Positions 1 to 64,000 of a stretch of 64,000 nucleotides of DNA are shown one piece after another; position 1 is the stretch's first letter, and every line of letters starts with the position of its first letter. This DNA comes from Rhodoplanes sp. Z2-YC6860 (GTDB taxonomy: Bacteria; Pseudomonadota; Alphaproteobacteria; Rhizobiales; Xanthobacteraceae): positions 1 through 64,000 of the forward strand of contig NZ_CP007440.1 in assembly GCF_001579845.1 (NCBI RefSeq), given 5' to 3'. Below the pieces are notes generated by a model that did no database searches, was not told the origin of the DNA, and saw only the letters and a list, made by a program, of their open reading frames with translations. Position numbers and translations under genes: made by a program.

Positions 1-771
1 AATCGCCGCCACGTTGATGAACGACAACGTCATTCGCTAAGTGACATTTTTTGTTGCCGTTACGTGACACCTAATCCTGCGATTCTTCAAAGATTTGGGC
101 CGCAATTTCTCGAATCGCAAAGTGTTGCATTTCGGCCTGATGACAGATGCTGTCTGATTTTTCGCTTCCATAATCGTTGCAGCCGAAAGTCATCGTGCTA
201 TTTTGAATTTGCTTCCGGGTTGCCCACGAACAAGTCGAACGAACCAAGCAAAGTCATCGCTGATCAGTGCGCGCCAGTCGCTTCTCTGGTGTTCCTGCAT
301 CGTCGCAAGAGTTTGCTGCGGTCTTCATTCGTCTTCGCTTCGTGAAACTACGCGGCAGGGGTTAAGCACCCGCGAGGCAGAGGGCTTTGTTTTTTAATCT
401 CAAACAAGACGTTTCCATTGCGGAAATCCGTGATGGGGAGGGGCGAAGCATGGCCGGACGGCGGGCACTTACTCCTTGGACGAGCGTGACAAAGACGCCC
501 ATGACTGGGCGCTGTCCTTCGCGCGCGAACGGAGGGCCCATTTCGTCTTGCTTCAGACCGGACTCCTCCAGCGGTTGACGCCGTAAGCCTCAGCCGCGTC
601 TTCCGTCTCTCCCGCGCTTTCCGCGAGGAGTGACCCTCCATCAACCGACCTCGTCAACGCGTTCAGTGATGTGCCGCGTCACGGCAGAGCCGTCTCCTGT
701 TTGAGTGTGTTGGAGCCGTCGTCCGTTTCACCGAGTTATCGTCAACATTCAGAGCGAAAGAAAAAAAGCCA
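1..771. other. Non-coding stretch upstream of dnaA
   Basis: No ORF here has convincing coding character on either strand. A short open frame at positions 2-40, ending in TAA, could be the last 12 codons of a gene that begins outside the window, but it is too short to assign. I looked for DnaA boxes (TTATNCACA type) as a sign of an origin beside dnaA and found none, so nothing visible supports an oriC in this stretch. It presumably carries the dnaA promoter. Confidence 0.5.
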
Positions 772-2202
772 ATGACCACCCCGGACCAGGAGCGCTGGCA
801 GAAAGTCAAGGAGCGCCTTCGCGCCGAAGTCGGCGAGGACGTGTTTCAGAGCTGGTTCAAGAGCATGGAGCTCGATGGTCTCGACGGCATCGCTACGCGG
901 CTGTCGGTGCCGACCCGCTTTCTGAAAAGCTGGATTCAGTCGCACTACATCGACCGCGTGCTGGCCTGCTGGCAGCAGGAAATGCCGGAGATTCAGAAGG
1001 TCGAGGTCACCGTTCGCAGCGCCGTGATCCGCACCGTGCCGCCGAAGGTCAAGGCGCCGGAGGTGTCGGACACCGTGCGCGACGGCCGCATGCAGCGGCT
1101 CGATATCGGCGATCTGCGCGCGGCCTACGCGCCGGTGTCGAGCGGCCATGATGCGCTCGGCGGCTCGCCGCTCGACCTGCGCCTGACGTTCGAGAGCTTC
1201 GTCGTCGGCCGCTCCAACACGCTGGCGCACGCCGCCGCGAAGCAGGTTGCGGTGGCGCGTCGCGGCGAACCGGTGATGTTCAATCCGCTCTACATCCATT
1301 CCGGCGTCGGCCTCGGCAAGACGCATCTGCTGCAGGCCATCACCTGGGCCGGCAACCAGGGCGCCGAGCGCAAGGTGCTCTATCTCACCGCCGAGAAATT
1401 CATGTACGGCTTCGTCTCGGCGCTGCGGACGCAAACAGCGCTCGCCTTCAAGGAAGCGCTGCGCGGCATCGACGTGCTGGTGATCGACGACCTGCAATTC
1501 CTGCAGGGCAAGGCGACCCAGGGCGAGTTCTGCCACACGCTGAACGCGTTGATCGATGCCGGTCGCCAGGTGGTGATCGCCGCCGACCGCGCGCCGACCG
1601 ATCTCGAGAGCCTCGACGACCGCGTCCGCTCGCGGCTTGCGGGCGGTCTCGTGGTCGAGATGGGCGGGCTCGGCGAAGAGCTGCGGCTTGAGATTCTGAA
1701 GACTCGCGTCAGCGCCGCGCGTCAGTACCACCCGGCCTTCGACGTGCCGCCGCCGGTGCTGGCCTATATCGCCAAGTCCGTGACCCACAACGGCCGCGAT
1801 CTCGAAGGCGCCGTCAACCGCCTGCTGGCCCACAACAAGCTGACCGGTCAGCCGGTCACCATGGAGATGGCCGAGCGCGAGGTGCGCGACCTGATCCGGC
1901 CGCAGGAGCCGAAGCGGGTCAAGATCGAGGACATCCAGCGCATCGTGGCGCGCCAGTACAACGTCAGCCGCGCCGACCTGCTGTCGTCGCGCCGGACCGC
2001 CAACGTGGTCCGGCCGCGCCAGGTGGCGATGTACCTGGCCAAGACCCTGACGCTCCGCTCGCTGCCGGAAATCGGCCGGCGCTTCGGCGGCCGCGACCAC
2101 ACCACAGTCCTCCATGCGGTCCGCAAGATCGAGGGGCTGGTGGGCAACGACGCCATGCTGGCCGACGAAATCGAGGTCCTGAAGCGGCAGCTTCAGGAGT
2201 AA
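772..2202 (+). CDS. dnaA: Chromosomal replication initiator protein DnaA
   Basis: DnaA binds origin DNA boxes, oligomerises in its ATP form and opens the duplex so that DnaB can load. The 476-aa product has the N-terminal interaction domain, a linker, and an AAA+ domain with Walker A GVGLGKT near residue 183 and Walker [10 protein letters not shown] near residue 235. The C-terminal domain IV has the DnaA-box-binding signature [11 protein letters not shown] near residue 443. Length is normal for alphaproteobacteria. The ATG at 772 gives the family-typical N-terminus. The gene is followed by a strong terminator at 2236-2271 and then dnaN, so dnaA and dnaN are probably separate transcription units. 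Confidence 0.98.
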
Positions 2203-2235
2203 CCCTCCGGCCATAGCCTGCCGGACGTGGCAATG

Positions 2236-2271
2236 GGCCCTCCCCTTGTAGTCGTTGGGGAGGGCCTTTTT
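2236..2271 (+). terminator. Rho-independent terminator after dnaA
   Basis: A perfect 10-bp stem (GGCCCTCCCC paired with GGGGAGGGCC, arms 2236-2245 and 2257-2266) has an 11-nt loop and is followed directly by five T residues. It lies 34 bp after the dnaA stop and ends dnaA transcription before dnaN. Confidence 0.9.
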
Positions 2272-2379
2272 GCGCGCCATTTCAGGGGGTGAATCGCAGG
2301 GAAAACCCCCGGTTCCGGGACCACAAGCCTTGCGGAAACCGAGCATTCACGCCACTTTCGGGACCCACCGAGGCTTGTC

Positions 2380-3498
2380 ATGAAGGTCACTGTCGAGCGT
2401 GCCGAACTCCTGAAGTCGCTGGGCCATGTGCATCGCGTGGTCGAACGGCGGAACACCATTCCCATTCTCGCGAACGTTCTGGTGCGCGCCGAGAAATCGG
2501 CGCTGAGCCTGAAAGCCACCGACCTCGATCTCGAGGTGATCGAGTCGATTGCGGCGGACGTGGCGCCAGCCGGCTCCACCACGGTGCCGGCGCACATGTT
2601 CTACGACATCGTGCGAAAGCTCCCCGAGGGCTCGCAGGTGGTGCTGGAATCGTCGACCGACCGTGCGGTGCTCGCGATCCGCGCCGGGCGCTCGCGCTTC
2701 ACGCTGCAGACCTTGCCGGAGAGCGATTTCCCGGATCTCGCGGCCGGCGACATGACGCACAAGTTCACGCTGCCGGCGGCGGACTTGAAGCGCCTGATCG
2801 ACAAGACGCAGTTTGCGATCTCGACCGAAGAGACCCGCTACTATCTCAACGGCATCTACTTGCACGTCGCGGGTTCGGGAAAATCCCAGACGCTGCGCGC
2901 GGTCGCGACCGACGGCCACAGGCTCGCGCAGACCGATCTGGAGTTGCCGGCGGGCGCGAGCGGCATGCCGGGCGTGATCGTGCCGCGCAAGACCGTCACC
3001 GAGGTGCAGCGGCTGATCGAGGACAACAATGCGGAGGTTTCGATCGAGCTGTCGTCGGCAAAAATCCGCTTCTCGATCGGCAACGTGGTGCTGACCTCGA
3101 AGCTGATCGACGGCACTTTCCCGGACTATCAGCGCGTCATCCCGAGCGGCAACGACAAAGAGCTCGTGATCGACAAGAAGGATTTCCAGGCCGCGGTCGA
3201 CCGCGTCTCGACGGTGTCGAGCGAACGCGGCCGCGCCGTCAAGCTGTCGCTCAGCGGCGGCAAGCTGATCCTGTCGGTGACCAATCCGGACTCCGGCAGC
3301 GCCACCGAAGAGATCGAGGCCGAGTACGACGCCGATCCGCTCGATATCGGCTTCAACTCGCGCTATCTGCTCGACATCGCGTCGCAGCTCGACGGCGAAG
3401 TCGCAGTCCTCAAGCTCGCCGATCCCGGCTCGCCGACGCTGATCCAGGACAAGGACGCCAAGGGCGCGCTGTACGTGCTGATGCCGATGCGGGTGTGA
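2380..3498 (+). CDS. dnaN: DNA polymerase III beta subunit (sliding clamp)
   Basis: DnaN forms the homodimeric ring that tethers polymerase III and other DNA-handling enzymes to the template. The 372-aa product has the usual three-domain clamp architecture: the N-terminal start MKVTVERAELLKSL, the central region with RTLPESDFPDL-like and FAISTEETRYYLNGIYL stretches, and the C-terminal end YVLMPMRV typical of the clamp. Length is normal. It sits between dnaA and recF in the order conserved across bacteria. The ATG at 2380 matches the family N-terminus. Confidence 0.98.
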   Translation: MKVTVERAELLKSLGHVHRVVERRNTIPILANVLVRAEKSALSLKATDLDLEVIESIAADVAPAGSTTVPAHMFYDIVRKLPEGSQVVLESSTDRAVLAIRAGRSRFTLQTLPESDFPDLAAGDMTHKFTLPAADLKRLIDKTQFAISTEETRYYLNGIYLHVAGSGKSQTLRAVATDGHRLAQTDLELPAGASGMPGVIVPRKTVTEVQRLIEDNNAEVSIELSSAKIRFSIGNVVLTSKLIDGTFPDYQRVIPSGNDKELVIDKKDFQAAVDRVSTVSSERGRAVKLSLSGGKLILSVTNPDSGSATEEIEAEYDADPLDIGFNSRYLLDIASQLDGEVAVLKLADPGSPTLIQDKDAKGALYVLMPMRV

Positions 3499-3565
3499 TT
3501 TCCCGCAGCTTATTCGGCTTCCGCCTGCCCTTGTGGGCTGACCAACTCATGGCTACCCCATAGCC

Positions 3566-4705
3566 ATGCCCGACGCCGCCCGCATCAACCGCCTCGCGCT
3601 GACGAACTTTCGCAGCTATCGCGCAGCCTCTGTCGCGATCGAGCGGAACCTCGTGGTGCTGACCGGCCCGAACGGCGTCGGCAAGACCAACCTGATCGAA
3701 GCCGTCTCGTTTCTGGTGCCCGGACGCGGCCTCCGCCGTGCGACGCTCGACGAGATCGCGTTTGCCGAAGGCGACGGCTCCTGGGCGATCTCAGCCGAGA
3801 TCGAAGGCATGCTTGGGCTCGCCACGCTTGGCACCGGCAATGAGCCATCGACCGGTGAAGACACGCCGCGCAGCCGTCTCACCCGCATCGACCGCGAGCC
3901 GGTCGGCTCGGCCGCGGCCTTCGCCGACCATCTGCGCGTGATCTGGCTCACGCCGGTCATGGACCAGTTGTTCATGGGGCCGGCATCAGAGCGGCGGCGT
4001 TTCCTGGACCGCCTGGTGCTCGCCGTCGATGCCGAGCACACCAGCCGCGTCTCGGCGCTGGAGCGAAGCCTGCGCTCGCGCAATCGCCTCCTGGAAGAAG
4101 CGCGGCCGGACGCGCATTGGCTCGACGCCATCGAGCACGAGACCGCAGAGCTCGCCGTGGCCGTCGCGGCAGGACGCTCTGAAACAGTGCAGCGCCTGCA
4201 AGGCGCATTGGCGCAGCGACGCGACGAGGTTTTCCCCTCGGCCGAAATCGCGCTCAGCGGCTGGATGGAGCAGGGACTGCTCGGCCACCCCGCCGTCGAG
4301 ATCGAGGAGCGCTATCGCACGATCCTCAAAGACAACCGTCCGCGCGACGCTGCGGCGGGCCGCACGCTCGACGGCACGCACCTCACCGACCTCACCGTCG
4401 TCTACGCGCCGAAGGACATTCCAGCGGCGAATGCCTCGACCGGCGAGCAGAAGGCGCTGCTGATCGGCCTGGTGCTGGCGCACGCGGGACTGATCGCGGA
4501 GATGACCGGATTTGCGCCGGTGCTTCTGCTCGATGAGGTGGTCGCCCATCTCGATCCCGGCCGGCGCGCCGCGCTCTACGACGCGCTGGGCCGGCTTGGC
4601 GCCCAGGTCTTCATGACCGGCGCCGACCCCGCAGCCTTCGCCGATATCGCCGGGAAGGCCGATGTTTTCACCGTGGGCGGCGGACAGCTCCGTCGAGACA
4701 GGTGA
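3566..4705 (+). CDS. recF: DNA replication and repair protein RecF
   Basis: RecF is an SMC-like ATPase that works with RecO and RecR to load RecA at single-strand gaps and stalled forks. The 379-aa product has Walker A GPNGVGKTN near residue 34, the ABC-type signature STGEQKALLIGL near residue 292, and Walker B VLLLDEVVAHLD near residue 318. It lies 67 bp after dnaN, in the usual dnaN-recF-gyrB context. The ATG at 3566 is chosen because the preceding bases are out of frame with dnaN and the N-terminus RINRLALTNFRSY is family-like. Confidence 0.96.
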   Translation: MPDAARINRLALTNFRSYRAASVAIERNLVVLTGPNGVGKTNLIEAVSFLVPGRGLRRATLDEIAFAEGDGSWAISAEIEGMLGLATLGTGNEPSTGEDTPRSRLTRIDREPVGSAAAFADHLRVIWLTPVMDQLFMGPASERRRFLDRLVLAVDAEHTSRVSALERSLRSRNRLLEEARPDAHWLDAIEHETAELAVAVAAGRSETVQRLQGALAQRRDEVFPSAEIALSGWMEQGLLGHPAVEIEERYRTILKDNRPRDAAAGRTLDGTHLTDLTVVYAPKDIPAANASTGEQKALLIGLVLAHAGLIAEMTGFAPVLLLDEVVAHLDPGRRAALYDALGRLGAQVFMTGADPAAFADIAGKADVFTVGGGQLRRDR

Positions 4706-4828
4706 ATTGGTTCCATGCGGCAACGGCCTATCACCGGCATTGCCAGTGTTGGGTTCCCGGAACATCGCGGACGGCGTCCGAATTACCTCTCTGTCGAAAC
4801 CAGATTTGGACGGCATGAGGAGCAAACC

Positions 4829-5125
4829 ATGGCCGCCGCCGTCGAGCCTGCACGAGAACGAATTGCACGACGGTTGCAGGAGGCGGTCGACCGTCTGCGC
4901 CGCGACATGGACGAGGTCGAATTCTGGAGCGAGGTCCTGGGCTCCCTGACGCGCCCTGCGCCCGATTACAGCGACGGCACCGACCTCCTGAACCGATTCA
5001 TCCTGCCTCCGCAAAGCGATGAGCGAGCCCCGCAGGCGGGCAGATTGGGCCCCCGGCATCGCTCCGAGAAAGCCGGCCATCAGTCGTCCGAGGGACCGCC
5101 GAAACGGCGCCATTCGAGCCACTGA
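4829..5125 (+). CDS. Small conserved hypothetical protein between recF and gyrB
   Basis: A 98-aa, charged, soluble protein with no signal peptide or membrane segment. The N-terminal half (about residues 5-40) is predicted helical, rich in Arg and Glu, and runs into a WSEVLGSLTRPAP stretch. The C-terminal third is basic and low in complexity. I start it at the ATG at 4829, preceded by GAGGAGC, and not at an in-frame ATG at 4715 whose upstream sequence has no ribosome site and would add 38 atypical residues. The function is unknown to me. Its position between recF and gyrB is its most useful identifier. Confidence 0.7.
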   Translation: MAAAVEPARERIARRLQEAVDRLRRDMDEVEFWSEVLGSLTRPAPDYSDGTDLLNRFILPPQSDERAPQAGRLGPRHRSEKAGHQSSEGPPKRRHSSH

Positions 5126-5239
5126 TTCGGTGCCGATTTTTGGACCCTTACCCCTTTAAAAATCGCCTTTGAATCAAGATATTAGATGGGTCCAATTAGC
5201 CCTGTACGGCACGTGCCTTTTCGTGCCAAATCTGGCTGA

Positions 5240-7708
<2,469 letters not shown>

Positions 7709-7736
7709 CTCAAGACGTTCGTGTCGGGCAACGCAT

Positions 7737-7757
7737 AAGGCCGCCTTTGGCGGCCTT
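7737..7757 (+). terminator. Probable terminator after gyrB
   Basis: A 9-bp stem (AAGGCCGCC with GGCGGCCTT) closes a 3-nt TTT loop 28 bp downstream of gyrB. The following T-tract is weak and interrupted, so termination may be partial. Confidence 0.6.
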
Positions 7758-8069
7758 AACTTTGTGTCAAAGAACCGAAAAGCCTGACTCTCCTTGTCGA
7801 CCTTTTGCGCCTTGCGGGCCTGGCGGATAGAACTCGCGGATGTGCTAAGGGCAATCGACGGCGCCTATTCTGGCGGGTGCCTGCTGATTGACATGACGTG
7901 CGGCAATAGCGCCAGGAAGGCGCCAGTCAAGCACAACCGGACCTTCGCTTCGCTTCAAGCTGTCTGACGCATGTCACAGGACTGAGCGCCGCTGCAGCGC
8001 CGTCCGGTCTCACCTCGCGCGAGGTCGACGCGCTGATGGACTCTCCGCCGTATTTGGCGCCATCGTCAT
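7758..8069. other. Intergenic stretch between gyrB and the SnoaL-like gene
   Basis: About 310 bp between the convergent gyrB and SnoaL-like genes. Short frames exist but none has a ribosome site or recognisable protein. I see no repeats or boxes here. Confidence 0.4.
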
Positions 8070-8594
8070 CTATGACGCCGCCGAGCTGCGATCCAGAGCC
8101 GGCTTTTCCGCGAACGCGGACCACGCCGTTTGAAGCATCACGGTGACGTCCGCTCGCGGCATTTGCGCTACGCTATTTATAATCGCGATCTTGTGGCCAA
8201 GCATTTGTTCAACGGCGCCGAATGAGTCCATGAACTCACGCAGCTCCACGATCTGCCGACCGCGAAATCGCAGGAAGTGAGCGATCATTGTTTGAATCGA
8301 GCGCCTTGTGCTTCGGTGGACCATGCGGGCAAAGATGATGACGGCGGCATCTTCGCCCTCGCAAACCATAAATACGGGCTCGTAGGTTACGAATTCAAAT
8401 TCCGCATACCCGGCCTTCAGGACATTCTCCATCGCAGCCTTTCCGCGATGATGTCCGAGAAACGGAAAGGCATCTTGCGGCGAATAGCTGACAAACTCGA
8501 TATCCTCGTCGAACGCCTCCAGCAGGAACTTAGTATTTCCGAATCTGAACGCGGCATAGAGAGAATTGAGTCGTTCTTTGAAAGCACTGCCCAT
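8070..8594 (-). CDS. SnoaL-like / NTF2-fold protein
   Basis: A 174-aa soluble protein resembling the SnoaL/ketosteroid-isomerase-like NTF2 fold: an N-terminal helix (ERLNSLYAAFRFGNTKFLLEAF), then DEDIEFVSYSP and FLGHHRGKAAMENVL stretches typical of that fold, and the strand segment HFLRFRGRQIVELREFMDS. Family members are isomerases, cyclases or small-molecule binders, so no substrate can be named. The start is the ATG at 8594. It is divergent from the MFS gene at 8730. A FixK-like palindrome (8627-8640) lies between them, 39 bp from this start, which is close for activation of this gene. Confidence 0.65.
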   Translation of the reverse strand: MGSAFKERLNSLYAAFRFGNTKFLLEAFDEDIEFVSYSPQDAFPFLGHHRGKAAMENVLKAGYAEFEFVTYEPVFMVCEGEDAAVIIFARMVHRSTRRSIQTMIAHFLRFRGRQIVELREFMDSFGAVEQMLGHKIAIINSVAQMPRADVTVMLQTAWSAFAEKPALDRSSAAS

Positions 8595-8626
8595 GTCCTA
8601 TAGTGTCGGAATGAAGCGTCGGTTCC

Positions 8627-8640
8627 TTGATTTAGCTCAA
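8627..8640. promoter_or_regulatory. FixK/FNR-type box, SnoaL-MFS intergenic
   Basis: TTGATTTAGCTCAA: left half-site TTGAT perfect, right half CTCAA one mismatch from ATCAA. The centre is 96 bp upstream of the MFS start and 39 bp upstream of the divergent SnoaL-like gene, so the MFS gene is the better class II target. Confidence 0.5.
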
Positions 8641-8729
8641 GGGCCGGGAGCGCAGAGCGGTACAGTTGACTAGAAGAGTGGGAATATCCGCTTACTCGGC
8701 GTCCAGCGACCCCCGGAAAGCCTAAGCAG

Positions 8730-10037
8730 ATGTCTGGCGAAAGCGGCCCCGTCGCGCAGAAAAATGTCCTTACTGCGCCTGCCGCCCTGCCCTCGGAAGC
8801 GCGGCGGACAATCTACGTATATTTGGGCCTTCTGCTCATCCTGCTGGCCTTTGGCGCCCCGCATGGAGGACTCATCGATATCCCAGTCACCTTTATTCTC
8901 AAAAACAAGCTTCACATGGAGGCGCATGACCTCGCCAATTTTCGGCTGATCTCCGCTATCCCTCTCTACTTGTCTTTCGTTTTTGGATTTGTTCGCGATA
9001 GTTGGAGCCCGTTTGGGATGAAGGACCGCGGACACATGCTGGTGTTCGGAGCAACCACTGCTGGTCTCTATCTCTGTTTCGCATTCACGCGCGTCACGTA
9101 CATCACGCTACTGTTAGCGACGGTGTTGTTGACGACCTCGTTCCTGTTTGTCGCGAGTGCACAAAACGGACTCGCCTCAACCATCGGCCAACAGCATGCC
9201 ATGACCGGCCGCGTCAGCACGGTCTGGAACGTATTCGGATCGTTGCCTGGCGTCGCGGCCCTTCTCATCGGAGGCGCTCTCAGTGACGTTTTCGAGCAGG
9301 AAAGCGTCGATTACACCGTCCGCGCTCTCTTTCTTGGCGGGGCGCTCATCATGGGCGCGGTGACAACTTATGCGCTGTGGAAGCCATGGAGAGTGTTTGA
9401 CAACATCTATAGCGAGACCGCGACGCGGCCCGTGGAAGACATCAAACGGCTCGCGAGGCACTGGCCGATCTATCCGGCTCTGTTGATTTGGCTGCTCTGG
9501 AATTTCGCGCCGGGCTCGGCTACGCCGCTTCAGTATCATCTGCAGAACAACTTGCACGCAACCGACACTGCGTGGGGGCAGTGGAATGCGATTTTTGCTG
9601 CTTCGTTTGTTCCGACGTTTTTGCTGTTCGGTTATCTCTGCCAGAGGACGCCGCTGCGGACGCTGCTGATTTGGGGCACCTTGGCCGCGATACCGCAGAT
9701 GATTCCGCTGCTCTTCATCAACTCAGTGGCGGGCGCTCTGGTGGCTGCGGTGCCTATGGGGCTGATGGGAGGCGTCGCTACCGCGGCCTATTTGGATCTG
9801 ATCATCCGGTCTTGCCCCAAGGGGCTGCAGGGTACGACACTTATGATGTCTAGCAGTATCCTGGTCGTCATCGCGCGATTTGGCGACGTGCTAGGCACGA
9901 ACCTTTACGACCACTATGGGGGCTTCTCGATTTGCGTGATCGCGATCACGCTCGTCTACGCGCTCATTTTGCCGACGCTTCTGCTTGTGCCGAAACATCT
10001 GATCGCAACCGTAGACGGGCAATCCCCGGCGCCGTAG
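8730..10037 (+). CDS. MFS-family transporter
   Basis: A 435-aa integral membrane protein with about twelve hydrophobic segments starting near residue 26 (TIYVYLGLLLILLAFGAP), and a short polar loop in the middle around residues 215-235. The pattern is that of major facilitator secondary carriers, and the N-terminal half resembles the folate/biopterin-transporter-like branch. No substrate can be assigned. Its 3' end faces the ABC permease gene with only four bases between the stops (10037 and 10042). A FixK-like box lies upstream at 8627-8640. Confidence 0.7.
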   Translation: MSGESGPVAQKNVLTAPAALPSEARRTIYVYLGLLLILLAFGAPHGGLIDIPVTFILKNKLHMEAHDLANFRLISAIPLYLSFVFGFVRDSWSPFGMKDRGHMLVFGATTAGLYLCFAFTRVTYITLLLATVLLTTSFLFVASAQNGLASTIGQQHAMTGRVSTVWNVFGSLPGVAALLIGGALSDVFEQESVDYTVRALFLGGALIMGAVTTYALWKPWRVFDNIYSETATRPVEDIKRLARHWPIYPALLIWLLWNFAPGSATPLQYHLQNNLHATDTAWGQWNAIFAASFVPTFLLFGYLCQRTPLRTLLIWGTLAAIPQMIPLLFINSVAGALVAAVPMGLMGGVATAAYLDLIIRSCPKGLQGTTLMMSSSILVVIARFGDVLGTNLYDHYGGFSICVIAITLVYALILPTLLLVPKHLIATVDGQSPAP

Positions 10038-10041
10038 CCGA

Positions 10042-11175
10042 TCAAGCTTGAATGCCGGCACGACGAAAGCGCCACAGCGCGGCGGCCAAGAACAGGCTCG
10101 CGATCACCGCTGTGGCTAAGAACTGCGGCCAGACCACGTTCAGTCCGGCGCCGCGATACAGGATCGCTTGTGCAAACGACACAAAGTGTGTCGACGGCGA
10201 AGCCTGCATGATCGCGCGCAGGAAGGGTGGCATGCTTTCAAGTGGAGTATTGCTGCCCGAGAGCATGTTCAGCGGGATCGCCACCAACATATAGAGCAAG
10301 CCGAGCTGCGGCATCGAGCGGGCGATAGTGGCGAGGAAGATGCCTACCGCGGTCGCAAAGAACAGATAGAGCACCACGCCGACCAGGAACAACGGGATGG
10401 AACCCGCGATCGGAACGCTGAGCAATCCTTGGACGACGAATATCAACGACAGCGCCACGGCGACCGTAATCACGAGCGCGTTCGACCAGATCTTCGACAT
10501 CGCGATCTCTAGGGGCCTCAGCGGCATCACCAGGAGATGATCCATGGTGCCATGCTCGCGTTCGCGAATGATCGCGGCGCCGGCCAGTACGATCGAAAGC
10601 ATTGTGACGTTGTTGACGATAGCCATCACACTGGTGAACCAGCGCGACGTCAGGTTTGGATTGAAGGCGACGCGGATCGCGAGATTGACCGGAGCCGCCG
10701 CGATAAGCTGCCGCCGCGCCAAGAACTCGTTGATCTCGGTACTGACGATCAGCTGCATGTAGCCGGCGCCGATGCCAGCCTGGATCATGGCTGTGGCGTC
10801 GACATTGACCTGAAGGCGCGGCTGCCGGCCGCCGAGCAGGTCCCGCTCGAAATTCGGCGGGATGTCGATCGTGAAGGTGAGCCGGCCATTGTTCATCAGC
10901 GGCTCAATATCGCGCTCCGCGATGGCGACGGGAGGGGTGAAGTATGGAGGCAGGAACGCGCTCGCGATCCGGCGCGACAGCTCGGAATTGTCCTCGTCCG
11001 CAATGCCGAGCGAGGCGTTGTGCAGCTCCTGGAAGTTGCTGAGCCCAATGCTGATGATTGACAGCGAGAATGCCCAGATCACCAGCGCAAGCAGCACGAC
11101 GTCGCGGAAGAACGCGCGCAACTCCTTGGTACCAAGCCAGAAGATATTGGAGACGGTGCGTCGCATCAGCTTCAC
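10042..11175 (-). CDS. ABC-2 type transporter permease (YhhJ/YbhR-like)
   Basis: A 377-aa membrane subunit of the ABC-2 exporter family. It has one N-terminal transmembrane segment ([16 protein letters not shown] near residue 32), a large periplasmic domain to about residue 170, then five hydrophobic segments including the conserved [20 protein letters not shown] region. It starts at GTG 11175, overlapping the stop of the upstream fused ABC gene in GTGA, which indicates translational coupling. With the HlyD and double-ATPase genes it forms a tripartite exporter operon on the minus strand. The exported substrate is unknown. Confidence 0.85.
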
Positions 11176-13898
11176 TTCTCCTGCTTACGCAAGAGCAAAA
11201 GGCTCGCGCCAGTCAGCACCGGGATGAAGACCGCGAGCGCAAGCACATTGCCACCGAGGTCGTACCAGCCGAGGCCTTTGGTGAAGGTGCCGACGCTGAT
11301 CTTGAGGAAATAGGTCATCGGGAAGGAATGCCCGACGATCGCGCCAGTGCCGGTCAGGGACGACACCGGCGTCAGCATGCCCGAGAATTGCGTGGCCGGC
11401 ACGACGGTGAGAATTGCCGTTCCGAAAAGCGCTGCGATCTGCGTGCTGGTGAAGGACGAGATCAGCACGCCATAGCCAGTGGTCGCCGTGACGTACAACA
11501 GCGTGCCGACCAAAAGCATCAGAAAGCTGCCTTTCAGCGGCACGTCGAATACCAAGATCGCCATCAGGAAGAGCACGGCAAAATTGACTAGCGCGATGGC
11601 GATGTAAGGCAATTGCTTGCCGATCAGGAATTCCAGCCGCGTCACCGGCGTGACGTAGAAATTGGTGATCGAGCCAAGCTCCTTCTCGCGCACGATGGCG
11701 AGCGCCATGAGGATCGCCGGAATCAAGACGAGCAGCATCGCGATGGTGCCCGGCACCATGCTGTAGACGCTGCGGAAGTCCTGATTGTACCGGAAGCGAG
11801 TCTCTATGACACTGGCGCCGACGTTCGCGGTCGGATTCGTTGTGAGTATGGGGTCAGTCAGATATTGCTGGTGGACGCCGAGCATATAACCGCGGATAGT
11901 TTCGGCACGAAACGGCATGGCGCCATCCACCCACACGCCGGCTTCTGCGGTGCGGCCGTGCTTGATGTCGCGGCCGAAGCCCGGAGGAATTTCGATGCTG
12001 GCTTTGATGTCGCCGCTGCGCAGCCTGCGGTCGAGGTCGGCGTAGTCCGTGACCGGCGACTTTTCGACGAAGTAACGGGAGCCGCGAAATTCGCCGAGAT
12101 AGGCGCGGCTCTCGGGCGTTTGATCGCGATCGAGCGCCGCGAAGGACAAGTTGTCGACGTCGGTCGTAATGCCGAATCCAAAGATGAGCATGAGAAAGGC
12201 GGTGCCGAGCAGCGCAAACGACAGACGGATCGGATCGCGGATCAATTCCAACGCCTCGCGAACTGTGTAGGCGGACACGCGCCGCAGGCTGAACGCGCCG
12301 GGCGCATTGGTTGGTTGCTGAGACGGCATTTTTTCAGGGAATTCGCTGGCCTGCGAAATGGTGACGGATTTGGCGCCGCCGGCGGATTGTTCCAGGAAGC
12401 TGATGAAGGCGTCCTCAAGCGTCGCCGCGTTGCGCGTCTTGACCAGCGCCTGCGGTGTGTCGGTGGCGAGCACTCGGCCATTGCTCATCAATGAAATGCG
12501 GTCGCAGCGCTCCGCCTCGTTCATGAAGTGGGTCGAGACGAAGATCGTCACGTTCTGACGCCGCGACAGGTCGACCAACAATCCCCAGAACTGGTCGCGA
12601 GCCACAGGGTCCACGCCGGACGTCGGCTCGTCGAGGATCAGGATTTCCGGCTCGTGCACGATTGCCACAGCGAGCGAAAGTCGCTGCCGGATGCCGAGCG
12701 GCAGCGACGCGGTTAGTTCATCGAGAAAAGGTGTCAGCTTGAACTGTTCGATCAGGTTTGCGATGCGCTTGCGGGCCTGGTCTCTGGGTATCTGGAAGAT
12801 GCGCGCATGCAGATCGAGGTTCTGCGTGACGGTGAGTTCGGTGTAGAGTGAGAACGATTGCGACATGTAGCCGACCCGATGCCGCGCCATCAGGTCGTTG
12901 CCGTCGAGCGGCGCGCCAAGCAGGAACGCCTCGCCTTCGGTGGCCGGCAGCAGGCCGGTCAGCATCTTCATCGTGGTGGTCTTGCCACAGCCGTTAGGGC
13001 CGAGAAATCCGAAGATCTCGCCGCGGGCGATTGAGAAGTTGACGTGATCAACCGCGGTGAAGTCGCCGAACCGGCAGGTAAGCTCGCGCGCCTCGATCAC
13101 GGTTTTGCGCCCGTCCGCCGGCAATGGCGGGATATGGAATTGCGCGCGGCCATCGCGGAGCGCTTCAGGCAGCAGCGCCACGAATGCGGCCTCCACCGAT
13201 GCGGTTCGCGTTTCCGCCTTTAGCTCGGCCGGCGTGCCCGCGGCTAGCACTCTACCGGCATTCATTGCGACCAAGCGGTCGAGCCGTTCGGCTTCTTCCA
13301 TGTAACCGGTCGCGACAATCACGCTCATGCCGGCGCGGCGCGAGCGGATGCTGTCGATCAGCTCCCAGAATTGCCGGCGCGACAGCGGATCGACGCCGGT
13401 TGTGGGCTCATCAAGAATCAGAAGGTCCGGCTCGTGGATCAGCGCGCAACACAGCCCTAGTTTCTGCCGCATGCCGCCAGACAACTTACTCGCCAATCGA
13501 TCCGGGAAGGGGGCGAGTCCGGTCCGCTGAAGAAGCTCATTGATCCGCCGGTCGCGCTCAGCGCGGTCCTGTCCGAACAGCCGCCCGAAGAACTCGATGT
13601 TCTCGCGCACCGTCAGGTCTGGGTAGAGATTCTTGCCGAGTCCCTGCGGCATATATGCGATGCGCGGGCAAACTCGCGTGCGATGCCGCGCATCCGCCAT
13701 GTCGCCGTCGAGCACCTCGACCTGGCCGACCTGGATTTGGCGTGCGCCGGCAATAAGCGCGAGCAGTGACGACTTGCCGACCCCGTCGGGGCCGATCAGT
13801 CCGGTCATGTGCCCGCGTGGGATATCGAGGCTGACGTCATCGAGCGCCACGGTCCCTCGATAGCGCAGTGTCACTCCGCGAATGCGGGCGACAGTCAT
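11172..13898 (-). CDS. Fused double-ATPase/permease ABC exporter (RbbA/YhiH-like)
   Basis: A 908-aa protein joining two ABC ATPase domains to an ABC-2 permease. The first ATPase has Walker [10 protein letters not shown] near residue 37, signature [10 protein letters not shown] and Walker [13 protein letters not shown]. The second has Walker [10 protein letters not shown], a degenerate signature [11 protein letters not shown] and Walker [13 protein letters not shown]. The C-terminal third (from about residue 550) has six hydrophobic segments. I start at ATG 13898, which overlaps the hlyD-like stop by ATGA; an alternative start at 13931 would overlap further. Fusions of this kind are known as RbbA/YhiH and work with a HlyD partner. 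Confidence 0.88.
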
Positions 13899-14986
13899 TG
13901 TCCCACGACCTGCGCCAACCTGGCCGGCCACTCCGCGTTCGGGTCGAGACGCACATAAGCCATGCCGGGCAGCCCGCTACGCACCGCGGCGGCATGCGCC
14001 CGCAACAGCTCAGGATCGACACGGACACGGACACGAAACATCAGGCGGTCGCGCTCGGTCTTGGTTTCCACCGTCTTCGGCGTGAACTGCGACTGCGTAG
14101 CAAGGAACGAGACCTTCGCCGGAATCGGCCGGTTCGGATAGGCGTCGAGCACGATGCGGCCCTCGGTGCCGACTTTGGCCTTGCCGGCGTCGAGCGTCGC
14201 CAAATAGACGTCCATGTAGACCGACATGATGTCGATCATCGTGAACACCTTGCCGCCGGCCGGCAGCACTTCGCCGAGATTGGCGATGCGGTACTGGATG
14301 CGGCCGTCGCGCGGCGCGACGAGCGTATTGTCCTTGATATTGACCTGGTAGAGCGCGGCCTCCTGGCTCGTGGCCTCCAGGGCGTGCTCGGTTTGCGCCA
14401 CATGAGCAGTGGCGGCACGGACCGCGGCACTCGCGCCGTCGAGTTGCTGGCGCCGCTGATCGAGCAGCTCGCGCGTGGCGTTGCCCTGGCCGACAAGATA
14501 GCTGGTGCGGTCGAGCTGCTGCTGCGCCAGTGCAAGTTGGGTCTTCTGTTGCGCCAGGTTGGCGCGCGCCTCGTCGATGGCGTGCTGTGCTTGCTGCACC
14601 TGCGCCTCGGCGCGCCGCAACGACGCTTCCAGATCCTGGGTGTCCATGGTCGCGACGACCTGGCCGGCCTTCACGTCATCGCCTTCATTGACCAGGAGCG
14701 TTGCGACGCGGCCGGCGAATTTGGTGCTGATGTCGATCTCGTCGGCTTCGATCCGGCCGTTAGCCACGACAATGCCGGCCGGCAGCGCGTTGCGTGATTG
14801 CTGCCACCACATGTAACCGCCACCCGCCATCGCGCCTAAAGCAATCAGAAGGGCAAGAAAGGCAGCTCGTCTAGGTTTTCTGGTCCCGGGAATCCTCGGA
14901 GCAATATGCACTGGGAGCTGCGCGAGCGATGCGGCCGAAGCGTCTGCCTGCCGACGGTCGGACGAGGGCTTTACTGCCGGTTCCAT
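13895..14986 (-). CDS. HlyD-family membrane fusion protein
   Basis: A 363-aa periplasmic adaptor. A single transmembrane segment ([19 protein letters not shown], about residues 43-61) is followed by a biotinyl-lipoyl-like hairpin ([17 protein letters not shown]), a long coiled-coil of [19 protein letters not shown] type, and a beta-barrel region. It links an inner-membrane exporter to the envelope. ATG 14986 is chosen over an upstream in-frame TTG at 15004. It is first in the operon with the fused ABC gene and permease. A perfect FixK-type palindrome is centred 77 bp upstream (15057-15070). Confidence 0.88.
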
Positions 14987-15056
14987 TGTCCACGCTTGCT
15001 TCAAGACAACAATGTTTGTCGATGACAGGATTTAATGCCACGGGGCGTTTTCGACT

Positions 15057-15070
15057 TTGATTGAAATCAA
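15057..15070. promoter_or_regulatory. FixK/FNR-type box, hlyD/cytochrome relic
   Basis: TTGATTGAAATCAA has both half-sites perfect. It is centred 77 bp upstream of the HlyD start (minus strand) and 53 bp upstream of the possible TTG start of the cytochrome relic (plus strand), so it could serve either direction. Confidence 0.7.
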
Positions 15071-15116
15071 AGGTCTTTGCTGGCCCTCGTTCAGAAAGCC
15101 GGCCAATTGCCGAGGG

Positions 15117-15367
15117 TTGGAGGAAGCAATACCTGTTGCTGTCAATCTGTCGGCCATTGTCGCAGCGGCAATTTTGACGTTTGCGTCGGCATCCGCTTCA
15201 GCGCAGCAGTCGGCAGAGCCGCGTGGTGAGGCGCTCGTCATTCGTCAATGCGCGATGTGCCACGCCATCGGGCGCAACACGACAAGTCCTAATCCGAGTG
15301 CGCGCCCGTTTCGGACTTTGAGCGCTGTCCTCGATCTCTTGAGGAACCCTTGAGCAAAGGCGCCTGA
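15117..15367 (+). pseudogene. Frameshifted, truncated small c-type cytochrome
   Basis: A signal-peptide-like stretch (VNLSAIVAAAILTFASASASA) leads into GEALVIRQCAMCHAIGRN, which holds the haem motif CAMCH. The text then matches the family (PSARPFRTLS) but the frame ends in LDLLRNP. Shifting frame near 15322 restores the family-like RSLEEPLSKGA up to a stop at 15367, still short of the usual C-terminal Met ligand region seen in the intact paralogues at 48736 and 49404. No ATG is available; only TTG at 15117 fits. Frameshift plus truncation imply a relic. Confidence 0.7.
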
Positions 15368-15440
15368 GCAACTGATTGCAACTACGGACGGAAACGCTCG
15401 TCAAGATGACGAGCGAAACTTGTCACTCTTCGGATGTGGC

Positions 15441-15454
15441 TTGACCTGGATCAA
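15441..15454. promoter_or_regulatory. FixK/FNR-type box upstream of ligA
   Basis: TTGACCTGGATCAA differs from the palindrome TTGATCNNGATCAA at one position. The centre is 57 bp upstream of the ligA start, a good fit to a class II activator site with a short leader. Confidence 0.7.
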
Positions 15455-15504
15455 AGAAGGCTGACGCCGCTGTCCTAATATTCCAAACAAATAGGGAGGG
15501 CTGC

Positions 15505-15846
15505 ATGAAACCCCACGGCATTCCGGGTACCATTCTGTTTGATGGCGACCAAGCACAGAAGGGGCTGGCGCTTAATCGAATGTGCTTTTCCTTCAACAGC
15601 GCCGCAAACCGCAACGCGTTCGTTGCAGACGAAGACGCCTATTGCGCGAAGTACGGTCTGAACCAAGAGCAGCGCGAGGCAGTGAAGAGCCGCAACGTGC
15701 TGAAGCTGCTCGCGGCGGGCGGCAACGTCTATTACCTTGCCAAGCTCGCCGGCATTTTCGGGCTCAATGTCCAGGACATCGGCGCACAGCAGACCGGCAT
15801 GAGTATCGACGCCTTCAAGGCCAAGCTTGAAGCGGCAGGGAGATAA
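15505..15846 (+). CDS. ligA: Protocatechuate 4,5-dioxygenase alpha subunit (LigA family)
   Basis: The small subunit of the class III extradiol dioxygenase that opens protocatechuate (or a close relative such as gallate) between C4 and C5. The 113-aa product is all-helical and matches LigA: GTILFDGDQAQKGLALNRMCFSFN at the N-terminus, then the EAVKSRNVLKLLAAGGNVYYLAKLA block and GMSIDAFKAKL at the end. It starts at ATG 15505 behind a strong GGGAGGG ribosome site. It is two bases from ligB, and the two subunits form one enzyme. A FixK-type box lies 57 bp upstream. Confidence 0.9.
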   Translation: MKPHGIPGTILFDGDQAQKGLALNRMCFSFNSAANRNAFVADEDAYCAKYGLNQEQREAVKSRNVLKLLAAGGNVYYLAKLAGIFGLNVQDIGAQQTGMSIDAFKAKLEAAGR

Positions 15847-15848
15847 TC

Positions 15849-16709
15849 ATGGCGCACATCATCGGCGGCGTTGCCACCACGCATGTGCCCTCGATCGGCA
15901 AGGCGATAGCGGAGCATCGCGAGAACGAGCCGTACTGGCGGCCTTTCTTCGGCGGCTTCGACTTTGTTCACGGCTGGCTAAAACTGCACAGGCCCGACGT
16001 GGTCGTGGTGTTCTCCAACGACCATGGTCTCAACTTCTTCCTCGACAAGATGCCGACCTTCGCTGTTGGTGCCGCCGCGGAGTATCGTAACGAGGACGAA
16101 GGCTGGGGCATTCCGGTGTCGCACGCGCTCGCGGGCGATCCGGAGCTGTCTTGGCACCTCATCAACGGCCTTGTCGCCAACGAGTTCGATATCACCATGT
16201 GCCAGGACATGCTGGTCGACCACGCCATCACCATCCCGATGGCGCTGATGTGGCCGGGCGGAGAGGCACCCCCGGTCAAGATCGTGCCGGTGTCGATCAA
16301 CACCGTGCAGCATCCGCTGCCGTCGGTGAAGCGCTGCCTCGAGCTCGGTCGTTCTGTCGGCCGCGCGGTCCGCTCCTATGCCAAAGACCTGCGTGTTCTG
16401 ATGGTCGGCACCGGCGGGCTGTCGCATCAGCTCGACGGCGAGCGCGCGGGCTTCATTAACAAGGAATTCGACAAGCTCTGCATGGACAGCATCGTCAAAG
16501 ATCCGGACACGCTGTCGGCCTATTCGATCCCACATCTGGTGAAGGAGGCCGGCGCCCAGGGCGTCGAGCTCTTGAACTGGGTGGCGATGCGCGGCGCGTT
16601 GACCGACGAGGTGGTCGAGGTGCATCGCAACTATCACATCCCGATCTCGAACACCGCGGCGGCCACCATGGTGCTGGAGAACCTGCCCGCGAAGTTGAAG
16701 GCGGCATAG
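15849..16709 (+). CDS. ligB: Protocatechuate 4,5-dioxygenase beta (catalytic) subunit (LigB family)
   Basis: The iron-bearing subunit of the class III extradiol dioxygenase. The 286-aa product carries the family Fe ligands: His in ATTHVPSIGKA near residue 12, His in VFSNDHGLNFF near residue 61, and a C-terminal Glu near residue 240 (DEVVEVH region). GTGGLSHQLDGERAGFIN is another conserved LigB block. LigAB together convert protocatechuate to 4-carboxy-2-hydroxymuconate semialdehyde using O2. A very strong terminator at 16766-16798 separates ligAB from the Rieske gene, so the two have separate promoters. Confidence 0.9.
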   Translation: MAHIIGGVATTHVPSIGKAIAEHRENEPYWRPFFGGFDFVHGWLKLHRPDVVVVFSNDHGLNFFLDKMPTFAVGAAAEYRNEDEGWGIPVSHALAGDPELSWHLINGLVANEFDITMCQDMLVDHAITIPMALMWPGGEAPPVKIVPVSINTVQHPLPSVKRCLELGRSVGRAVRSYAKDLRVLMVGTGGLSHQLDGERAGFINKEFDKLCMDSIVKDPDTLSAYSIPHLVKEAGAQGVELLNWVAMRGALTDEVVEVHRNYHIPISNTAAATMVLENLPAKLKAA

Positions 16710-16765
16710 TTCGCGCGACGGGCTGCGGTCCGCCGGCGGATCGGGGAAGATGCCGACGGATTGGG

Positions 16766-16798
16766 AAGCGCGCGGTGCCACAGCCGCGCGCTTTTTTT
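16766..16798 (+). terminator. Rho-independent terminator after ligB
   Basis: A perfect 10-bp stem AAGCGCGCGG/CCGCGCGCTT with an 8-nt loop, followed by a run of T residues to 16798. It lies 57 bp after the ligB stop. Confidence 0.93.
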
Positions 16799-16872
16799 CT
16801 TTTGTGCGCGGGTCGCGGCATCCGGCATGCGCGATCGGCATGCGTGCAGCGCGCCGTGCACCCACCCTCGAA

Positions 16873-16886
16873 TTGATCCAGATCAA
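16873..16886. promoter_or_regulatory. FixK/FNR-type box upstream of the Rieske oxygenase
   Basis: TTGATCCAGATCAA is a perfect match to the palindrome TTGATCNNGATCAA, centred 73 bp upstream of the Rieske gene start. It is the best-scoring box in the window by eye. Confidence 0.8.
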
Positions 16887-16952
16887 AGGGCCCCTGCGGC
16901 TCCGGCGCAAAGTTCGTTACCACGGTAACTATCGTCGCGCTCCGGAGTAATC

Positions 16953-18239
16953 ATGCTGAGGAAAGAACAGAACGACTTCGTCACCCGGACTGGACCCGGC
17001 ACGCCAATGGGCCGGCTGTTCCGCAGCTACTGGACGCCGGTGTTGCTCGCTGAAGAACTGCCGGAGAACGACTGCCCGCCGGTCCGCGTCAAAGCTCTGT
17101 CCGAGCGCCTCATCGCGTTCCGCGACAGCATCGGCCGCTACGGACTGATCGACGAGTTCTGCGCCCATCGTGGCGCTTCGCTGTGGTTCGGGAGGAATGA
17201 GGAGTGCGGGCTGCGCTGCCCGTATCACGGCTGGAAGTTCGACGTGAACGGTCAGTGCCTCGAAGTACCGTCGGAGCCGACCGAGAGCGGGTACGCCAAG
17301 AAGATTCAGCTGAAGTCCTATCCACTAGTCGAGCGCGGCGGCGTGTTGTGGACCTACATGGGCCCGCCCGAGAAGCAACCGCCGTTGCCGGAGTGGGAAT
17401 TCGCCATGGTGCCGGCTAAGCAGCGCTTTGTCTCCAAGCGCTTCCAGGAATGCAACTGGCTGCAGGCCATGGAGGGCGGAATCGACTCCAGCCACGTCTC
17501 GTTCCTGCATCGCGGCAACATCTCGACTGATCCGCTGTTCAAGGGCGCCAAGGGCAACCAGTACAATCTCAGCGATGCGCGGCCGGTTTTCGAGGTGGTC
17601 GAGAGCGCCGGCGGTCTCTTCATCGGCGCGAGGCGTAACGCCGAGAACGGCAACTACTACTGGCGCATTACCCAATATGTGCTGCCGTCCTTTACAATGA
17701 TCGCGCCACGCGGCGGCCACACCGTGCACGGCCATTTCTGGATTCCGATCGACGACGAGAACTGCTGGGCCTGGAGCTACGACTATCACCCGACCCGCGA
17801 GATCACTCCAGCCGAGCGCCAGGCGATGTCGGAGGGCAAGGGCATCCACTGCAAGTACGTGCCCGGCAGTTTCCGCCCGCTCGCCAACAAGGACAACGAC
17901 TACCTGATGGATCGCGAAGCGCAGAAGCGCGGCGACACTTACTCAGGCATCGAAGGCATCGCCATCCAGGACGGCTCGCTGCAGGAGAGCATGGGGCCGA
18001 TAATCGACCGCACCAAGGAGAACTTGGTCTCGACCGACAACGGCATCATCATGGCGCGCCATCGCCTAATGCGTGCCGCGAAAGCGCTGGTCGAGAAGGA
18101 CGTGCAGCCGCCCGGCGTCGAGCTTGCGCATCAGCGGGTGCGCTCGGCCGCGGTCATCCTGCCGCCCGACCAGCCGTTCAAGGATGCCGCGAAGGCCGAG
18201 CTCACGGTGCGGCCCGGCATGGCGCCGGCATCGGTGTGA
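16953..18239 (+). CDS. Rieske non-haem iron aromatic oxygenase, phthalate 4,5-dioxygenase-like
   Basis: The terminal oxygenase component of a ring-hydroxylating or demethylating system. The 428-aa product has the Rieske [2Fe-2S] motif C70-x-H72 and C89-x2-H92, and the mononuclear iron motif D178-x2-H181-x4-H186 in a GGIDSSHVSFLH stretch. Overall it resembles the phthalate 4,5-dioxygenase/vanillate demethylase type. No reductase gene is present in the window, so electrons must come from a partner encoded elsewhere. ATG 16953 follows GGAG. The downstream monooxygenase starts 33 bp after its stop, suggesting one operon from the box at 16873. Confidence 0.85.
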   Translation: MLRKEQNDFVTRTGPGTPMGRLFRSYWTPVLLAEELPENDCPPVRVKALSERLIAFRDSIGRYGLIDEFCAHRGASLWFGRNEECGLRCPYHGWKFDVNGQCLEVPSEPTESGYAKKIQLKSYPLVERGGVLWTYMGPPEKQPPLPEWEFAMVPAKQRFVSKRFQECNWLQAMEGGIDSSHVSFLHRGNISTDPLFKGAKGNQYNLSDARPVFEVVESAGGLFIGARRNAENGNYYWRITQYVLPSFTMIAPRGGHTVHGHFWIPIDDENCWAWSYDYHPTREITPAERQAMSEGKGIHCKYVPGSFRPLANKDNDYLMDREAQKRGDTYSGIEGIAIQDGSLQESMGPIIDRTKENLVSTDNGIIMARHRLMRAAKALVEKDVQPPGVELAHQRVRSAAVILPPDQPFKDAAKAELTVRPGMAPASV

Positions 18240-18272
18240 CGCGGAGCCATCAATTTCCACGGGAGGACAGCC

Positions 18273-19457
18273 ATGAGAACCAAGCCGGCAGTGATCGTCG
18301 CAGGTGGAGGCATCGGCGGGCTGTCGGCGGCGCTGGGTCTCGCCAATCACGGTTGCGCCGTCACGGTGCTGGAGCAGGCCGAGCGGTTCGGCGAGATCGG
18401 CGCCGGCATCCAGATCGGCCCGAACGCGTTCCACGCGCTGGACTATCTCGGCGTCGGCGACGCCGGACGCGCCAAGGCGGTCTATGTCGACCGCCTGGTT
18501 ATGATGGACGGCATGACCGGCGACATGATCGCGCACATCCCGGTCGACGAGCCGTTCCGCAAGCGCTTCGGCAATCCTTACGCGGTCATCCATCGCTCCG
18601 ATCTGCACGGCGTGCTGCTCGATGCCTGCCGTGCGCATCCCGACATCAAGCTGATCAATCGCAAGCGCGTGATCGGCTACGTGCGCACCACGTCGGGCGT
18701 GAAGGTTCGCACCGAGGCCGGCGATCTGTTTGAAGGCCAAGCCCTGGTCGGCTGCGACGGCATCCGCTCCAAGATCCGCGAGCAAGTGACTGGCGGTGAT
18801 CCGATCAAGCTGTCGGGCCATGTTGCCTATCGCGCCGTGCTGCCGATCGAAGAGATGCCGGAGGACCTGCGCTGGAACGCGGCGACGCTGTGGGCCGGAC
18901 CGAAGTGCCACATGGTCCATTATCCGCTGCAGGGCTGGAAGACCTTTAACCTCGTCGCGACGTTCCAGACCGACGTGGAGCATGTCGGCAGCAACGAGCC
19001 GGGCAATCGCGAGGAGATCCTCTCGCGCTTCGGCCACATCGTCCATAAGGCGCGGAAGCTTCTGGAGGTGCCGCGCGAATGGCGGCGTTGGGTGCTGGGC
19101 GACCGCGAGCCGATCGAGAACTGGAGCGACGGCTGCGTCACGCTCTTGGGCGATGCTGCACATCCGACGCATCAGTATTTCGCGCAGGGCGCCTGTATGG
19201 CGATGGAAGACGCCGTCTGCCTCGCCGACCAAGTCAGCCGCTCGCAGGGCAATTTCGCCGGCGCATTCCAGGCCTACCAGGAGAACCGGATCATCCGCGC
19301 CTATCGTGTTGTGCTGTCGTCGCGGATGCTCGGCCGCGTCTATCACGCCGAAGGCGTCGAGCGGAAAATCCGCAATTCCGTGCTCGGAGCCAAGACGCCG
19401 ACGGAATTCTACGACGGCCTGCAATGGCTTTACGGCGGCACCGGGCTCGCGGCCTGA
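18273..19457 (+). CDS. FAD-dependent monooxygenase, 3-hydroxybenzoate 6-hydroxylase-like
   Basis: A class A flavoprotein hydroxylase that, in its closest-looking family, converts 3-hydroxybenzoate to gentisate using NADH and O2. The 394-aa product has the N-terminal GxGxxG motif (AGGGIGGLSAALGLANHG), the DG motif (LVGCDGIRSKIRE near residue 155), and the FAD-binding GD motif (VTLLGDAAHPTHQYFAQGACMAMEDA near residue 288). A strong GGGAGG ribosome site precedes ATG 18273. Gentisate dioxygenase lies immediately downstream, which supports a 3-hydroxybenzoate/gentisate role over salicylate. Confidence 0.85.
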   Translation: MRTKPAVIVAGGGIGGLSAALGLANHGCAVTVLEQAERFGEIGAGIQIGPNAFHALDYLGVGDAGRAKAVYVDRLVMMDGMTGDMIAHIPVDEPFRKRFGNPYAVIHRSDLHGVLLDACRAHPDIKLINRKRVIGYVRTTSGVKVRTEAGDLFEGQALVGCDGIRSKIREQVTGGDPIKLSGHVAYRAVLPIEEMPEDLRWNAATLWAGPKCHMVHYPLQGWKTFNLVATFQTDVEHVGSNEPGNREEILSRFGHIVHKARKLLEVPREWRRWVLGDREPIENWSDGCVTLLGDAAHPTHQYFAQGACMAMEDAVCLADQVSRSQGNFAGAFQAYQENRIIRAYRVVLSSRMLGRVYHAEGVERKIRNSVLGAKTPTEFYDGLQWLYGGTGLAA

Positions 19458-19481
19458 GGACGCAACACTAGGGAGGCGATG

Positions 19482-20525
19482 ATGGGCGCAACACTGACCA
19501 CCAACGAACTGCCCGCCGCATACCGGCAAGGCCTCAAGGACAAGAATTTGGTCGCGCTGTGGCCGCTGATGCGTTCGGCGCTGCCCTATGGCAAGCCCGA
19601 CCGCCGCAGCCAGCCCGTGGTCTGGCACTACCGCGACATCCGGCCGGACATGATCAAAGCCGCTGAGCTTGCGCCGATCGAGAAGGCCGAGCGCCGCGTG
19701 CTCGCGCTCGCCAATCCGGGCCTGGGCCTCGAGAACGTGCAAGCGACGCCGGCGATCTTCATCGGCCTGCAGCTCATCATGCCGGGCGAGACCGCACCGA
19801 ACCATCGCCACAGCCCGAGCGCCGTGCGCATGGTGATCGAGGGCGAGGGCGGCTACACGGTGGTGCAGGGCGAGCGCTGCCCGATGGAAAAGGGCGACCT
19901 GATCCTGACGCCGTCCGGCCTCTGGCACGAGCACGGCCACAGCGGCACGGGCCCGGTGATCTGGCTCGACGCGCTCGATCTGCCGATCGTGCGGGCGCTC
20001 GAAGCAAGCTACGCGGTCGAAGGCGAGCCGCAGGTGGTGCGCAACGAGCCGGACTCCTCGCAGTCGCGCTACCGGCGCGCGGGCTTGGTGCCGTACCGCT
20101 CGCTCGATACGCGCCGGACGCGCTATCCGCTGCTTCGCTACCCCTGGAAAGAGGTGCGCGAGGCGATGCTCGCGCTGGCCGAGGTGACGCCGCAGCGTGA
20201 GCTCGTTCAGCTCGCCTACGTCAATCCCGAGACCGGCCGCGAATGCATGCCGGTGCTGGGCTTTTCGGCGATCATGTTGCGGCCGGGCGAGACCATCGCG
20301 CTGCCGCGGCGCTCGGCCTCGGCCGTGCTGCACGTGATCAGCGGCGACGGCGACGCCGAGGTCGACGGCACGACGCTGCCGTTCAGCGACAGCGACACGC
20401 TCGCGATCCCGACCCACGCCAAGGTGCTGCTCGCCAACCGCAGCACCAGGACGCCGGCCTTCCTGTTCCAGATCGACGACGCGCCGCTGCAAAGGAAATG
20501 CGGCATCTACGAAGTCTCCAACTAA
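19482..20525 (+). CDS. Gentisate 1,2-dioxygenase
   Basis: A bicupin iron dioxygenase that opens gentisate to maleylpyruvate. The 347-aa product has the N-terminal cupin with [19 protein letters not shown] and [13 protein letters not shown], which hold the iron-binding His residues, and a second cupin with [27 protein letters not shown] use ATG 19482 and not 19479 because the GGGAGG ribosome site leaves only two bases before the earlier codon. No maleylpyruvate isomerase or fumarylpyruvate hydrolase gene is seen in the window, so the downstream steps must be encoded elsewhere. Confidence 0.88.
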
Positions 20526-20551
20526 ACAAAACGATTTTTGGGAGAACGCAC

Positions 20552-21451
20552 ATGATCCAGGCCCGACGCATCGGCCATGCCACCTTTGAGACCCCCGATC
20601 TCGACCGCGCCGTCGACTACTACAAGGAGATCACCGGCCTGGTGCTGGCCGAGCGCGAGCCCGGCCGCGCATTCCTCGCCTCCAAGCTCGGCCAGCTCGT
20701 GGTGCAGCTCGAAGAGGGCTCCAACGCCCAGTGCACCGGACTGTCGTTCGAGGTGGCGCCCGACTCCGACTTCGACGCGATGCGCCGCTCGCTGACCGAG
20801 CAGGGGATCGCGAGCGAGCTCGCAAACGACTCCGTGCCCGGCATCGGCCGGGTGCTGAAGTTCAAGGACCCCAAGGGCACCAACATCGAGCTGTTCTCGG
20901 AATGGAATTATCTCGGCAAGCACCATCAGGTGATCGGGGTGGGGCCCTACAAGCTCGGCCATGTCGCCTTCATCGTCGATGACGCGAAGAAAACCACCGA
21001 CTTCTACACGCAGGTGCTGGGCTTCCGCGTCTCCGACTGGGTCGAGGACTTCTTCTCGTTCCTGCGTTGCGGTCCAGACCACCACACCGTGAACTTTCTC
21101 ACCGGCAAGAAGACGCAGATGCACCACATCGCCTTTGAGGTGAAGGACTTCGCCCACATCCAGAACGCCTGCGAGCTGTTCGGGCAGAAGGAGATCCCGA
21201 TCATTTGGGGGCCGCTGCGCCACAGCGGTCCGGGGCACAACATCTCGACGTATCATCAGAATCCGGACAGCCACACGGTCGAGTTTTACACTGAGCTCGA
21301 CCAGATGAAGGACGAGACGCTCGGCTACTTCGAGCCGCGGCCGTGGCACCACGACACGCCGCAGCGGCCGAAGGTCTGGCGGAAGGGCAACAGCCGCGGT
21401 GGCTGGGGACCGCCGCCGACCGAGGCGTATCTGCGAAGTTCCAGAACGTGA
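20552..21451 (+). CDS. Two-domain VOC protein, extradiol (catechol 2,3-type) dioxygenase-like
   Basis: A 299-aa protein with two vicinal-oxygen-chelate domains, as in type I extradiol dioxygenases. The N-terminal domain begins RIGHATFETPDLDRAVDYYKEI; the C-terminal domain begins KLGHVAFIVDDAKKTTDFYTQVLG. The second domain keeps the metal-ligand pattern: His in KLGHVAF, His in MHHIAFEV, and Glu in HTVEFYTE. The start is ATG 20552 behind GGGAG; the open frame extends far upstream but that part is the antisense-like shadow of the dioxygenase gene. The substrate is unknown; a catechol-like ring is plausible from the cluster. Confidence 0.8.
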   Translation: MIQARRIGHATFETPDLDRAVDYYKEITGLVLAEREPGRAFLASKLGQLVVQLEEGSNAQCTGLSFEVAPDSDFDAMRRSLTEQGIASELANDSVPGIGRVLKFKDPKGTNIELFSEWNYLGKHHQVIGVGPYKLGHVAFIVDDAKKTTDFYTQVLGFRVSDWVEDFFSFLRCGPDHHTVNFLTGKKTQMHHIAFEVKDFAHIQNACELFGQKEIPIIWGPLRHSGPGHNISTYHQNPDSHTVEFYTELDQMKDETLGYFEPRPWHHDTPQRPKVWRKGNSRGGWGPPPTEAYLRSSRT

Positions 21452-21587
21452 CGTCGATGATAGCGTGACCGGCTCGCGCGCCAATTTCAGATATCAAACG
21501 TGATGGTTGGTCCAGATGACGTCACGCGGAGGCGATGCGAAGACCCTGTTGATGGCATCTGGATCTGATGTGCGCTTCCTAGCAGCA

Positions 21588-21601
21588 TTGATCTGAATCA
21601 A
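21588..21601. promoter_or_regulatory. FixK/FNR-type box upstream of the PhaC-like hydrolase
   Basis: TTGATCTGAATCAA has both half-sites perfect (TTGAT and ATCAA). It is centred 58 bp before ATG 21653. A class II start site 41-42 bp downstream would fall near 21636, which argues against the earlier start codons of the hydrolase gene. Confidence 0.75.
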
Positions 21602-21652
21602 AATGCGCGCCTCTGCTTGCGTTCAAATTGTTATATGGACGATTTTCGCGAG

Positions 21653-22792
21653 ATGTTCGCAGGCAAACAGCGGCGCGTTCAATCGACGAACAGTCGTTGG
21701 CTGCTGCCGTGGATTTGGCCGCTGATCGCGGGGGCTTCAATCAGCAGGACCGCGGCCGCAGGATTCGACACACTCGCCAAAAACTTGGCGACCGACGGCC
21801 AAGGGGCGCCGCAATCGAGTTCGGATTTTGATTGGGCTACAAGCCATCGATTGACGCTTGATTTGGCGTCCATGCGGTTGCGTGATTTTTCGCTGTCCCA
21901 AACCGGCCCGACGACCATCATCTGCGCGCCATTTGCGCTCCATGGCGCCACCGTTGCCGATTTTGCTCCGGGTCACAGCCTTGTGGAGCGTTTGCGTCGC
22001 GAAGGCATTCAGCGCCTTTTCGTAACGGACTGGCGCTCTGCCACTGCGGTCATGAAGGACTTCTCGATCGACACTTACCTCGCAGATCTCAACGTCGCAG
22101 TCGACGACTGCGGCGCGCCTGTAAACCTCGTCGGACTCTGCCAGGGCGGGTGGCTGGCCTTGGCTTACGCCGCGCGATTTCCCTGGAAGGTGGGGAAGCT
22201 GGTGCTGGCAGGTTCGCCGATTGATATCGCGGCCGGTTCTTCGCCTTTGTCGGAATTGGCCGCGACCACCCCGCTCTCGACCTTCCAGCAGTTGGTTGAG
22301 CTCGGCGAGGGGCGGATGCTCGGCCGTCATCTTTTGGCGGTTTGGGGTGCGTGGCTCGCGGGCCAGACGGACGCGAGCCATGTTCTGCAGAGCCCAGCCG
22401 AAGGCGTTTCAGACGAGCTCCAGCAGCGCTTCCAGCGTTGGTGCATGTCCGCGGTCGATCTGCCCGGTGCGTATTATCTCCAGGTCGTCCAGCGGGTGTT
22501 CAAGGAGAATCAGATCGCCCGCGGCCAATTCGTGGCGCTGGGGCGGCAGATCAGCCTCGCTGATATCCGGGTGCCGCTCGCACTTCTTGCGGCGACCTTC
22601 GACGAAATCGTCAATGAGCAGCAGATGTTCGCAGTCGCGCGCCTGGTCGGCACGGCCGCCGCAGACCTCATCGAGTTGAAAGAGCCTTGCGGACATTTGA
22701 GCCTCTTCATTGGCGCAAAGACCCTGGATCGGGCGTGGCCGCGGATCGCACGGTGGTTGAACCATGACAGCACATTGGCGCTGGCTTCATAG
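21653..22792 (+). CDS. PhaC-like alpha/beta hydrolase
   Basis: A 379-aa alpha/beta hydrolase resembling short PHA synthase or PHA depolymerase relatives. The nucleophile elbow is GLCQGG, with Cys in the place used by PHA synthases (G-x-C-x-G-G). Candidate Asp and His partners are in LAATFDEIVN and EPCGHLSLF near the end. It lacks the long N-terminal region of the true PhaC at 27514. In-frame starts also exist at 21617 (TTG) and 21635 (ATG); I prefer 21653 because the FixK-type box predicts a transcript start near 21636. No strong ribosome site marks any of them. Confidence 0.65.
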   Translation: MFAGKQRRVQSTNSRWLLPWIWPLIAGASISRTAAAGFDTLAKNLATDGQGAPQSSSDFDWATSHRLTLDLASMRLRDFSLSQTGPTTIICAPFALHGATVADFAPGHSLVERLRREGIQRLFVTDWRSATAVMKDFSIDTYLADLNVAVDDCGAPVNLVGLCQGGWLALAYAARFPWKVGKLVLAGSPIDIAAGSSPLSELAATTPLSTFQQLVELGEGRMLGRHLLAVWGAWLAGQTDASHVLQSPAEGVSDELQQRFQRWCMSAVDLPGAYYLQVVQRVFKENQIARGQFVALGRQISLADIRVPLALLAATFDEIVNEQQMFAVARLVGTAAADLIELKEPCGHLSLFIGAKTLDRAWPRIARWLNHDSTLALAS

Positions 22793-22800
22793 AGGATGAC

Positions 22801-22962
22801 ATGGATAGTCCGGAAAAGCCTCCGCTGTGCCCCAACTGCAAGGCGCCGATGCATCGGATTCGTGCGAATCCGCGTATGGGCGTCCTGGCCGAGCGGACCT
22901 ATGAATGCCGGATTTGCAAGATCACCGTCGTCGAGCCCTTGCAGCCGCCCGTCCAAGAATAA
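22801..22962 (+). CDS. Tiny zinc-ribbon protein
   Basis: A 53-aa ORF starting at ATG 22801 behind GAGGATG. It has two CxxC pairs (C10-P-N-C13 and C36-R-I-C39) spaced like a zinc ribbon, with a basic middle (HRIRANPR). It begins 8 bp after the PhaC-like hydrolase stop and is probably cotranscribed with it. Such ribbons bind nucleic acid or protein; the role here is unknown. Confidence 0.65.
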   Translation: MDSPEKPPLCPNCKAPMHRIRANPRMGVLAERTYECRICKITVVEPLQPPVQE

Positions 22963-22965
22963 CTG

Positions 22966-24039
22966 TCAGGATTTCTGATCGATATCGATGATCGCCACGG
23001 TGACCTCGATCACCTTGTCACTCCGTTTGACCTTGAGCGTAACTTCGCCACCCACCCCGATGCGTTCCAGCTCGTCGGTGAGATCGAAGACGCTCCGAAC
23101 CAGCCGGCCATTTGCGCCGATGATGATGTCGCCGGGTTTGCCGCTGGCATCCATTGGGCGAAGCTGAGCCTGCTCGGCAGGGGATCGTGCGTTGACACGA
23201 GCGATGATCACGCCCTCGATGCCCGCATCGATGGCGATGGCTTCCTTGGCCGGTACGATACCGATACCGGGTGTTGCGATCCGGCCGTCGCGGATCAGGA
23301 GCGGTACGATCCGTTTGACAACGTCAACCGGGATGGCGAAGCCGAACGAGGAACCGGTATCATTGACAGAGTAGGCGATGGTGTTGACGCCGATCAGACG
23401 TCCCGATGAATCGAGCAGCGGGCCTCCGGAATTGCCTGGATGAACCGCCGCATCGGTCTGGATGATGTTGGAGATCGACCGTCCTTCACCGGTCGGGAGC
23501 TGCCGCTTCAGCGAGCTGATGACACCCGCTGTCAACGACTGCTCCAGTCCGAAGGGACTGCCGATGGCGAATGCGGACTGGCCGACCTGGAGTTCGGTCG
23601 ACGAGCCGATGGCAATCGGCGTTGGTTGCGCGGGCGGCGTTTTGACGCGCAAGACCGCGAGGTCATAGTGCCGGGCGGAGCCGACGATGTGGGCATCGAG
23701 CTGTTGGCCGTTTGCCAGCCAGACAATCACCGCGTCCGCTTTGTCGAGCACGTGGGCATTGGTAACGACATGGCCCTCTGCATCCCAGAAGAAACCGGAC
23801 CCCATCTTGATCTGGGATTCGGCCGAGGCCTTGCCGTTGACGATCGTGGTGATCTGCACCACGGACGGCGATACGCGCGCGAATAATGCCACGATCGCCT
23901 GGTCGATCTGGCGCAGAATGTCGTTGGTCGCCTGTGACGAAGGCTGCGGCGGCTGCTCCTGGGCCTGGACCGGCAGAACCGCGGCCACGGCAATGAGCCC
24001 CGTCAAAAGCGCTGCGCGAACGAGACGGGGCGCCATCAT
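22966..24039 (-). CDS. Periplasmic trypsin-like serine protease with PDZ domain (DegP/HtrA family)
   Basis: A 357-aa envelope quality-control protease. It has a signal peptide (LLTGLIAVAAVLPVQAQ, cleavage near residue 27) and a trypsin-like domain with the catalytic triad His in VTNAHVLD, Asp in HYDLAVLRV and Ser in HPGNSGGPLL. A single C-terminal PDZ domain runs from about residue 255 with GVIIARVNARSPAEQAQ and GDIIIGANG. HtrA proteins of this type degrade or refold damaged periplasmic proteins. The gene lies 22 bp after the phasin gene on the same strand and may share its FixK-type promoter. Confidence 0.9.
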   Translation of the reverse strand: MMAPRLVRAALLTGLIAVAAVLPVQAQEQPPQPSSQATNDILRQIDQAIVALFARVSPSVVQITTIVNGKASAESQIKMGSGFFWDAEGHVVTNAHVLDKADAVIVWLANGQQLDAHIVGSARHYDLAVLRVKTPPAQPTPIAIGSSTELQVGQSAFAIGSPFGLEQSLTAGVISSLKRQLPTGEGRSISNIIQTDAAVHPGNSGGPLLDSSGRLIGVNTIAYSVNDTGSSFGFAIPVDVVKRIVPLLIRDGRIATPGIGIVPAKEAIAIDAGIEGVIIARVNARSPAEQAQLRPMDASGKPGDIIIGANGRLVRSVFDLTDELERIGVGGEVTLKVKRSDKVIEVTVAIIDIDQKS

Positions 24040-24061
24040 CAGTCTCCGCTCCGTTCTACTG

Positions 24062-24397
24062 TCAGCTTGACGCAGATGGGGTGAAGCCGTTGGAAAACGA
24101 TTTCGTCGCCGCCGTCATGCACCGCTGACAATCGTCGAGCAGACGCCTGCTTTCTTCCGACGCCAGAGCGAGCCGCTTTGCTGCGCATTCCTGGTAAGCG
24201 GTGACGAAATCGGGCAACGTGTGCGCCGACGCAAGATGGCTCATCAGCTCTGCGGTCACATTCAGTTGCGCCTGGGCCGCATCGACCCAATGCTGGCCGA
24301 CGGCGTTCAACTCCCGGAACAATGCGCTTTGGCCTGCCAGAATATTGCCAAAACCATTCTGCGCATGCTCGCCGGCGGAAGTATCGGACTTGGCCAT
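24062..24397 (-). CDS. Phasin-like granule-associated protein
   Basis: A 111-aa helical protein of phasin type: GFGNILAGQSALFRELNAVGQHWVDAAQAQ followed by AELMSHLASAHTLPDFVTAYQECAAKR. Phasins coat PHA granules and control their size. The start is ATG 24397 (MAKSDTSAG) with AAGGAG ahead of it; the longer open frame upstream overlaps the regulatory box and is not used. The FixK-type box 24453-24466 is centred 62 bp upstream. The PhaC gene is about 3 kb away on the same strand. Confidence 0.75.
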   Translation of the reverse strand: MAKSDTSAGEHAQNGFGNILAGQSALFRELNAVGQHWVDAAQAQLNVTAELMSHLASAHTLPDFVTAYQECAAKRLALASEESRRLLDDCQRCMTAATKSFSNGFTPSASS

Positions 24398-24452
24398 GAT
24401 CGTCTCCTTTGATGCATTTTTGGAAGCTTGCACCCTCCGAAGGGAACGATGT

Positions 24453-24466
24453 TTGATTGAGATCAA
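24453..24466. promoter_or_regulatory. FixK/FNR-type box upstream of the phasin gene
   Basis: TTGATTGAGATCAA has perfect TTGAT and ATCAA halves, centred 62 bp before the phasin start (24397). Confidence 0.75.
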
Positions 24467-24501
24467 ATCAGAGCTGCTCTCACTCCCACGACCCAGCTGG
24501 T

Positions 24502-24948
24502 CTATCGGTCTTTCGTGGTCTCCAGCAGAGCCCTCATGATGTCTTCCCGGGAAATCATTCCGACCAGCCGTTTTGCAGAATCCAGAACCGGGAAGCTGCG
24601 GGACTTCAGGCTCACCATCAGTTGCAGAACCCGCGGCAGCGGAGTTTCGGGGTCGACCGGAACCAGGGCTTCGGTCATCACATCCGCCACCGTGAGATTC
24701 ATCAAGTCGTCGAAGTGTGGCACCATCTGATGCGTGGTGAATGCAAAGGCGCGGATGAAATCGAATTTCGTGACAATACCAAGAATCCGGCTGGCTTCGA
24801 CGACCGGAAAGGCGTTGAAGTCATGCTTCTCAAAAAGCGTTTCGAGTTCGCGCAGCGTGATCTTGCGCTCCACTGTCCGCACCTTCGAGGTCATGTACTC
24901 GGCCGTTATGCAGGACAAGAAGCGGTACATCGTGGCGGTTGGGTTCAC
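24502..24948 (-). CDS. CBS-pair protein
   Basis: A 148-aa protein made of two CBS motifs: the first from VRTVERKITLRELETLFEKHDFNAFPVVE, the second from MTEALVPVDPETPLPRVLQLM. CBS pairs sense adenosine ligands and are common partners of transporters or stress proteins. It starts at GTG 24948, overlapping the stop of the MgtA-type ATPase gene by four bases, so it is translationally coupled to it. An internal ATG at 24930 is the alternative. Confidence 0.8.
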   Translation of the reverse strand: MNPTATMYRFLSCITAEYMTSKVRTVERKITLRELETLFEKHDFNAFPVVEASRILGIVTKFDFIRAFAFTTHQMVPHFDDLMNLTVADVMTEALVPVDPETPLPRVLQLMVSLKSRSFPVLDSAKRLVGMISREDIMRALLETTKDR

Positions 24949-27536
24949 GGCGGCATCCTTTCCGTTCGGATGAAGGGGGAGCGCGTCGCGAAGCTCTTCG
25001 CGGCTTCAGCGGCCAGCAGATACACCGCGGCAATGACGACAATGGCTGTCAGCAACGGCGCGGGCATGGCCGAAAAGCCGAAAAGCCCGCCAATAGGCGT
25101 GAGCGCGACCGCGATGGCGACCGCGAGCGCCCCCAGCGAACTCGCGGTCAGCACCCGGCTTGGCTCACCGGAAAGCAAGGGGCCGCTGGTCCTGATGATG
25201 AAAATCACCAGTATCTGCGTGGCCGTTGATTCGACGAACCATGCAGTCCGGAACTCCTCGGGCGAGGCGTGAAAAACCTCGATGAGGGTCACGAAGGTGG
25301 CAGCATCGAAAATCGACGAGAGCGCACCCATGACGAGCGTAAAACGCAAGATGCCGCCCATATCCCAAGCCTGAGGCTTGGCGATTTCGCGCTGCTCGAC
25401 GCGATCGAAGGGAATGCCGATTTCGGACAGATCGTAGAGGAAGTTGTTCAGCAGGATCTGCAGCGGCAGAAGCGGCAGGAACGGTAACACCAGCGAAGAC
25501 AACGCCACCGATAGCATGTTACCGAAGTTGGAGCTGGTGCCCATGCGAACGTACTTGAGAATGTTGGCAAAGGTCCGCCGGCCTTCCTCGACGCCGTCCG
25601 CCAGGACCCCAAGGTCCTGATCGAGCAGGATGATGTCTGCCGCGCTTCGCGCCACATCGGTCGCGCTTTCCACCGAAATCCCAATCTCCGCGGCCCGGAT
25701 GGCCGGCGCATCGTTCACGCCGTCGCCCAGGAAGCCCACGGTGTGTCCACGCAATTGCAGAGCGCGGATGATCCGGGTTTTCTGATCGGGTGAAACGCGA
25801 GCAAAAAGATCCGTGTCCTCGACCCGCGCCGCGAGCGCAGCGTCAGTCAATTCTGCGATTTCTGCTCCGGCCAAAAGCCCGTTCGCCGGAATCTTAAGCT
25901 CGCCAACGACGTGGCGAACGACCGCCTCGTGGTCGCCCGACACCACCTTGACCCGAACGCCGGCGTTGGCGAGCCGTCTGATCGCATCCGCGGCGCTCTG
26001 CTTCGGTGGATCGACGAAAACGCAGTATCCGGCAAACACCAGGTCGATCTCGTCCTCGACATGCAACTCGTGTTGGTCCGTTGGGATCGGCTTCCAGGCC
26101 ACGCCGAGCAGGCGATAGCCCTGGCTGGCCTGCTGCTCCTGCTGCCGGGTCAACTCCGCCCGACACCGCTCATCGAGCGGTTTGCTGCTGCCATCGCCAC
26201 GGTCGATCATCGATGACAAGGCAAGGATGCGCTCCGGCGCGCCCTTGACGATCAACATCCGTTCGCTGCCGCTTTCAGCGAGCACTGTCAGAGATCGGCG
26301 CTCGAAGTCGAACGGAACCTCGTCCAGTTTTTTCCAGGATTTGATGCGGCCGTCTTTACAATGTTCGACGACTGCCTGATCCAGCGGGCTGCGAATTCCG
26401 CTGCTAAAGCTGCTGTTGACCATCGCGAGCGTAAGCGTTCGATCGCTGGCGCGGCCGTCGGTGCCCGTGTGTTCAACAAGGGAAATGCGCGCCTCGGTCA
26501 GCGTGCCGGTCTTGTCAGTGCACAGCACATCCATGGCACCGAAGTCGTGAATGGCCGCCAGCCGCTTCACGATCACTGACCGCTTCGACATACGAATGGC
26601 ACCGCGCGATAATGTCACCGTCATGACCATCGGAAGCAGCTCCGGGGTCAGTCCGACGGCGAGGGCGACGGCAAACAAGAACGTTTCGAGCACCGGACGC
26701 CCGAAAGCCAGATGCACGAGCAGAACGAACAGCACCAGGAATACGGTCAGGCGCAGGATCAGCAGACCGAGTCGATGAATGCCGCGTACGAAGGCGCTGG
26801 TGGTCTGATCGGCTGCGAGCGCCGCGGCAATGCCGCCAAACCTCGTCGCTCGCCCGGTCGCAACGACGAGCATCATAGCCTCGCCGCTGACCAATGACGT
26901 GCCCGCGAAAAGCGCATTGAAAGCATCCGCGGGCGCCATGGCGTCGCAGGAGCCGGCGCGCTTCTCGGTCGGGAACGGCTCGCCGGTCATGAGAGCTTCG
27001 TTGGCATGGGCGTTGCGGCTGCTGATGACGATGCCGTCTGCCGGGACCAGGTCACCGGCGCGGAGCTCAACGACGTCGCCGGGCACCACTTGGTCGACCG
27101 GGATCGGGATGAACTTGCCGTCGCGGCGAACGTCGGCCCGAATGGCGACCGATCGCTTCAGGGCGTCGGCCGCCATCTCGGCGCGCTGCTCCTGGACCAC
27201 ATCGAGCGTGATCGACATGGTGATGACAATGAAGATGAGGCCGAAGCTTGCGACATCGCCGGTCGCTGCCGATATCGCCGCGGCCACAAGCAGGATAGCC
27301 ACGAGCGGTTCGGCAAACTTGCGGCCGATCTTCCAGAACAGCCGCTTGTGAGGAACGTCCGCAACGGTGTTAAGGCCGAATTCGGCAAGACGGCCGGCCG
27401 CCTCGCTTACGCTCAATCCAGATTCGCTGCTCTTGAGCCGTTCATAAAGAACGCACAGGGCCTGGCACCAAAACACGTCCCCATGGGGAGCGTGTGCCTC
27501 AGCTTTCGTCTGCTCAGTCCTGGAGAACGTATGCAC
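24945..27536 (-). CDS. P-type ATPase, Mg2+-importing MgtA/MgtB type
   Basis: An 863-aa P-type ATPase with N-terminal cation-ATPase domain, A-domain motif LMTGEPFP near residue 187, phosphorylation site CTDKTGTLTEA near residue 340, and the hinge GDGVNDAPAI near residue 614. The fourth transmembrane segment carries GLTPELLPMVMTVTLSRGA, the type III (MgtA) signature. It starts at GTG 27536, overlapping the phaC stop by about 20 bp; no nearby ATG exists. In the phaC-mgtA-CBS operon it would replenish cytoplasmic Mg2+ under the same control as PHA synthesis. Confidence 0.85.
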   Translation of the reverse strand: MHTFSRTEQTKAEAHAPHGDVFWCQALCVLYERLKSSESGLSVSEAAGRLAEFGLNTVADVPHKRLFWKIGRKFAEPLVAILLVAAAISAATGDVASFGLIFIVITMSITLDVVQEQRAEMAADALKRSVAIRADVRRDGKFIPIPVDQVVPGDVVELRAGDLVPADGIVISSRNAHANEALMTGEPFPTEKRAGSCDAMAPADAFNALFAGTSLVSGEAMMLVVATGRATRFGGIAAALAADQTTSAFVRGIHRLGLLILRLTVFLVLFVLLVHLAFGRPVLETFLFAVALAVGLTPELLPMVMTVTLSRGAIRMSKRSVIVKRLAAIHDFGAMDVLCTDKTGTLTEARISLVEHTGTDGRASDRTLTLAMVNSSFSSGIRSPLDQAVVEHCKDGRIKSWKKLDEVPFDFERRSLTVLAESGSERMLIVKGAPERILALSSMIDRGDGSSKPLDERCRAELTRQQEQQASQGYRLLGVAWKPIPTDQHELHVEDEIDLVFAGYCVFVDPPKQSAADAIRRLANAGVRVKVVSGDHEAVVRHVVGELKIPANGLLAGAEIAELTDAALAARVEDTDLFARVSPDQKTRIIRALQLRGHTVGFLGDGVNDAPAIRAAEIGISVESATDVARSAADIILLDQDLGVLADGVEEGRRTFANILKYVRMGTSSNFGNMLSVALSSLVLPFLPLLPLQILLNNFLYDLSEIGIPFDRVEQREIAKPQAWDMGGILRFTLVMGALSSIFDAATFVTLIEVFHASPEEFRTAWFVESTATQILVIFIIRTSGPLLSGEPSRVLTASSLGALAVAIAVALTPIGGLFGFSAMPAPLLTAIVVIAAVYLLAAEAAKSFATRSPFIRTERMPP

Positions 27537-29379
27537 CGGGGGCGTCCTGCAGGCTGTCCTGGTTTTGTCCGGGAACTCCCAGCGGAGGTGGCAGCGCAGA
27601 TGCGCCGGAGTGTTCTCGCAGCCAGCTCGCCCACTGGGGCCACCACGAGCCCTCTTTGCGCGGTGCGCGCATTAGATAGGTGTCAGGATCGATGTAGGCC
27701 TCGTCATGTTTGCTGCTCAGCACCTGAAAGCTGCGATCGGTGCGCCCGATTACCGAAACGATGCCGGCATTGTGGCCGCCGGTGGTGAGCAGATATGTGA
27801 TGCCGTTGCCGGTCTGAAGATGAATCTTGTAGGTCGAGCGCCACGGCGCGACATGATCCCAAACGGTACCGACTGCAAAGATAGGCGCGCGAATATCCGT
27901 CAGTACAACAGGTTGACCGCCGGCTCGGAAGCGACCCTCAGCCAAATCATTGTTGAAGAACAAGCGCCGCAGGTATTCCGAATGCATGCGGTAGGGCATT
28001 CGCGTCGCATCCGCGTTCCAGGCCATCAGATCGGTCATGGGTGCGCGTTCGCCCATGAGATATTCGTGGATCACCTTCGACCAGATCAGGTCGTTCGAGC
28101 GAAGAATCTGGAACGCGCCGGCCATCTGCTTGGCGTCGAGAAAGCCTTGCTCCCACATCATGTCTTCGAGGAAGGACAGCTGGCTTTCATTGATGAACAA
28201 CATCAGCTCGCCGGCTTCCGTGAAATCCGTCTGTGAGGCGAGCAGCGTGATCGATTTGAGGCGCTCGTCTCCGTCGCGCCCCATGGCGGCGGCCGTGATC
28301 GACAGCAGCGTTCCTCCCAGGCAATAGCCAACCGCGTGAATCTGGCGCTCCGGCATGACGGAGCTGATGTGATCCATCGCGGCCATGGGCCCCAACGTAC
28401 GGTAATCCTCCATGCCGAGGTCGCGGTCTTCAGGACCGGGATTTCGCCAGGAGATCATGAAGACCGTGAACCCTTGATCGACCAGGTACTTTACCAGCGA
28501 GTTCTTTGGCGACAGATCGAGGATATAGTACTTCATGATCCAGGCCGGCACGATCAGCACGGGCTCTGGATGGACCTGCGGAGTGGTCGGTGTGTACTGG
28601 ATCAGCTCGATCAGCCGGTTACGGTAGACGACCTTGCCCGGCGTCGCCGCGACATCACGTCCAACGACGAACCGCTCGGCTCCAATGGGCCGCTTGCCGC
28701 TCACGGCGCGCTCCCAGTCCTCGACGAAGTTGTGAAAGCCTCGAATGAGGTTCGCGCCACGCGTCTCGCGCGTGAATCGCAGGACTTCAGGGTTGGTCAG
28801 CGGCCAATTCGACGGAGAGATGACATCGAGCAGCTGCCGCGCGACGAATGAAACAATGTTCTCATGCTGCGTCGTGACGCCGCGAATGTCAGTCGTGGCG
28901 TTGTGCCACCACTGCTGCTGAAGCAGAAACGCCTGATGCAGCGCGTTGTAGGGCCATCTCTGCCAATCGGGGCCTGCGAAGCGGCGATCCTGCGGCAGCG
29001 GAAGGATACATGCCTCGGACGATCCGCGTTCCGTTGCGCAGCATCGCAGATAGCTGTTGAAGCGCAGCGCCTTTCGCGCGGCTTTGTCGATCAGCTGGAG
29101 CTGCTTGCCCGGCGAGAACGTCAGGTGCGTCGCCCAATCGAGGTATGCTTCGGTCAGAGCCGCAGGCGAAAGGCCCAGTGTGAAGCGCGCGGCGGCAGCA
29201 TGGAGCGAGCGGTCGATGATGTCAGAGAGCGCCGTGACGGAATAGGCATCTCGCTCGACGCCGAGGTTCGTCGAAACTGGTTGCGGCTTGGCACTGGCGG
29301 CCGCGCTGGATCGATTTGCGCCCGGCTCCCGCTTGGGCACGGGCTCAAGTGATGCAATCGCTGCGGTTTTGGTCTTCAT
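27514..29379 (-). CDS. phaC: Class I poly(3-hydroxyalkanoate) synthase
   Basis: A 621-aa PHA synthase that polymerises 3-hydroxyacyl-CoA into storage polyester. The catalytic Cys is C353 in the lipase-box-like GYCLGG, with Asp508 in TVWDHVAPW and His536 in TTGGHNAGI. The long N-terminal region (to about residue 230) and total length match class I enzymes. It heads an operon with the overlapping MgtA-type ATPase and CBS genes. The FixK-type box 29463-29476 is centred 90 bp upstream. Upstream hsp20 is terminated separately at 29543-29579. Confidence 0.92.
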   Translation of the reverse strand: MKTKTAAIASLEPVPKREPGANRSSAAASAKPQPVSTNLGVERDAYSVTALSDIIDRSLHAAAARFTLGLSPAALTEAYLDWATHLTFSPGKQLQLIDKAARKALRFNSYLRCCATERGSSEACILPLPQDRRFAGPDWQRWPYNALHQAFLLQQQWWHNATTDIRGVTTQHENIVSFVARQLLDVISPSNWPLTNPEVLRFTRETRGANLIRGFHNFVEDWERAVSGKRPIGAERFVVGRDVAATPGKVVYRNRLIELIQYTPTTPQVHPEPVLIVPAWIMKYYILDLSPKNSLVKYLVDQGFTVFMISWRNPGPEDRDLGMEDYRTLGPMAAMDHISSVMPERQIHAVGYCLGGTLLSITAAAMGRDGDERLKSITLLASQTDFTEAGELMLFINESQLSFLEDMMWEQGFLDAKQMAGAFQILRSNDLIWSKVIHEYLMGERAPMTDLMAWNADATRMPYRMHSEYLRRLFFNNDLAEGRFRAGGQPVVLTDIRAPIFAVGTVWDHVAPWRSTYKIHLQTGNGITYLLTTGGHNAGIVSVIGRTDRSFQVLSSKHDEAYIDPDTYLMRAPRKEGSWWPQWASWLREHSGASALPPPLGVPGQNQDSLQDAPGAYVLQD

Positions 29380-29462
29380 TCGGCCCTGGCTTTTTCACAG
29401 CTTTGACCAGAAGGTCGCGGCCTGTCGGCCCATGTTCTTTGCACGCTGCGCTCGTGCACCCG

Positions 29463-29476
29463 TTGACGCATATCAA
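29463..29476. promoter_or_regulatory. FixK/FNR-type box upstream of phaC
   Basis: TTGACGCATATCAA: one mismatch in the left half, perfect right half. The centre is 90 bp before the phaC start, somewhat further than the other boxes. Confidence 0.6.
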
Positions 29477-29542
29477 GCGAGGGCAATGTGCGGGGCTCAA
29501 AGCCCATGAAAGGTGTGCCGCTGAACCGCTTGTCGGCGGCTC

Positions 29543-29579
29543 AAAAAAGGCCCCGGCATTCGGGAAAAATGCCGGGGCT
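29543..29579 (-). terminator. Rho-independent terminator of hsp20 (minus strand)
   Basis: A 10-bp stem (CCCCGGCATT/AATGCCGGGG, arms 29551-29560 and 29568-29577) with a 7-nt loop. Read on the minus strand it is followed by CC and six T residues (the A-run 29543-29548). It lies about 95 bp after the hsp20 stop and separates it from phaC. Confidence 0.85.
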
Positions 29580-29671
29580 TTCGCCAAGCAAGGCAGGGGT
29601 GGGGTTGAGGTGTGCTTGGCTATCGCTGTCGTTGCCGCTCGGCCACGAACTGAATTACCTGTCCGCGCTCC

Positions 29672-30208
29672 TCACGCTGCCTTGATCTCAACCTTCTTCG
29701 CCGGCTTCTGCGCCTCGACCTTCTTCGGCAGAGCAATGGTCAGAACGCCCTTCTTGAAGCTGGCCTCGATCTTGTCCGCCTCCACGCCTTCCGGGATGGC
29801 GAAGGTCCTTTCGAAGGAGCCGAAGTGACGCTCCTGGAGGTAGTAGTCCTTGTTCTTCTCTTCCTTTTCTTCCTTCTTTTCGCCCTTGATGGTCAGGTTG
29901 CCGTTGGCGACCTGAACTTCGACGTTCTTTTCGTCGAGGCCCGGCAGATCCGCCGTAATCTCATAGGCGCCATCCTTTTCGGCGATGTCGACGGCCGGTG
30001 CGGCGACAGTGAAAGCCGAACGCCACAGCGGCTCCACATTGGTCGACAACTGCCGGAAAGGCGATCGCCAGAAACCGCTGCCGAAGTCGTTGAACAGCCG
30101 GTCGACCTCACGGTGCAGGCTCTCCAGCGGATGCCACGGTTGGCGCGCGATGTTCTGCGGTCCTTTGTTCTCGGTCTTCACCGGAACCTTGGTTGCTGTT
30201 TCGGTCAT
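29672..30208 (-). CDS. Small heat-shock protein, Hsp20 family
   Basis: A 178-aa alpha-crystallin-type chaperone that holds unfolding proteins. The alpha-crystallin domain runs from about residue 75 (PAVDIAEKDGAYEITADLPGLDEKNVEVQ) to the GVLTIALPKK motif near residue 160. The Lys/Glu-rich insert KGEKKEEKEEKNKDYYLQER is typical of the loop between its strands. The start is ATG 30208 behind an AGGAGG site; the upstream extension of the frame is excluded by this. A FixK-type box is centred 70 bp upstream. Confidence 0.92.
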   Translation of the reverse strand: MTETATKVPVKTENKGPQNIARQPWHPLESLHREVDRLFNDFGSGFWRSPFRQLSTNVEPLWRSAFTVAAPAVDIAEKDGAYEITADLPGLDEKNVEVQVANGNLTIKGEKKEEKEEKNKDYYLQERHFGSFERTFAIPEGVEADKIEASFKKGVLTIALPKKVEAQKPAKKVEIKAA

Positions 30209-30271
30209 GTTTGACGTCCTCCTGTTCACTGACCAAACAAATGCAAAATATCCACGGCGACGCAGAAGCAT

Positions 30272-30285
30272 TTGAGATGGATCAA
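30272..30285. promoter_or_regulatory. FixK/FNR-type box upstream of hsp20
   Basis: TTGAGATGGATCAA: one mismatch in the left half, perfect ATCAA right half, centred 70 bp before the hsp20 start. Confidence 0.65.
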
Positions 30286-30298
30286 GCGCTACGAGCGT

Positions 30299-30985
30299 CT
30301 ATCCCTCCGCAAGCATCGGCCAGGGACGCATGTTGTCGTTCACGGCGCGCACTCCGGTGATCCCTTCAGCAGCCACCCGGATGGCCTTTCGTTCGGTGTC
30401 CGAGCGAGCGACGCCCCATAGGTCCACGACGCCGCCGTTCACGGTGACATTAAGCAGCCCGATGTGGGCCCAGGGTTGCGCCTTGAGATGCGCGAGCAGC
30501 TTGCTGCGGATCGTCTCGTCCGCGAGCGACATCTCGAAACGCTTGCCAGCACCGGCGACGGCCTGAATCAGATTCGAGCGACTGACGATGCCGACCAAGT
30601 GCCCGTTTTCGACGATTGGCACCCGCTTGATGGCGTGTTTTTCCAGGAGCGAGGCGATTTCATAGAGCGGAGTTTCCGGCGAGGCTGTGACAACGTCGCG
30701 CGTCATGACATCAGTCACCTTACGGGCGTGACCCTTGATGTAGTCGGCGGCCATTGCGTCGGTACCCGTGAGCGCCAGCAGCCACCATGGGCTACGTGGT
30801 TCGGTGTCGTTCTCATGCCTATGAAGAAGGTCTCCCTCGCTGATGATTCCGACCAACCGCCCTTTCTCGTCGGTGACTGGTAGGGCGCTGATGTGGTGTT
30901 TCAGCAGCGTTTGGGCGACATCCTTGACCGATGCGTGCGGGCTCGTCGTAATCACCGGCGCCATCATCACGTCGCGGGCTTTCAT
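30299..30985 (-). CDS. CBS-pair plus BON domain protein
   Basis: A 228-aa cytoplasmic protein with two CBS motifs (MKARDVMMAPVITTSPHASVKDVA near residue 1 and DVMTRDVVTASPETPLYEIASLL near residue 92) followed by a BON domain from about residue 150 (LNVTVNGGVVDLWGVARSDTERKAIRVAAE). CBS domains bind adenosine nucleotides; BON is a small ligand- or membrane-associated fold. It closely resembles the protein at 62019-62753, with the same domain order. The FixK-type box 31051-31064 is centred 72 bp upstream. Confidence 0.85.
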   Translation of the reverse strand: MKARDVMMAPVITTSPHASVKDVAQTLLKHHISALPVTDEKGRLVGIISEGDLLHRHENDTEPRSPWWLLALTGTDAMAADYIKGHARKVTDVMTRDVVTASPETPLYEIASLLEKHAIKRVPIVENGHLVGIVSRSNLIQAVAGAGKRFEMSLADETIRSKLLAHLKAQPWAHIGLLNVTVNGGVVDLWGVARSDTERKAIRVAAEGITGVRAVNDNMRPWPMLAEG

Positions 30986-31050
30986 GATTTGCTCTCCATG
31001 GTGAAATCCTTGGGTTGGACAAACGACATCGCAGAACGGTTGCGGCTGCC

Positions 31051-31064
31051 TTGACCTGAATCAA
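31051..31064. promoter_or_regulatory. FixK/FNR-type box upstream of CBS-BON gene
   Basis: TTGACCTGAATCAA: one mismatch, centred 72 bp before the start at 30985. Confidence 0.65.
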
Positions 31065-31094
31065 ACAGGCTTGCTGACCTTAGGGCGGTCGCTT

Positions 31095-31454
31095 TTAGTC
31101 GTGCAGCGTGGGAACGAGCGTCTCTGACACCGCTGCCGTTTCGTCGTCATCGTGTTCGAATTCGATGATCTGCAGCTCAACCGGATCGACCAACAGCATG
31201 ACCTCGCGGCCCCGGCTATTCTTTGCCATCATCACAAACCATGGAACCACGGAGACTTCGCGGTAGCCGCGCTCTGTGATCATCTTCATCACGTCTTTCA
31301 ACACAGCATCTCGATCAGCGTCGGTGCCGTTGAGAAATTTTTCGCCAGTCCGCTCGTGGCTCTTTGGTGCTTTGCGGAGATCGCGGGCGCTCGATGAGGA
31401 CAGCGGCAGTATCAGGGCAAGAGACGCAACAAGAAGGAGACGGAGCATCGGCAT
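31095..31454 (-). CDS. Small secreted protein, PepSY-like
   Basis: A 119-aa product with a clear signal peptide (MPMLRLLLVASLALILPLSSSSARD, cleavage near residue 23) and a mature domain whose MITERGYREVSVVPWFVMM and GREVMLLVDPVELQIIE stretches resemble small PepSY-like folds. The C-terminus is acidic (EHDDDE). The function is unknown. ATG 31454 is used because the upstream extension lacks signal-peptide character. The FixK-type box 31507-31520 is centred 59 bp upstream. Confidence 0.65.
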   Translation of the reverse strand: MPMLRLLLVASLALILPLSSSSARDLRKAPKSHERTGEKFLNGTDADRDAVLKDVMKMITERGYREVSVVPWFVMMAKNSRGREVMLLVDPVELQIIEFEHDDDETAAVSETLVPTLHD

Positions 31455-31506
31455 TGTCCTCCAGAGGCACGTGCTGCATCGATACTCCGCGAGCACCCCG
31501 ATCCCT

Positions 31507-31520
31507 TTGACTTATATCAA
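31507..31520. promoter_or_regulatory. FixK/FNR-type box upstream of the small secreted protein
   Basis: TTGACTTATATCAA: one mismatch, centred 59 bp before 31454. It faces leftwards, paired with a second box at 31550 that faces the Mla operon. Confidence 0.65.
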
Positions 31521-31549
31521 CTTCTCCGACGTGGCCTCGCCTTGCAGGG

Positions 31550-31563
31550 TTGAGTCAGATCAA
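31550..31563. promoter_or_regulatory. FixK/FNR-type box upstream of the Mla operon
   Basis: TTGAGTCAGATCAA: one mismatch, centred 61 bp before the TTG start at 31618. Confidence 0.65.
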
Positions 31564-31617
31564 AACCACTGAGCAACCGGCAGCTATGATTGTGAGCGCA
31601 TCAATAGGATCGCGACC

Positions 31618-32754
31618 TTGAGCTCCGCCCCCAGCTTGAAACACACGACGGTCAGAGACGAGGCACGACTGGATGCTACCGGCGTCTGGACGGCCGTGAC
31701 TGCGCAGTCGGCCGAAGCGCTGCTTGGTCGAGCAATCGATCAAATGCGTGGATCACGGGCCTTGACGATAGATATGGCTGCCGTTGAGGAGCTCGACACC
31801 TATGGCGCCTGGCTGATCGAGCGGCTGAGCCGCGGTTGCAAAGCGTCCGGGGCGACTGTCAGAACGGCAAACGTGCCGCAGCGCTTCAAAGGATTGTTCG
31901 ATGCCGTCCATGAGACGTCGAGCGAGCCGCCCGCCGCGCGCAAGCCGGCCAATCCTGTGCTCGCAACTCTGGAGGCCGTCGGCCATGCCGTTCCGCAATT
32001 GGCTAACGATTTCATCGTTTTCGCGGAAATGCTCGGCGCGCTCTCTGCCGCTACCCTTCGCGTCATCCTGCATCCCAGCCGGTTCCGGCTGACCTCTGCG
32101 GTTCATCACCTGGACCGCGTCGGCTGGCAGGCCATGCCGATCATGCTGCTGATCAGCTTCCTGATTGGAGCGATCATCGCGCAGCAGGGCATCTTCCATT
32201 TCCGCAAATTTGGCGCCGATGTTTATGTGGTCGATCTCGTCGGCATCCTGATCTTGCGCGAGATCGGTGTGCTGCTGATCGCCATCATGGTTGCGGGCCG
32301 GTCCGGGAGTTCCTACACGGCCGAACTCGGCTCCATGAAGATGCGTGAGGAGATCGACGCACTGCGCACCATGGGCCTCGATCCGGTCGAGGTGCTCATG
32401 GTACCGCGGGTGCTGGCGCTGGTTGTCGCGCTGCCGATCCTGGCCTTTCTCGGCTCGCTCGCCGCGCTCTACGGCGGCGGGCTGATCACGTGGCTTTATG
32501 GCGGCATGAGTCCGGATATCTTCATCGCGAGACTCCAGGAGGCCGTCTCCGTCACGCATTTCAAGGTTGGCATCATCAAAGCGCCGTTCATGGCGCTGGT
32601 AATCGGCATCGTTGCCTGCAGCGAAGGCCTGCGAGTCAAGGGCAGCGCCGAGTCGCTCGGCTTACAGACCACCACGTCGGTCGTGAAATCGATCTTCCTC
32701 GTCATTGTGTTGGACGGGCTGTTTGCCGTGTTCTTTGCATCGATCGGAATGTAG
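31618..32754 (+). CDS. STAS-MlaE fusion, lipid ABC transporter permease
   Basis: A 378-aa permease of the Mla/MCE (YrbE) family with an N-terminal STAS domain (about residues 1-95, RALTIDMAAVEELDTYGAWLIERL). The permease part carries EIGVLLIAIMVAGRSGSSYTAELGSMKMREEIDALRTMG, the family signature. It starts at TTG; no ATG or GTG is available in frame after the last upstream stop, and AGGAT precedes it. It is followed two bases later by the ATPase gene, then the MCE protein, so one transporter is encoded. STAS fused to the permease is a known variant in which the usually separate MlaB function is built in. Confidence 0.85.
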   Translation: MSSAPSLKHTTVRDEARLDATGVWTAVTAQSAEALLGRAIDQMRGSRALTIDMAAVEELDTYGAWLIERLSRGCKASGATVRTANVPQRFKGLFDAVHETSSEPPAARKPANPVLATLEAVGHAVPQLANDFIVFAEMLGALSAATLRVILHPSRFRLTSAVHHLDRVGWQAMPIMLLISFLIGAIIAQQGIFHFRKFGADVYVVDLVGILILREIGVLLIAIMVAGRSGSSYTAELGSMKMREEIDALRTMGLDPVEVLMVPRVLALVVALPILAFLGSLAALYGGGLITWLYGGMSPDIFIARLQEAVSVTHFKVGIIKAPFMALVIGIVACSEGLRVKGSAESLGLQTTTSVVKSIFLVIVLDGLFAVFFASIGM

Positions 32755-32756
32755 CG

Positions 32757-33545
32757 ATGAACATTCAGTCCCGGCCCTTGGCGATCAGTGTTCGCGATCT
32801 GGTGGTCGGTTTCGGCTCACAGACGGTGCTCGATCATCTGTCGCTCGATGTCTATCGAGGCGAGATTATCGGATTGGTCGGCGCCTCTGGTGGCGGAAAG
32901 TCGGTGCTACTGCGCACCATCATCGGGCTTCTGCCGAAGCGCGGCGGCAAGATCGACGTGCTGAATACCGACTTCGACGCGTCGCTGGACGATGAGCTCC
33001 ATACGATCGGCCGTCGTTGGGGCATTCTGTTCCAGCAGGGCGCGCTGTTCTCTTCGCTCACGGTTCTGCAGAATGTGCAATTCCCGATGCGGGAGCATCT
33101 CGACATCTCGCAAAGCCTCATGGACGAGGTGGCGCTCGCCAAGCTCAAAATGGTTGGACTGAGCGCGGTCGATGCCGGCAAATTTCCATCCGAGCTGTCG
33201 GGCGGCATGACCAAGCGCGTCGCGCTTGCTCGCGCGCTCGCGCTGGATCCCGAGATCGTATTCCTCGATGAGCCGACGTCCGGGCTCGATCCGATCGCGG
33301 CGGGCGAGTTCGACTCGCTGATCAAGACGCTGCAGCAGACTTTAGGACTCACAGTGTTCATGGTCACGCATGATCTCGATAGCCTGTTCACGGTCTGCAA
33401 CCGCGTCGCCGCTCTAGCGTCGGGCAAGATCGTCACCATCGGCCCGATGGCGGAGGTACTCGCTTCACCACATCCCTGGGTGCAGGCCTATTTTCGCGGT
33501 GCGCGTGGGCTCAAGCGCGGGCAGCCCAGCCCGGAACGGAGTTAG
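32757..33545 (+). CDS. MlaF-like ABC ATPase
   Basis: A 262-aa ATPase of the Mla lipid transporter with Walker A GASGGGKS near residue 43, signature ELSGGMTKRVALAR near residue 144, Walker B EIVFLDEPTSGLDP near residue 166 and switch His in VTHDLDS. It starts at ATG 32757, two bases after the STAS-MlaE stop. The open frame continues upstream in another reading of the permease gene and is not coding there. It powers the STAS-MlaE permease. Confidence 0.9.
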   Translation: MNIQSRPLAISVRDLVVGFGSQTVLDHLSLDVYRGEIIGLVGASGGGKSVLLRTIIGLLPKRGGKIDVLNTDFDASLDDELHTIGRRWGILFQQGALFSSLTVLQNVQFPMREHLDISQSLMDEVALAKLKMVGLSAVDAGKFPSELSGGMTKRVALARALALDPEIVFLDEPTSGLDPIAAGEFDSLIKTLQQTLGLTVFMVTHDLDSLFTVCNRVAALASGKIVTIGPMAEVLASPHPWVQAYFRGARGLKRGQPSPERS

Positions 33546-33550
33546 ACATC

Positions 33551-34678
33551 ATGGAAACCACCGCCAAATACAGGCTGATGGGCGCGTTCACCTTGGTCGC
33601 GATCCTCGGAGTGTTCGGTTTCGTCTATTGGCTCAATCACGGCAGTGGGCTCAGCGAGCGCAGCACGTATCAGATCAAATTCAGCGGGGCCGTGCCGGGT
33701 TTGCGTCCTGGAGCGGCTGTGCAGTTCAATGGTATTCGCGTCGGCGAGGTCACAGACCTTCGCCTGGATGCCAAGACCCCGCAGCAGGTCATGGCGACGA
33801 TTTCCGTCGACCGTGCCACACCGGTACGTGCAGACACTCAGGTCAGTCTCGATTTTCAAGGCCTGATGGGTGTCACCTCCGTCGCGCTCAAGGGCGGTGC
33901 GCCGCAATCGCCGAGTCTGCAGGTCGTCGGGGGTTCAGCGCCCTTGCTGGTTGCCGAAGCTGCGGCCGGATCGGACCTGACGGCAACCGCGCGGGACGCG
34001 CTTCGCCGTCTCGACGGGATTCTGGCCGACAACTCCGAGTCGTTGCGGGGCACGATCGCCAACCTGAACACCTTCACCGGCGCGTTGGCAAAGAACTCGG
34101 ACAAGATCGATGGTATTGTCGCGGGCCTGGAACGGATGACGGGCGGCGACAGCGCCAAGTCCTCGGCTGTGTTCCTGGATCTGACCGCACCGCGTAGCTT
34201 TCCAGCTTACGATAAAGAAATCACAGGCCAGCTCGCGGTGGGTGAGCCAACCGCGCTCCTCGTGCTCGACACGCAGAAGCTTCTGTTGCGTAGCCTTTCC
34301 GGCTCACGCACGCAGATTCAGGGCGGCGCCCAATGGGTCGATAACTTGCCTAAGCTCGTTCAGGCGCGGATCGTTCAGGCAGTCGAAAATGCCACGTCGC
34401 CCGGTGGGGTGGCGCGGGCCGCAGACAGCCCTTCTGCCGAGCGCCAATTGCTGATCGAGATCCGCAGCTTTGAGGTGGTGACCACGGAGAAGCCGGTCGC
34501 CATGGTGGAATTGGCCGCCAAGCTGGTCGGCGAAGGTGGTCACGTGCTCAATGCGCGGACCTTTGGCGCGACCGCGCTGGCGGATTCGCTCGAAGCCGCT
34601 AACGCAGCGGCCGCGCTCGATCAGGCCTTTGGCAAGACTGTTACGCAACTGGCCTACTGGGTGCGCGAGGTTCGGTAA
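33551..34678 (+). CDS. MCE-domain protein fused to a PqiC/auxiliary lipoprotein domain
   Basis: A 375-aa periplasmic component. A transmembrane anchor (FTLVAILGVFGFVYWLNH, about residues 13-30) leads into an MCE/MlaD domain (about 40-115, YQIKFSGAVPGLRPGAAVQFNGIRVGEV). A helical linker with KNSDKIDGIVAGLERMT follows. From about residue 200 a second domain (FLDLTAPRSFPAYDKEITGQLAVGEPTA to LVGEGGHVLNARTFGA) resembles the PqiC/ABC transport auxiliary lipoprotein fold, which is usually a separate gene. It lies five bases after the ATPase gene, completing the STAS-MlaE/MlaF/MCE set. Confidence 0.8.
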   Translation: METTAKYRLMGAFTLVAILGVFGFVYWLNHGSGLSERSTYQIKFSGAVPGLRPGAAVQFNGIRVGEVTDLRLDAKTPQQVMATISVDRATPVRADTQVSLDFQGLMGVTSVALKGGAPQSPSLQVVGGSAPLLVAEAAAGSDLTATARDALRRLDGILADNSESLRGTIANLNTFTGALAKNSDKIDGIVAGLERMTGGDSAKSSAVFLDLTAPRSFPAYDKEITGQLAVGEPTALLVLDTQKLLLRSLSGSRTQIQGGAQWVDNLPKLVQARIVQAVENATSPGGVARAADSPSAERQLLIEIRSFEVVTTEKPVAMVELAAKLVGEGGHVLNARTFGATALADSLEAANAAAALDQAFGKTVTQLAYWVREVR

Positions 34679-34695
34679 CATAGCTGCCCCATCGA

Positions 34696-35739
34696 TCAGC
34701 TACCTCGTTTCGCACGAGCCAACGTTACAGATGGCAGTTCGCCAAAGGTTTCCCGATAATCACGGGAAAAATGCCCATGATTGAGGAAGCCACAGGCAAG
34801 CGCTACGCCGGTGACACTGGTTTTAAGATCAGGAAACGAGAGCATGGTGCGCGAGTGTTTCAGCCGCACCTTTTTGACGAATACCATCGGTGTATAGCCC
34901 CGGGTCTTCTTAAATTCTTTGAAAATGCTTCTCGCGCTTACGCCGGTAAGATTTGCAAGCGCCTCGATCGTGACTGCCGATTTCCAGTTTTCTTCAATGA
35001 AGTCCTCAACTGTCCTTACGGTCCGTGAAGTATCGCCCAGTGCGTCAGCTTCGAGCATGTAGCTTAGATTGTGATGGTTGCAGAAGAGAAACATCATCGT
35101 GATGCTTTGCTGCAACTCATCCAAAATCAAGGGGGGCAGCAGTGTGCCAGCGACGTTGAGCTGCGTTGCAAGTCCAAGAACCGAATATAGCATCGCCCGA
35201 AATCTCGGATCCTCTGGTTTGCTGGGATTTCGAAAATCGAGCGGCTTAGTTTTCGCCAAGCCGAGCAGAGATTTGAGTTTTGAGTCAAGAAATTCTGTCT
35301 CAACACGCAGAACTAGTTGACGATACGACTCGCTGAAATCGACAGCGGTTTGGACGTTGCTGGGGATTATGAAAGAACCGCCAGCGCCGAATTGTCCAAT
35401 GCTGCGATAGAGTTTTGTTTTCGCGCTACCGTGCAGGCAGAACTGCTGCCTGACAGCTGTTGTTTCCGGAAACGCGATCTTTACGTCGGCATCATACGAG
35501 CAAAAAGAGATGCCGATATGTTTTAGCTGAGCGTGATTGCCTCGGGCAGCAAAGCTCGCCGCACGGTTCGAGGTGTCGAAGGATCGAGCGCCAAAACGAT
35601 ACAGCAGGGCATTCCGCATTTCTTCGGGATCATTCGTCTCGAATATCGGAAATGCTTCGAGATAAGTCTCTGCGCCAGCTTCCACGTCTCCCCCCATTCG
35701 CCGCCACTCAATATGCGACTCATCGCTCAATAAGCGCAC
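34696..35739 (-). CDS. AraC-family transcriptional regulator
   Basis: A 347-aa regulator. The C-terminal 100 residues hold two helix-turn-helix motifs, SVTGVALACGFLNHGHFSRDYRETFGELPS being the second and conserved one. The N-terminal two thirds resemble the AraC_binding_2 ligand domain. No ligand can be named. It starts at GTG 35739; an internal ATG at 35697 is the alternative. A 7-bp inverted repeat with 6-nt spacer (35754-35773) lies just upstream. Confidence 0.85.
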   Translation of the reverse strand: MRLLSDESHIEWRRMGGDVEAGAETYLEAFPIFETNDPEEMRNALLYRFGARSFDTSNRAASFAARGNHAQLKHIGISFCSYDADVKIAFPETTAVRQQFCLHGSAKTKLYRSIGQFGAGGSFIIPSNVQTAVDFSESYRQLVLRVETEFLDSKLKSLLGLAKTKPLDFRNPSKPEDPRFRAMLYSVLGLATQLNVAGTLLPPLILDELQQSITMMFLFCNHHNLSYMLEADALGDTSRTVRTVEDFIEENWKSAVTIEALANLTGVSARSIFKEFKKTRGYTPMVFVKKVRLKHSRTMLSFPDLKTSVTGVALACGFLNHGHFSRDYRETFGELPSVTLARAKRGS

Positions 35740-35753
35740 CGAATCGGCGTTCG

Positions 35754-35773
35754 CTGAGCGAGCGAGCGCTCAG
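35754..35773. promoter_or_regulatory. Inverted repeat upstream of the AraC-type gene
   Basis: CTGAGCG, then 6 nt, then CGCTCAG, 15-34 bp before the GTG start. It could be an operator or a hairpin in the leader; nothing in the sequence separates the two. Confidence 0.3.
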
Positions 35774-36009
35774 AGGTCTAACAGAAAATTTCCGTTGAAT
35801 AGATATTCGATCCCCGACGGCAGGGCATGAATTCACGACAAACGGTCGCTTCGGAGCTCGTCAATGCAACCGCGCGTCATACTTGTCGCGCCGCTCGTTC
35901 ATCAGTTGAAGAATTGCGTTAGCCAATCCGGTACCCACGAAGCCGCGGCAAAATTCGCTTCGATTGCCAATGCACCAGGCGCCCATCGCGGGCCTGAGGA
36001 GAGGACTCC

Positions 36010-37884
36010 ATGAACTGGCTTAAACTTAAAGCGGCCTCGACACGCGCATCAAAATCAGCCCAGCCGGATGACATTCGCAACATGCTTGCCGACGTGCCCA
36101 ACAAGGTCTCGGCGGCCTTGATGATGGTCGATCGCGAGTTCGTGGTTAGATACGCGAACGAACCGACCAGGAGCCTGCTGCGTACCAACGCCGAGCACTT
36201 TCGCAAGCTCTGGCCAAGCTTCAATCCCGAGGCCATCGTCGGCACATGCATCGATACCTTTCATAAAAATCCCCACCACCAACGGGCTTTGCTTGCCGAT
36301 CCCACACGTCTGCCTTTCAAAACCGAGATTCCAGTCGGTCCACTGAAGATCCAATTGCTCGTCAATGGCTGCTTTGATCCCGACGGGAAGCTCGTCGGAC
36401 ATATTCTCGAATGGCAGGACGTGACAAGCCAGCGCCTGAACCAAGGCATGCTCAATGCGATCAATCGCGCGCAAGCGGTGATCGAGTTCTCGCTCGATGG
36501 CACAATCCGCAATGCCAACGACAACTTCCTCAATGCGCTGGGTTACGGCCTTGACGAGATTAAAGGCAAGCATCACAGCATGTTTGTCGAGCCCGCCTAT
36601 CGCGAAAGCACAGAATACCGGGCGTTCTGGGACAAGCTCGGCCGTGGCGAATTCGATGCCGGGCAATACAAGCGCATTGGCAAGGGCGGCCGCGAGATCT
36701 GGATCCAGGCCAGCTACAATCCGATCCTCGATTCCGCCGGCAAGCCGTTCATGGTCGTCAAATACGCGACCGACGTGACCGAGCAGGTCAAAGCCAATCG
36801 CATGCTTTTACTTGCCGTACGGCAGACACAGGACATCGTCAAAGCAGCAGGCGACAACGATCTCACCCACCGCGTAGCACTCGAAGGAAAATCGGGCGAA
36901 ATTGCTGCACTATGCGCCGGTGTGAACGGCCTTTTGGACACGATGACGTCGGTCGTTGCGGAGTTCAAGGAAGCATCCCGCGAGATCGCCAATGCCTCTA
37001 GCGAGATCACCACGGCCACGACAGACCTGTCGCAACGGACCGAGGAGCAGGCTGCAAGTCTCGAACAGACATCGGCATCGATGGAGCAAATCTCAGCGAC
37101 CGTGAAGAAGAATGCCGACAGCGCGCATCAGGCCAGCACGTCGGCGGCGGCGGCACGGGACGTCGCGAGCCGCGGCGGTGAGGTCGTCGCCCAGGCTGTC
37201 ACGGCCATGTCGCAGATCGAGGACTCATCCCGCAAGATCGCCGACATCATCGGCGTCATCGACGAGATCGCGCGCCAGACCAACCTGCTGGCGCTCAATG
37301 CCGCGGTGGAGGCCGCACGTGCGGGCGACGCCGGCCGCGGTTTCGCCGTGGTCGCTTCCGAAGTCCGCAGCCTTGCGCAGCGGTCGTCACAGGCGGCGAA
37401 AGATATCAAGGACCTCATTACCAACTCCAACAGCAAGGTCAAAGACGGCGTTCATCTGGTGAATCGGGCGGGCGAGTCGCTGGCCGAGATCGTGAGCTCG
37501 ATCCGCGAGGTCGCGACCATCGTGGCTGACATCGCAAACGCAAGTGCCGAACAGGCCGGCGGCATCGAGCAGGTCAACAAGGCACTCAGCCAGATGGACG
37601 AGGTCACGCAGCAGAACTCGGCGCTTGTCGAGGAAAACGCAGCCACGGCCAAAAACCTGGAGGAACGGGCGCGCGCGATCGACCGGCAAGCCGGCTCTTT
37701 CAAAACCGAGACGCAAGAGCAGGACTCGCCTGCCCATCCAAATCGATTCGCCGCGCGGCCTGGCGCTCCCGTCCGTGCGCCGGCCGTGTCTCGGGAGCGG
37801 GGCGGCGAGCAAAGCCCGGTTCGGCGTATGCAGAGAAAACTCGCAAAAGCCGTGAATTCCGATGCCGAGTGGGAAGAGTTCTGA
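36010..37884 (+). CDS. Soluble methyl-accepting chemotaxis protein with two PAS domains
   Basis: A 624-aa chemoreceptor without transmembrane segments. PAS-like domains lie at about residues 20-140 ([16 protein letters not shown]) and 150-265 ([24 protein letters not shown]), followed by a HAMP-like stretch and the signalling hairpin with [21 protein letters not shown]. The C-terminus ends in DAEWEEF, resembling the CheR-binding NWETF-type pentapeptide tether. It therefore probably senses an internal signal such as redox state. It starts at ATG 36010 behind GAGGAGAGGA. Confidence 0.88.
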
Positions 37885-37910
37885 TTTTAGCCCACTCTCG
37901 TCCCGAAAAC

Positions 37911-38267
37911 ATGAAACGCAGCCCTGCAGAAGGATCAATCGTGTCTACAACACCAAAAAACAATGTGGTGCAGCTTGAGCGTGGTGGATGTGAGCTGCAA
38001 GGATTTGAGGCGCTTGCGTTGTACTCGCAGTTGATCGCCCGCAACATCGGTGTGATGCGGGCGCTCGTGCCGAAGCTTGCGTCAGCGATTGCAGCGCACG
38101 AAAGGAACCTCTTTGACGCTCAGGGCGCAATGCCATCCAACGTGAGCTGGCAGCCAATCGTTGAAGGGGCTTCAGACCGGCGTGAGCAGCGCAACGATCG
38201 TGTGCAATCTCAAACGACCACTGATTGCGGCAAAGCCGCAGACCTTCACCTGGTCCACCCGCGATAG
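37911..38267 (+). CDS. Hypothetical protein downstream of the chemoreceptor
   Basis: A 118-aa frame starting at ATG 37911, 26 bp after the chemoreceptor stop. The middle (FEALALYSQLIARNIGVMRALVPKLASAIAAHERNLF) looks like a plausible helical segment; the C-terminal third is polar and less convincing. There is no signal peptide or motif I recognise and no clear ribosome site. It may be a real small protein cotranscribed with the receptor, or chance. Confidence 0.35.
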   Translation: MKRSPAEGSIVSTTPKNNVVQLERGGCELQGFEALALYSQLIARNIGVMRALVPKLASAIAAHERNLFDAQGAMPSNVSWQPIVEGASDRREQRNDRVQSQTTTDCGKAADLHLVHPR

Positions 38268-38687
38268 AAGGCCCGATCTGTTGTCATGTCTGAATCGTTC
38301 GTCTTTTCCAGGAAATTCGCTGGTGCTTGGTTCGTCGAAAGCAGCAATCGTGGGACTTCGGGTCCCTATCTTTCAGGCCTTCTGGCATTCAAGGTTGCCG
38401 TCATCGAATACGTCGCAGCGAAAAAGCGAGCACCAGTAGAATTTTTTGTCCTGGATGATCGAGGCAGTCCGCACGTTTGTAGATTGATTGAGAATAAACT
38501 GAGCACGCACCGCTGCCTAAGCTGCGAAAGCACCTGGATGACAGGGACTCGCACCCTCCATGCAACCTGTCCGCTTTGGGCCGCTCTTCGCGGTTCGAGA
38601 ATTCCGGAAGGAGTTGCCCGTCGCGAGCGCGAGACCCTCAAATTAAAAACCCCGGCGCTAGGCCGGGGCTTTCAAGGTTTCTGACGA
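38268..38687. other. Stretch without a convincing gene
   Basis: A 132-aa plus-strand frame exists at 38286-38684, but it reads through the terminator hairpin at 38650-38668 and has no recognisable motif. The only feature supported is that terminator, which belongs to the minus-strand 57-aa gene. Confidence 0.4.
38641..38668 (-). terminator. Rho-independent terminator of the 57-aa gene (minus strand)
   Basis: A 7-bp GC stem (CCCCGGC/GCCGGGG, arms 38650-38656 and 38662-38668) with a 5-nt loop. On the minus strand it is followed by five T residues (A-run 38645-38649). It lies 19 bp after the stop of the small minus-strand gene. Confidence 0.8.
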
Positions 38688-38861
38688 CTAAGCCGTCTTA
38701 TCGACGATTTGGCCGGTTCCTGGTGCTGGAGCCGCTTGGACCGGCGCCTTCACGCCCGCGTCATCTGAGTCACCGTCATGATCCGGGCCAGCACCTTCGG
38801 CCCGTTCACTTGAGATCGGCATGACAGGTGCCGAGCCCACAGCAGATATACTCATGCTCAT
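38688..38861 (-). CDS. Small 57-aa acidic/Pro-Ala-rich protein
   Basis: A minus-strand ORF beginning MSMSISAVGSAPVMP, with an acidic centre (GPDHDGDSDDAG) and an Ala/Pro-rich end (KAPVQAAPAPGTGQIVDK). The second Met (38855) is an alternative start. It resembles a small protein type I associate with bradyrhizobia, of unknown function. It is bracketed by a terminator (38641-38668) and, 66-76 bp upstream, by two CTGACG repeats 11 bp apart that match those ahead of the response regulator gene. That suggests it is a target of the adjacent two-component system. Confidence 0.65.
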   Translation of the reverse strand: MSMSISAVGSAPVMPISSERAEGAGPDHDGDSDDAGVKAPVQAAPAPGTGQIVDKTA

Positions 38862-38926
38862 TGTCCTTCGAGTCGATGCAACAATGCGAGTCTCACAGCC
38901 AAAGCCTAATATTTCGCCTTGGATAG

Positions 38927-38943
38927 CTGACGTGAGGCTGACG
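38927..38943. promoter_or_regulatory. Tandem CTGACG repeats, 11-bp spacing, upstream of the 57-aa gene
   Basis: CTGACG occurs at 38927 and 38938, spaced 11 bp, as at 41115-41142 upstream of the response regulator. The 11-bp tandem layout is typical of OmpR/PhoB-type binding sites. Confidence 0.55.
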
Positions 38944-38965
38944 GCGATCCTACGAAAATCCAGGT

Positions 38966-40345
38966 TCAGCGAGCGTTAGATGTTGCCAGCTCGAAATATG
39001 AATCGGTCCGAAATGCCAACGTGAAGGCAGCGCCGCCGCCGGGCGCGTCGGCGACCGAAATCGATCCGCCGGCACCTGTCATGATTCGGCTGACGATCGC
39101 CAGCCCGAGACCCGCGCCATGACCTTGCCGATCACCTTTCCAGAACCTCTCGAAGATTTTCTCTCGCGCCTCCACGGGTATGCCTTGCCCCGTATCGATC
39201 ACTTCGATTGCCGGCGCATCGGTCACCCGCACGGTAACTTTTGTGCCGGTGGAGGTGTGCGAAATGGCGTTCTCGATCAGATTGCTGAGAGCGGCCGAAA
39301 GTGCGTGGTTGGTTCCGCGAACCAGTACGTCACCCGGGCTGTGAATCACCTCAAGATGCTTGCCGGACGAAATCGCAAGGGGGGCGAGATTGGCCGCCAC
39401 CTCGGTTGCCAAGCCGTTCAACTCGACCGTCTGATCGCCCGCCGCGAGATCGGTATCGAGCCGCGCAACCAGAAGAAGCTGCGAGACAATACGGCTCATC
39501 AGTTCGACATCCAGACGGAGCTTTGACGCCGTCTGCTGATCGGGCATGGCATCGATATTCGCTGTCAAGACTGCCAGCGGCGTTCGCAACTGGTGCGCCG
39601 CATTGGCGTTGAATTCGCGCTGGTGGATCAGCCCGTTGTCGAGCCGCTCAAGCGCCGAATTGATCGCCTTCACGAGAGGACTGACCTCTTGGGGCACATT
39701 CGCGGTCGGCAATCGGACGCCGACCTTCTTGGGATCGATGCTTTCCGCAATCGACGAGATCCTGATGAGCGGACGCAGCGACCGTTTCACCACGACAACG
39801 CTTACGCCGAGCAGAGCAGCGAGAAAGGGAAATTGAAGCCAGCCTCCATCGGTGAGGAATTCCTCCATAACTGACGCGCTGAGAAATTGCGATTCAGCCG
39901 TGGTCTGCTCCACCTGAGTGATGAAGGTGCGGTCGCCGACCGTTGCCTTTACGGCAGCGCCAAATGTCTGGAGCGGCCCCGACCCATCCGGATCGTAGTG
40001 ATACATCGCATGGGGGTGACCTTTGAACACCGGCAGTGGACTGACGCTCGGCCCAGAGGTGAAGATCAGCGTCCCACGCCCGTCGCGGACGGTGTAGTGA
40101 TAGGTGCTGGCCGAGTTGTTGTAGGCCTCGGCCAAACGTGCCGGCAGGGTAAGGTCTGGATTGCCGTTGCTATCAATGACGAGGAAGGCTGAGATGTCCT
40201 TGGCCTGCTCCAGCAGGGTCCGTTCTCGCAGTGAGGCCGCTGTTGATCGGGCTTTAAGATAGAGCCAGCCATATTCGCATATTGCGGCCAGTACCGTCGT
40301 GACTGCCAAGCTGATGACGATGCGACGCGAAATCGAGGGAGCCAC
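38966..40345 (-). CDS. Sensor histidine kinase
   Basis: A 459-aa membrane kinase. It has an N-terminal transmembrane segment (VISLAVTTVLAAICEYGWLYL), a periplasmic sensing region to about residue 165, a second transmembrane segment (FPFLAALLGVSVVVV), and a HAMP-like linker. The H-box is FNANAAHQLRTPLAVL, the N-box NLIENAISHTS, and the G-boxes are DTGQGIP and GAGLGLAIV. It starts at GTG 40345, directly after the response regulator stop, so the pair is one operon. The signal is unknown. Confidence 0.9.
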   Translation of the reverse strand: MAPSISRRIVISLAVTTVLAAICEYGWLYLKARSTAASLRERTLLEQAKDISAFLVIDSNGNPDLTLPARLAEAYNNSASTYHYTVRDGRGTLIFTSGPSVSPLPVFKGHPHAMYHYDPDGSGPLQTFGAAVKATVGDRTFITQVEQTTAESQFLSASVMEEFLTDGGWLQFPFLAALLGVSVVVVKRSLRPLIRISSIAESIDPKKVGVRLPTANVPQEVSPLVKAINSALERLDNGLIHQREFNANAAHQLRTPLAVLTANIDAMPDQQTASKLRLDVELMSRIVSQLLLVARLDTDLAAGDQTVELNGLATEVAANLAPLAISSGKHLEVIHSPGDVLVRGTNHALSAALSNLIENAISHTSTGTKVTVRVTDAPAIEVIDTGQGIPVEAREKIFERFWKGDRQGHGAGLGLAIVSRIMTGAGGSISVADAPGGGAAFTLAFRTDSYFELATSNAR

Positions 40346-41017
40346 CTATTTCTCCTTCAACAAGTAGCCAATGCCGCGAAGCGCATGCACCGTGCAATCC
40401 GCACCCGCTTGCTGCAACCTTTTACGCAGGCGCGACACCACGGCTTCGACGGCGTTGGGATTGACGTCACGTGCCAGCCCGTAAAGTGCATCTTCGAGAC
40501 TTGCCTTGGAGACCACGCCGCCAGAGCGCCGCATCATCAGTTCGAGCGCGACGATCTCCCGTTGAGATATCGTGATGGTTTTGCCGTTGACCTTGACCTC
40601 GCGTGCCGAAGTGTCAAAGGCAAGGTTGCCGACTTCCAAGACCGTGCCGAGCGCCCGGCCAGGTCGGCGCAGCAGGGCTCGGAGCCGGGCCGCCAATTCC
40701 TTCATGGCAAAGGGCTTGAGGACATAATCGTCAGCGCCGCGATCGAGGCCCGCGACGCGCTCATCGACGCCATCCCGCGCTGTAAGGATCAGTACAGGCG
40801 TAACTTTGTCAGCGATGCGGATTTCGCTCAGCAGATCGATGCCATCCCGATCCGGCAGGCCTAGATCCAGAATGATGGCGTCATAGGCGACATGTTTCTT
40901 TGCCGCGAGACCATCCCCAGCCGCCGCGAATGCATCGACCCCAAAGCCAAATCCTGCCAGCCCATCGATAATCGACTTGGCCAGGCGCTTGTGATCTTCG
41001 ACCAGCAAAATCCGCAT
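40346..41017 (-). CDS. OmpR-family response regulator
   Basis: A 223-aa regulator. The receiver domain has the phosphoacceptor Asp in AIILDLGLPDRDG near residue 51 and a conserved Lys near residue 102 (DDYVLKPF). The C-terminal winged helix carries REIVALELMMRRSGGVVSKASLEDALYG. It is the partner of the downstream kinase. Three CTGACG repeats at 11-bp spacing (41115-41142) lie about 100 bp upstream and probably form its own autoregulatory site. Confidence 0.9.
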   Translation of the reverse strand: MRILLVEDHKRLAKSIIDGLAGFGFGVDAFAAAGDGLAAKKHVAYDAIILDLGLPDRDGIDLLSEIRIADKVTPVLILTARDGVDERVAGLDRGADDYVLKPFAMKELAARLRALLRRPGRALGTVLEVGNLAFDTSAREVKVNGKTITISQREIVALELMMRRSGGVVSKASLEDALYGLARDVNPNAVEAVVSRLRKRLQQAGADCTVHALRGIGYLLKEK

Positions 41018-41114
41018 CGAGTAGCTGCCTGCCCCGAGGTGGCGAGCGACTCAGCGCTGCCCTGCCAGCCGCCGCGAGGTTAATCGCAATGGACGCCAAA
41101 TTGCTACATTTTAG

Positions 41115-41142
41115 CTGACGCGAAACTGACGCGAAGCTGACG
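41115..41142. promoter_or_regulatory. Three tandem CTGACG repeats upstream of the response regulator
   Basis: CTGACG occurs at 41115, 41126 and 41137, exactly 11 bp apart, with GCGAA following the first two. One helical turn spacing fits an OmpR-type dimer. The same repeat pair occurs before the 57-aa gene at 38927. Confidence 0.6.
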
Positions 41143-41166
41143 TTAGCAGCAGTGGCGCGTGCGGAT

Positions 41167-41180
41167 TTGATCTTGCTCAA
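41167..41180. promoter_or_regulatory. FixK/FNR-type box between response regulator and lysE
   Basis: TTGATCTTGCTCAA: perfect left half, one mismatch in the right half. It is far from both genes (140 bp to LysE, 156 bp to the response regulator), so its target is uncertain. Confidence 0.4.
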
Positions 41181-41313
41181 AGGTGCAACAACTCAGGGCG
41201 GACCTCTCCGTTGATCCATCTCATCGGACGCACGTTGGACAAGGAGTACGAGCTTAACTCGCATGGTTGAGACGTTGTGGAACAGCAAGCCGCGGTCACG
41301 CTGGAGAATTTGA

Positions 41314-41934
41314 ATGGATATTGGTGCGTACCTCGTGACGGTTTTGCTGCTCGAACTCACCCCAGGGCCGAACATGGCTTACCTCGCCACACTTGCTCTC
41401 TCTCGGGGGCAAGTAGCGGGTCTAATCGCGACGAGTGGTGTCGCTTTGGGCCTTGCGCTGCATGCAATAGTAGCCGCGTTTGGAGCTGGGTTAGTTGTTC
41501 AGCAATATCCGGTTTTGTACGACCTTCTGCGATGGATTGGTGTTGGCTATCTGCTCTATCTCTCTTGGCGGGGTTGGCGAGGGGAAACAGAACTGTCTTC
41601 GGAGCAGGCAGACCTCACCCCGCTTGTCGCTCGATTGTTTTTGCGTGGATTTCTATCAAACGTATTCAATCCGAAATCTGTTCTCTTCTTTGTTTCGGTG
41701 CTCCCGGCTTTTGTTGCGCCGGAGGCTGGCTTGGCGTCCATTCCTACTCAGATGGCCTTTTTAGGCATCCTCTATGTAGCCATCGCAACGACGATACACA
41801 GCGCGATTGTGCTGCTAGCCGGCTGGGTGGGGGCTTGGGTTGTGGGAGGTTCAAGTCAACAAACTGTTCGCCGCATTCTTTCGGTCGTGCTCGCCTTTGT
41901 CGCTGTCTGGCTTGCCTGGGCTACGGCGCGTTAG
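41314..41934 (+). CDS. LysE-family translocator
   Basis: A 206-aa inner-membrane exporter of the LysE/RhtB family with about six hydrophobic segments. The N-terminal VLLLELTPGPNMAYLATLALSRG is the family signature, and FLSNVFNPKSVLFFVSVLPAF is the second conserved block. Such proteins export amino acids or related compounds. ATG 41314 follows GGAG. Confidence 0.85.
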   Translation: MDIGAYLVTVLLLELTPGPNMAYLATLALSRGQVAGLIATSGVALGLALHAIVAAFGAGLVVQQYPVLYDLLRWIGVGYLLYLSWRGWRGETELSSEQADLTPLVARLFLRGFLSNVFNPKSVLFFVSVLPAFVAPEAGLASIPTQMAFLGILYVAIATTIHSAIVLLAGWVGAWVVGGSSQQTVRRILSVVLAFVAVWLAWATAR

Positions 41935-41948
41935 CCCGCGGACGCTGC

Positions 41949-42299
41949 TCAATGACGGCGCCTCAAGCTCATGACATAAGCCACCAGATCGTCCTTAAAG
42001 CTGCCGTCGAATTCCAGATTCGGCATACGGACATGTTGGCGGTCCAGAAAAGTGCGCAGCCATCGCGCCGAGCGCCGTCCGGCGATCACCGTGAAGTCCG
42101 GCGCGAACTTGCCGGTGCCTGCGGTTTCCGGCTCGACCGAGTGACACTCGCTGCAAACGGCTTGCGCGCTGAGCCGTCCGGCCTCGACATCGCCCTTTGG
42201 GATCGCAGCCGCCGCGGCACCGTGCACGCGCAGGAAAAGCAGGGCAATCAGCACCAGCGCCAGGGCCAGGATCACATAGAGCCACCGATGGATGACCAT
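41949..42299 (-). CDS. Small c-type cytochrome
   Basis: A 116-aa exported cytochrome with an N-terminal hydrophobic segment (WLYVILALALVLIALLFL) and one haem-binding CSECH near residue 51. The axial Met is probably the one in HVRMPNLEF near residue 94. The start is ATG 42299. A FixK-type box with perfect halves is centred 68 bp upstream. It is one of several short mono-haem cytochromes in the window. Confidence 0.8.
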   Translation of the reverse strand: MVIHRWLYVILALALVLIALLFLRVHGAAAAAIPKGDVEAGRLSAQAVCSECHSVEPETAGTGKFAPDFTVIAGRRSARWLRTFLDRQHVRMPNLEFDGSFKDDLVAYVMSLRRRH

Positions 42300-42360
42300 T
42301 GTGGATGCGCCTTTTGAATGACCTTTGGCGCATATTAGACGGATGCGGGACGCATCCTCG

Positions 42361-42374
42361 TTGATCTGTATCAA
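42361..42374. promoter_or_regulatory. FixK/FNR-type box upstream of the small cytochrome
   Basis: TTGATCTGTATCAA has perfect TTGAT and ATCAA halves, centred 68 bp before the start at 42299. Confidence 0.75.
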
Positions 42375-42433
42375 GCTTGCGCCCGAGTATCCCGATGCGG
42401 TTAATGGCCGCTCGGACCGCGGCTTCGAACTTC

Positions 42434-43318
42434 TCAACGCATTGCCGCGATGCCATCCGGCACCGCGGGTGCCAACGACGCCGCGAAAGAGCGCGCAGGC
42501 GGCAGCCGCTTCAGCCCGCCGCCGTTTGTTTCCTTGCTGCCGCCGGGAACGGGAAAGGCGTAGCCGATGATGGCCTTGGTGACGAGCCGGTCCGATCCCG
42601 ACGTCAGGCCGTAACCAATGCCGAGATTGACGTCCAGGTCGCCGAGCTTGAAATCCGTTACCGCAAACAGCTGGTGCGACTGCTCTGCAAGCGGCAGGAA
42701 ATTGCCGATCTTGCCGAGGTCTGAGTAGTATTCGAGACCGACAAAACGATCGTTGCCCAGATTGCGCGCAAGCCTCGCCGCCGGCGCGAAATCGGCTTCG
42801 CCAAGCGAACCAAGGCCGATATCGACGATCGGGTTGACGATGAATTCCCATTCCTTGTTGCGCACGCCAATGATCGGTCTGATCTCGAACGCGTGGCGAG
42901 TCTCTGCAAAGCGCGACGTCTGATAGCTGAACTCGATGTTCACGCCATAAAAGAAATTCCGTTTATCGGCATTCGGCGTTACGAAGAGCGTGCGGATCTT
43001 TGCGCCGTTGGAGAGGAACTGGTGGTCGCTGACGGCGAAGGGTGCATAAAAGCCAAGCTCCCACCAATCGGTCAGGCCGTAAGCGAATTCAGGCGTACCG
43101 TTGAGTGTATGGTTGGCAATGAGGCCACCCGGAAAATCCGGCTCTTTGCGTCCGCGGATGGCATAATTGAGATGCTGCTGGATTGTCCATTGTCCAAGCT
43201 CAGCGATCTCGGCGTTATAGACCTGGATTTCATCCACAGCCTGTGCCGGACGCGTGAGGCTCGCAGCACTCAGCACCACGAATACAAATCCAGTACCAAG
43301 ACTTTTTTGCCAATTCAT
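42434..43318 (-). CDS. Outer-membrane beta-barrel-like protein
   Basis: A 294-aa exported protein. The signal peptide (FVFVVLSAASLTRPAQA, cleavage near residue 28) is followed by strands of alternating pattern (FAYGLTDWWELGFYAPFAVS, FFYGVNIEFSYQTSRF) typical of barrels and similar to outer-membrane transporter-like proteins. No substrate can be named. ATG 43318 is used; the upstream extension of the frame has no signal-peptide sense. It follows the cytochrome b561 gene by 47 bp. Confidence 0.65.
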   Translation of the reverse strand: MNWQKSLGTGFVFVVLSAASLTRPAQAVDEIQVYNAEIAELGQWTIQQHLNYAIRGRKEPDFPGGLIANHTLNGTPEFAYGLTDWWELGFYAPFAVSDHQFLSNGAKIRTLFVTPNADKRNFFYGVNIEFSYQTSRFAETRHAFEIRPIIGVRNKEWEFIVNPIVDIGLGSLGEADFAPAARLARNLGNDRFVGLEYYSDLGKIGNFLPLAEQSHQLFAVTDFKLGDLDVNLGIGYGLTSGSDRLVTKAIIGYAFPVPGGSKETNGGGLKRLPPARSFAASLAPAVPDGIAAMR

Positions 43319-43365
43319 AAGCCGAACCGCTGGCTGGCTGCCAAAGAATGATCTTGACCTACAAA

Positions 43366-43905
43366 TTATGGCACAGGATCGCCAGGCAGAATACGCCGCA
43401 TGACGTCGTCGCGATAATAGAACAGGTGCACGAACGCAGCGGCAACATGCAGCCCGGCTACAGCCAGCAAAAACCAAATGAAATTCTGATGCCAGCCGTT
43501 GAGCGCCTTTACCAGCGCTCGGTCACCGGAAGTCAGCATCGGCAGCGGCGCGACGAAGAACAAGGAAACGGTCCAACCGCGCGCGGAAGCGAATAGCCAC
43601 CCGCTCAACGTGGTCAGAAGCACCAGCAGATGAAGAAGCCAGTGCACGCCCTCTGACGTAATCCGCTGCCACGCCGGAAGCGAACTTTCCGGCGCCACCG
43701 GATGCGTGAGCCGCCACCCAAATCGTGCGGCAATCAGCCCAAGGGCGACCATGCCGATTGAAACGTGCCAGGTCATTGGCGAGCCCGGAGGCCCGCCGTG
43801 CACGTCCGGCATCAGCCAACCGATGGAGTATTGGACGACCAGCAGTGCGACGACAACCCAGTGCAACGCCTTCGCCGTCGTTCCGTATTGCAAACGTCTT
43901 TTCAT
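43366..43905 (-). CDS. Cytochrome b561-family membrane protein
   Basis: A 179-aa membrane di-haem cytochrome with four hydrophobic segments and His-bearing helices: AKALHWVVVALLVVQ, TWHVSIGMVALGL, VHWLLHLLVLLTTLSGW and the C-terminal GLHVAAAFVHLFY. Bacterial members move electrons between quinol and periplasmic partners. ATG 43905 matches the family start; the extra N-terminal frame is excluded. It is similar to the protein at 55896 and sits among GroEL-operon genes. Confidence 0.85.
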   Translation of the reverse strand: MKRRLQYGTTAKALHWVVVALLVVQYSIGWLMPDVHGGPPGSPMTWHVSIGMVALGLIAARFGWRLTHPVAPESSLPAWQRITSEGVHWLLHLLVLLTTLSGWLFASARGWTVSLFFVAPLPMLTSGDRALVKALNGWHQNFIWFLLAVAGLHVAAAFVHLFYYRDDVMRRILPGDPVP

Positions 43906-43970
43906 GTAGATTCCGCGATGAGAAACGCCATGGCTAACATCGCAGCGAGCCTCTTTCGGATATGCAGCCA

Positions 43971-44429
43971 CTAATGACGAATGTTGCTAGGCGTTGTGGC
44001 ATTTTCCGGCCAAGCATTGCGGATTTGCGCCGGCAGGCAGCGTCGGACATCCTCAATCTCGCCTTCGCTGATCTTCTTGCTCAAGAGCTGGAATACGGCC
44101 ATCACGGCCATCGGCGGGTTCGCCAGCGGGTCGCGTTTGAATGACTCGTTCACGCGATTGAGAAACTGTTCGATGCTCCGTTCTTTGACCGGCGTCGCTG
44201 CCGGGCGCCACTGCTCGTAATAGGCTCCCCGCAAAAGGCCGGGGAGCTGCGCACCCAGGTCAGCGGCTTCGTTGATTTTCAAGGAATCGCGCAATGCATG
44301 GAGCACGGCCTTAAGCAGGCGATAGCTGCGCGGCTTGTCGTTCCATTTCAGCCGGCGATCGAGATCATTGATCCAAATATGCGTGAGCTGAACGGTGCGT
44401 TCGAGACCTTCAAGACCCTGCGCGCTCAT
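43971..44429 (-). CDS. DUF2267-family protein
   Basis: A 152-aa helical protein with the DUF2267 pattern: RSYRLLKAVLHALRDSLKINEAADLGAQLPGLLRGAYYEQWRP. The function is unknown to me, though it is often found near stress and Usp-type genes. It starts at ATG 44429 behind AGGAGG, 24 bp after the GroEL stop, so cotranscription is likely. Confidence 0.8.
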   Translation of the reverse strand: MSAQGLEGLERTVQLTHIWINDLDRRLKWNDKPRSYRLLKAVLHALRDSLKINEAADLGAQLPGLLRGAYYEQWRPAATPVKERSIEQFLNRVNESFKRDPLANPPMAVMAVFQLLSKKISEGEIEDVRRCLPAQIRNAWPENATTPSNIRH

Positions 44430-44453
44430 GTAAGCCTCCTGCTCTACCTGCCT

Positions 44454-46076
44454 TCACATCGCCATTTCTGGTTCCAGGGTGCGCTCCTTTTGCGGCTCTG
44501 GGATTTCCGTCATGGTGGCCTCGGTGAGCAGCAGGACGCTCGCGACTGAAACGGCGTTTTCCAGCGCGACACGGACAACCTTGGTCGGATCGATGATGCC
44601 CTCCTCGATCAGATCGACATATTCCTTGCGTCCGGCATCGAAACCGAAACTGCCCTGGCCAGCCAGCATGCGCGCCACGACCACGCCACCGTCCACGGCG
44701 GAATTCTCGGCAATCTGACGGGCAGGAAACTCAAGGGCGCGCCTGAGAATTTGGATGCCGGTCCGCTCGTCTCCGGCGCACTTGGCCTCTTCCTGCTCAA
44801 CAACGGAAATGCACCGCAGCAGCGCCAGGCCGCCGCCCGGGACGATCCCTTCCGCGACTGCCGCCTTGGTGGCGCTGATGGCGTCGTCGAGCGCCTCCTT
44901 CTTGGCCTTCATCTCGGCTTCGGCGGGCGCTCCGACGCGGATCACCGCAACACCGCCGGCCAGCTTGGCCAAACGTTCCTGCAGCTTTTCCTTATCGTAG
45001 TCGCTCGTGGCCTTCTCGATTTCGCGGCGGATCTGCTCGATCCGCCCGTCGATCCGCTTGCGATCGCCAGCGCCGCCAATGATCGTTGTGTTGTCCTTGT
45101 CGATCACGATGCGCTTGGCGCGGCCGAGCTGCTTCAGCTCGGTGTGCTCTAACGTCACGCCAAGCTCTTCGGCAACGAGCTCTCCACCCGTCAGCTCAGC
45201 GATGTCCTGGAGCATCGCCTTGCGGCGGTCGCCAAAACCCGGCGCCTTGACGGCGCAGCTTCGCAGCGTCCCACGGAGCTGGTTTACGATCAGCGTCGCC
45301 AGGGCCTCTCCCTCGACATCTTCCGCGATAACCAGCAGCGGCCGGCCGGCTTTGGCCACCTGCTCGAACAGCTGGATCAAGTCCTTCAAGGCGCTGATCT
45401 TGCGGTCGCAAAGCAGAACGAAGGCATCCTCCAGCACTGCCTCCATCTTCTCGGCATTGGTGACGAAATAGGGCGACAGATAGCCTCGGTCGAATCGCAT
45501 GCCTTCGACCACGTCGAGCACGGTTTCGGTGGTTTTGGATTCTTCGACCGTGATGACGCCTTCGCCGCCAACCTTCTCCATCGCGTCGGCCACGAGCTCG
45601 CCGATGGCCATGTCATTGTGGGCCGAAATTGCGGCAACCTGTGCTTTTTCCTTGCGGGTGGCGACCGGCCGCGACAGCGCCTTCAGCGCCTCGATGGCGC
45701 ATTTCGCGCCGCGGTCCAGGCCGCGTTTGATGTCAATGGCGCTGGCGCCAGCGACGACATTGCGCAGCCCGTCGGCGAAGATGGCATGAGCTAGGATTGT
45801 CGATGTGCTGGTGCCGTCGCCGACCACGTCCCCGGTGCGCTCGGCCGCCTGACGCAGCATGCGGGCGCCGAGATTCTCCTCCGGGTCCCTGAGGTCGAAT
45901 TCCTTGGCGATGGTGACACCGTCATTGCACACGATGGGCGGGCCCCATTTGCGCTCGATGAGCACCGATTTGGAACGGGGACCGAGCGTGACGCGAATCG
46001 CGTCAGCCAACTGCGTCGCGCCGCGCAGAATCTTTTCGCGGGCGGCGGATCGGAACAGAACTTGTTTGTGCGGCAT
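44454..46076 (-). CDS. groEL: GroEL-type chaperonin, extra divergent copy without GroES
   Basis: A 540-aa 60-kDa chaperonin. It keeps the ATP-site loop [15 protein letters not shown] near residue 86, [21 protein letters not shown] near residue 395 with the catalytic Asp, and the equatorial and apical domains at normal length. It lacks the usual GGM-rich C-terminal tail and ends in [14 protein letters not shown]. No groES lies upstream; instead two tiny membrane ORFs precede it. It is probably an accessory chaperonin and not the main housekeeping copy. Confidence 0.92.
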
Positions 46077-46114
46077 GGCTCAGTCCATCAGGGTTCTGGT
46101 TTACAGGCTTCAAG

Positions 46115-46225
46115 TCAGATCACGAACGGCAGCAGAGCCGCCATAGCCATGCCCAGCACCGTGAACCACACCACCGTGTGATCCTGTGGCTCGCATTCGC
46201 CCGGGGCTGGAAAGCGGCTTAGCAT
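46115..46225 (-). CDS. Tiny membrane protein (36 aa)
   Basis: A 36-aa ORF, MLSRFPAPGECEPQDHTVVW, then a hydrophobic segment VLGMAMAALLPFVI. It starts 5 bp after the stop of the 52-aa gene and ends 38 bp before groEL. The position and membrane segment suggest a real small protein, but no motif is recognised. Confidence 0.45.
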   Translation of the reverse strand: MLSRFPAPGECEPQDHTVVWFTVLGMAMAALLPFVI

Positions 46226-46230
46226 CGGCC

Positions 46231-46389
46231 TCACCGTGACAGAATGCCGTGAAGCATCGGGGTGTCACGTGAAACCGTCGACATGTGAGTGGCAAGGCTG
46301 CCCCAAACCAACGCCATCGCGGCTAGCAGTGCAATCGCAACAATCTTCAGATGTGTGTGAGCATTTGCACTATGGATCGACCAGTTCAT
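46231..46389 (-). CDS. Small membrane protein (52 aa)
   Basis: A 52-aa ORF starting at ATG 46389 behind a strong AGGAGG site. It has one transmembrane helix (LKIVAIALLAAMALVWGSLA) after a His-rich start (MNWSIHSANAHTH). It heads the groEL-containing run, 71 bp after a weak FixK-like box. The function is unknown. Confidence 0.6.
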   Translation of the reverse strand: MNWSIHSANAHTHLKIVAIALLAAMALVWGSLATHMSTVSRDTPMLHGILSR

Positions 46390-46459
46390 GGCAACCCTCC
46401 TGGTGCGTTCTCCTGGCTTAAGGTCGATACATGGATAGAGCGCCGCGGGATCGCGCGCT

Positions 46460-46473
46460 TTGCGATTGATCAA
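46460..46473. promoter_or_regulatory. Weak FixK/FNR-like box upstream of the groEL run
   Basis: TTGCGATTGATCAA: the right half is perfect, the left half has two mismatches. The centre is 77 bp before 46389, a plausible distance but a poor match. Confidence 0.35.
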
Positions 46474-46497
46474 ATGGAAAGGCCTTCTTCCGCAGGC

Positions 46498-47721
46498 TCA
46501 GTCGACCCGCGCAACGATCGCGGGACGCAGGATCAAGACTGCCAGGGCGAGGACCGCAATAAAGGCGCCCGAGATGAAGGTGAGGGTCGGCCCGCCAAGC
46601 GTCCAAAACAGCCCCGCGGCGGTGCTTGCCAGAAACGTCGCGACCCCGACCGCGAGATCAAACAACCCGAACGCGGTGCCACGCAAGCCTGTCGGTGCAT
46701 TGTCGCCGATCACAGTGCTGAGCAGCCCTTGGGTGATCCCCATCTGCAGGCCCCACAGGGCAGCGCCTGCCATTGCGATCCAGATCGTGCCGGCAAAGGC
46801 CAGCACCAGATCGGCGCCGATCAGAACCGCTATGCCGACGCTCAGTTGGACGTAGCGGTCGGTTTGATCGACCAGCAAGCCGAACGGATAGGCCGAAATC
46901 GAGTAAACCAGGTACATCAGCGCCAGAACTCCAGGCACCAGTGCGGCGTCGGCTCCAATCTCGTGTGTCTTGAGAACCAGAAATGCCGGACTGAAGCGCG
47001 CCAGAGCAAGAATGCCGGTCAACAGGATCGCCCACCACAACGGCGCAGGGAGTTGCTTCAAGTCTTGCCACCAGATAGCCGGCCGGTGAACGGCCGATGT
47101 ATTGAGGGGCTCTCGCACGCCGATCAAAAGCACAGGGATACAGGCAAATCCCGGGATGAGCGCAATCCAGAACACCAACCGGAAATCGTCGCCGCTGAGT
47201 TTCATGAGCACAATGGCGGCCAGCGGTCCGATCAACGCACCTGTGGTGTAAAGCGCAAGGCGGATACCAAATCCAGCCCCGCGCACCGCCGATGGTGTGA
47301 TGTCGGTCTGGAGAGCGTCCCGCGGCGCGTCGCGAATACCTTTGCCGACTCGGTCGGCCATCCGCGCCAGAAGCACGATGGTCACGGACGAGGCCAAGGG
47401 AAACACCAGCTTGTTCACGGCCGACAACACATATCCGAGCAAGACCAGAGGCTTGCGGCGGCCGAGCCGGTCGCTGGCGTAACCTGAGAGGATTTTGGTG
47501 AACGAGGTGGTGGCCTCAGCGAGCCCCTCAATTGCGCCAACGGATGCGATGCTGGCACCGAGAGCTGTGACGAGGAAGACCGGCAGGATGCCGTAGATCA
47601 TGGCTGAGGACATGCCCATCAAAAGGCTGACAACGCCCAGCAACAGCACGTTCCGCGGAACGGCGGGGGCTGCAACGCCAAGCGGGCAGCTCAACTGGCT
47701 CTCATCAGTTGACGAGTTCAT
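46498..47721 (-). CDS. MFS-family transporter (drug/solute exporter type)
   Basis: A 407-aa protein with twelve hydrophobic segments and the loop motif GYASDRLGRRKPLVLLGY near residue 78, the DHA/MFS A-like motif. No substrate can be assigned. ATG 47721 is chosen; the longer open frame upstream is unlike coding sequence. It is divergent from the UspA gene, with a weak FixK-like box between. Confidence 0.75.
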   Translation of the reverse strand: MNSSTDESQLSCPLGVAAPAVPRNVLLLGVVSLLMGMSSAMIYGILPVFLVTALGASIASVGAIEGLAEATTSFTKILSGYASDRLGRRKPLVLLGYVLSAVNKLVFPLASSVTIVLLARMADRVGKGIRDAPRDALQTDITPSAVRGAGFGIRLALYTTGALIGPLAAIVLMKLSGDDFRLVFWIALIPGFACIPVLLIGVREPLNTSAVHRPAIWWQDLKQLPAPLWWAILLTGILALARFSPAFLVLKTHEIGADAALVPGVLALMYLVYSISAYPFGLLVDQTDRYVQLSVGIAVLIGADLVLAFAGTIWIAMAGAALWGLQMGITQGLLSTVIGDNAPTGLRGTAFGLFDLAVGVATFLASTAAGLFWTLGGPTLTFISGAFIAVLALAVLILRPAIVARVD

Positions 47722-47802
47722 GACACTACTACGGCACATGAGACCAACAGTGGCTTTGATGCCGCTCAACCAAAGGCGCCGCCGTGCGGCCCGATCGCGG
47801 TT

Positions 47803-47816
47803 TTGATCTGGGTCAG
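47803..47816. promoter_or_regulatory. Imperfect FixK/FNR-like box between MFS and UspA genes
   Basis: TTGATCTGGGTCAG: perfect TTGAT, right half GTCAG with two mismatches. It is centred 85 bp before UspA and 88 bp before the divergent MFS start. Confidence 0.45.
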
Positions 47817-47894
47817 GACGCGAAAATTCCAACCCAATATTTTGAAATAAATCGGCCGCGGCTGCGCGCCCTGCCTGAGGCAAGGATATCGAAC

Positions 47895-48722
47895 ATGTCT
47901 TACGCAACGATCATGGTGCACGTTGATGCCGGCGGCGAGTTGGATGGGCGCGTCCGCATCGCTGCGCAATTGGCCGACCGCTTTCAATCCCGACTGATCG
48001 GGATCAGCTCGTGGACGCCGCGACCTCCCTTCGCGATTGAGGGCGTGGTCATAGATCCTAAGCTGACAACCGATGAAATCGCCGGCCGAAGTGTCGCACT
48101 CAAAGCGCGGGGCGAGGAGTTCAAGAAAGTTGCTGGGCTTAAGGGCCAGAGAGTAGAGTGGCGATGCGCCCAGGAATTTCCAACCCCATACGTGATGCGA
48201 GAAGCTCGCGCTGCCGACCTTCTGGTCATCACCAGAGAACGGAGAAATCTCGACCCTTATCTCTACGTCGATCCTGGTTCGCTATTGCTGGGCGCGGGGC
48301 GGCCGGTTCTTCTGGTGCCGCCGGGTGTCAGCTCCATGGATGCGAAAAAGGTCGTGGTGGCCTGGAAGGATACACGTGAAGCACGTCGAGCCATTCGAGA
48401 CGCTCTGCCGTTACTTAAGCAGGCCGAAACGGTGATTGTAGTCGAATTCTGCCAGAGCCCGCACGAAGTGGGCCCGGCACAGCAAAGGCTAGGCGATGTC
48501 GTGCAATATTTGGCCTCCCATCACATCACTTCAGTGTTGCAACGGGTGCAGCCTCTGAAGGATGTGGCAGAGGACAGTTTGCTCCAGTTCGTGCAGCGAG
48601 AATCCGCAGACCTCATTGTTGCGGGCGCCTACGGGCACAGCCGGGTGGGCGAATGGATCTTCGGCGGCGTGACCGAAGCGTTGCTTACCCGCAGCCCAGT
48701 CTGCTGTCTGCTTTCCCACTGA
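47895..48722 (+). CDS. Universal stress protein with two Usp domains
   Basis: A 275-aa tandem UspA. The first domain begins MSYATIMVHVDAGGELDGRVR; the second begins KKVVVAWKDTREARRAIRDALPLL and ends with GAYGHSRVGEWIFGGVTEALL, the ATP-binding G-x2-G-x9-G type loop. Tandem Usp proteins of this kind accumulate under energy or oxygen stress. ATG 47895 is used; upstream residues lack family similarity. Confidence 0.9.
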   Translation: MSYATIMVHVDAGGELDGRVRIAAQLADRFQSRLIGISSWTPRPPFAIEGVVIDPKLTTDEIAGRSVALKARGEEFKKVAGLKGQRVEWRCAQEFPTPYVMREARAADLLVITRERRNLDPYLYVDPGSLLLGAGRPVLLVPPGVSSMDAKKVVVAWKDTREARRAIRDALPLLKQAETVIVVEFCQSPHEVGPAQQRLGDVVQYLASHHITSVLQRVQPLKDVAEDSLLQFVQRESADLIVAGAYGHSRVGEWIFGGVTEALLTRSPVCCLLSH

Positions 48723-48735
48723 GGATCGACGGTCG

Positions 48736-49077
48736 CTATTGCTGGATGCTGCGGACATACGCGGCGAGCGCGTCGGCGTCCGGCCGACTGAACCGGAACA
48801 TCGGCATATCTTCATGACCAGGAAGCAAACCACGGCGAAGCCGTCGTGCGAAGGTAGAAAGATCAAGCCGATCCCCGAAATGTGCAAATCGCGGCGCACC
48901 CGCACGTGGGCTTTCGCCGGATTTGCCGATCGCGTGGCATTGACCACACATCCGTTTCGCCAACGTCTGCCCACGTCGCTGCAAGGTGAGCGCGTCGGCC
49001 GTCGAGGGAGCGGACCACATCAAAACGATGAGTACCGCGACAATGGCCTTCTGGCAGACGCGAGTTGGCGATGTCAT
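48736..49077 (-). CDS. Small c-type cytochrome
   Basis: A 113-aa exported mono-haem cytochrome. The signal peptide VAVLIVLMWSAPSTADA leads into GQTLAKRMCGQCHAIG with haem motif CGQCH; the likely Met ligand is in GHEDMPMFRFS near residue 93. It has the same layout as 49404 and the relic at 15117. The start is ATG 49077. It converges with the UspA gene, the stops being 13 bp apart. Confidence 0.85.
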   Translation of the reverse strand: MTSPTRVCQKAIVAVLIVLMWSAPSTADALTLQRRGQTLAKRMCGQCHAIGKSGESPRAGAPRFAHFGDRLDLSTFARRLRRGLLPGHEDMPMFRFSRPDADALAAYVRSIQQ

Positions 49078-49181
49078 GCGGTTCTCCGGAAGCTTCAGGC
49101 AGACGGCCACTCTAGGCATCGGTCAGACCTGTTCGGTCACGGGTGCCGGTCCGCGCCTGCACGAGCCCATGCGCGGCGCCT

Positions 49182-49373
49182 CTACTCGACCCAATCCTGC
49201 CAGTGGGTCGGTCGAACATCCACGGTGCGCTCGCTCCGGGCATCAACCAACCGATATCCAATCCTCCGGCAGGGAAATACCAACGCATGCACTTTTCCCA
49301 ATGCGTCGATGACGGCCAACCGCAGATCTCGATCGGTCGGAATTTTGTCTATTGAGCTTGCAGAGCGCCACAT
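49182..49373 (-). CDS. Small 63-aa protein of a repeated local family
   Basis: A 63-aa ORF whose sequence parallels the 62-aa ORF at 52974: both begin MW, have a DRD then hydrophobic AV segment, a CRR motif, and end in an RPTHW tail (VDVRPTHWQDW here, LDIRPTHWREW there). Conservation between two copies makes it a real protein. There is no signal peptide; the function is unknown. Confidence 0.65.
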   Translation of the reverse strand: MWRSASSIDKIPTDRDLRLAVIDALGKVHALVFPCRRIGYRLVDARSERTVDVRPTHWQDWVE

Positions 49374-49403
49374 GTCTGTTTCAACGAGTTGCCCGCCGAG
49401 GAC

Positions 49404-49715
49404 CTATTTCAAGCTTGAAATGTAGGCGGCAAGGTCCGCGGCAGCAGGACGACTTAGCCCCATGTCCGGCATCTTCGGATGTGGAAGGAGCAGAAAGAGC
49501 GCGAGCTTGCCTGCCTCAAGGTCGGGCGTTCGGGCGATACTGCCGAATGGCGGCGCCTCGCCAGTGGGACTGCGCTGATCCTGCGAGACGGCGTGGCAAG
49601 GCGAGCACCACCGCCGTGCCAGGGTCTCACCGTTCTTTACGTCTGCGGCGAACGTCTGAATGGGCCCTGCTGTCAACAATGCCAAGCAGGTCGCACCTGC
49701 AAACCGAGCGGCCAT
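49404..49715 (-). CDS. Small c-type cytochrome
   Basis: A 103-aa exported mono-haem cytochrome. Signal peptide FAGATCLALLTAGPIQTFA, haem motif CSPCH near residue 36, likely Met ligand in HPKMPDMGLS near residue 83. It starts at ATG 49715 behind AAGGAG. It is divergent from the FixK-like regulator, sharing the 49716-49854 intergenic region. Confidence 0.85.
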   Translation of the reverse strand: MAARFAGATCLALLTAGPIQTFAADVKNGETLARRWCSPCHAVSQDQRSPTGEAPPFGSIARTPDLEAGKLALFLLLPHPKMPDMGLSRPAAADLAAYISSLK

Positions 49716-49763
49716 ATTGTGCTCCTTTGACGCTGGATTCTAACAACTTTCGTCAGTTTGGCG

Positions 49764-49783
49764 CCTAAGGGATTCCCCTTAGG
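49764..49783. promoter_or_regulatory. Inverted repeat in the cytochrome/FixK-like intergenic region
   Basis: CCTAAGGG, 4-nt spacer, CCCTTAGG: a perfect 8-bp inverted repeat centred about 81 bp before the regulator start and 58 bp before the divergent cytochrome start. It could be an operator for a second regulator or an RNA hairpin. It does not match the FixK half-site. Confidence 0.35.
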
Positions 49784-49854
49784 GGGATTATCTGAATTTT
49801 GCAGCGCGTCCCCATAGGCGAGCATGTTCCATCAGCAATTTAGGGAGCAAGCCG

Positions 49855-50541
49855 ATGCCGATCGTGACCAAGGCGGTGAATGCCAAGACCCAGCCGACGC
49901 TCGATGCCCGTGCACCGGCAGCGATACTCGGGGCCACTCTCAGCGACGAGTTGGGTTCGATGGGTGCGAAAATGGCCTATGCCCGCAACGAAGAAATCTT
50001 TGGAGAAGGCGAACCGGCGGAATATCTGTACCAAGTCGTCAGCGGCAGCGTGCGCTGCAGCCGGATCCTTGCCGACGGCCGGCGTCAGATCAGCGCGTTC
50101 TATTTGCCGGGTGATTTCTTCGGGCTTGAGATCGGCGACGAGCATTCATCGTCCTGCGAGTCGATGGGCGCGACCAGCGTAGTGGTGTTCAAACGCAGCG
50201 CCATCATTGAACGTGCCAAGCGGGACTTGAACGTCGCTCGAAAACTCTGGGAGATCACGACTGCCGATTTGGCCCGCGCTCAAACGCATGCTCTGCAGCT
50301 GATCCGCAGCGCCGAGGAGCGCGTCAGCTCATTTCTGCTCGCAATGGCTTCTCGCAGCTCCAACACCGTCGAATTTGAGCTGCCGATGACCCGGCAGGAC
50401 ATTGCCGATCATCTCGGGCTGACCATCGAGACGGTTTCGCGCTCCATGACGCACTTTAGGGACATTGGACTCATTGCTCTGCCCTGCTCGCGACGCGTCG
50501 TGCTGCTGAAGCGGTCGGGGCTTGAGCGGCTAAATGGCTGA
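49855..50541 (+). CDS. Crp/Fnr-family regulator, FixK-like
   Basis: A 228-aa regulator with a cNMP-type sensor domain (about residues 45-125, EPAEYLYQVVSGSVRCSRIL) and a C-terminal HTH_Crp domain (MTRQDIADHLGLTIETVSRSMTHFRDIGLI). The recognition helix has E192-x2-S195-R196, which in FNR/FixK proteins contacts TTGAT half-sites. No cluster of N-terminal Cys residues is present, so it is FixK-like and not an iron-sulphur FNR; a single Cys at 211 lies just after the HTH. It is the likely reader of the TTGA-TCAA boxes throughout this window. Confidence 0.88.
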   Translation: MPIVTKAVNAKTQPTLDARAPAAILGATLSDELGSMGAKMAYARNEEIFGEGEPAEYLYQVVSGSVRCSRILADGRRQISAFYLPGDFFGLEIGDEHSSSCESMGATSVVVFKRSAIIERAKRDLNVARKLWEITTADLARAQTHALQLIRSAEERVSSFLLAMASRSSNTVEFELPMTRQDIADHLGLTIETVSRSMTHFRDIGLIALPCSRRVVLLKRSGLERLNG

Positions 50542-50575
50542 CCGAATATCGTAGGTCGATGCAGGGAGAATGCAG

Positions 50576-51028
50576 ATGAGAAAGCCCGCTATACGACATG
50601 GCGACTGGGTCGTGGTGTGCGACGGCCGCAAGGCCTTGATCCTGGAAAACACCGGCGACGAGAAGTTCCCAATTCTGCATGCAAGGGAATCGCACGACCA
50701 TCCGGATGCATCAACCCACGAACAAGGCGCCGCTCCCCCTGGACGTTCTTTCCAATCCGTTGGAACGCGGCGTAGCGCTGTCAGTCAGACTGACTGGCAT
50801 GACGAATCCGAACGCGCTTTCCTCAAAGATCTCGCGCACCGACTCAATTCAGCGGTCGCAGCAGGTCAGACCGGCGCGCTCACAATGATCGCCCCGCCGC
50901 GTGCGTTGGGAATGATCAGGCCCGCTTATTCGCCCGCTCTTCGACGTGCGATCGTGCAGGAAATTGATAAGGATCTCGTGAAGAGCCCGATTTACGAGGT
51001 CGAGCGGCTGGTGACGTCCGCCGCCTGA
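50576..51028 (+). CDS. Host attachment protein family member
   Basis: A 150-aa soluble protein matching the family named for attachment to host cells (related to eRF1-like folds): IRHGDWVVVCDGRKALILENTGDEKFP and the C-terminal TMIAPPRALGMIRPAYSPALRRAIVQEIDKDL. Start ATG 50576 is preferred to 50570, which lies too near the GGGAG site. It follows the FixK-like gene by 34 bp. Confidence 0.8.
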   Translation: MRKPAIRHGDWVVVCDGRKALILENTGDEKFPILHARESHDHPDASTHEQGAAPPGRSFQSVGTRRSAVSQTDWHDESERAFLKDLAHRLNSAVAAGQTGALTMIAPPRALGMIRPAYSPALRRAIVQEIDKDLVKSPIYEVERLVTSAA

Positions 51029-51049
51029 TCCGGCGCGACTGCATTAGGG

Positions 51050-51411
51050 AAGTTCAAGTTCGGAAATCCGTTTGGCTTCTGGCCGGTGATCGCGGCTTTG
51101 CCTTGTTTCCCGGCATCGCATGGTCGCCGGGCGTCTCATTGCCGACCGGCTTGGTGGCGACTGGACGATTGCCGGCGCCGTGGTGGTGGGTCTGATCGAT
51201 GTCGACGCGATCACCCTGTCGTTGGCGCGCTTGGCACCTCAGTCGCTTGGCAGTCGCGAGGCAGCTGTCGCCATTCTTTGTGCTGTCGCCACCGACACCC
51301 GGAGTCCTTGGGCGAGTCCGCTTTACGATGAATGTCGTAACCTTTTCTCTCGGCTCGCTGGCGGCGGGCGCCGTTTTGCTCTGGGCTGCGCTGCCTTTTT
51401 GGCAAAGCTAG
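51050..51411 (+). pseudogene. Frameshifted 5'-truncated DUF4010/MgtC-like relic
   Basis: Three frames must be joined to read the protein: NPFGFWPVIAALPC in one frame from about 51053, AGRLIADRLGGDWTIAGAVV and GLIDVDAITLSLARLAPQSL in the next from 51120, and VVTFSLGSLAAGAVLLWAALPFW in the third. The pieces in order match the C-terminal half of DUF4010 membrane proteins. The N-terminal half is absent, and the last stop codon overlaps the insertion site of the IS630 element. It cannot encode a working protein. Confidence 0.65.
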
Positions 51412-51417
51412 AGCGGT

Positions 51418-52071
51418 TCACAATTTGACGGAAGCGTATCCGGCGTTTGCGAAGTAGTTGCTGCATTCGCGGGGGCCTATGGTTGTGACGAGGCTGCCGA
51501 TTTGGCGCCAGACATCGTCGATGGTGCGCCTTTGAGCCATGCGCATCCAATGTTTGATCTTGGCGAAGGCCTGCTCGATCGGATTGAGGTCCGGCGAGTA
51601 GGGCGGCAGGTACCAGAGCCTGGCTCCGGCTGCTCTTATGATCTGTCGCAGCACGGCAGCCTTGTGGCTTCCGAGGTTGTCCATGACGACAATATCGCCG
51701 GCCTTCAGTGCGGGAACGAGTTGCTGCTGGACATAGGCTCGGAAGCACTCGCCGTTGATCGGGCCATCGAACACGCAAGGGGCTGTGAGGCCGTCGTGGC
51801 GGAGCGCGCCGAGGAAGGTCAGCGTCCGCCAATGACCATGCGGCGCGTAAGCTCGCAGGCGATCGCCCTTGCGTCCCCATCCGCGCAGCGGGGCCATGCT
51901 GGTCTTGATCCAGGTTTCGTCGATGAGGACCAAACGCCGTGGATCGAGACCGGCCTGCCAGGATCGCCAGCGCTTTCGTCTGCGGGCGATGTCGGCCCGG
52001 GCCTGTTCAAGCGCGAACAGTGTTTTTTTTGAACCGCAGGTCTTCGCGCCGCAGGAACAGCCACACGGCAT
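51418..52071 (-). CDS. IS630 transposase, C-terminal (DDE) part
   Basis: The second frame of the transposase: LVLIDETWIKTSM, IVVMDNLGSHK and YSPDLNPIEQAFAKIKHWMR carry the catalytic Asp, Asp and Glu. It overlaps the first frame at a run of A residues on the minus strand (plus-strand T-run near 52020-52030), the usual place for programmed frameshifting that joins both parts into one enzyme. Confidence 0.9.
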   Translation of the reverse strand: MPCGCSCGAKTCGSKKTLFALEQARADIARRRKRWRSWQAGLDPRRLVLIDETWIKTSMAPLRGWGRKGDRLRAYAPHGHWRTLTFLGALRHDGLTAPCVFDGPINGECFRAYVQQQLVPALKAGDIVVMDNLGSHKAAVLRQIIRAAGARLWYLPPYSPDLNPIEQAFAKIKHWMRMAQRRTIDDVWRQIGSLVTTIGPRECSNYFANAGYASVKL

Positions 52072-52405
52072 TGTGCGAGACCTTTACCCCACGCGCGGCA
52101 AGTTCGTCCTTCAGCCCATGCAGGGTCAGATGCGGGGTCTGTCTGATGCGCTCCAGGATGAAGGCCCGATGCGGATCGAGCACCGGCTTGCGATATCCAC
52201 CCATCTTGCTCGGCGACACTGAGCCAGTCGTCCGATAGCGCTGAGACCACTTCACCACCGACGACACCGCCACGCCGAACCGCGAAGCCACCGTCCGGCA
52301 GCTCTCACCGTTCCGCACCGCCGCAACGACACGCTCACGCAGATCATTGGACAGAGGTCGGGTCATGAGCTGCTGGCCTCCAACCCAGCCAGCAGCTTGA
52401 ATCAC
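52007..52405 (-). CDS. IS630 transposase, N-terminal (helix-turn-helix) part
   Basis: The first frame of the transposase: LSNDLRERVVAAVRNGESCRTVASRFGVAVSSVVKWSQRYR is the DNA-binding HTH of IS630 elements, followed by a winged-helix-like stretch ending LRFKKNTVRA. The family start is the Met of MTRPLSND at residue 14, and the longer start shown is uncertain. It continues into the DDE part by frameshift at the A-run. Confidence 0.85.
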   Translation of the reverse strand: MIQAAGWVGGQQLMTRPLSNDLRERVVAAVRNGESCRTVASRFGVAVSSVVKWSQRYRTTGSVSPSKMGGYRKPVLDPHRAFILERIRQTPHLTLHGLKDELAARGVKVSHNAVWLFLRREDLRFKKNTVRA

Positions 52406-52619
52406 AATTCGAAGCCCAGCGGAATCCCCAGCGATTCAGAAAAGAAGTGAACCGCTCTAGCAGGCAGATCCCAACCCGCCCAGGCGTCTTGATTCTCAAC
52501 TGTAGCAACACCCCGCGAGGCAGAGTGCTCCTGGGCTTCTGTTTGAGGCAGCCTGCAGGGCGCTGGCCGACCTGATCGGCATCCGGTAAAATCAATCACG
52601 AACCGTGTTGGGGTAGAGC

Positions 52620-52967
52620 ATGACCGTAGATCGGTTCATCGCGTGCGAAAACATCAAGCATTTTCAAGAAATGCTGCTGTCGGATGACATCCGGCCGGAC
52701 GTGAGGTCGCGCGTTCACAAGCTTCTGGTCGAGGAAGAGGATAAGCTTGGCAAAGATCTGGAGTTGCTCGAACGGCTCGAAAGACACATTACGAACGGTG
52801 CGCAGCGGATCGAAGCACAGCGACTGCGTGTGGTGGTCATGCAGCGCGACGGTCACGATGGTCTTCGAGACGCCCAAGCGTTGCTGGATGGGTTTATAGA
52901 GACCCAAAGCCTCTTTTTGACATACCGCCAGCGCGTGGCAGAAGAAGTCGAACGTAATCGCATCTGA
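52620..52967 (+). CDS. Small conserved hypothetical protein, coiled-coil
   Basis: A 115-aa charged helical protein. The segment LVEEEDKLGKDLELLERLERHITNG has coiled-coil character, and the C-terminus ends LLDGFIETQSLFLTYRQRVAEEV. No signal peptide or known motif. ATG 52620 follows weak purine-rich sequence. The function is unknown. Confidence 0.6.
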   Translation: MTVDRFIACENIKHFQEMLLSDDIRPDVRSRVHKLLVEEEDKLGKDLELLERLERHITNGAQRIEAQRLRVVVMQRDGHDGLRDAQALLDGFIETQSLFLTYRQRVAEEVERNRI

Positions 52968-52973
52968 CTGTCA

Positions 52974-53162
52974 CTACGGTTCCTTTGGCACCCACTCTCG
53001 CCAATGTGTCGGGCGTATATCCAACCAACGCTTACTTTTCGCAGCAATCCACCCGCCTGGAACCCGCCGGCAGGCGAACACCAGCGGGTGTTCGCCATCT
53101 TCGTTGACCACAGCAATTTCGATATCGCGGTCGAACGGCGCTGATGAAATCGGCTGCCACAT
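52974..53162 (-). CDS. Small 62-aa protein, paralogue of the ORF at 49182
   Basis: A 62-aa ORF sharing the MW start, DRDIEIAV segment, CRR motif and RPTHWREW tail with the 63-aa ORF at 49182. Two copies within 4 kb make chance unlikely. ATG 53162 lies 41 bp after the centre of a FixK-type box with perfect halves (53197-53210). The function is unknown. Confidence 0.7.
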   Translation of the reverse strand: MWQPISSAPFDRDIEIAVVNEDGEHPLVFACRRVPGGWIAAKSKRWLDIRPTHWREWVPKEP

Positions 53163-53196
53163 TCAAAATAGGACGCATGCATTTGGTTCCGAGCAC

Positions 53197-53210
53197 TTGA
53201 TTCAGATCAA
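53197..53210. promoter_or_regulatory. FixK/FNR-type box upstream of the 62-aa gene
   Basis: TTGATTCAGATCAA has perfect TTGAT and ATCAA halves. The centre is 41 bp before ATG 53162, shorter than usual, so the transcript may be nearly leaderless or the true start is later. Confidence 0.65.
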
Positions 53211-53225
53211 AAAACGCAGATGCGC

Positions 53226-55775
53226 TCACAGTCGCAATTGGGTGCGCCAAAATGGCTTCAGCGATTCGAGAACAATCAACACCGCTGCACCTGCAATGAG
53301 CGTCAGAGCTAGATCGTCTAGATGCAATGGACCAAATCTGAACAAAGCGCTTGCACTGGGCCACGAGAGACTGACGGCAAGGATTGCGACGACACCTAGC
53401 AGAATCCAAGCCAGTGCGGGGTTCGGGCGTTTAAAGGCTGCGGCCAGCGAAGCGCCAAACGAGCGATTGATCAGAATAAGACTGAAGATCGAAGTCACCA
53501 GCGAGAAGAAGACCAAAGCCCGTAGCTCGTCTTCAGGCATGCCGCGCTTCAATCCAAATATGAAAACGGCGGCCACCAATGCAAAAGCCAGGACACCCTG
53601 CAAAACGCTCCAGCCAACCAACGGCCAAGAAAAAAGTGTCTCATCAGAGGGCCTGGGCGGCCGACTCATGACATCTTTCTCGTCGGTCTCAGCTTCGAAG
53701 ACCAGGGAGCACACCGGATCAATCACCATTTCGAGGAAGGCGATGTGAATAGGGTTCAATATGATGGGCAAGCCGAAAGCTAGCGGCAGCAGCGCAAGGC
53801 CTGCGATCGGCACATGCACGGCAAATATAAAGCCCATGGCCTTCCGAAGGTTGTCGTAGATGCGGCGTCCGAGCCGCACGGCAGCCACGATTGATCCAAA
53901 ATCGTCATCCAGCAGAACAATGGAGGAGGCTTCCCGCGCCACGTCAGTTCCGCGTCCGCCCATCGCAACTCCAATATGAGCAGCCTTAAGCGACGGTGCG
54001 TCGTTGACACCATCACCCGTCATTGCGACGATTTCTCCGTCAGCCTTCAGCGCTTGTACGATTCGTAGTTTTTGTTCGGGCATGATTCGCGCAAAGACGC
54101 TGATGGTTTTGGCCCGATGTGCCAACTCGGCTTGGCCGAGCGGCTGGATTGCGTCGCCCGTCAGGACCTCGGAGGCATCGAGACCGGCCTGTTTGGCGAT
54201 GGCTCGGGCGGTTGTCGGATAGTCTCCGGTGATCATGATGACCCGGATGCCGGCCGTACGGCATTCACGTACGGCATCTGGAACACTCTTGCGCAAAGGG
54301 TCGGCCAGACCAACCAGACCGGCGAAACGAAACGAAAAATCGGCCTGCGACTGGGGGAAAGTGTCTCCGGTGTGCTTGCCTTTGGCCACACCAAGCACAC
54401 GCAGACCGTCCGCGGCCATGGCGTCAATCGCCTGCCGAATCCGACTTAGTTCCGGACCATGAAGGCCACAAAGTCGCGCAATCGTCTCGGGCGCGCCCTT
54501 GGCAGCCACGACACGCTCAGCGGAATTCTCGCTCCTTTGCCAAAGCTGTGTCATCGCTAGCAAGTCAGGACTCAAACCGTAAGTGCGCACAAGCTTCCAG
54601 TCCGGTTCCGGCATGCCATCTTTGTCGCTCAAACGATGGTCCGTCGCGAAGACGTGAAATGCCTTTTCCATAGGATCAAAGGGTTCGCGAGCGCTCGCAA
54701 GCACACCGTGGGCGGCAAGGTCGCAGAATTGAGCCGCGATCGATGAATCCATCGGACCCCGGTTTGCAAAGATTTGTCCGTCGGGCAGCCGAAGCTCCGC
54801 AATCGTCATGCGGTTTTCTGTGAGAGTGCCCGTCTTATCGGTGCACAGTACCGTTGCGGAGCCGAGCGTCTCGATGGATGCTGCGCGGCGAGTGAGAACG
54901 CGCGCTCGTGAAATTCGCCAGGCTCCCATCGCCATGAATACGGTGAGCACGACCGGAAATTCTTCCGGCAACATCGACATGCCTATTGCGATCCCAGCGA
55001 GGAGTGCGTCGAGCCAGGCTCCTCGCAAGGTCCCGTAGAGGATGATGGCGGCGAGGCTGACGAGCGCCCCGCCGATAGCACAGAGGCGAACCAATCGTGC
55101 GGTTTGAATTTTGAGGCGGGGAGGCTCGTTTCCCAGGTGACGTAGCGATTGGCCGATTTTGCCAATTTCGCTCCGCGACCCTGTCGCTATGACTTCAGCA
55201 ATTCCACTGCCGCGTATCACCAACGACCCTGAATACACGAATGGCGATTCCTCGCCGCCTGGTCGAACCGTAGTCTCATGAACAGCCGCCGAGATGCGTT
55301 TGCGCACCGGGACCGACTCGCCAGTCAGAAGAGATTCGTCGATCTGCAAGTCGCCTGCTTCGAGGAGAACACCGTCGGCTGCAACGCGATCTCCCTCTGC
55401 CAACATGATGAGATCACCACGTACGACATCGCGCCCAGCGATGCGCTCAAGCTCGCCGTCTCTGATAACCAGTGCGCGAGGGCTAGTCAGGTCACGTAGG
55501 GCCTCTAGCACGCGCTCGGTACGCGTCTCTTGAACGATAGTGATGCCAATCGACATGATGGCGAACGCGAGTAGAATCGTCGCCTCTTTAAGGTCCCCCA
55601 AGACGAGGTAGATCAACCCCGCCCCGAGCAACAGCGCGAGCATTGGCTCTCGCAGCACCTCAAGCGCAATCCTGAGCGCGGTGCGGCGGTCAGGACGGGG
55701 TAGCTCGTTGAAGCCCTCGATCTTGAGTCGAGATGCCGCCTCGATTTTCCGAAGGCCGGTGAACTGCCGAGACAT
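53226..55775 (-). CDS. Cation-transporting P-type ATPase (P2 type, Ca2+-ATPase-like)
   Basis: An 849-aa P-type ATPase with A-domain motif LLTGESVPV, phosphorylation site CTDKTGTLTEN near residue 320, hinge GDGVNDAPSL near residue 590, and about ten transmembrane segments. The fourth helix has MLPEEFPVVLTVFMAMGAWR, PEEFP in place of the PEGLP of classic Ca2+ pumps. The ion is uncertain: Ca2+ or another divalent cation. ATG 55775 is used; an in-frame GTG at 55787 is the alternative. It differs from the MgtA-type ATPase at 24945. Confidence 0.82.
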   Translation of the reverse strand: MSRQFTGLRKIEAASRLKIEGFNELPRPDRRTALRIALEVLREPMLALLLGAGLIYLVLGDLKEATILLAFAIMSIGITIVQETRTERVLEALRDLTSPRALVIRDGELERIAGRDVVRGDLIMLAEGDRVAADGVLLEAGDLQIDESLLTGESVPVRKRISAAVHETTVRPGGEESPFVYSGSLVIRGSGIAEVIATGSRSEIGKIGQSLRHLGNEPPRLKIQTARLVRLCAIGGALVSLAAIILYGTLRGAWLDALLAGIAIGMSMLPEEFPVVLTVFMAMGAWRISRARVLTRRAASIETLGSATVLCTDKTGTLTENRMTIAELRLPDGQIFANRGPMDSSIAAQFCDLAAHGVLASAREPFDPMEKAFHVFATDHRLSDKDGMPEPDWKLVRTYGLSPDLLAMTQLWQRSENSAERVVAAKGAPETIARLCGLHGPELSRIRQAIDAMAADGLRVLGVAKGKHTGDTFPQSQADFSFRFAGLVGLADPLRKSVPDAVRECRTAGIRVIMITGDYPTTARAIAKQAGLDASEVLTGDAIQPLGQAELAHRAKTISVFARIMPEQKLRIVQALKADGEIVAMTGDGVNDAPSLKAAHIGVAMGGRGTDVAREASSIVLLDDDFGSIVAAVRLGRRIYDNLRKAMGFIFAVHVPIAGLALLPLAFGLPIILNPIHIAFLEMVIDPVCSLVFEAETDEKDVMSRPPRPSDETLFSWPLVGWSVLQGVLAFALVAAVFIFGLKRGMPEDELRALVFFSLVTSIFSLILINRSFGASLAAAFKRPNPALAWILLGVVAILAVSLSWPSASALFRFGPLHLDDLALTLIAGAAVLIVLESLKPFWRTQLRL

Positions 55776-55895
55776 GCTAAAGACCACTTGTGCCGTTCTT
55801 CGTTGCTCGGCGGGTCGCCAAGGCGACCCTGCTGCCCAGCAAACTTGTCTCCGGCCTGCACGATACCTGTCAGCTCGGCTTTAACCAGCGCGATG

Positions 55896-56450
55896 CTAGC
55901 GCCATGCCAGAGGGAGCATCCGCAAAAGCGTTCGGTCACGCAGCACCCAATGGTGAAGAAGTGCAGCGGCGGCATGAAAGGCTGCAAGGATGATCAATGC
56001 GTTTGCGAGCACCTCATGAATTTCCTTGACCGAGCGGGCGAAGCCGCGATCAGCAACCCACGGTGAGGCGATCTCCGTCAGACCAAACAGCGGCAATGTG
56101 TCGCCACGCGCGAATTGCAGCAGGATCCCGGAAATTGGAACGGCGACCAGAAGGCCGTAAAGGATATAATGAATGAGCCGTCCAGCACGATCGAGCCATA
56201 CACCTAGAATCGTGTGCTCGATCGGCGGCGGTGGATCAGCGAGCCGCCACAACAAGCGCAGCACAAGGATCCCGATTACTGCGAGCCCCGTGGAGATGTG
56301 TACAAACAGGCTCGCCGCCCGTGCGGCGCCTTTGGGAAACACATCGTCGAATTGACCAAGAGCCCAAGCAAGGATCACCAGCGCGACCGTAATCCAATGC
56401 ATGGTTTGTGGGATGGCACCATAACCCGCTGTCGAGTTGCGCAAATGCAT
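55896..56450 (-). CDS. Cytochrome b561-family membrane protein
   Basis: A 184-aa membrane cytochrome with four hydrophobic segments and paired His residues in QTMHWITVALVILAWAL, SLFVHISTGLAVIGIL, RLIHYILYGLLVAVPISG and the C-terminal AAFHAAAALLHHWVL. It is the counterpart of the protein at 43366. ATG 56450 matches the family start. The FixK-type box 56503-56516 is centred 59 bp upstream. Confidence 0.85.
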   Translation of the reverse strand: MHLRNSTAGYGAIPQTMHWITVALVILAWALGQFDDVFPKGAARAASLFVHISTGLAVIGILVLRLLWRLADPPPPIEHTILGVWLDRAGRLIHYILYGLLVAVPISGILLQFARGDTLPLFGLTEIASPWVADRGFARSVKEIHEVLANALIILAAFHAAAALLHHWVLRDRTLLRMLPLAWR

Positions 56451-56502
56451 CTTCAATGTCCTCCCACTCAAACAATCAAATCGCGCAGCCGGCACAAGCG
56501 TA

Positions 56503-56516
56503 TTGATGCATGTCAA
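56503..56516. promoter_or_regulatory. FixK/FNR-type box upstream of cytochrome b561
   Basis: TTGATGCATGTCAA: perfect TTGAT half, right half GTCAA with one mismatch, centred 59 bp before 56450. Confidence 0.7.
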
Positions 56517-56595
56517 AGTCTTTGCTGCCCAAAGAAGTCTGCGGGTCCAGTTCGGACGATGGCGTTTGGTCTGCGATCGGTCGGATTGCGCTCGG

Positions 56596-57507
56596 CTATT
56601 GGAAATCTGCTCGGACGTCGTCAGCAAGCGCTTCGCGGATACTCGCGGCCGCTAGCGGCGCAAGGTCCATTCTATTTGTCACATGAGGAATGCTGTTCGA
56701 TGTGACTACGCGTGCACCCGCCTGAGCAAGGATCTGATCGGAAGCATCCGCAAAAATGCCGTGAACGGCGATGCAGATCGGCGGCGGCGACCGCCGCGCC
56801 AGCAAGAGACGAACAGCCTCCAGCATTGTTCCACCGCTAGAAATGATGTCGTCGATCAGCACGGGTGTTCGTCCATCAAGCTCCTCAACGTTTTTAATTG
56901 AAATCGAAACGTCGCGGTCTCCGTGGCGGATCTTCTCGAGAACCGTAAATGGAGCAGCGGCATCGGCTGCCACGGCCGAGACCCATTGCTCGCTTTCACT
57001 GTCCGGCCCGATGATTAGCGGGTTTGGCACGTTCGATCTGATCCACTCCGACATGAGCGGTGCCGCGTGCGCCACTGCGGTCGGGATACGATAGATTTCG
57101 GAGAGCGAGGCGTAGCGGTGCAGATGTGGATCGACGGTGACGAGCCAGTTGAACGCGTCTGACAGCAGTCCGGCGACCTGTCGTGACGTAACGGCCTCTC
57201 CGGGCTTGAACCGCCGATCCTGCCTCATGTAGCCGAGGTAAGGAGCAACCAACCCAACTCTGTCAGCGCCGAGTTCGCGGGCGGTTTCCGCCGCAAAGAT
57301 AAGCGGCAGCATTTTCTCATCTGGTTTGGCCAGCGTGCAGACAATCGTGACCGAGCGTCGGGTCACGTCTGCGAGATATCGCAGGTAGGTCTCCCCATCA
57401 GGGAATGCTCGAATTTCGATCTCGCCGACATCGGCCGCAAGAAGATCAGCGATCGCGCGCGTCAGCCTTTCGTTGCCCGGCATCGCGATGAAAAGCGGCG
57501 GGATCAT
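56596..57507 (-). CDS. Ribose-phosphate pyrophosphokinase-family protein (class III-like)
   Basis: A 303-aa enzyme of the PRPP synthase family (ribose 5-phosphate plus ATP to PRPP plus AMP). The PRPP loop is VLIDDIISSGGTMLEAVRLL near residue 218. The N-terminal half has the divalent metal/ATP region DPHLHRYASLSEIYRIP near residue 128. It is shorter than the housekeeping enzyme and of the archaeal-like short type. It overlaps the AMP phosphorylase stop by ATGA, so the two are translationally coupled. Confidence 0.82.
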   Translation of the reverse strand: MIPPLFIAMPGNERLTRAIADLLAADVGEIEIRAFPDGETYLRYLADVTRRSVTIVCTLAKPDEKMLPLIFAAETARELGADRVGLVAPYLGYMRQDRRFKPGEAVTSRQVAGLLSDAFNWLVTVDPHLHRYASLSEIYRIPTAVAHAAPLMSEWIRSNVPNPLIIGPDSESEQWVSAVAADAAAPFTVLEKIRHGDRDVSISIKNVEELDGRTPVLIDDIISSGGTMLEAVRLLLARRSPPPICIAVHGIFADASDQILAQAGARVVTSNSIPHVTNRMDLAPLAAASIREALADDVRADFQ

Positions 57508-59039
57508 GGGCTGCCGATCAGGATGATGTCGCGATTGGCTGAGGCGTAATCGAAGGCGTACGCGAGTTCGCCCGGCGCATCAGCATGAACTGTGCAGAGC
57601 GGCTGACCGCTGGCCACTGAATCGCCGATCCGTACATGCAAATCGATGCCCGCTGCCTTGTCTTCCGGCGCGCCGGCGAGCTTCGCCAGCCTGGCAATCC
57701 GGCGGTTGTCGATGGCGTGGACCTTGCCGGGACGCTCCGCCAGGATGGGCCGACGCTGATGCGAAAGGGGCGGCATACGCATGCCGCCTTGGGCCTCGCA
57801 GATGCGTTGGAATTTCGTCCAGGCGCGGCCAGAATCCAAGGTCTGCGCGGCCAACGCGTGGGCTTTGTCACTGGAGGCAATGCCTGCGAGCTCAATCAAA
57901 GCTGCCGCCAGTACGAGCGCGCGCTCCCTCAGGTCGGAAGGTGCATCTGGCTCGCATTTCAGCACGGCAAGCACATCCCGTGCTTCGAGGGCGGGCCCGA
58001 TGCCGCGGCCGATCGGCTGCGCTCCATCGGACGACACCACCCGCGTTTGCAGGCCGAAGCTTTCGCCGATGCTTGCCAATCCTGAGGTCAGCGCCTCCGC
58101 AACCTCCGCACTTCGAACCTTGGCGGTCGGGCCGATCGGCATATCGATGACGACATGGGTCGATCCGGCGGCGATTTTCTTGGACAGGACCGAAGCAATC
58201 ATCTGTCCCTCGCTGTCGATGTCGAGCGCACGCTCGACCCGGATGAGGATGTCATCGGCCGGGCTGAGCCTGATCGCTCCGCCCCAGACGATACAGCCCC
58301 CTTCACACTCGACGACGCGGCGGATCTCTTTCGTATCGAGATCGACCGGCGCCAGGGTCTCCATCGTATCAGCCGTGCCGGCCGGCGATGTGATCGCCCT
58401 GGACGACGTCTTCGGCATGACCAGCCCCAATGAAGCTACGATCGGCACAATAATCGGCGTGGTTCGGTTGCCGGGAAGCCCGCCGATGCTGTGCTTGTCG
58501 ACAATCGTCCCAGCCGGCCATTTGAGGCGCTCCCCGCTTTCGACCATCGCGTGGGTCAGCGCGAGGACTTCGTTGTGATCGAGCGGGCGTGTCGCGCAGG
58601 CAGTGATGAAGGAAGCGAGATGGATATCCGAGTATTTGCCGCTCACCACGTCTTCGATGATGGCGTGCAAGGAGGCTTCCGTCAGATCATGGCCGTAGAT
58701 GCGGCTGCGCACATGGCTGAGCGAATCGAGGGGAGAGGGATGCGAGACAGAGATGCGGTCTCCTTCCTTCAAGCCGAGCCGTTTCCACGCCGATTCCGAC
58801 AGCGCCGCCTCGTCGCGTCTGATCAGATCTCCCATGACTTGATAGAGCGTCGCGACGATCTCCTGTCCGTCGTTGCTCAACAAGACCCGGGTGTGAGCCA
58901 AAAAGCCTTCGGACCTGCAGACCTGACAGTCCTGCCGCATGAACACCACGGCTTCGTATTGGGTGTCGAGCCCGAGACGCCGCGCTCGAAGCGTGCTTGT
59001 TGTTGTCTTAGGCGCCGGCTCTGAGTTTTTGTCATTCAT
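57504..59039 (-). CDS. AMP phosphorylase-type (archaeal deoA-like) nucleoside phosphorylase
   Basis: A 511-aa enzyme resembling archaeal AMP phosphorylases, which convert AMP and phosphate to adenine and ribose 1,5-bisphosphate. The phosphate site is DKHSIGGLPGNRTTP near residue 200, followed by PKTSSRAITSPAGTAD, the archaeal-type signature in contrast to the KHSTGG of pyrimidine phosphorylases. The N-terminal 85 residues form the extra domain of this group. ATG 59039 overlaps the upstream MBL gene stop by ATGA. It is coupled to PRPP synthase downstream. Confidence 0.82.
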   Translation of the reverse strand: MNDKNSEPAPKTTTSTLRARRLGLDTQYEAVVFMRQDCQVCRSEGFLAHTRVLLSNDGQEIVATLYQVMGDLIRRDEAALSESAWKRLGLKEGDRISVSHPSPLDSLSHVRSRIYGHDLTEASLHAIIEDVVSGKYSDIHLASFITACATRPLDHNEVLALTHAMVESGERLKWPAGTIVDKHSIGGLPGNRTTPIIVPIVASLGLVMPKTSSRAITSPAGTADTMETLAPVDLDTKEIRRVVECEGGCIVWGGAIRLSPADDILIRVERALDIDSEGQMIASVLSKKIAAGSTHVVIDMPIGPTAKVRSAEVAEALTSGLASIGESFGLQTRVVSSDGAQPIGRGIGPALEARDVLAVLKCEPDAPSDLRERALVLAAALIELAGIASSDKAHALAAQTLDSGRAWTKFQRICEAQGGMRMPPLSHQRRPILAERPGKVHAIDNRRIARLAKLAGAPEDKAAGIDLHVRIGDSVASGQPLCTVHADAPGELAYAFDYASANRDIILIGSP

Positions 59040-60400
59040 GTCAGCGAGACCTGTTGCCCGTGATCCGGCACTAGACATGGCCAGCCCAGCTCTTCTTCGA
59101 TCCGATGACGCAACGCATCAGCCGCGACAGGCTCGCCGTGCGTTATGAACGTTATTTTGGGCGGCGCCTTGAAGCCTCGCAGCCAGCGAAGGAGTTCGTC
59201 CGAATCGGCATGGGCCGACAACATGTCGAGATTGCTGACCTGCGCGCGAACTGGAACGTATTCACCGTGCATTTTGATGCGATCGGCGCCAGCCAGCATG
59301 GCGGCGCCGCGGGTGCCACCAGCCTGGAAGCCCGCAAACAGGATCGTGTTTTTCGGGTCCGGCGCAAACTGTTTGAGATGGTGCAGCACACGACCGCCGG
59401 TCGCCATGCCGCTGGCCGATACGATGACCTTCGGCATCAGATTGGCGGTCAGCGCCTTTGATTCCTCGACGCTTTGCACGTAGTGCGCAACCGCGCAGGC
59501 CCGCCGGCATTCGTCTGCGGACAGCTTGTGGCTTTCGGTGTGCTTGCAGAATACTTCGCCGGCGTCCTGCGCCATTGGGCTGTCCAGGAAGATCGGGATA
59601 TTCGGAAGACGTCCCGCAGCTTTCAGCTTATGGAGATGGAAAAGCAGGCTTTGAGCTCGACCGACAGCGAAGGCAGGGATGACGACCGTCCCGCCGCGCG
59701 CGACCGTTTTTTCGACGACAGAAGCCAAGGCTTCGGCGGGATCGACCTTGGCGTGCAAGCGGTTGCCATAAGTGGATTCGACCAGGAGATAGTCGGTTCG
59801 TTCGAACGGCTCCGGATCGACCATGATCGGGTCGTCATACCGTCCGAGATCGCCGGAGAACACCGTAGTCACGCCGGCCCACTGGATTCGTACTGACGCG
59901 GCGCCGAGGATGTGGCCGGCTGGGCGCAGGCAAGTCGTGGCGCCGCATGGCAAGGACCGCTCATTGTAAAATGACATCGAGACGAGTTGCTCAAGCGAAT
60001 CCACTGCATCTTTTTGAGTGAATAGCGGCAAAGCCGGTTTGTGCTTTGAGAAACCATGCCGGTTCGCAAAGTCGGCGTCTTTCTCCTGGAGGTAGCCGGC
60101 ATCGGGCAACAGAATTTTGCAGAGATCGACGGTCGGCGAAGACCCCAACACGGGCGCTCTGAAACCGCGCTTCACCAGCAGCGGCAAATAGCCCGAGTGG
60201 TCGATATGAGCATGGGTCAGAATGACGGCTTCAAGGCTGCTGGGATCGACTGGCAACGGCGCCCAGTTCTTGAGACGCAGCGATTTGAAGCCCTGAAACA
60301 GGCCGCAGTCGATCAGGATCCTGTGCTCGCCATTGTCGAGCATGTATTTTGATCCGGTGACCGTGCCTGCTCCACCCAGAAATGACAATGTCAGTGCCAA
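59036..60400 (-). CDS. MBL-fold beta-CASP nuclease-like protein
   Basis: A 454-aa metallo-beta-lactamase-fold protein with the metal-binding THAHIDHSG near residue 62, DLGRYDDPIM near residue 185, and the beta-CASP/RMMBL region with SASGMATGGRVLHHL and HGEPVAADALRHRIE. The type is related to RNA-processing nucleases (Ysh1/CPSF73-like). It starts at TTG 60400 behind GAGAGGA, with no in-frame ATG nearby. It lies between UspA and AMP phosphorylase in a four-gene operon. Confidence 0.85.
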   Translation of the reverse strand: MALTLSFLGGAGTVTGSKYMLDNGEHRILIDCGLFQGFKSLRLKNWAPLPVDPSSLEAVILTHAHIDHSGYLPLLVKRGFRAPVLGSSPTVDLCKILLPDAGYLQEKDADFANRHGFSKHKPALPLFTQKDAVDSLEQLVSMSFYNERSLPCGATTCLRPAGHILGAASVRIQWAGVTTVFSGDLGRYDDPIMVDPEPFERTDYLLVESTYGNRLHAKVDPAEALASVVEKTVARGGTVVIPAFAVGRAQSLLFHLHKLKAAGRLPNIPIFLDSPMAQDAGEVFCKHTESHKLSADECRRACAVAHYVQSVEESKALTANLMPKVIVSASGMATGGRVLHHLKQFAPDPKNTILFAGFQAGGTRGAAMLAGADRIKMHGEYVPVRAQVSNLDMLSAHADSDELLRWLRGFKAPPKITFITHGEPVAADALRHRIEEELGWPCLVPDHGQQVSLT

Positions 60401-60446
60401 GCCGCGTCCTCTCGTCCAACCGTCCGGCCCTGGTGCCTGCCTCCGA

Positions 60447-61274
60447 CTAATGAGACATCAACACCGGCACAGTCATGCTTTTCAGCATGTCGCGCGTGGC
60501 GCCGCCGAGGACGAATTCCCGCAGCCGCGTGTGCCCATAGCCGCCCATCACGATGAGATCGGTGTCCATATCGGCGGCTTGTGAGAGGATCACATTGGCG
60601 ACCTCGCTATCGGGAGCGACGATCGGCATCAAATCGACCTTCAGTTCATGGCGAGCGAGATGCTCGGCAATCTGGGTGCCGCGAATCATGTTCCGCTGCT
60701 CCGTCGATTCGATTGTCACGATGCTGATCTTGCCGGTCCGTTGCAGGAACGGCATGGCATCGCCCACCGCGCGAGCCGCGTTGCGGCTGCCGTCCCAGCA
60801 TAGCATGACGCGATCGAGCTTGATGCCAGTCTTCTGGATGTAAGGCACAATCAGAACCGGCCTGCCGGAATCGAATAGCGCGGCTTCATTGATCAGGCTT
60901 TCCGGAAGGTCATTTTCGGGTTCCGGTTGGCCAACCACCGACAGGTCGTAATGTCGCGCGGCGCCGGCGAATATCTGGGCGACCTCCGCCACATAATCTA
61001 TCAAGAGCCCGGAATCGGCTCTGATACTGGCGAGCCGCGCGCGGTCATCGAACGATTGTTTCGCTTGCGAAGCTGCTGCCTTCCGTTGCGCTGTGCAGCC
61101 GTCGACGATATCTGCAGTAACGCCGTCCAGGACGGAGCCGCCGACCGGCAACTTGCACGCGACGGCCCTGGCCGTCAGGTGAGCGTCAAACATCTGGGCG
61201 ATGGAAATCGCAAAATCACCGGCGGCGTCGCGTGACTTGCCGACGCCGAGATTGACCAGAACATCCTTGATCAT
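60447..61274 (-). CDS. Universal stress protein with two Usp domains
   Basis: A 275-aa tandem UspA. The first domain begins MIKDVLVNLGVGKSRDAAGDFA; the second begins IKLDRVMLCWDGSRNAARAVG and ends in GGYGHTRLREFVLGGATRDML, the phosphate-binding glycine-rich loop. It heads the operon continuing through MBL, AMP phosphorylase and PRPP synthase. The FixK-type box 61333-61346 is centred 65 bp upstream. ATG 61274 is used because the longer frame lacks family similarity. Confidence 0.9.
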   Translation of the reverse strand: MIKDVLVNLGVGKSRDAAGDFAISIAQMFDAHLTARAVACKLPVGGSVLDGVTADIVDGCTAQRKAAASQAKQSFDDRARLASIRADSGLLIDYVAEVAQIFAGAARHYDLSVVGQPEPENDLPESLINEAALFDSGRPVLIVPYIQKTGIKLDRVMLCWDGSRNAARAVGDAMPFLQRTGKISIVTIESTEQRNMIRGTQIAEHLARHELKVDLMPIVAPDSEVANVILSQAADMDTDLIVMGGYGHTRLREFVLGGATRDMLKSMTVPVLMSH

Positions 61275-61332
61275 GGGACAGCCTCGTTTCGATGGAACAT
61301 GGGACAAATATCGTGGTGGGCCAGAACTGCCA

Positions 61333-61346
61333 TTGACTTGGCTCAA
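61333..61346. promoter_or_regulatory. FixK/FNR-type box upstream of the UspA operon
   Basis: TTGACTTGGCTCAA: one mismatch in each half-site, centred 65 bp before 61274. Confidence 0.6.
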
Positions 61347-61400
61347 ACGCGGCCGCGCATGGGTGATCTCATGGTTGCCAGCGTGGTGAGGTGGCAGGCG

Positions 61401-61979
61401 CTATGAACTCTGACGCCCGAGCCCCTCGATCTCAGCGATCCAACCCTCCCGGGTCTCGGGCTTCGACGTTCCGATCATGCCGAACAGCGTGTGGCGCACC
61501 GGGGTGATGCCGATGAACTTCAGGATGTTGCGGGTGATCAGCTTCAAGGCGTGGCCGCCATACCAGAAGCGATAGATTGAGACCGGCATACCCATGGTGA
61601 TGACGACGCGGGCGCTCTTGTTCTTGAAGATCGACCAGTTCATGGCGTTATCCGTGTCCTGCCGGTGGATCAGATCGGGCTGGAGCACGCGCTCGATGAA
61701 GCCCTTCAGCAGGGCCGGCATATCGCCGCACCACAGTGGAAAAATCAGCACCAGGTGATCGCAGGCCGCGAGCGCATCGTAGGCGGCCTGCAGATCGGGC
61801 TCCAGCATCTGCTCCTTGCGGTAGCCCTCACGGAGGATGGGATCGAACTTCATCTCCGAGAGCGCGAACAGCGTCGCCGTGTGCCCCGCTGCCGTGGCTC
61901 CGCGCCGATAGGCCTCGCCCAACGCTCGGCAGAATGTGTTGGTCTGAGGATGCCCAACCACAATCATGATTTTGCGCAT
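61401..61979 (-). CDS. Flavodoxin-fold NAD(P)H quinone reductase-like protein
   Basis: A 192-aa protein with the flavodoxin_2 fold: KIMIVVGHPQTNTFCRALGEAYRRGA at the N-terminus and the FMN-binding HLVLIFPLWCGDMPALLKGFIERVL. These enzymes reduce quinones or nitro compounds with NAD(P)H. It starts at ATG 61979, 39 bp downstream of the CBS-BON gene, so the two may be cotranscribed from the box at 62807. Confidence 0.82.
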   Translation of the reverse strand: MRKIMIVVGHPQTNTFCRALGEAYRRGATAAGHTATLFALSEMKFDPILREGYRKEQMLEPDLQAAYDALAACDHLVLIFPLWCGDMPALLKGFIERVLQPDLIHRQDTDNAMNWSIFKNKSARVVITMGMPVSIYRFWYGGHALKLITRNILKFIGITPVRHTLFGMIGTSKPETREGWIAEIEGLGRQSS

Positions 61980-62018
61980 GCGCGCCTCACTCTCTGATCG
62001 AGGGGACGAGTCCGCCGG

Positions 62019-62753
62019 TTAGCGGTTGCCGATCGGATAGGTCACTGTGCCGTCGGCTTCGACCACCATCCCGGTCATCGGCTCGATCCAGGCCAAATGG
62101 TCATCGACGCGCTTTACCCCCGGGATGTTCTCGGCGGCGACGATCGTGGCTTGCCGTTCGCGCTCATCCATAATCGTACCCCAGAGCTCAACCACGCCGC
62201 CGCGCACGATGATGTCGAGCGAACCAGTCGGAGCCCAGCTCTGGCCCTGAAGCTCCGCAAACAGGCGCTCGCGGATGGCGCGATCATCGAGGCTTGTGGG
62301 CTTGGCTTCACGGGCAAGACTCGCCAGCGCATACAGCAGATTGGCGCGGCTGATGATGCCTACGACTTTGTCATCCTTCATCACCGGAACGCGTTTGATC
62401 CGGCGCTTCTCCATCAGCGAGACCACCTCTTCGAGCGGTGTGTTCTCCATGACCGTCACTGGATCGGGCGTCATGATCTCGCTGACCTTGCGCCCGTGGG
62501 TTCGCGTGTATTCGTCTGCGAGACGTCCGGGACCAACGAGAAATGCCAGCCATCGGGGCCGCTGTCGCTGCGTTGCCGTCTCAGTCCGCCGCAGGAAATC
62601 GCCTTCGGTGAGCATACCTTGAAGACGGCCTTCGGCGTCGATGACAGGCAGACCGCTAATGTGGTTCTGCAGCATGATGCGAATGGCACTCGTCGCCGAA
62701 TCCGTCGGCTCGACCGAAAATACCGGGCGGGACATCACGTCTTGAGCTTTCAT
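62019..62753 (-). CDS. CBS-pair plus BON domain protein
   Basis: A 244-aa protein closely paralleling 30299-30985: CBS motifs MKAQDVMSRPVFSVEPTDSATSAI and EIMTPDPVTVMENTPLEEVVSLM, then a BON domain (LDIIVRGGVVELWGTIMDERERQATIVAAENIPGV). ATG 62753 follows GGAGG. The box at 62807-62820 is centred 60 bp upstream. It probably senses adenylate energy state through CBS. Confidence 0.85.
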   Translation of the reverse strand: MKAQDVMSRPVFSVEPTDSATSAIRIMLQNHISGLPVIDAEGRLQGMLTEGDFLRRTETATQRQRPRWLAFLVGPGRLADEYTRTHGRKVSEIMTPDPVTVMENTPLEEVVSLMEKRRIKRVPVMKDDKVVGIISRANLLYALASLAREAKPTSLDDRAIRERLFAELQGQSWAPTGSLDIIVRGGVVELWGTIMDERERQATIVAAENIPGVKRVDDHLAWIEPMTGMVVEADGTVTYPIGNR

Positions 62754-62806
62754 GGGGCACCTCCATTTGATGGGATGCATGATGCGCCGTGATCGATCGT
62801 TGCGAA

Positions 62807-62820
62807 TTGAGGCAGGTCAA
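62807..62820. promoter_or_regulatory. FixK/FNR-type box upstream of the CBS-BON gene
   Basis: TTGAGGCAGGTCAA: one mismatch in each half, centred 60 bp before 62753. Confidence 0.55.
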
Positions 62821-62831
62821 AGTGGCGATGC

Positions 62832-62845
62832 TTGATGCAGATCAA
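62832..62845. promoter_or_regulatory. FixK/FNR-type box upstream of the alcohol dehydrogenase
   Basis: TTGATGCAGATCAA has perfect TTGAT and ATCAA halves, centred 69 bp before 62908. With the box at 62807 it forms a divergent pair. Confidence 0.75.
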
Positions 62846-62907
62846 CGCTGCAGTCCGGCATCAGCATACCGAGAGCCCGACGCAGAACGTCGAACAAGGA
62901 ACAGGCT

Positions 62908-63891
62908 ATGCGGGCCATGGTTCTCCAACGGATCGGCGAACCGCTCACGCTCATGGAAAGGCCGGACCCCAAGCCCGCCGAAGGCGAAGTTTGCGTGCAG
63001 GTTTCTGCCTGCGGTGTTTGCCGCACCGACCTTCACGTTGTCGACGGCGAGTTGCCCAACATCCGTTTGCCGATCGTGCCTGGACACGAGATTGTCGGCC
63101 GGATCAGTGCGGTAGGCCCGAACGTCAACAGTCTAACGGTTGGCATGCGGGTCGGCATACCTTGGCTCGGCCGGACCTGCGGCAGCTGCCGCTATTGCCG
63201 CGAGCAGCGCGAGAACCTCTGCGAACGACCGCAATTCACCGGCTACTCGCGCGACGGCGGCTACGCCACCCATGTGCTGGCCAATGCCGGTTTCGTTTTT
63301 CAGCTTCCGGATAACGGCAGCGATCAGGCCACCGCACCGTTGCTGTGCGCCGGCCTGATCGGCTGGCGCTCGCTGCGCATGGCCGGGGACGGTCGGCGTA
63401 TCGGACTCTACGGCTTCGGCGCCGCCGCGCATATCATCGCCCAGGTGGCGCGCTGGCAGGGGCGTGAGGTGTTTGCCTTCACGCGGTCCGGCGATGTCGC
63501 GGGTCAGGACTTCGCCCGCAAGCTCGGAGCCATCTAGGTGGGAGGTTCGGACGAAGATCCGCCTAAGCCTCTGGACTGCGCGATCATCTTTGCTCCGGTC
63601 GGCGCGCTAGTCCCGGCCGCATTGAAGGCCGTACGCAGAGGCGGCCGAGTGGTCTGCGGCGGCATTTATATGAGCGCTATCCCGAGCTTTCCCTATGACC
63701 TGTTGTGGGGAGAGCGAGAGCTCGTCTCAGTGGCTAATCTCACGCGGCGTGATGGCGTCGAGTTTTTCGATGTGGTGCCCAAGGTCGGGATTGCGACCCA
63801 TACTACCGGCTATTCGCTCACGCGCGCCAACGAAGCCTTGTCAGACCTGCGCCGCGGTGCGTTGCAGGGCGCCGCTGTTCTGGTGCCCTAG
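62908..63891 (+). pseudogene. Zinc-dependent alcohol dehydrogenase interrupted by an in-frame amber codon
   Basis: A full-length medium-chain dehydrogenase of 327 codons when read through. The catalytic zinc site is C38, H60 and E61 (VPGHE); the structural zinc site is C91, C94, C97 and C105. The cofactor motif GLYGFGAAAHIIAQVA is near residue 170. Codon 210 (63535-63537) is TAG where the family usually has Trp (TGG), between GAI and VGGSDE; the rest, to VLVP at 63891, remains in frame and looks normal. It is a single-base nonsense mutation unless read through. The FixK-type box is 69 bp upstream. Confidence 0.8.
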
Positions 63892-63919
63892 CGGCTGATC
63901 TCAGCGGGGATGATCTGGT

Positions 63920-63933
63920 TTGATCCGTGTCAA
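63920..63933. promoter_or_regulatory. FixK/FNR-type box upstream of the last, partial gene
   Basis: TTGATCCGTGTCAA: perfect left half, right half GTCAA one mismatch, centred 58 bp before ATG 63985. Confidence 0.65.
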
Positions 63934-63984
63934 AGCACACAGCCTGGGCTTCCGCCATGGTGACACGTCATCGTGGAGAGCACC

Positions 63985-64000
63985 ATGAAACTTCCGCACG
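63985..64000 (+). CDS. Start of a gene cut by the window edge
   Basis: ATG 63985, preceded by a GTGGAGAG ribosome site, opens a frame beginning MKLPH before the window ends. A FixK-type box lies 58 bp upstream, so it is probably another member of the regulon. Nothing else can be said. Confidence 0.55.

What the first reader, a model, noticed from the sequence alone, without database searches (positions are those of the whole stretch)
8627..63933. Dense FixK/FNR-type regulon across most of the window
About 20 palindromes of the form TTGAN-N4-NTCAA lie in intergenic regions, most centred 53-77 bp upstream of a start codon as a class II -41.5 site predicts. They precede HlyD, LigA, a Rieske oxygenase, PhaC-like, phasin, PhaC, Hsp20, two CBS-BON genes, the Mla operon, cytochromes, UspA and an alcohol dehydrogenase. 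The co-located FixK-like protein at 49855 carries the E-x2-SR recognition helix expected for TTGAT. Together they look like a coordinated low-oxygen survival island.
Basis: partly seen in the sequence, partly recalled or inferred. Interest (0 to 1): 0.75.

Follow-up and report, generated by a model that had tools for sequence, protein, structure and literature searches.

The report
FixK low-oxygen gene island near dnaA
A stretch of about 66 kb inserted beside a soil-type bacterium's replication genes is packed with low-oxygen genes whose promoters share one switch sequence, and its own switch-protein gene carries the control site of the cell's known oxygen sensor.

Summary
The window has 20 TTGAN6TCAA sites against 0.81 expected, and 20 of the genome's 124 in 0.78% of its length (binomial P 2e-20). 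All 20 lie outside called genes. Of 15 boxes with a clear target, 13 are centred 57-74 bp before the start codon. A -10-like hexamer sits 20-23 nt past the box on the gene-facing side only, as class II activation requires.

The regulator reading is supported. The protein at 49855 is FixK-type without FNR cysteines. A FixJ-type palindrome 81 bp upstream matches that of the genome's fixLJ-linked fixK. Several of the same gene families depend on FixK2 in Bradyrhizobium diazoefficiens. The mechanism is therefore known: FixLJ, FixK, class II boxes.

What I add: 8 of 8 testable congeners lack 7.7-74.0 kb at this site, so it is most likely an insertion. Boxes also precede oxygen-consuming ring-cleavage genes; for LigAB the box recurs in 26 of 29 relatives' loci and in each of 10 genera. 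No expression data were available.

The parts
7709..63933 (.). Window part of a block of about 66 kb (7.7-74.0 kb of the chromosome) that 8 of 8 testable congeners lack between gyrB and the next conserved sequence
   Evidence: GC 0.577-0.633 per 5 kb against 0.641 mean of 60 background chunks
8627..8640 (+). FixK-type box facing an MFS transporter gene (8730-10037)
   Evidence: centre 96.5 bp before the start
15057..15070 (-). Box facing the HlyD/ABC-2 exporter operon (15004 down to 10042)
   Evidence: 59.5 bp before TTG 15004; -10-like TTAAAT
15441..15454 (+). Box facing ligAB (15505-16709), protocatechuate 4,5-dioxygenase type
   Evidence: 57.5 bp; -10-like TAATAT; box recurs in 26 of 29 relatives' loci
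16873..16886 (+). Box facing the Rieske / 3-hydroxybenzoate 6-monooxygenase / gentisate-dioxygenase-like / extradiol-dioxygenase-like operon (16953-21451)
   Evidence: 73.5 bp
21588..21601 (+). Box facing a PhaC/PhaZ-like alpha/beta hydrolase gene (within 21617-22792; start uncertain)
24453..24466 (-). Box facing a phasin gene (start 24397)
   Evidence: 62.5 bp
29463..29476 (-). Box facing phaC, a P-type ATPase and a CBS gene (29379 down to 24502)
   Evidence: 90.5 bp
30272..30285 (-). Box facing an Hsp20 gene (start 30208)
   Evidence: 70.5 bp; -10-like TATTTT
31051..31064 (-). Box facing CBS-BON gene 1 (start 30985)
   Evidence: 72.5 bp
31507..31520 (-). Box facing a small gene without Pfam match (start 31448)
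   Evidence: 65.5 bp
31550..31563 (+). Box facing the mlaE-mlaF-mlaD operon (31618-34678; start uncertain)
   Evidence: -10-like TATGAT
41167..41180 (.). Box without a clear target; nearest start is the response-regulator gene at 41017, 156 bp away
42361..42374 (-). Box facing a cytochrome-c-like gene (start 42299)
   Evidence: 68.5 bp; -10-like TCTAAT
47756..47769 (.). Box between an MFS gene (start 47721) and a Usp gene (47784 or 47895); target unclear; a one-mismatch box lies at 47803
49764..49783 (+). FixJ-type palindrome CCTAAGGG-N4-CCCTTAGG, centre 81 bp before fixK
49855..50541 (+). fixK-type regulator gene, 228 aa; a Host_attach/baeRF12 gene follows at 50570
53197..53210 (.). Box without a clear target, near transposase debris
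56503..56516 (-). Box facing a cytochrome b561 gene and a P-type ATPase gene (56450 down to 53226)
   Evidence: 59.5 bp
61333..61346 (-). Box facing the operon Usp, beta-CASP MBL, thymidine/AMP phosphorylase-like, PRPP synthase (61274 down to 56596)
   Evidence: 65.5 bp; -10-like ATATTT
62807..62820 (-). Box facing CBS-BON gene 2 (start 62753) and a flavodoxin-fold gene
   Evidence: 60.5 bp
62832..62845 (+). Box facing an alcohol dehydrogenase frame (62908-63891, in-frame TAG at 63535)
   Evidence: 69.5 bp
63920..63933 (+). Box facing a 130-aa gene that starts at 63985 and runs past the window
   Evidence: 58.5 bp

Best explanation
The boxes are class II activator sites of FixK-type proteins, and the block is a low-oxygen island wired into the cell's FixLJ-FixK cascade. 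FixL senses falling oxygen and activates FixJ (established for FixLJ elsewhere). FixJ binds the palindromes before both fixK genes, the one beside fixLJ at 7.63 Mb and the one in the island (inferred from the sites). FixK dimers bind boxes centred near -41.5 and recruit RNA polymerase to the -10 element 20-23 nt downstream (geometry shown; binding and activation inferred). The genes switched on cover PHB storage, Hsp20, Usp and CBS-BON stress proteins, P-type ATPases, Mla lipid transport, cytochromes, an RNA/nucleotide operon and aromatic-ring oxygenases. The block entered between gyrB and its neighbour in this lineage (absence in congeners shown; direction inferred).
For: Counts and enrichment. 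20 of 20 boxes outside genes. -10-like signal at 20-23 nt, gene-facing side 4.21, opposite side 2.54, 0 of 20,000 random offsets as high (17 of 20 boxes used). FixK2 4i2o best structural relative, 1e-51, with E and R of the DNA-reading helix kept. FixJ-type palindrome at -81, the same 16 letters at -84 of the fixLJ-linked fixK, 11-14 of 16 before 10 of 10 readable fixK genes of relatives, once only in 611 kb of other sequence of this genome; the published S. meliloti site has the same frame. fixLJ and fixNOQPG at 7.63 Mb. Same families FixK2-dependent or microoxia-induced in B. diazoefficiens. Boxes recur before LigA (26 of 29) and CBS-BON2 (14 of 29) in loci not chosen by FixK.
Against: No expression, binding or start-site data. 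Three boxes have no clear target. No exact box stands before the island fixK, the GroEL operon, the MCP gene or the AraC gene. Over 31 alphaproteobacterial loci the island-gene operons were only weakly richer in boxes than others (11 of 42 against 37 of 234, P 0.083), and in beta/gamma loci (0 of 15) and Bacteroidota (0 of 7) not at all. The relative with the closest phosphorylase operon has no exact box (L046). FixL scores below its curated cut-off (603 against 850), and so does the island FixK against the only NCBIfam FixK model, NF050806.
Confidence: 0.85

Rival explanations
1. The boxes are read mainly by the fixLJ-linked FixK at 7.63 Mb; the island's own FixK is redundant, has a private subset of targets, or is decaying.
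For: Both have the ETVSR helix. The island FixK sits on the longest branch among family FixK rows of an unresolved tree, one divergent row outside the family aside. Transposase debris lies near it.
Against: Intact frame, intact helix and intact FixJ-type operator.
Confidence: 0.35
2. Another CRP/FNR protein, such as the DNR/NnrR-like one at 3.61 Mb (PENLSR helix), reads part of the boxes in response to nitric oxide.
For: PMC2908626 states that FNR, DNR and FixK target sequences are virtually identical (passage). Two boxes lie within 1 kb of that gene.
Against: Island families match published FixK2 targets, and the only linked regulator of this kind is a FixK. The DNR/NnrR label rests on recalled motif knowledge.
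Confidence: 0.1
3. The block was not acquired as one piece but gathered gene by gene, or moved from elsewhere in the same chromosome.
For: Tetranucleotide usage is ordinary. CBS-BON2 is 80% identical to the copy beside fixLJ, closer than any listed relative. Family genomes match only module by module in the listed hits (one or two candidates scored per genome).
Against: One sharp boundary at gyrB and one near 74 kb in 8 of 8 congeners; GC low along the whole block.
Confidence: 0.4
4. The palindromes are a chance effect of an AT-richer region.
For: The island is more AT-rich than the genome mean.
Against: Shuffles of the window itself give 0.81; 20 of 20 outside genes; aligned -10-like signal.
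Confidence: 0.01

Closest known systems
FixLJ-FixK2 cascade and regulon of Bradyrhizobium diazoefficiens (PMC9104804, PMC6515984: passages read)
   Same: FixK-type regulator without iron-sulphur cysteines, TTGA-N6-TCAA boxes mostly some 40-110 bp before genes, and FixK2-dependent Hsp20, Usp, host-attachment, GroEL, PhaC, CBS and phosphorylase/PRPP-synthase/MBL genes; MlaE, phasin, HlyD and alcohol dehydrogenases microoxia-induced.
   Different: Here most members sit in one inserted block of about 66 kb beside gyrB; threonine instead of the redox cysteine C183; LigAB and 3-hydroxybenzoate/gentisate oxygenases carry boxes.
FixK/FnrN regulons of Alphaproteobacteria (PMC2908626, PMC4999443: passages read)
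   Same: Motif TTGANCNNGATCAANG as quoted there; FixK defined by missing iron-sulphur cysteines; FixJ site before fixK.
   Different: No aromatic ring-cleavage target was named in the passages I opened; a word search of PMC2908626 for dioxygenase and protocatechuate gave none.
DosR dormancy regulon of mycobacteria (recalled, from no call)
   Same: Works like it: low oxygen induces Usp, Hsp20-type and CBS proteins together.
   Different: Different regulator family and operator; no claim of kinship.

Membership tests
FixK proteins | CRP/FNR fold: cNMP-binding-like and HTH_Crp domains | tested here: met
FixK proteins | Closest to FixK2 rather than FNR | tested here: met
   4i2o 1e-51; best FNR 5e-18. 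Best NCBIfam model is FixK NF050806, though below its cut-off (233.7 against 300)
FixK proteins | Lacks the four FNR iron-sulphur cysteines | tested here: met
   cysteines only at 68, 101, 211; rule
FixK proteins | DNA-reading helix [LI]-E-T-V-S-R | tested here: met
   IETVSR against LETVSR in 4i2o
FixK proteins | Redox cysteine C183 | tested here: not met
   threonine there. Conserved only in some genera, so not a defining feature of the family
FixJ-controlled fixK gene | FixJ palindrome in the promoter | tested here: met
   binding itself not tested
FixK regulon | Boxes at class II spacing with a -10 element | tested here: met
FixK regulon | Low-oxygen induction lost without FixK | not testable with these tools
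   needs mutants and RNA
FNR / FnrN | Four cysteine ligands of an oxygen-labile cluster | tested here: not met
Mobile genomic island | Absent from the same site in close relatives | tested here: met
   8 of 8 testable congeners; 2 of 10 (G005, G009) not testable
Mobile genomic island | Integrase, tRNA target or flanking repeats | tested here: not met
   no tRNA in 1-84 kb; no integrase among the proteins scanned (those at 69.2-74.1 kb not scanned); longest exact flank repeat 10 bases

The most novel reading that the evidence does not exclude
Oxygen-consuming ring cleavage is a conserved part of the FixK/FNR low-oxygen programme in this alphaproteobacterial family: protocatechuate 4,5-dioxygenase (LigAB), and in this island also the 3-hydroxybenzoate/gentisate oxygenases, are activated when oxygen runs short. 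The cell would make more enzyme to hold the pathway's rate against its scarce co-substrate, and route aromatic carbon into PHB. A 66-kb insertion unites that catabolism with storage, stress and salvage genes under one FixJ-controlled fixK.
Probability: 0.45. Interest if true: 0.66.

Novelty: new member of a known kind. Interest (0 to 1): 0.5.

Why it matters
It shows much of a low-oxygen programme, with its own regulator gene and that gene's FixJ-type operator, packed into one inserted block beside the replication genes of one lineage, so gain of a regulon in one or few steps becomes testable. The box conserved before LigAB raises a direct question: why would cells induce an oxygen-requiring enzyme when oxygen runs out? 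If confirmed, aromatic degradation in oxygen-poor soils and sediments would have to be read as oxygen-regulated in this family.

Tried and rejected
Chance: rejected by shuffles, the genome count and the placement between genes.

FNR proper: rejected because the cysteines are missing.

Foreign composition as proof of transfer: GC is low, but several island chunks lie within the range of the background chunks and tetranucleotide usage is ordinary, so I did not use it as proof.

Island orthologs as carriers of boxes in general: weak over 31 alphaproteobacterial loci (11 of 42 island-gene operons against 37 of 234 others, P 0.083) and absent in beta/gamma and Bacteroidota loci (0 of 15, 0 of 7). 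Part of the 31 loci were fetched by FixK hits, so that count is also biased. The LigA and CBS-BON2 sets, not chosen by FixK, replaced it; they use the 29 best relatives' loci each, out of 39 other genomes with a LigB hit and 164 with a CBS-BON2 hit.

FixK tree: unresolved, not used for orthology.

Literature: low-oxygen islands (one paper, seen before), FixK with genomic island, FixK or FNR with protocatechuate/gentisate or ring cleavage. In these listings and in the passages opened I found no statement that LigAB is under FixK. Most subscription journals are not in the library, so this is no proof of absence. Papers seen as passages only: PMC6515984, PMC2908626, PMC9104804, PMC4999443, PMC6974649; all others as listings.

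Corrected on recheck: the densest other 64-kb stretch of strict sites holds 5, not 4; E-x2-SR is stated as at least 5 of 25 hits.
Full report
The boxes. The window holds 20 TTGAN6TCAA sites against 0.81 in dinucleotide shuffles. The genome, one contig of 8.19 Mb whose first 64 kb is the window, holds 124, and the reversed control pattern 40. The window's share should be 0.97 (binomial P 2e-20). The stricter TTGATN4RTCAA form has 48 distinct sites, 13 in the window; the best other 64-kb stretch, at 6.00 Mb, has 5. TTGATN4YTCAA adds 29 sites, 5 in the window. Twenty other 20-kb stretches hold 4 boxes in 400 kb, and 64-164 kb and the last 40 kb of the contig hold none, so the cluster has sharp edges. 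A one-mismatch box at 69078 lies 62 bp before a BON-domain gene, so the regulon may reach 69 kb.

Promoter anatomy. All 20 boxes lie between called genes in a region 81% coding. For 15 boxes with a clear target the centre lies 57.5-73.5 bp before the start in 13, and 90.5 and 96.5 bp in two. Seventeen boxes could be oriented; three were dropped. A -10-like hexamer scores 4.21 at 20-23 nt after the box on the gene side and 2.54 on the other; 0 of 20,000 random offsets reach that. This is the spacing of a class II activator at -41.5, and it was not part of the box search. Two intergenic regions (31.5 and 62.8 kb) carry two boxes each, one per divergent gene.

Regulator. The protein at 49855 matches FixK2 (PDB 4i2o) at 1e-51 and FNR proteins at 5e-18 or weaker. 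Its cysteines are at 68, 101 and 211 only, which by the rule of PMC2908626 (passage) puts it with FixK. At the position of the redox cysteine C183 it has threonine. E-x2-SR is not unique: at least 5 of the 25 hits of the Crp-type HTH family in this genome have it. Only one other is a close relative: the FixK at 7.63 Mb (phmmer 3e-67; next 4e-15), which lies between fixNOQPG and fixLJ (FixJ and CcoN/O/P/G over their cut-offs, FixL best model but below cut-off). Before both fixK genes stands CCTAAGGG-N4-CCCTTAGG. The S. meliloti FixJ site is TAAGTAATTTCCCTTA (PMC4999443, passage). Matches of 11-14 of 16 letters stand before 10 of 10 relatives' fixK genes with readable upstream, the weakest (11) being modest; an eleventh was cut off by its locus end. 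CTGAATTT follows in 11 of the 12 readable cases. In 611 kb of other sequence of this genome the palindrome occurs once, at the 7.63-Mb fixK. So the island fixK is most likely a FixJ target, and the island is wired to the resident oxygen sensor.

Targets and precedent. PMC9104804 (passages) lists box-bearing transcription units that fall in a fixK2 deletion mutant of B. diazoefficiens: Hsp20 (-86), Usp (-72), host-attachment protein (-69), PhaC2 (-81), the phosphorylase/PRPP-synthase/MBL operon (-74), and, further away, CBS (-143) and GroEL5 (-150). PMC6515984 (passages) lists MlaE, alcohol dehydrogenases, HlyD and phasin among microoxia-induced genes. Many island families are thus known members of such regulons: the mechanism is ordinary, the packing is not.

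Insertion. In 8 of 8 congeners with readable sequence beyond gyrB, apart from none to two short unmatched frames, the next conserved sequence is what lies at 73.97-74.22 kb here in 7, and at 79.55 kb in one (G001). Two of the 10 congeners could not be tested (no gyrB match in G005; too little sequence in G009). GC is 0.577-0.633 per 5 kb from 5 to 75 kb against a mean of 0.641 in 60 background chunks (minimum 0.594); tetranucleotide usage is ordinary. The island FixK has no ortholog at E <= 1e-74 in 390 other family genomes. At DNA level two 19.5-kb pieces match the family module by module; the longest listed foreign match is 3.7 kb, but only one or two candidates per genome were scored and the lists are capped (34 genomes unscored in the latter). 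No integrase, tRNA or clear flanking repeat was found. One acquisition and stepwise gathering both remain open.

Oxygenases. The boxes at 15441 and 16873 precede LigAB (protocatechuate 4,5-dioxygenase alpha, over NCBIfam cut-off) and an operon with a Rieske oxygenase, 3-hydroxybenzoate 6-monooxygenase (over cut-off) and a gentisate-dioxygenase-like cupin (below cut-off). To test whether this is accidental I took the 29 best relatives' LigB loci, out of 39 other genomes with a hit among 296 searched. An exact box lies within 250 bp upstream of LigA in 26 of 29, the reversed control in 0; 27 boxes in 7,250 bp against 7 in 96,931 bp elsewhere in the same loci. Each of 10 genera has it at least once (g3 1 of 3, g24 1 of 2; the two largest, g28 9 of 9 and g34 6 of 6, are not independent samples). 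The -10-like signal recurs at the same spacing, also with one sequence per genus. For CBS-BON2 the box count is 14 of 29; 19 boxes in 7,250 bp against 17 in 96,015 bp. I found no report of LigAB under FixK in the listings and passages opened. Phenylacetate-CoA oxygenase subunits are microoxia-induced in B. diazoefficiens, so oxygenases in such a programme have precedent.

Results against. Over 31 alphaproteobacterial loci island-gene operons were only weakly richer in boxes than others (11 of 42 against 37 of 234, P 0.083); in beta/gamma and Bacteroidota loci they had none (0 of 15, 0 of 7). The closest phosphorylase operon (L046) has no exact box.

Limits. No expression or binding data; gene starts come from a simple caller of my own; three boxes lack targets; which FixK acts cannot be told from sequence.

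Noticed in passing
56596-60343: Beta-CASP MBL protein, thymidine/AMP-phosphorylase-like protein and PRPP synthase form a unit found adjacent in 8 of 12 loci drawn (Alpha- and Gammaproteobacteria; the gene caller failed on two others). Together they could turn RNA into phosphorylated ribose and bases; function untested.
   Followed up: partly
27514-29379 and 56596-60343: phaC lies next to that unit in L046 and on the same contig within 0.4 kb in two family genomes (G330:C383, G231:C16), though about 27 kb apart here.
   Followed up: partly
62908-63891: The alcohol dehydrogenase frame has an in-frame TAG at 63535-63537; relatives match across it. Broken gene or sequence error; not mended.
   Followed up: partly
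51407-52465: Transposase region with a 100% identical copy at 979098-980156 of the same chromosome, so probably a recent insertion.
   Followed up: partly
62019-62753: CBS-BON gene 2 is 80% identical to the copy beside fixLJ at 7.63 Mb, closer than any listed relative (69% at best).
   Followed up: no
L026:4372-5022 (chromosome 68372-69022): A three-BON-domain gene beyond the window has a one-mismatch box 62 bp upstream; an acetyl-CoA-synthetase-like gene with a GNAT domain lies next to it.
   Followed up: no
36010-37884: A PAS-MCP chemoreceptor gene sits in the middle of the island with no box found before it; possibly an energy-taxis receptor.
   Followed up: no
16953-18239: The Rieske gene has a paralog at 75727-77043, just right of the insertion, in the stretch that follows gyrB in congeners.
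   Followed up: no
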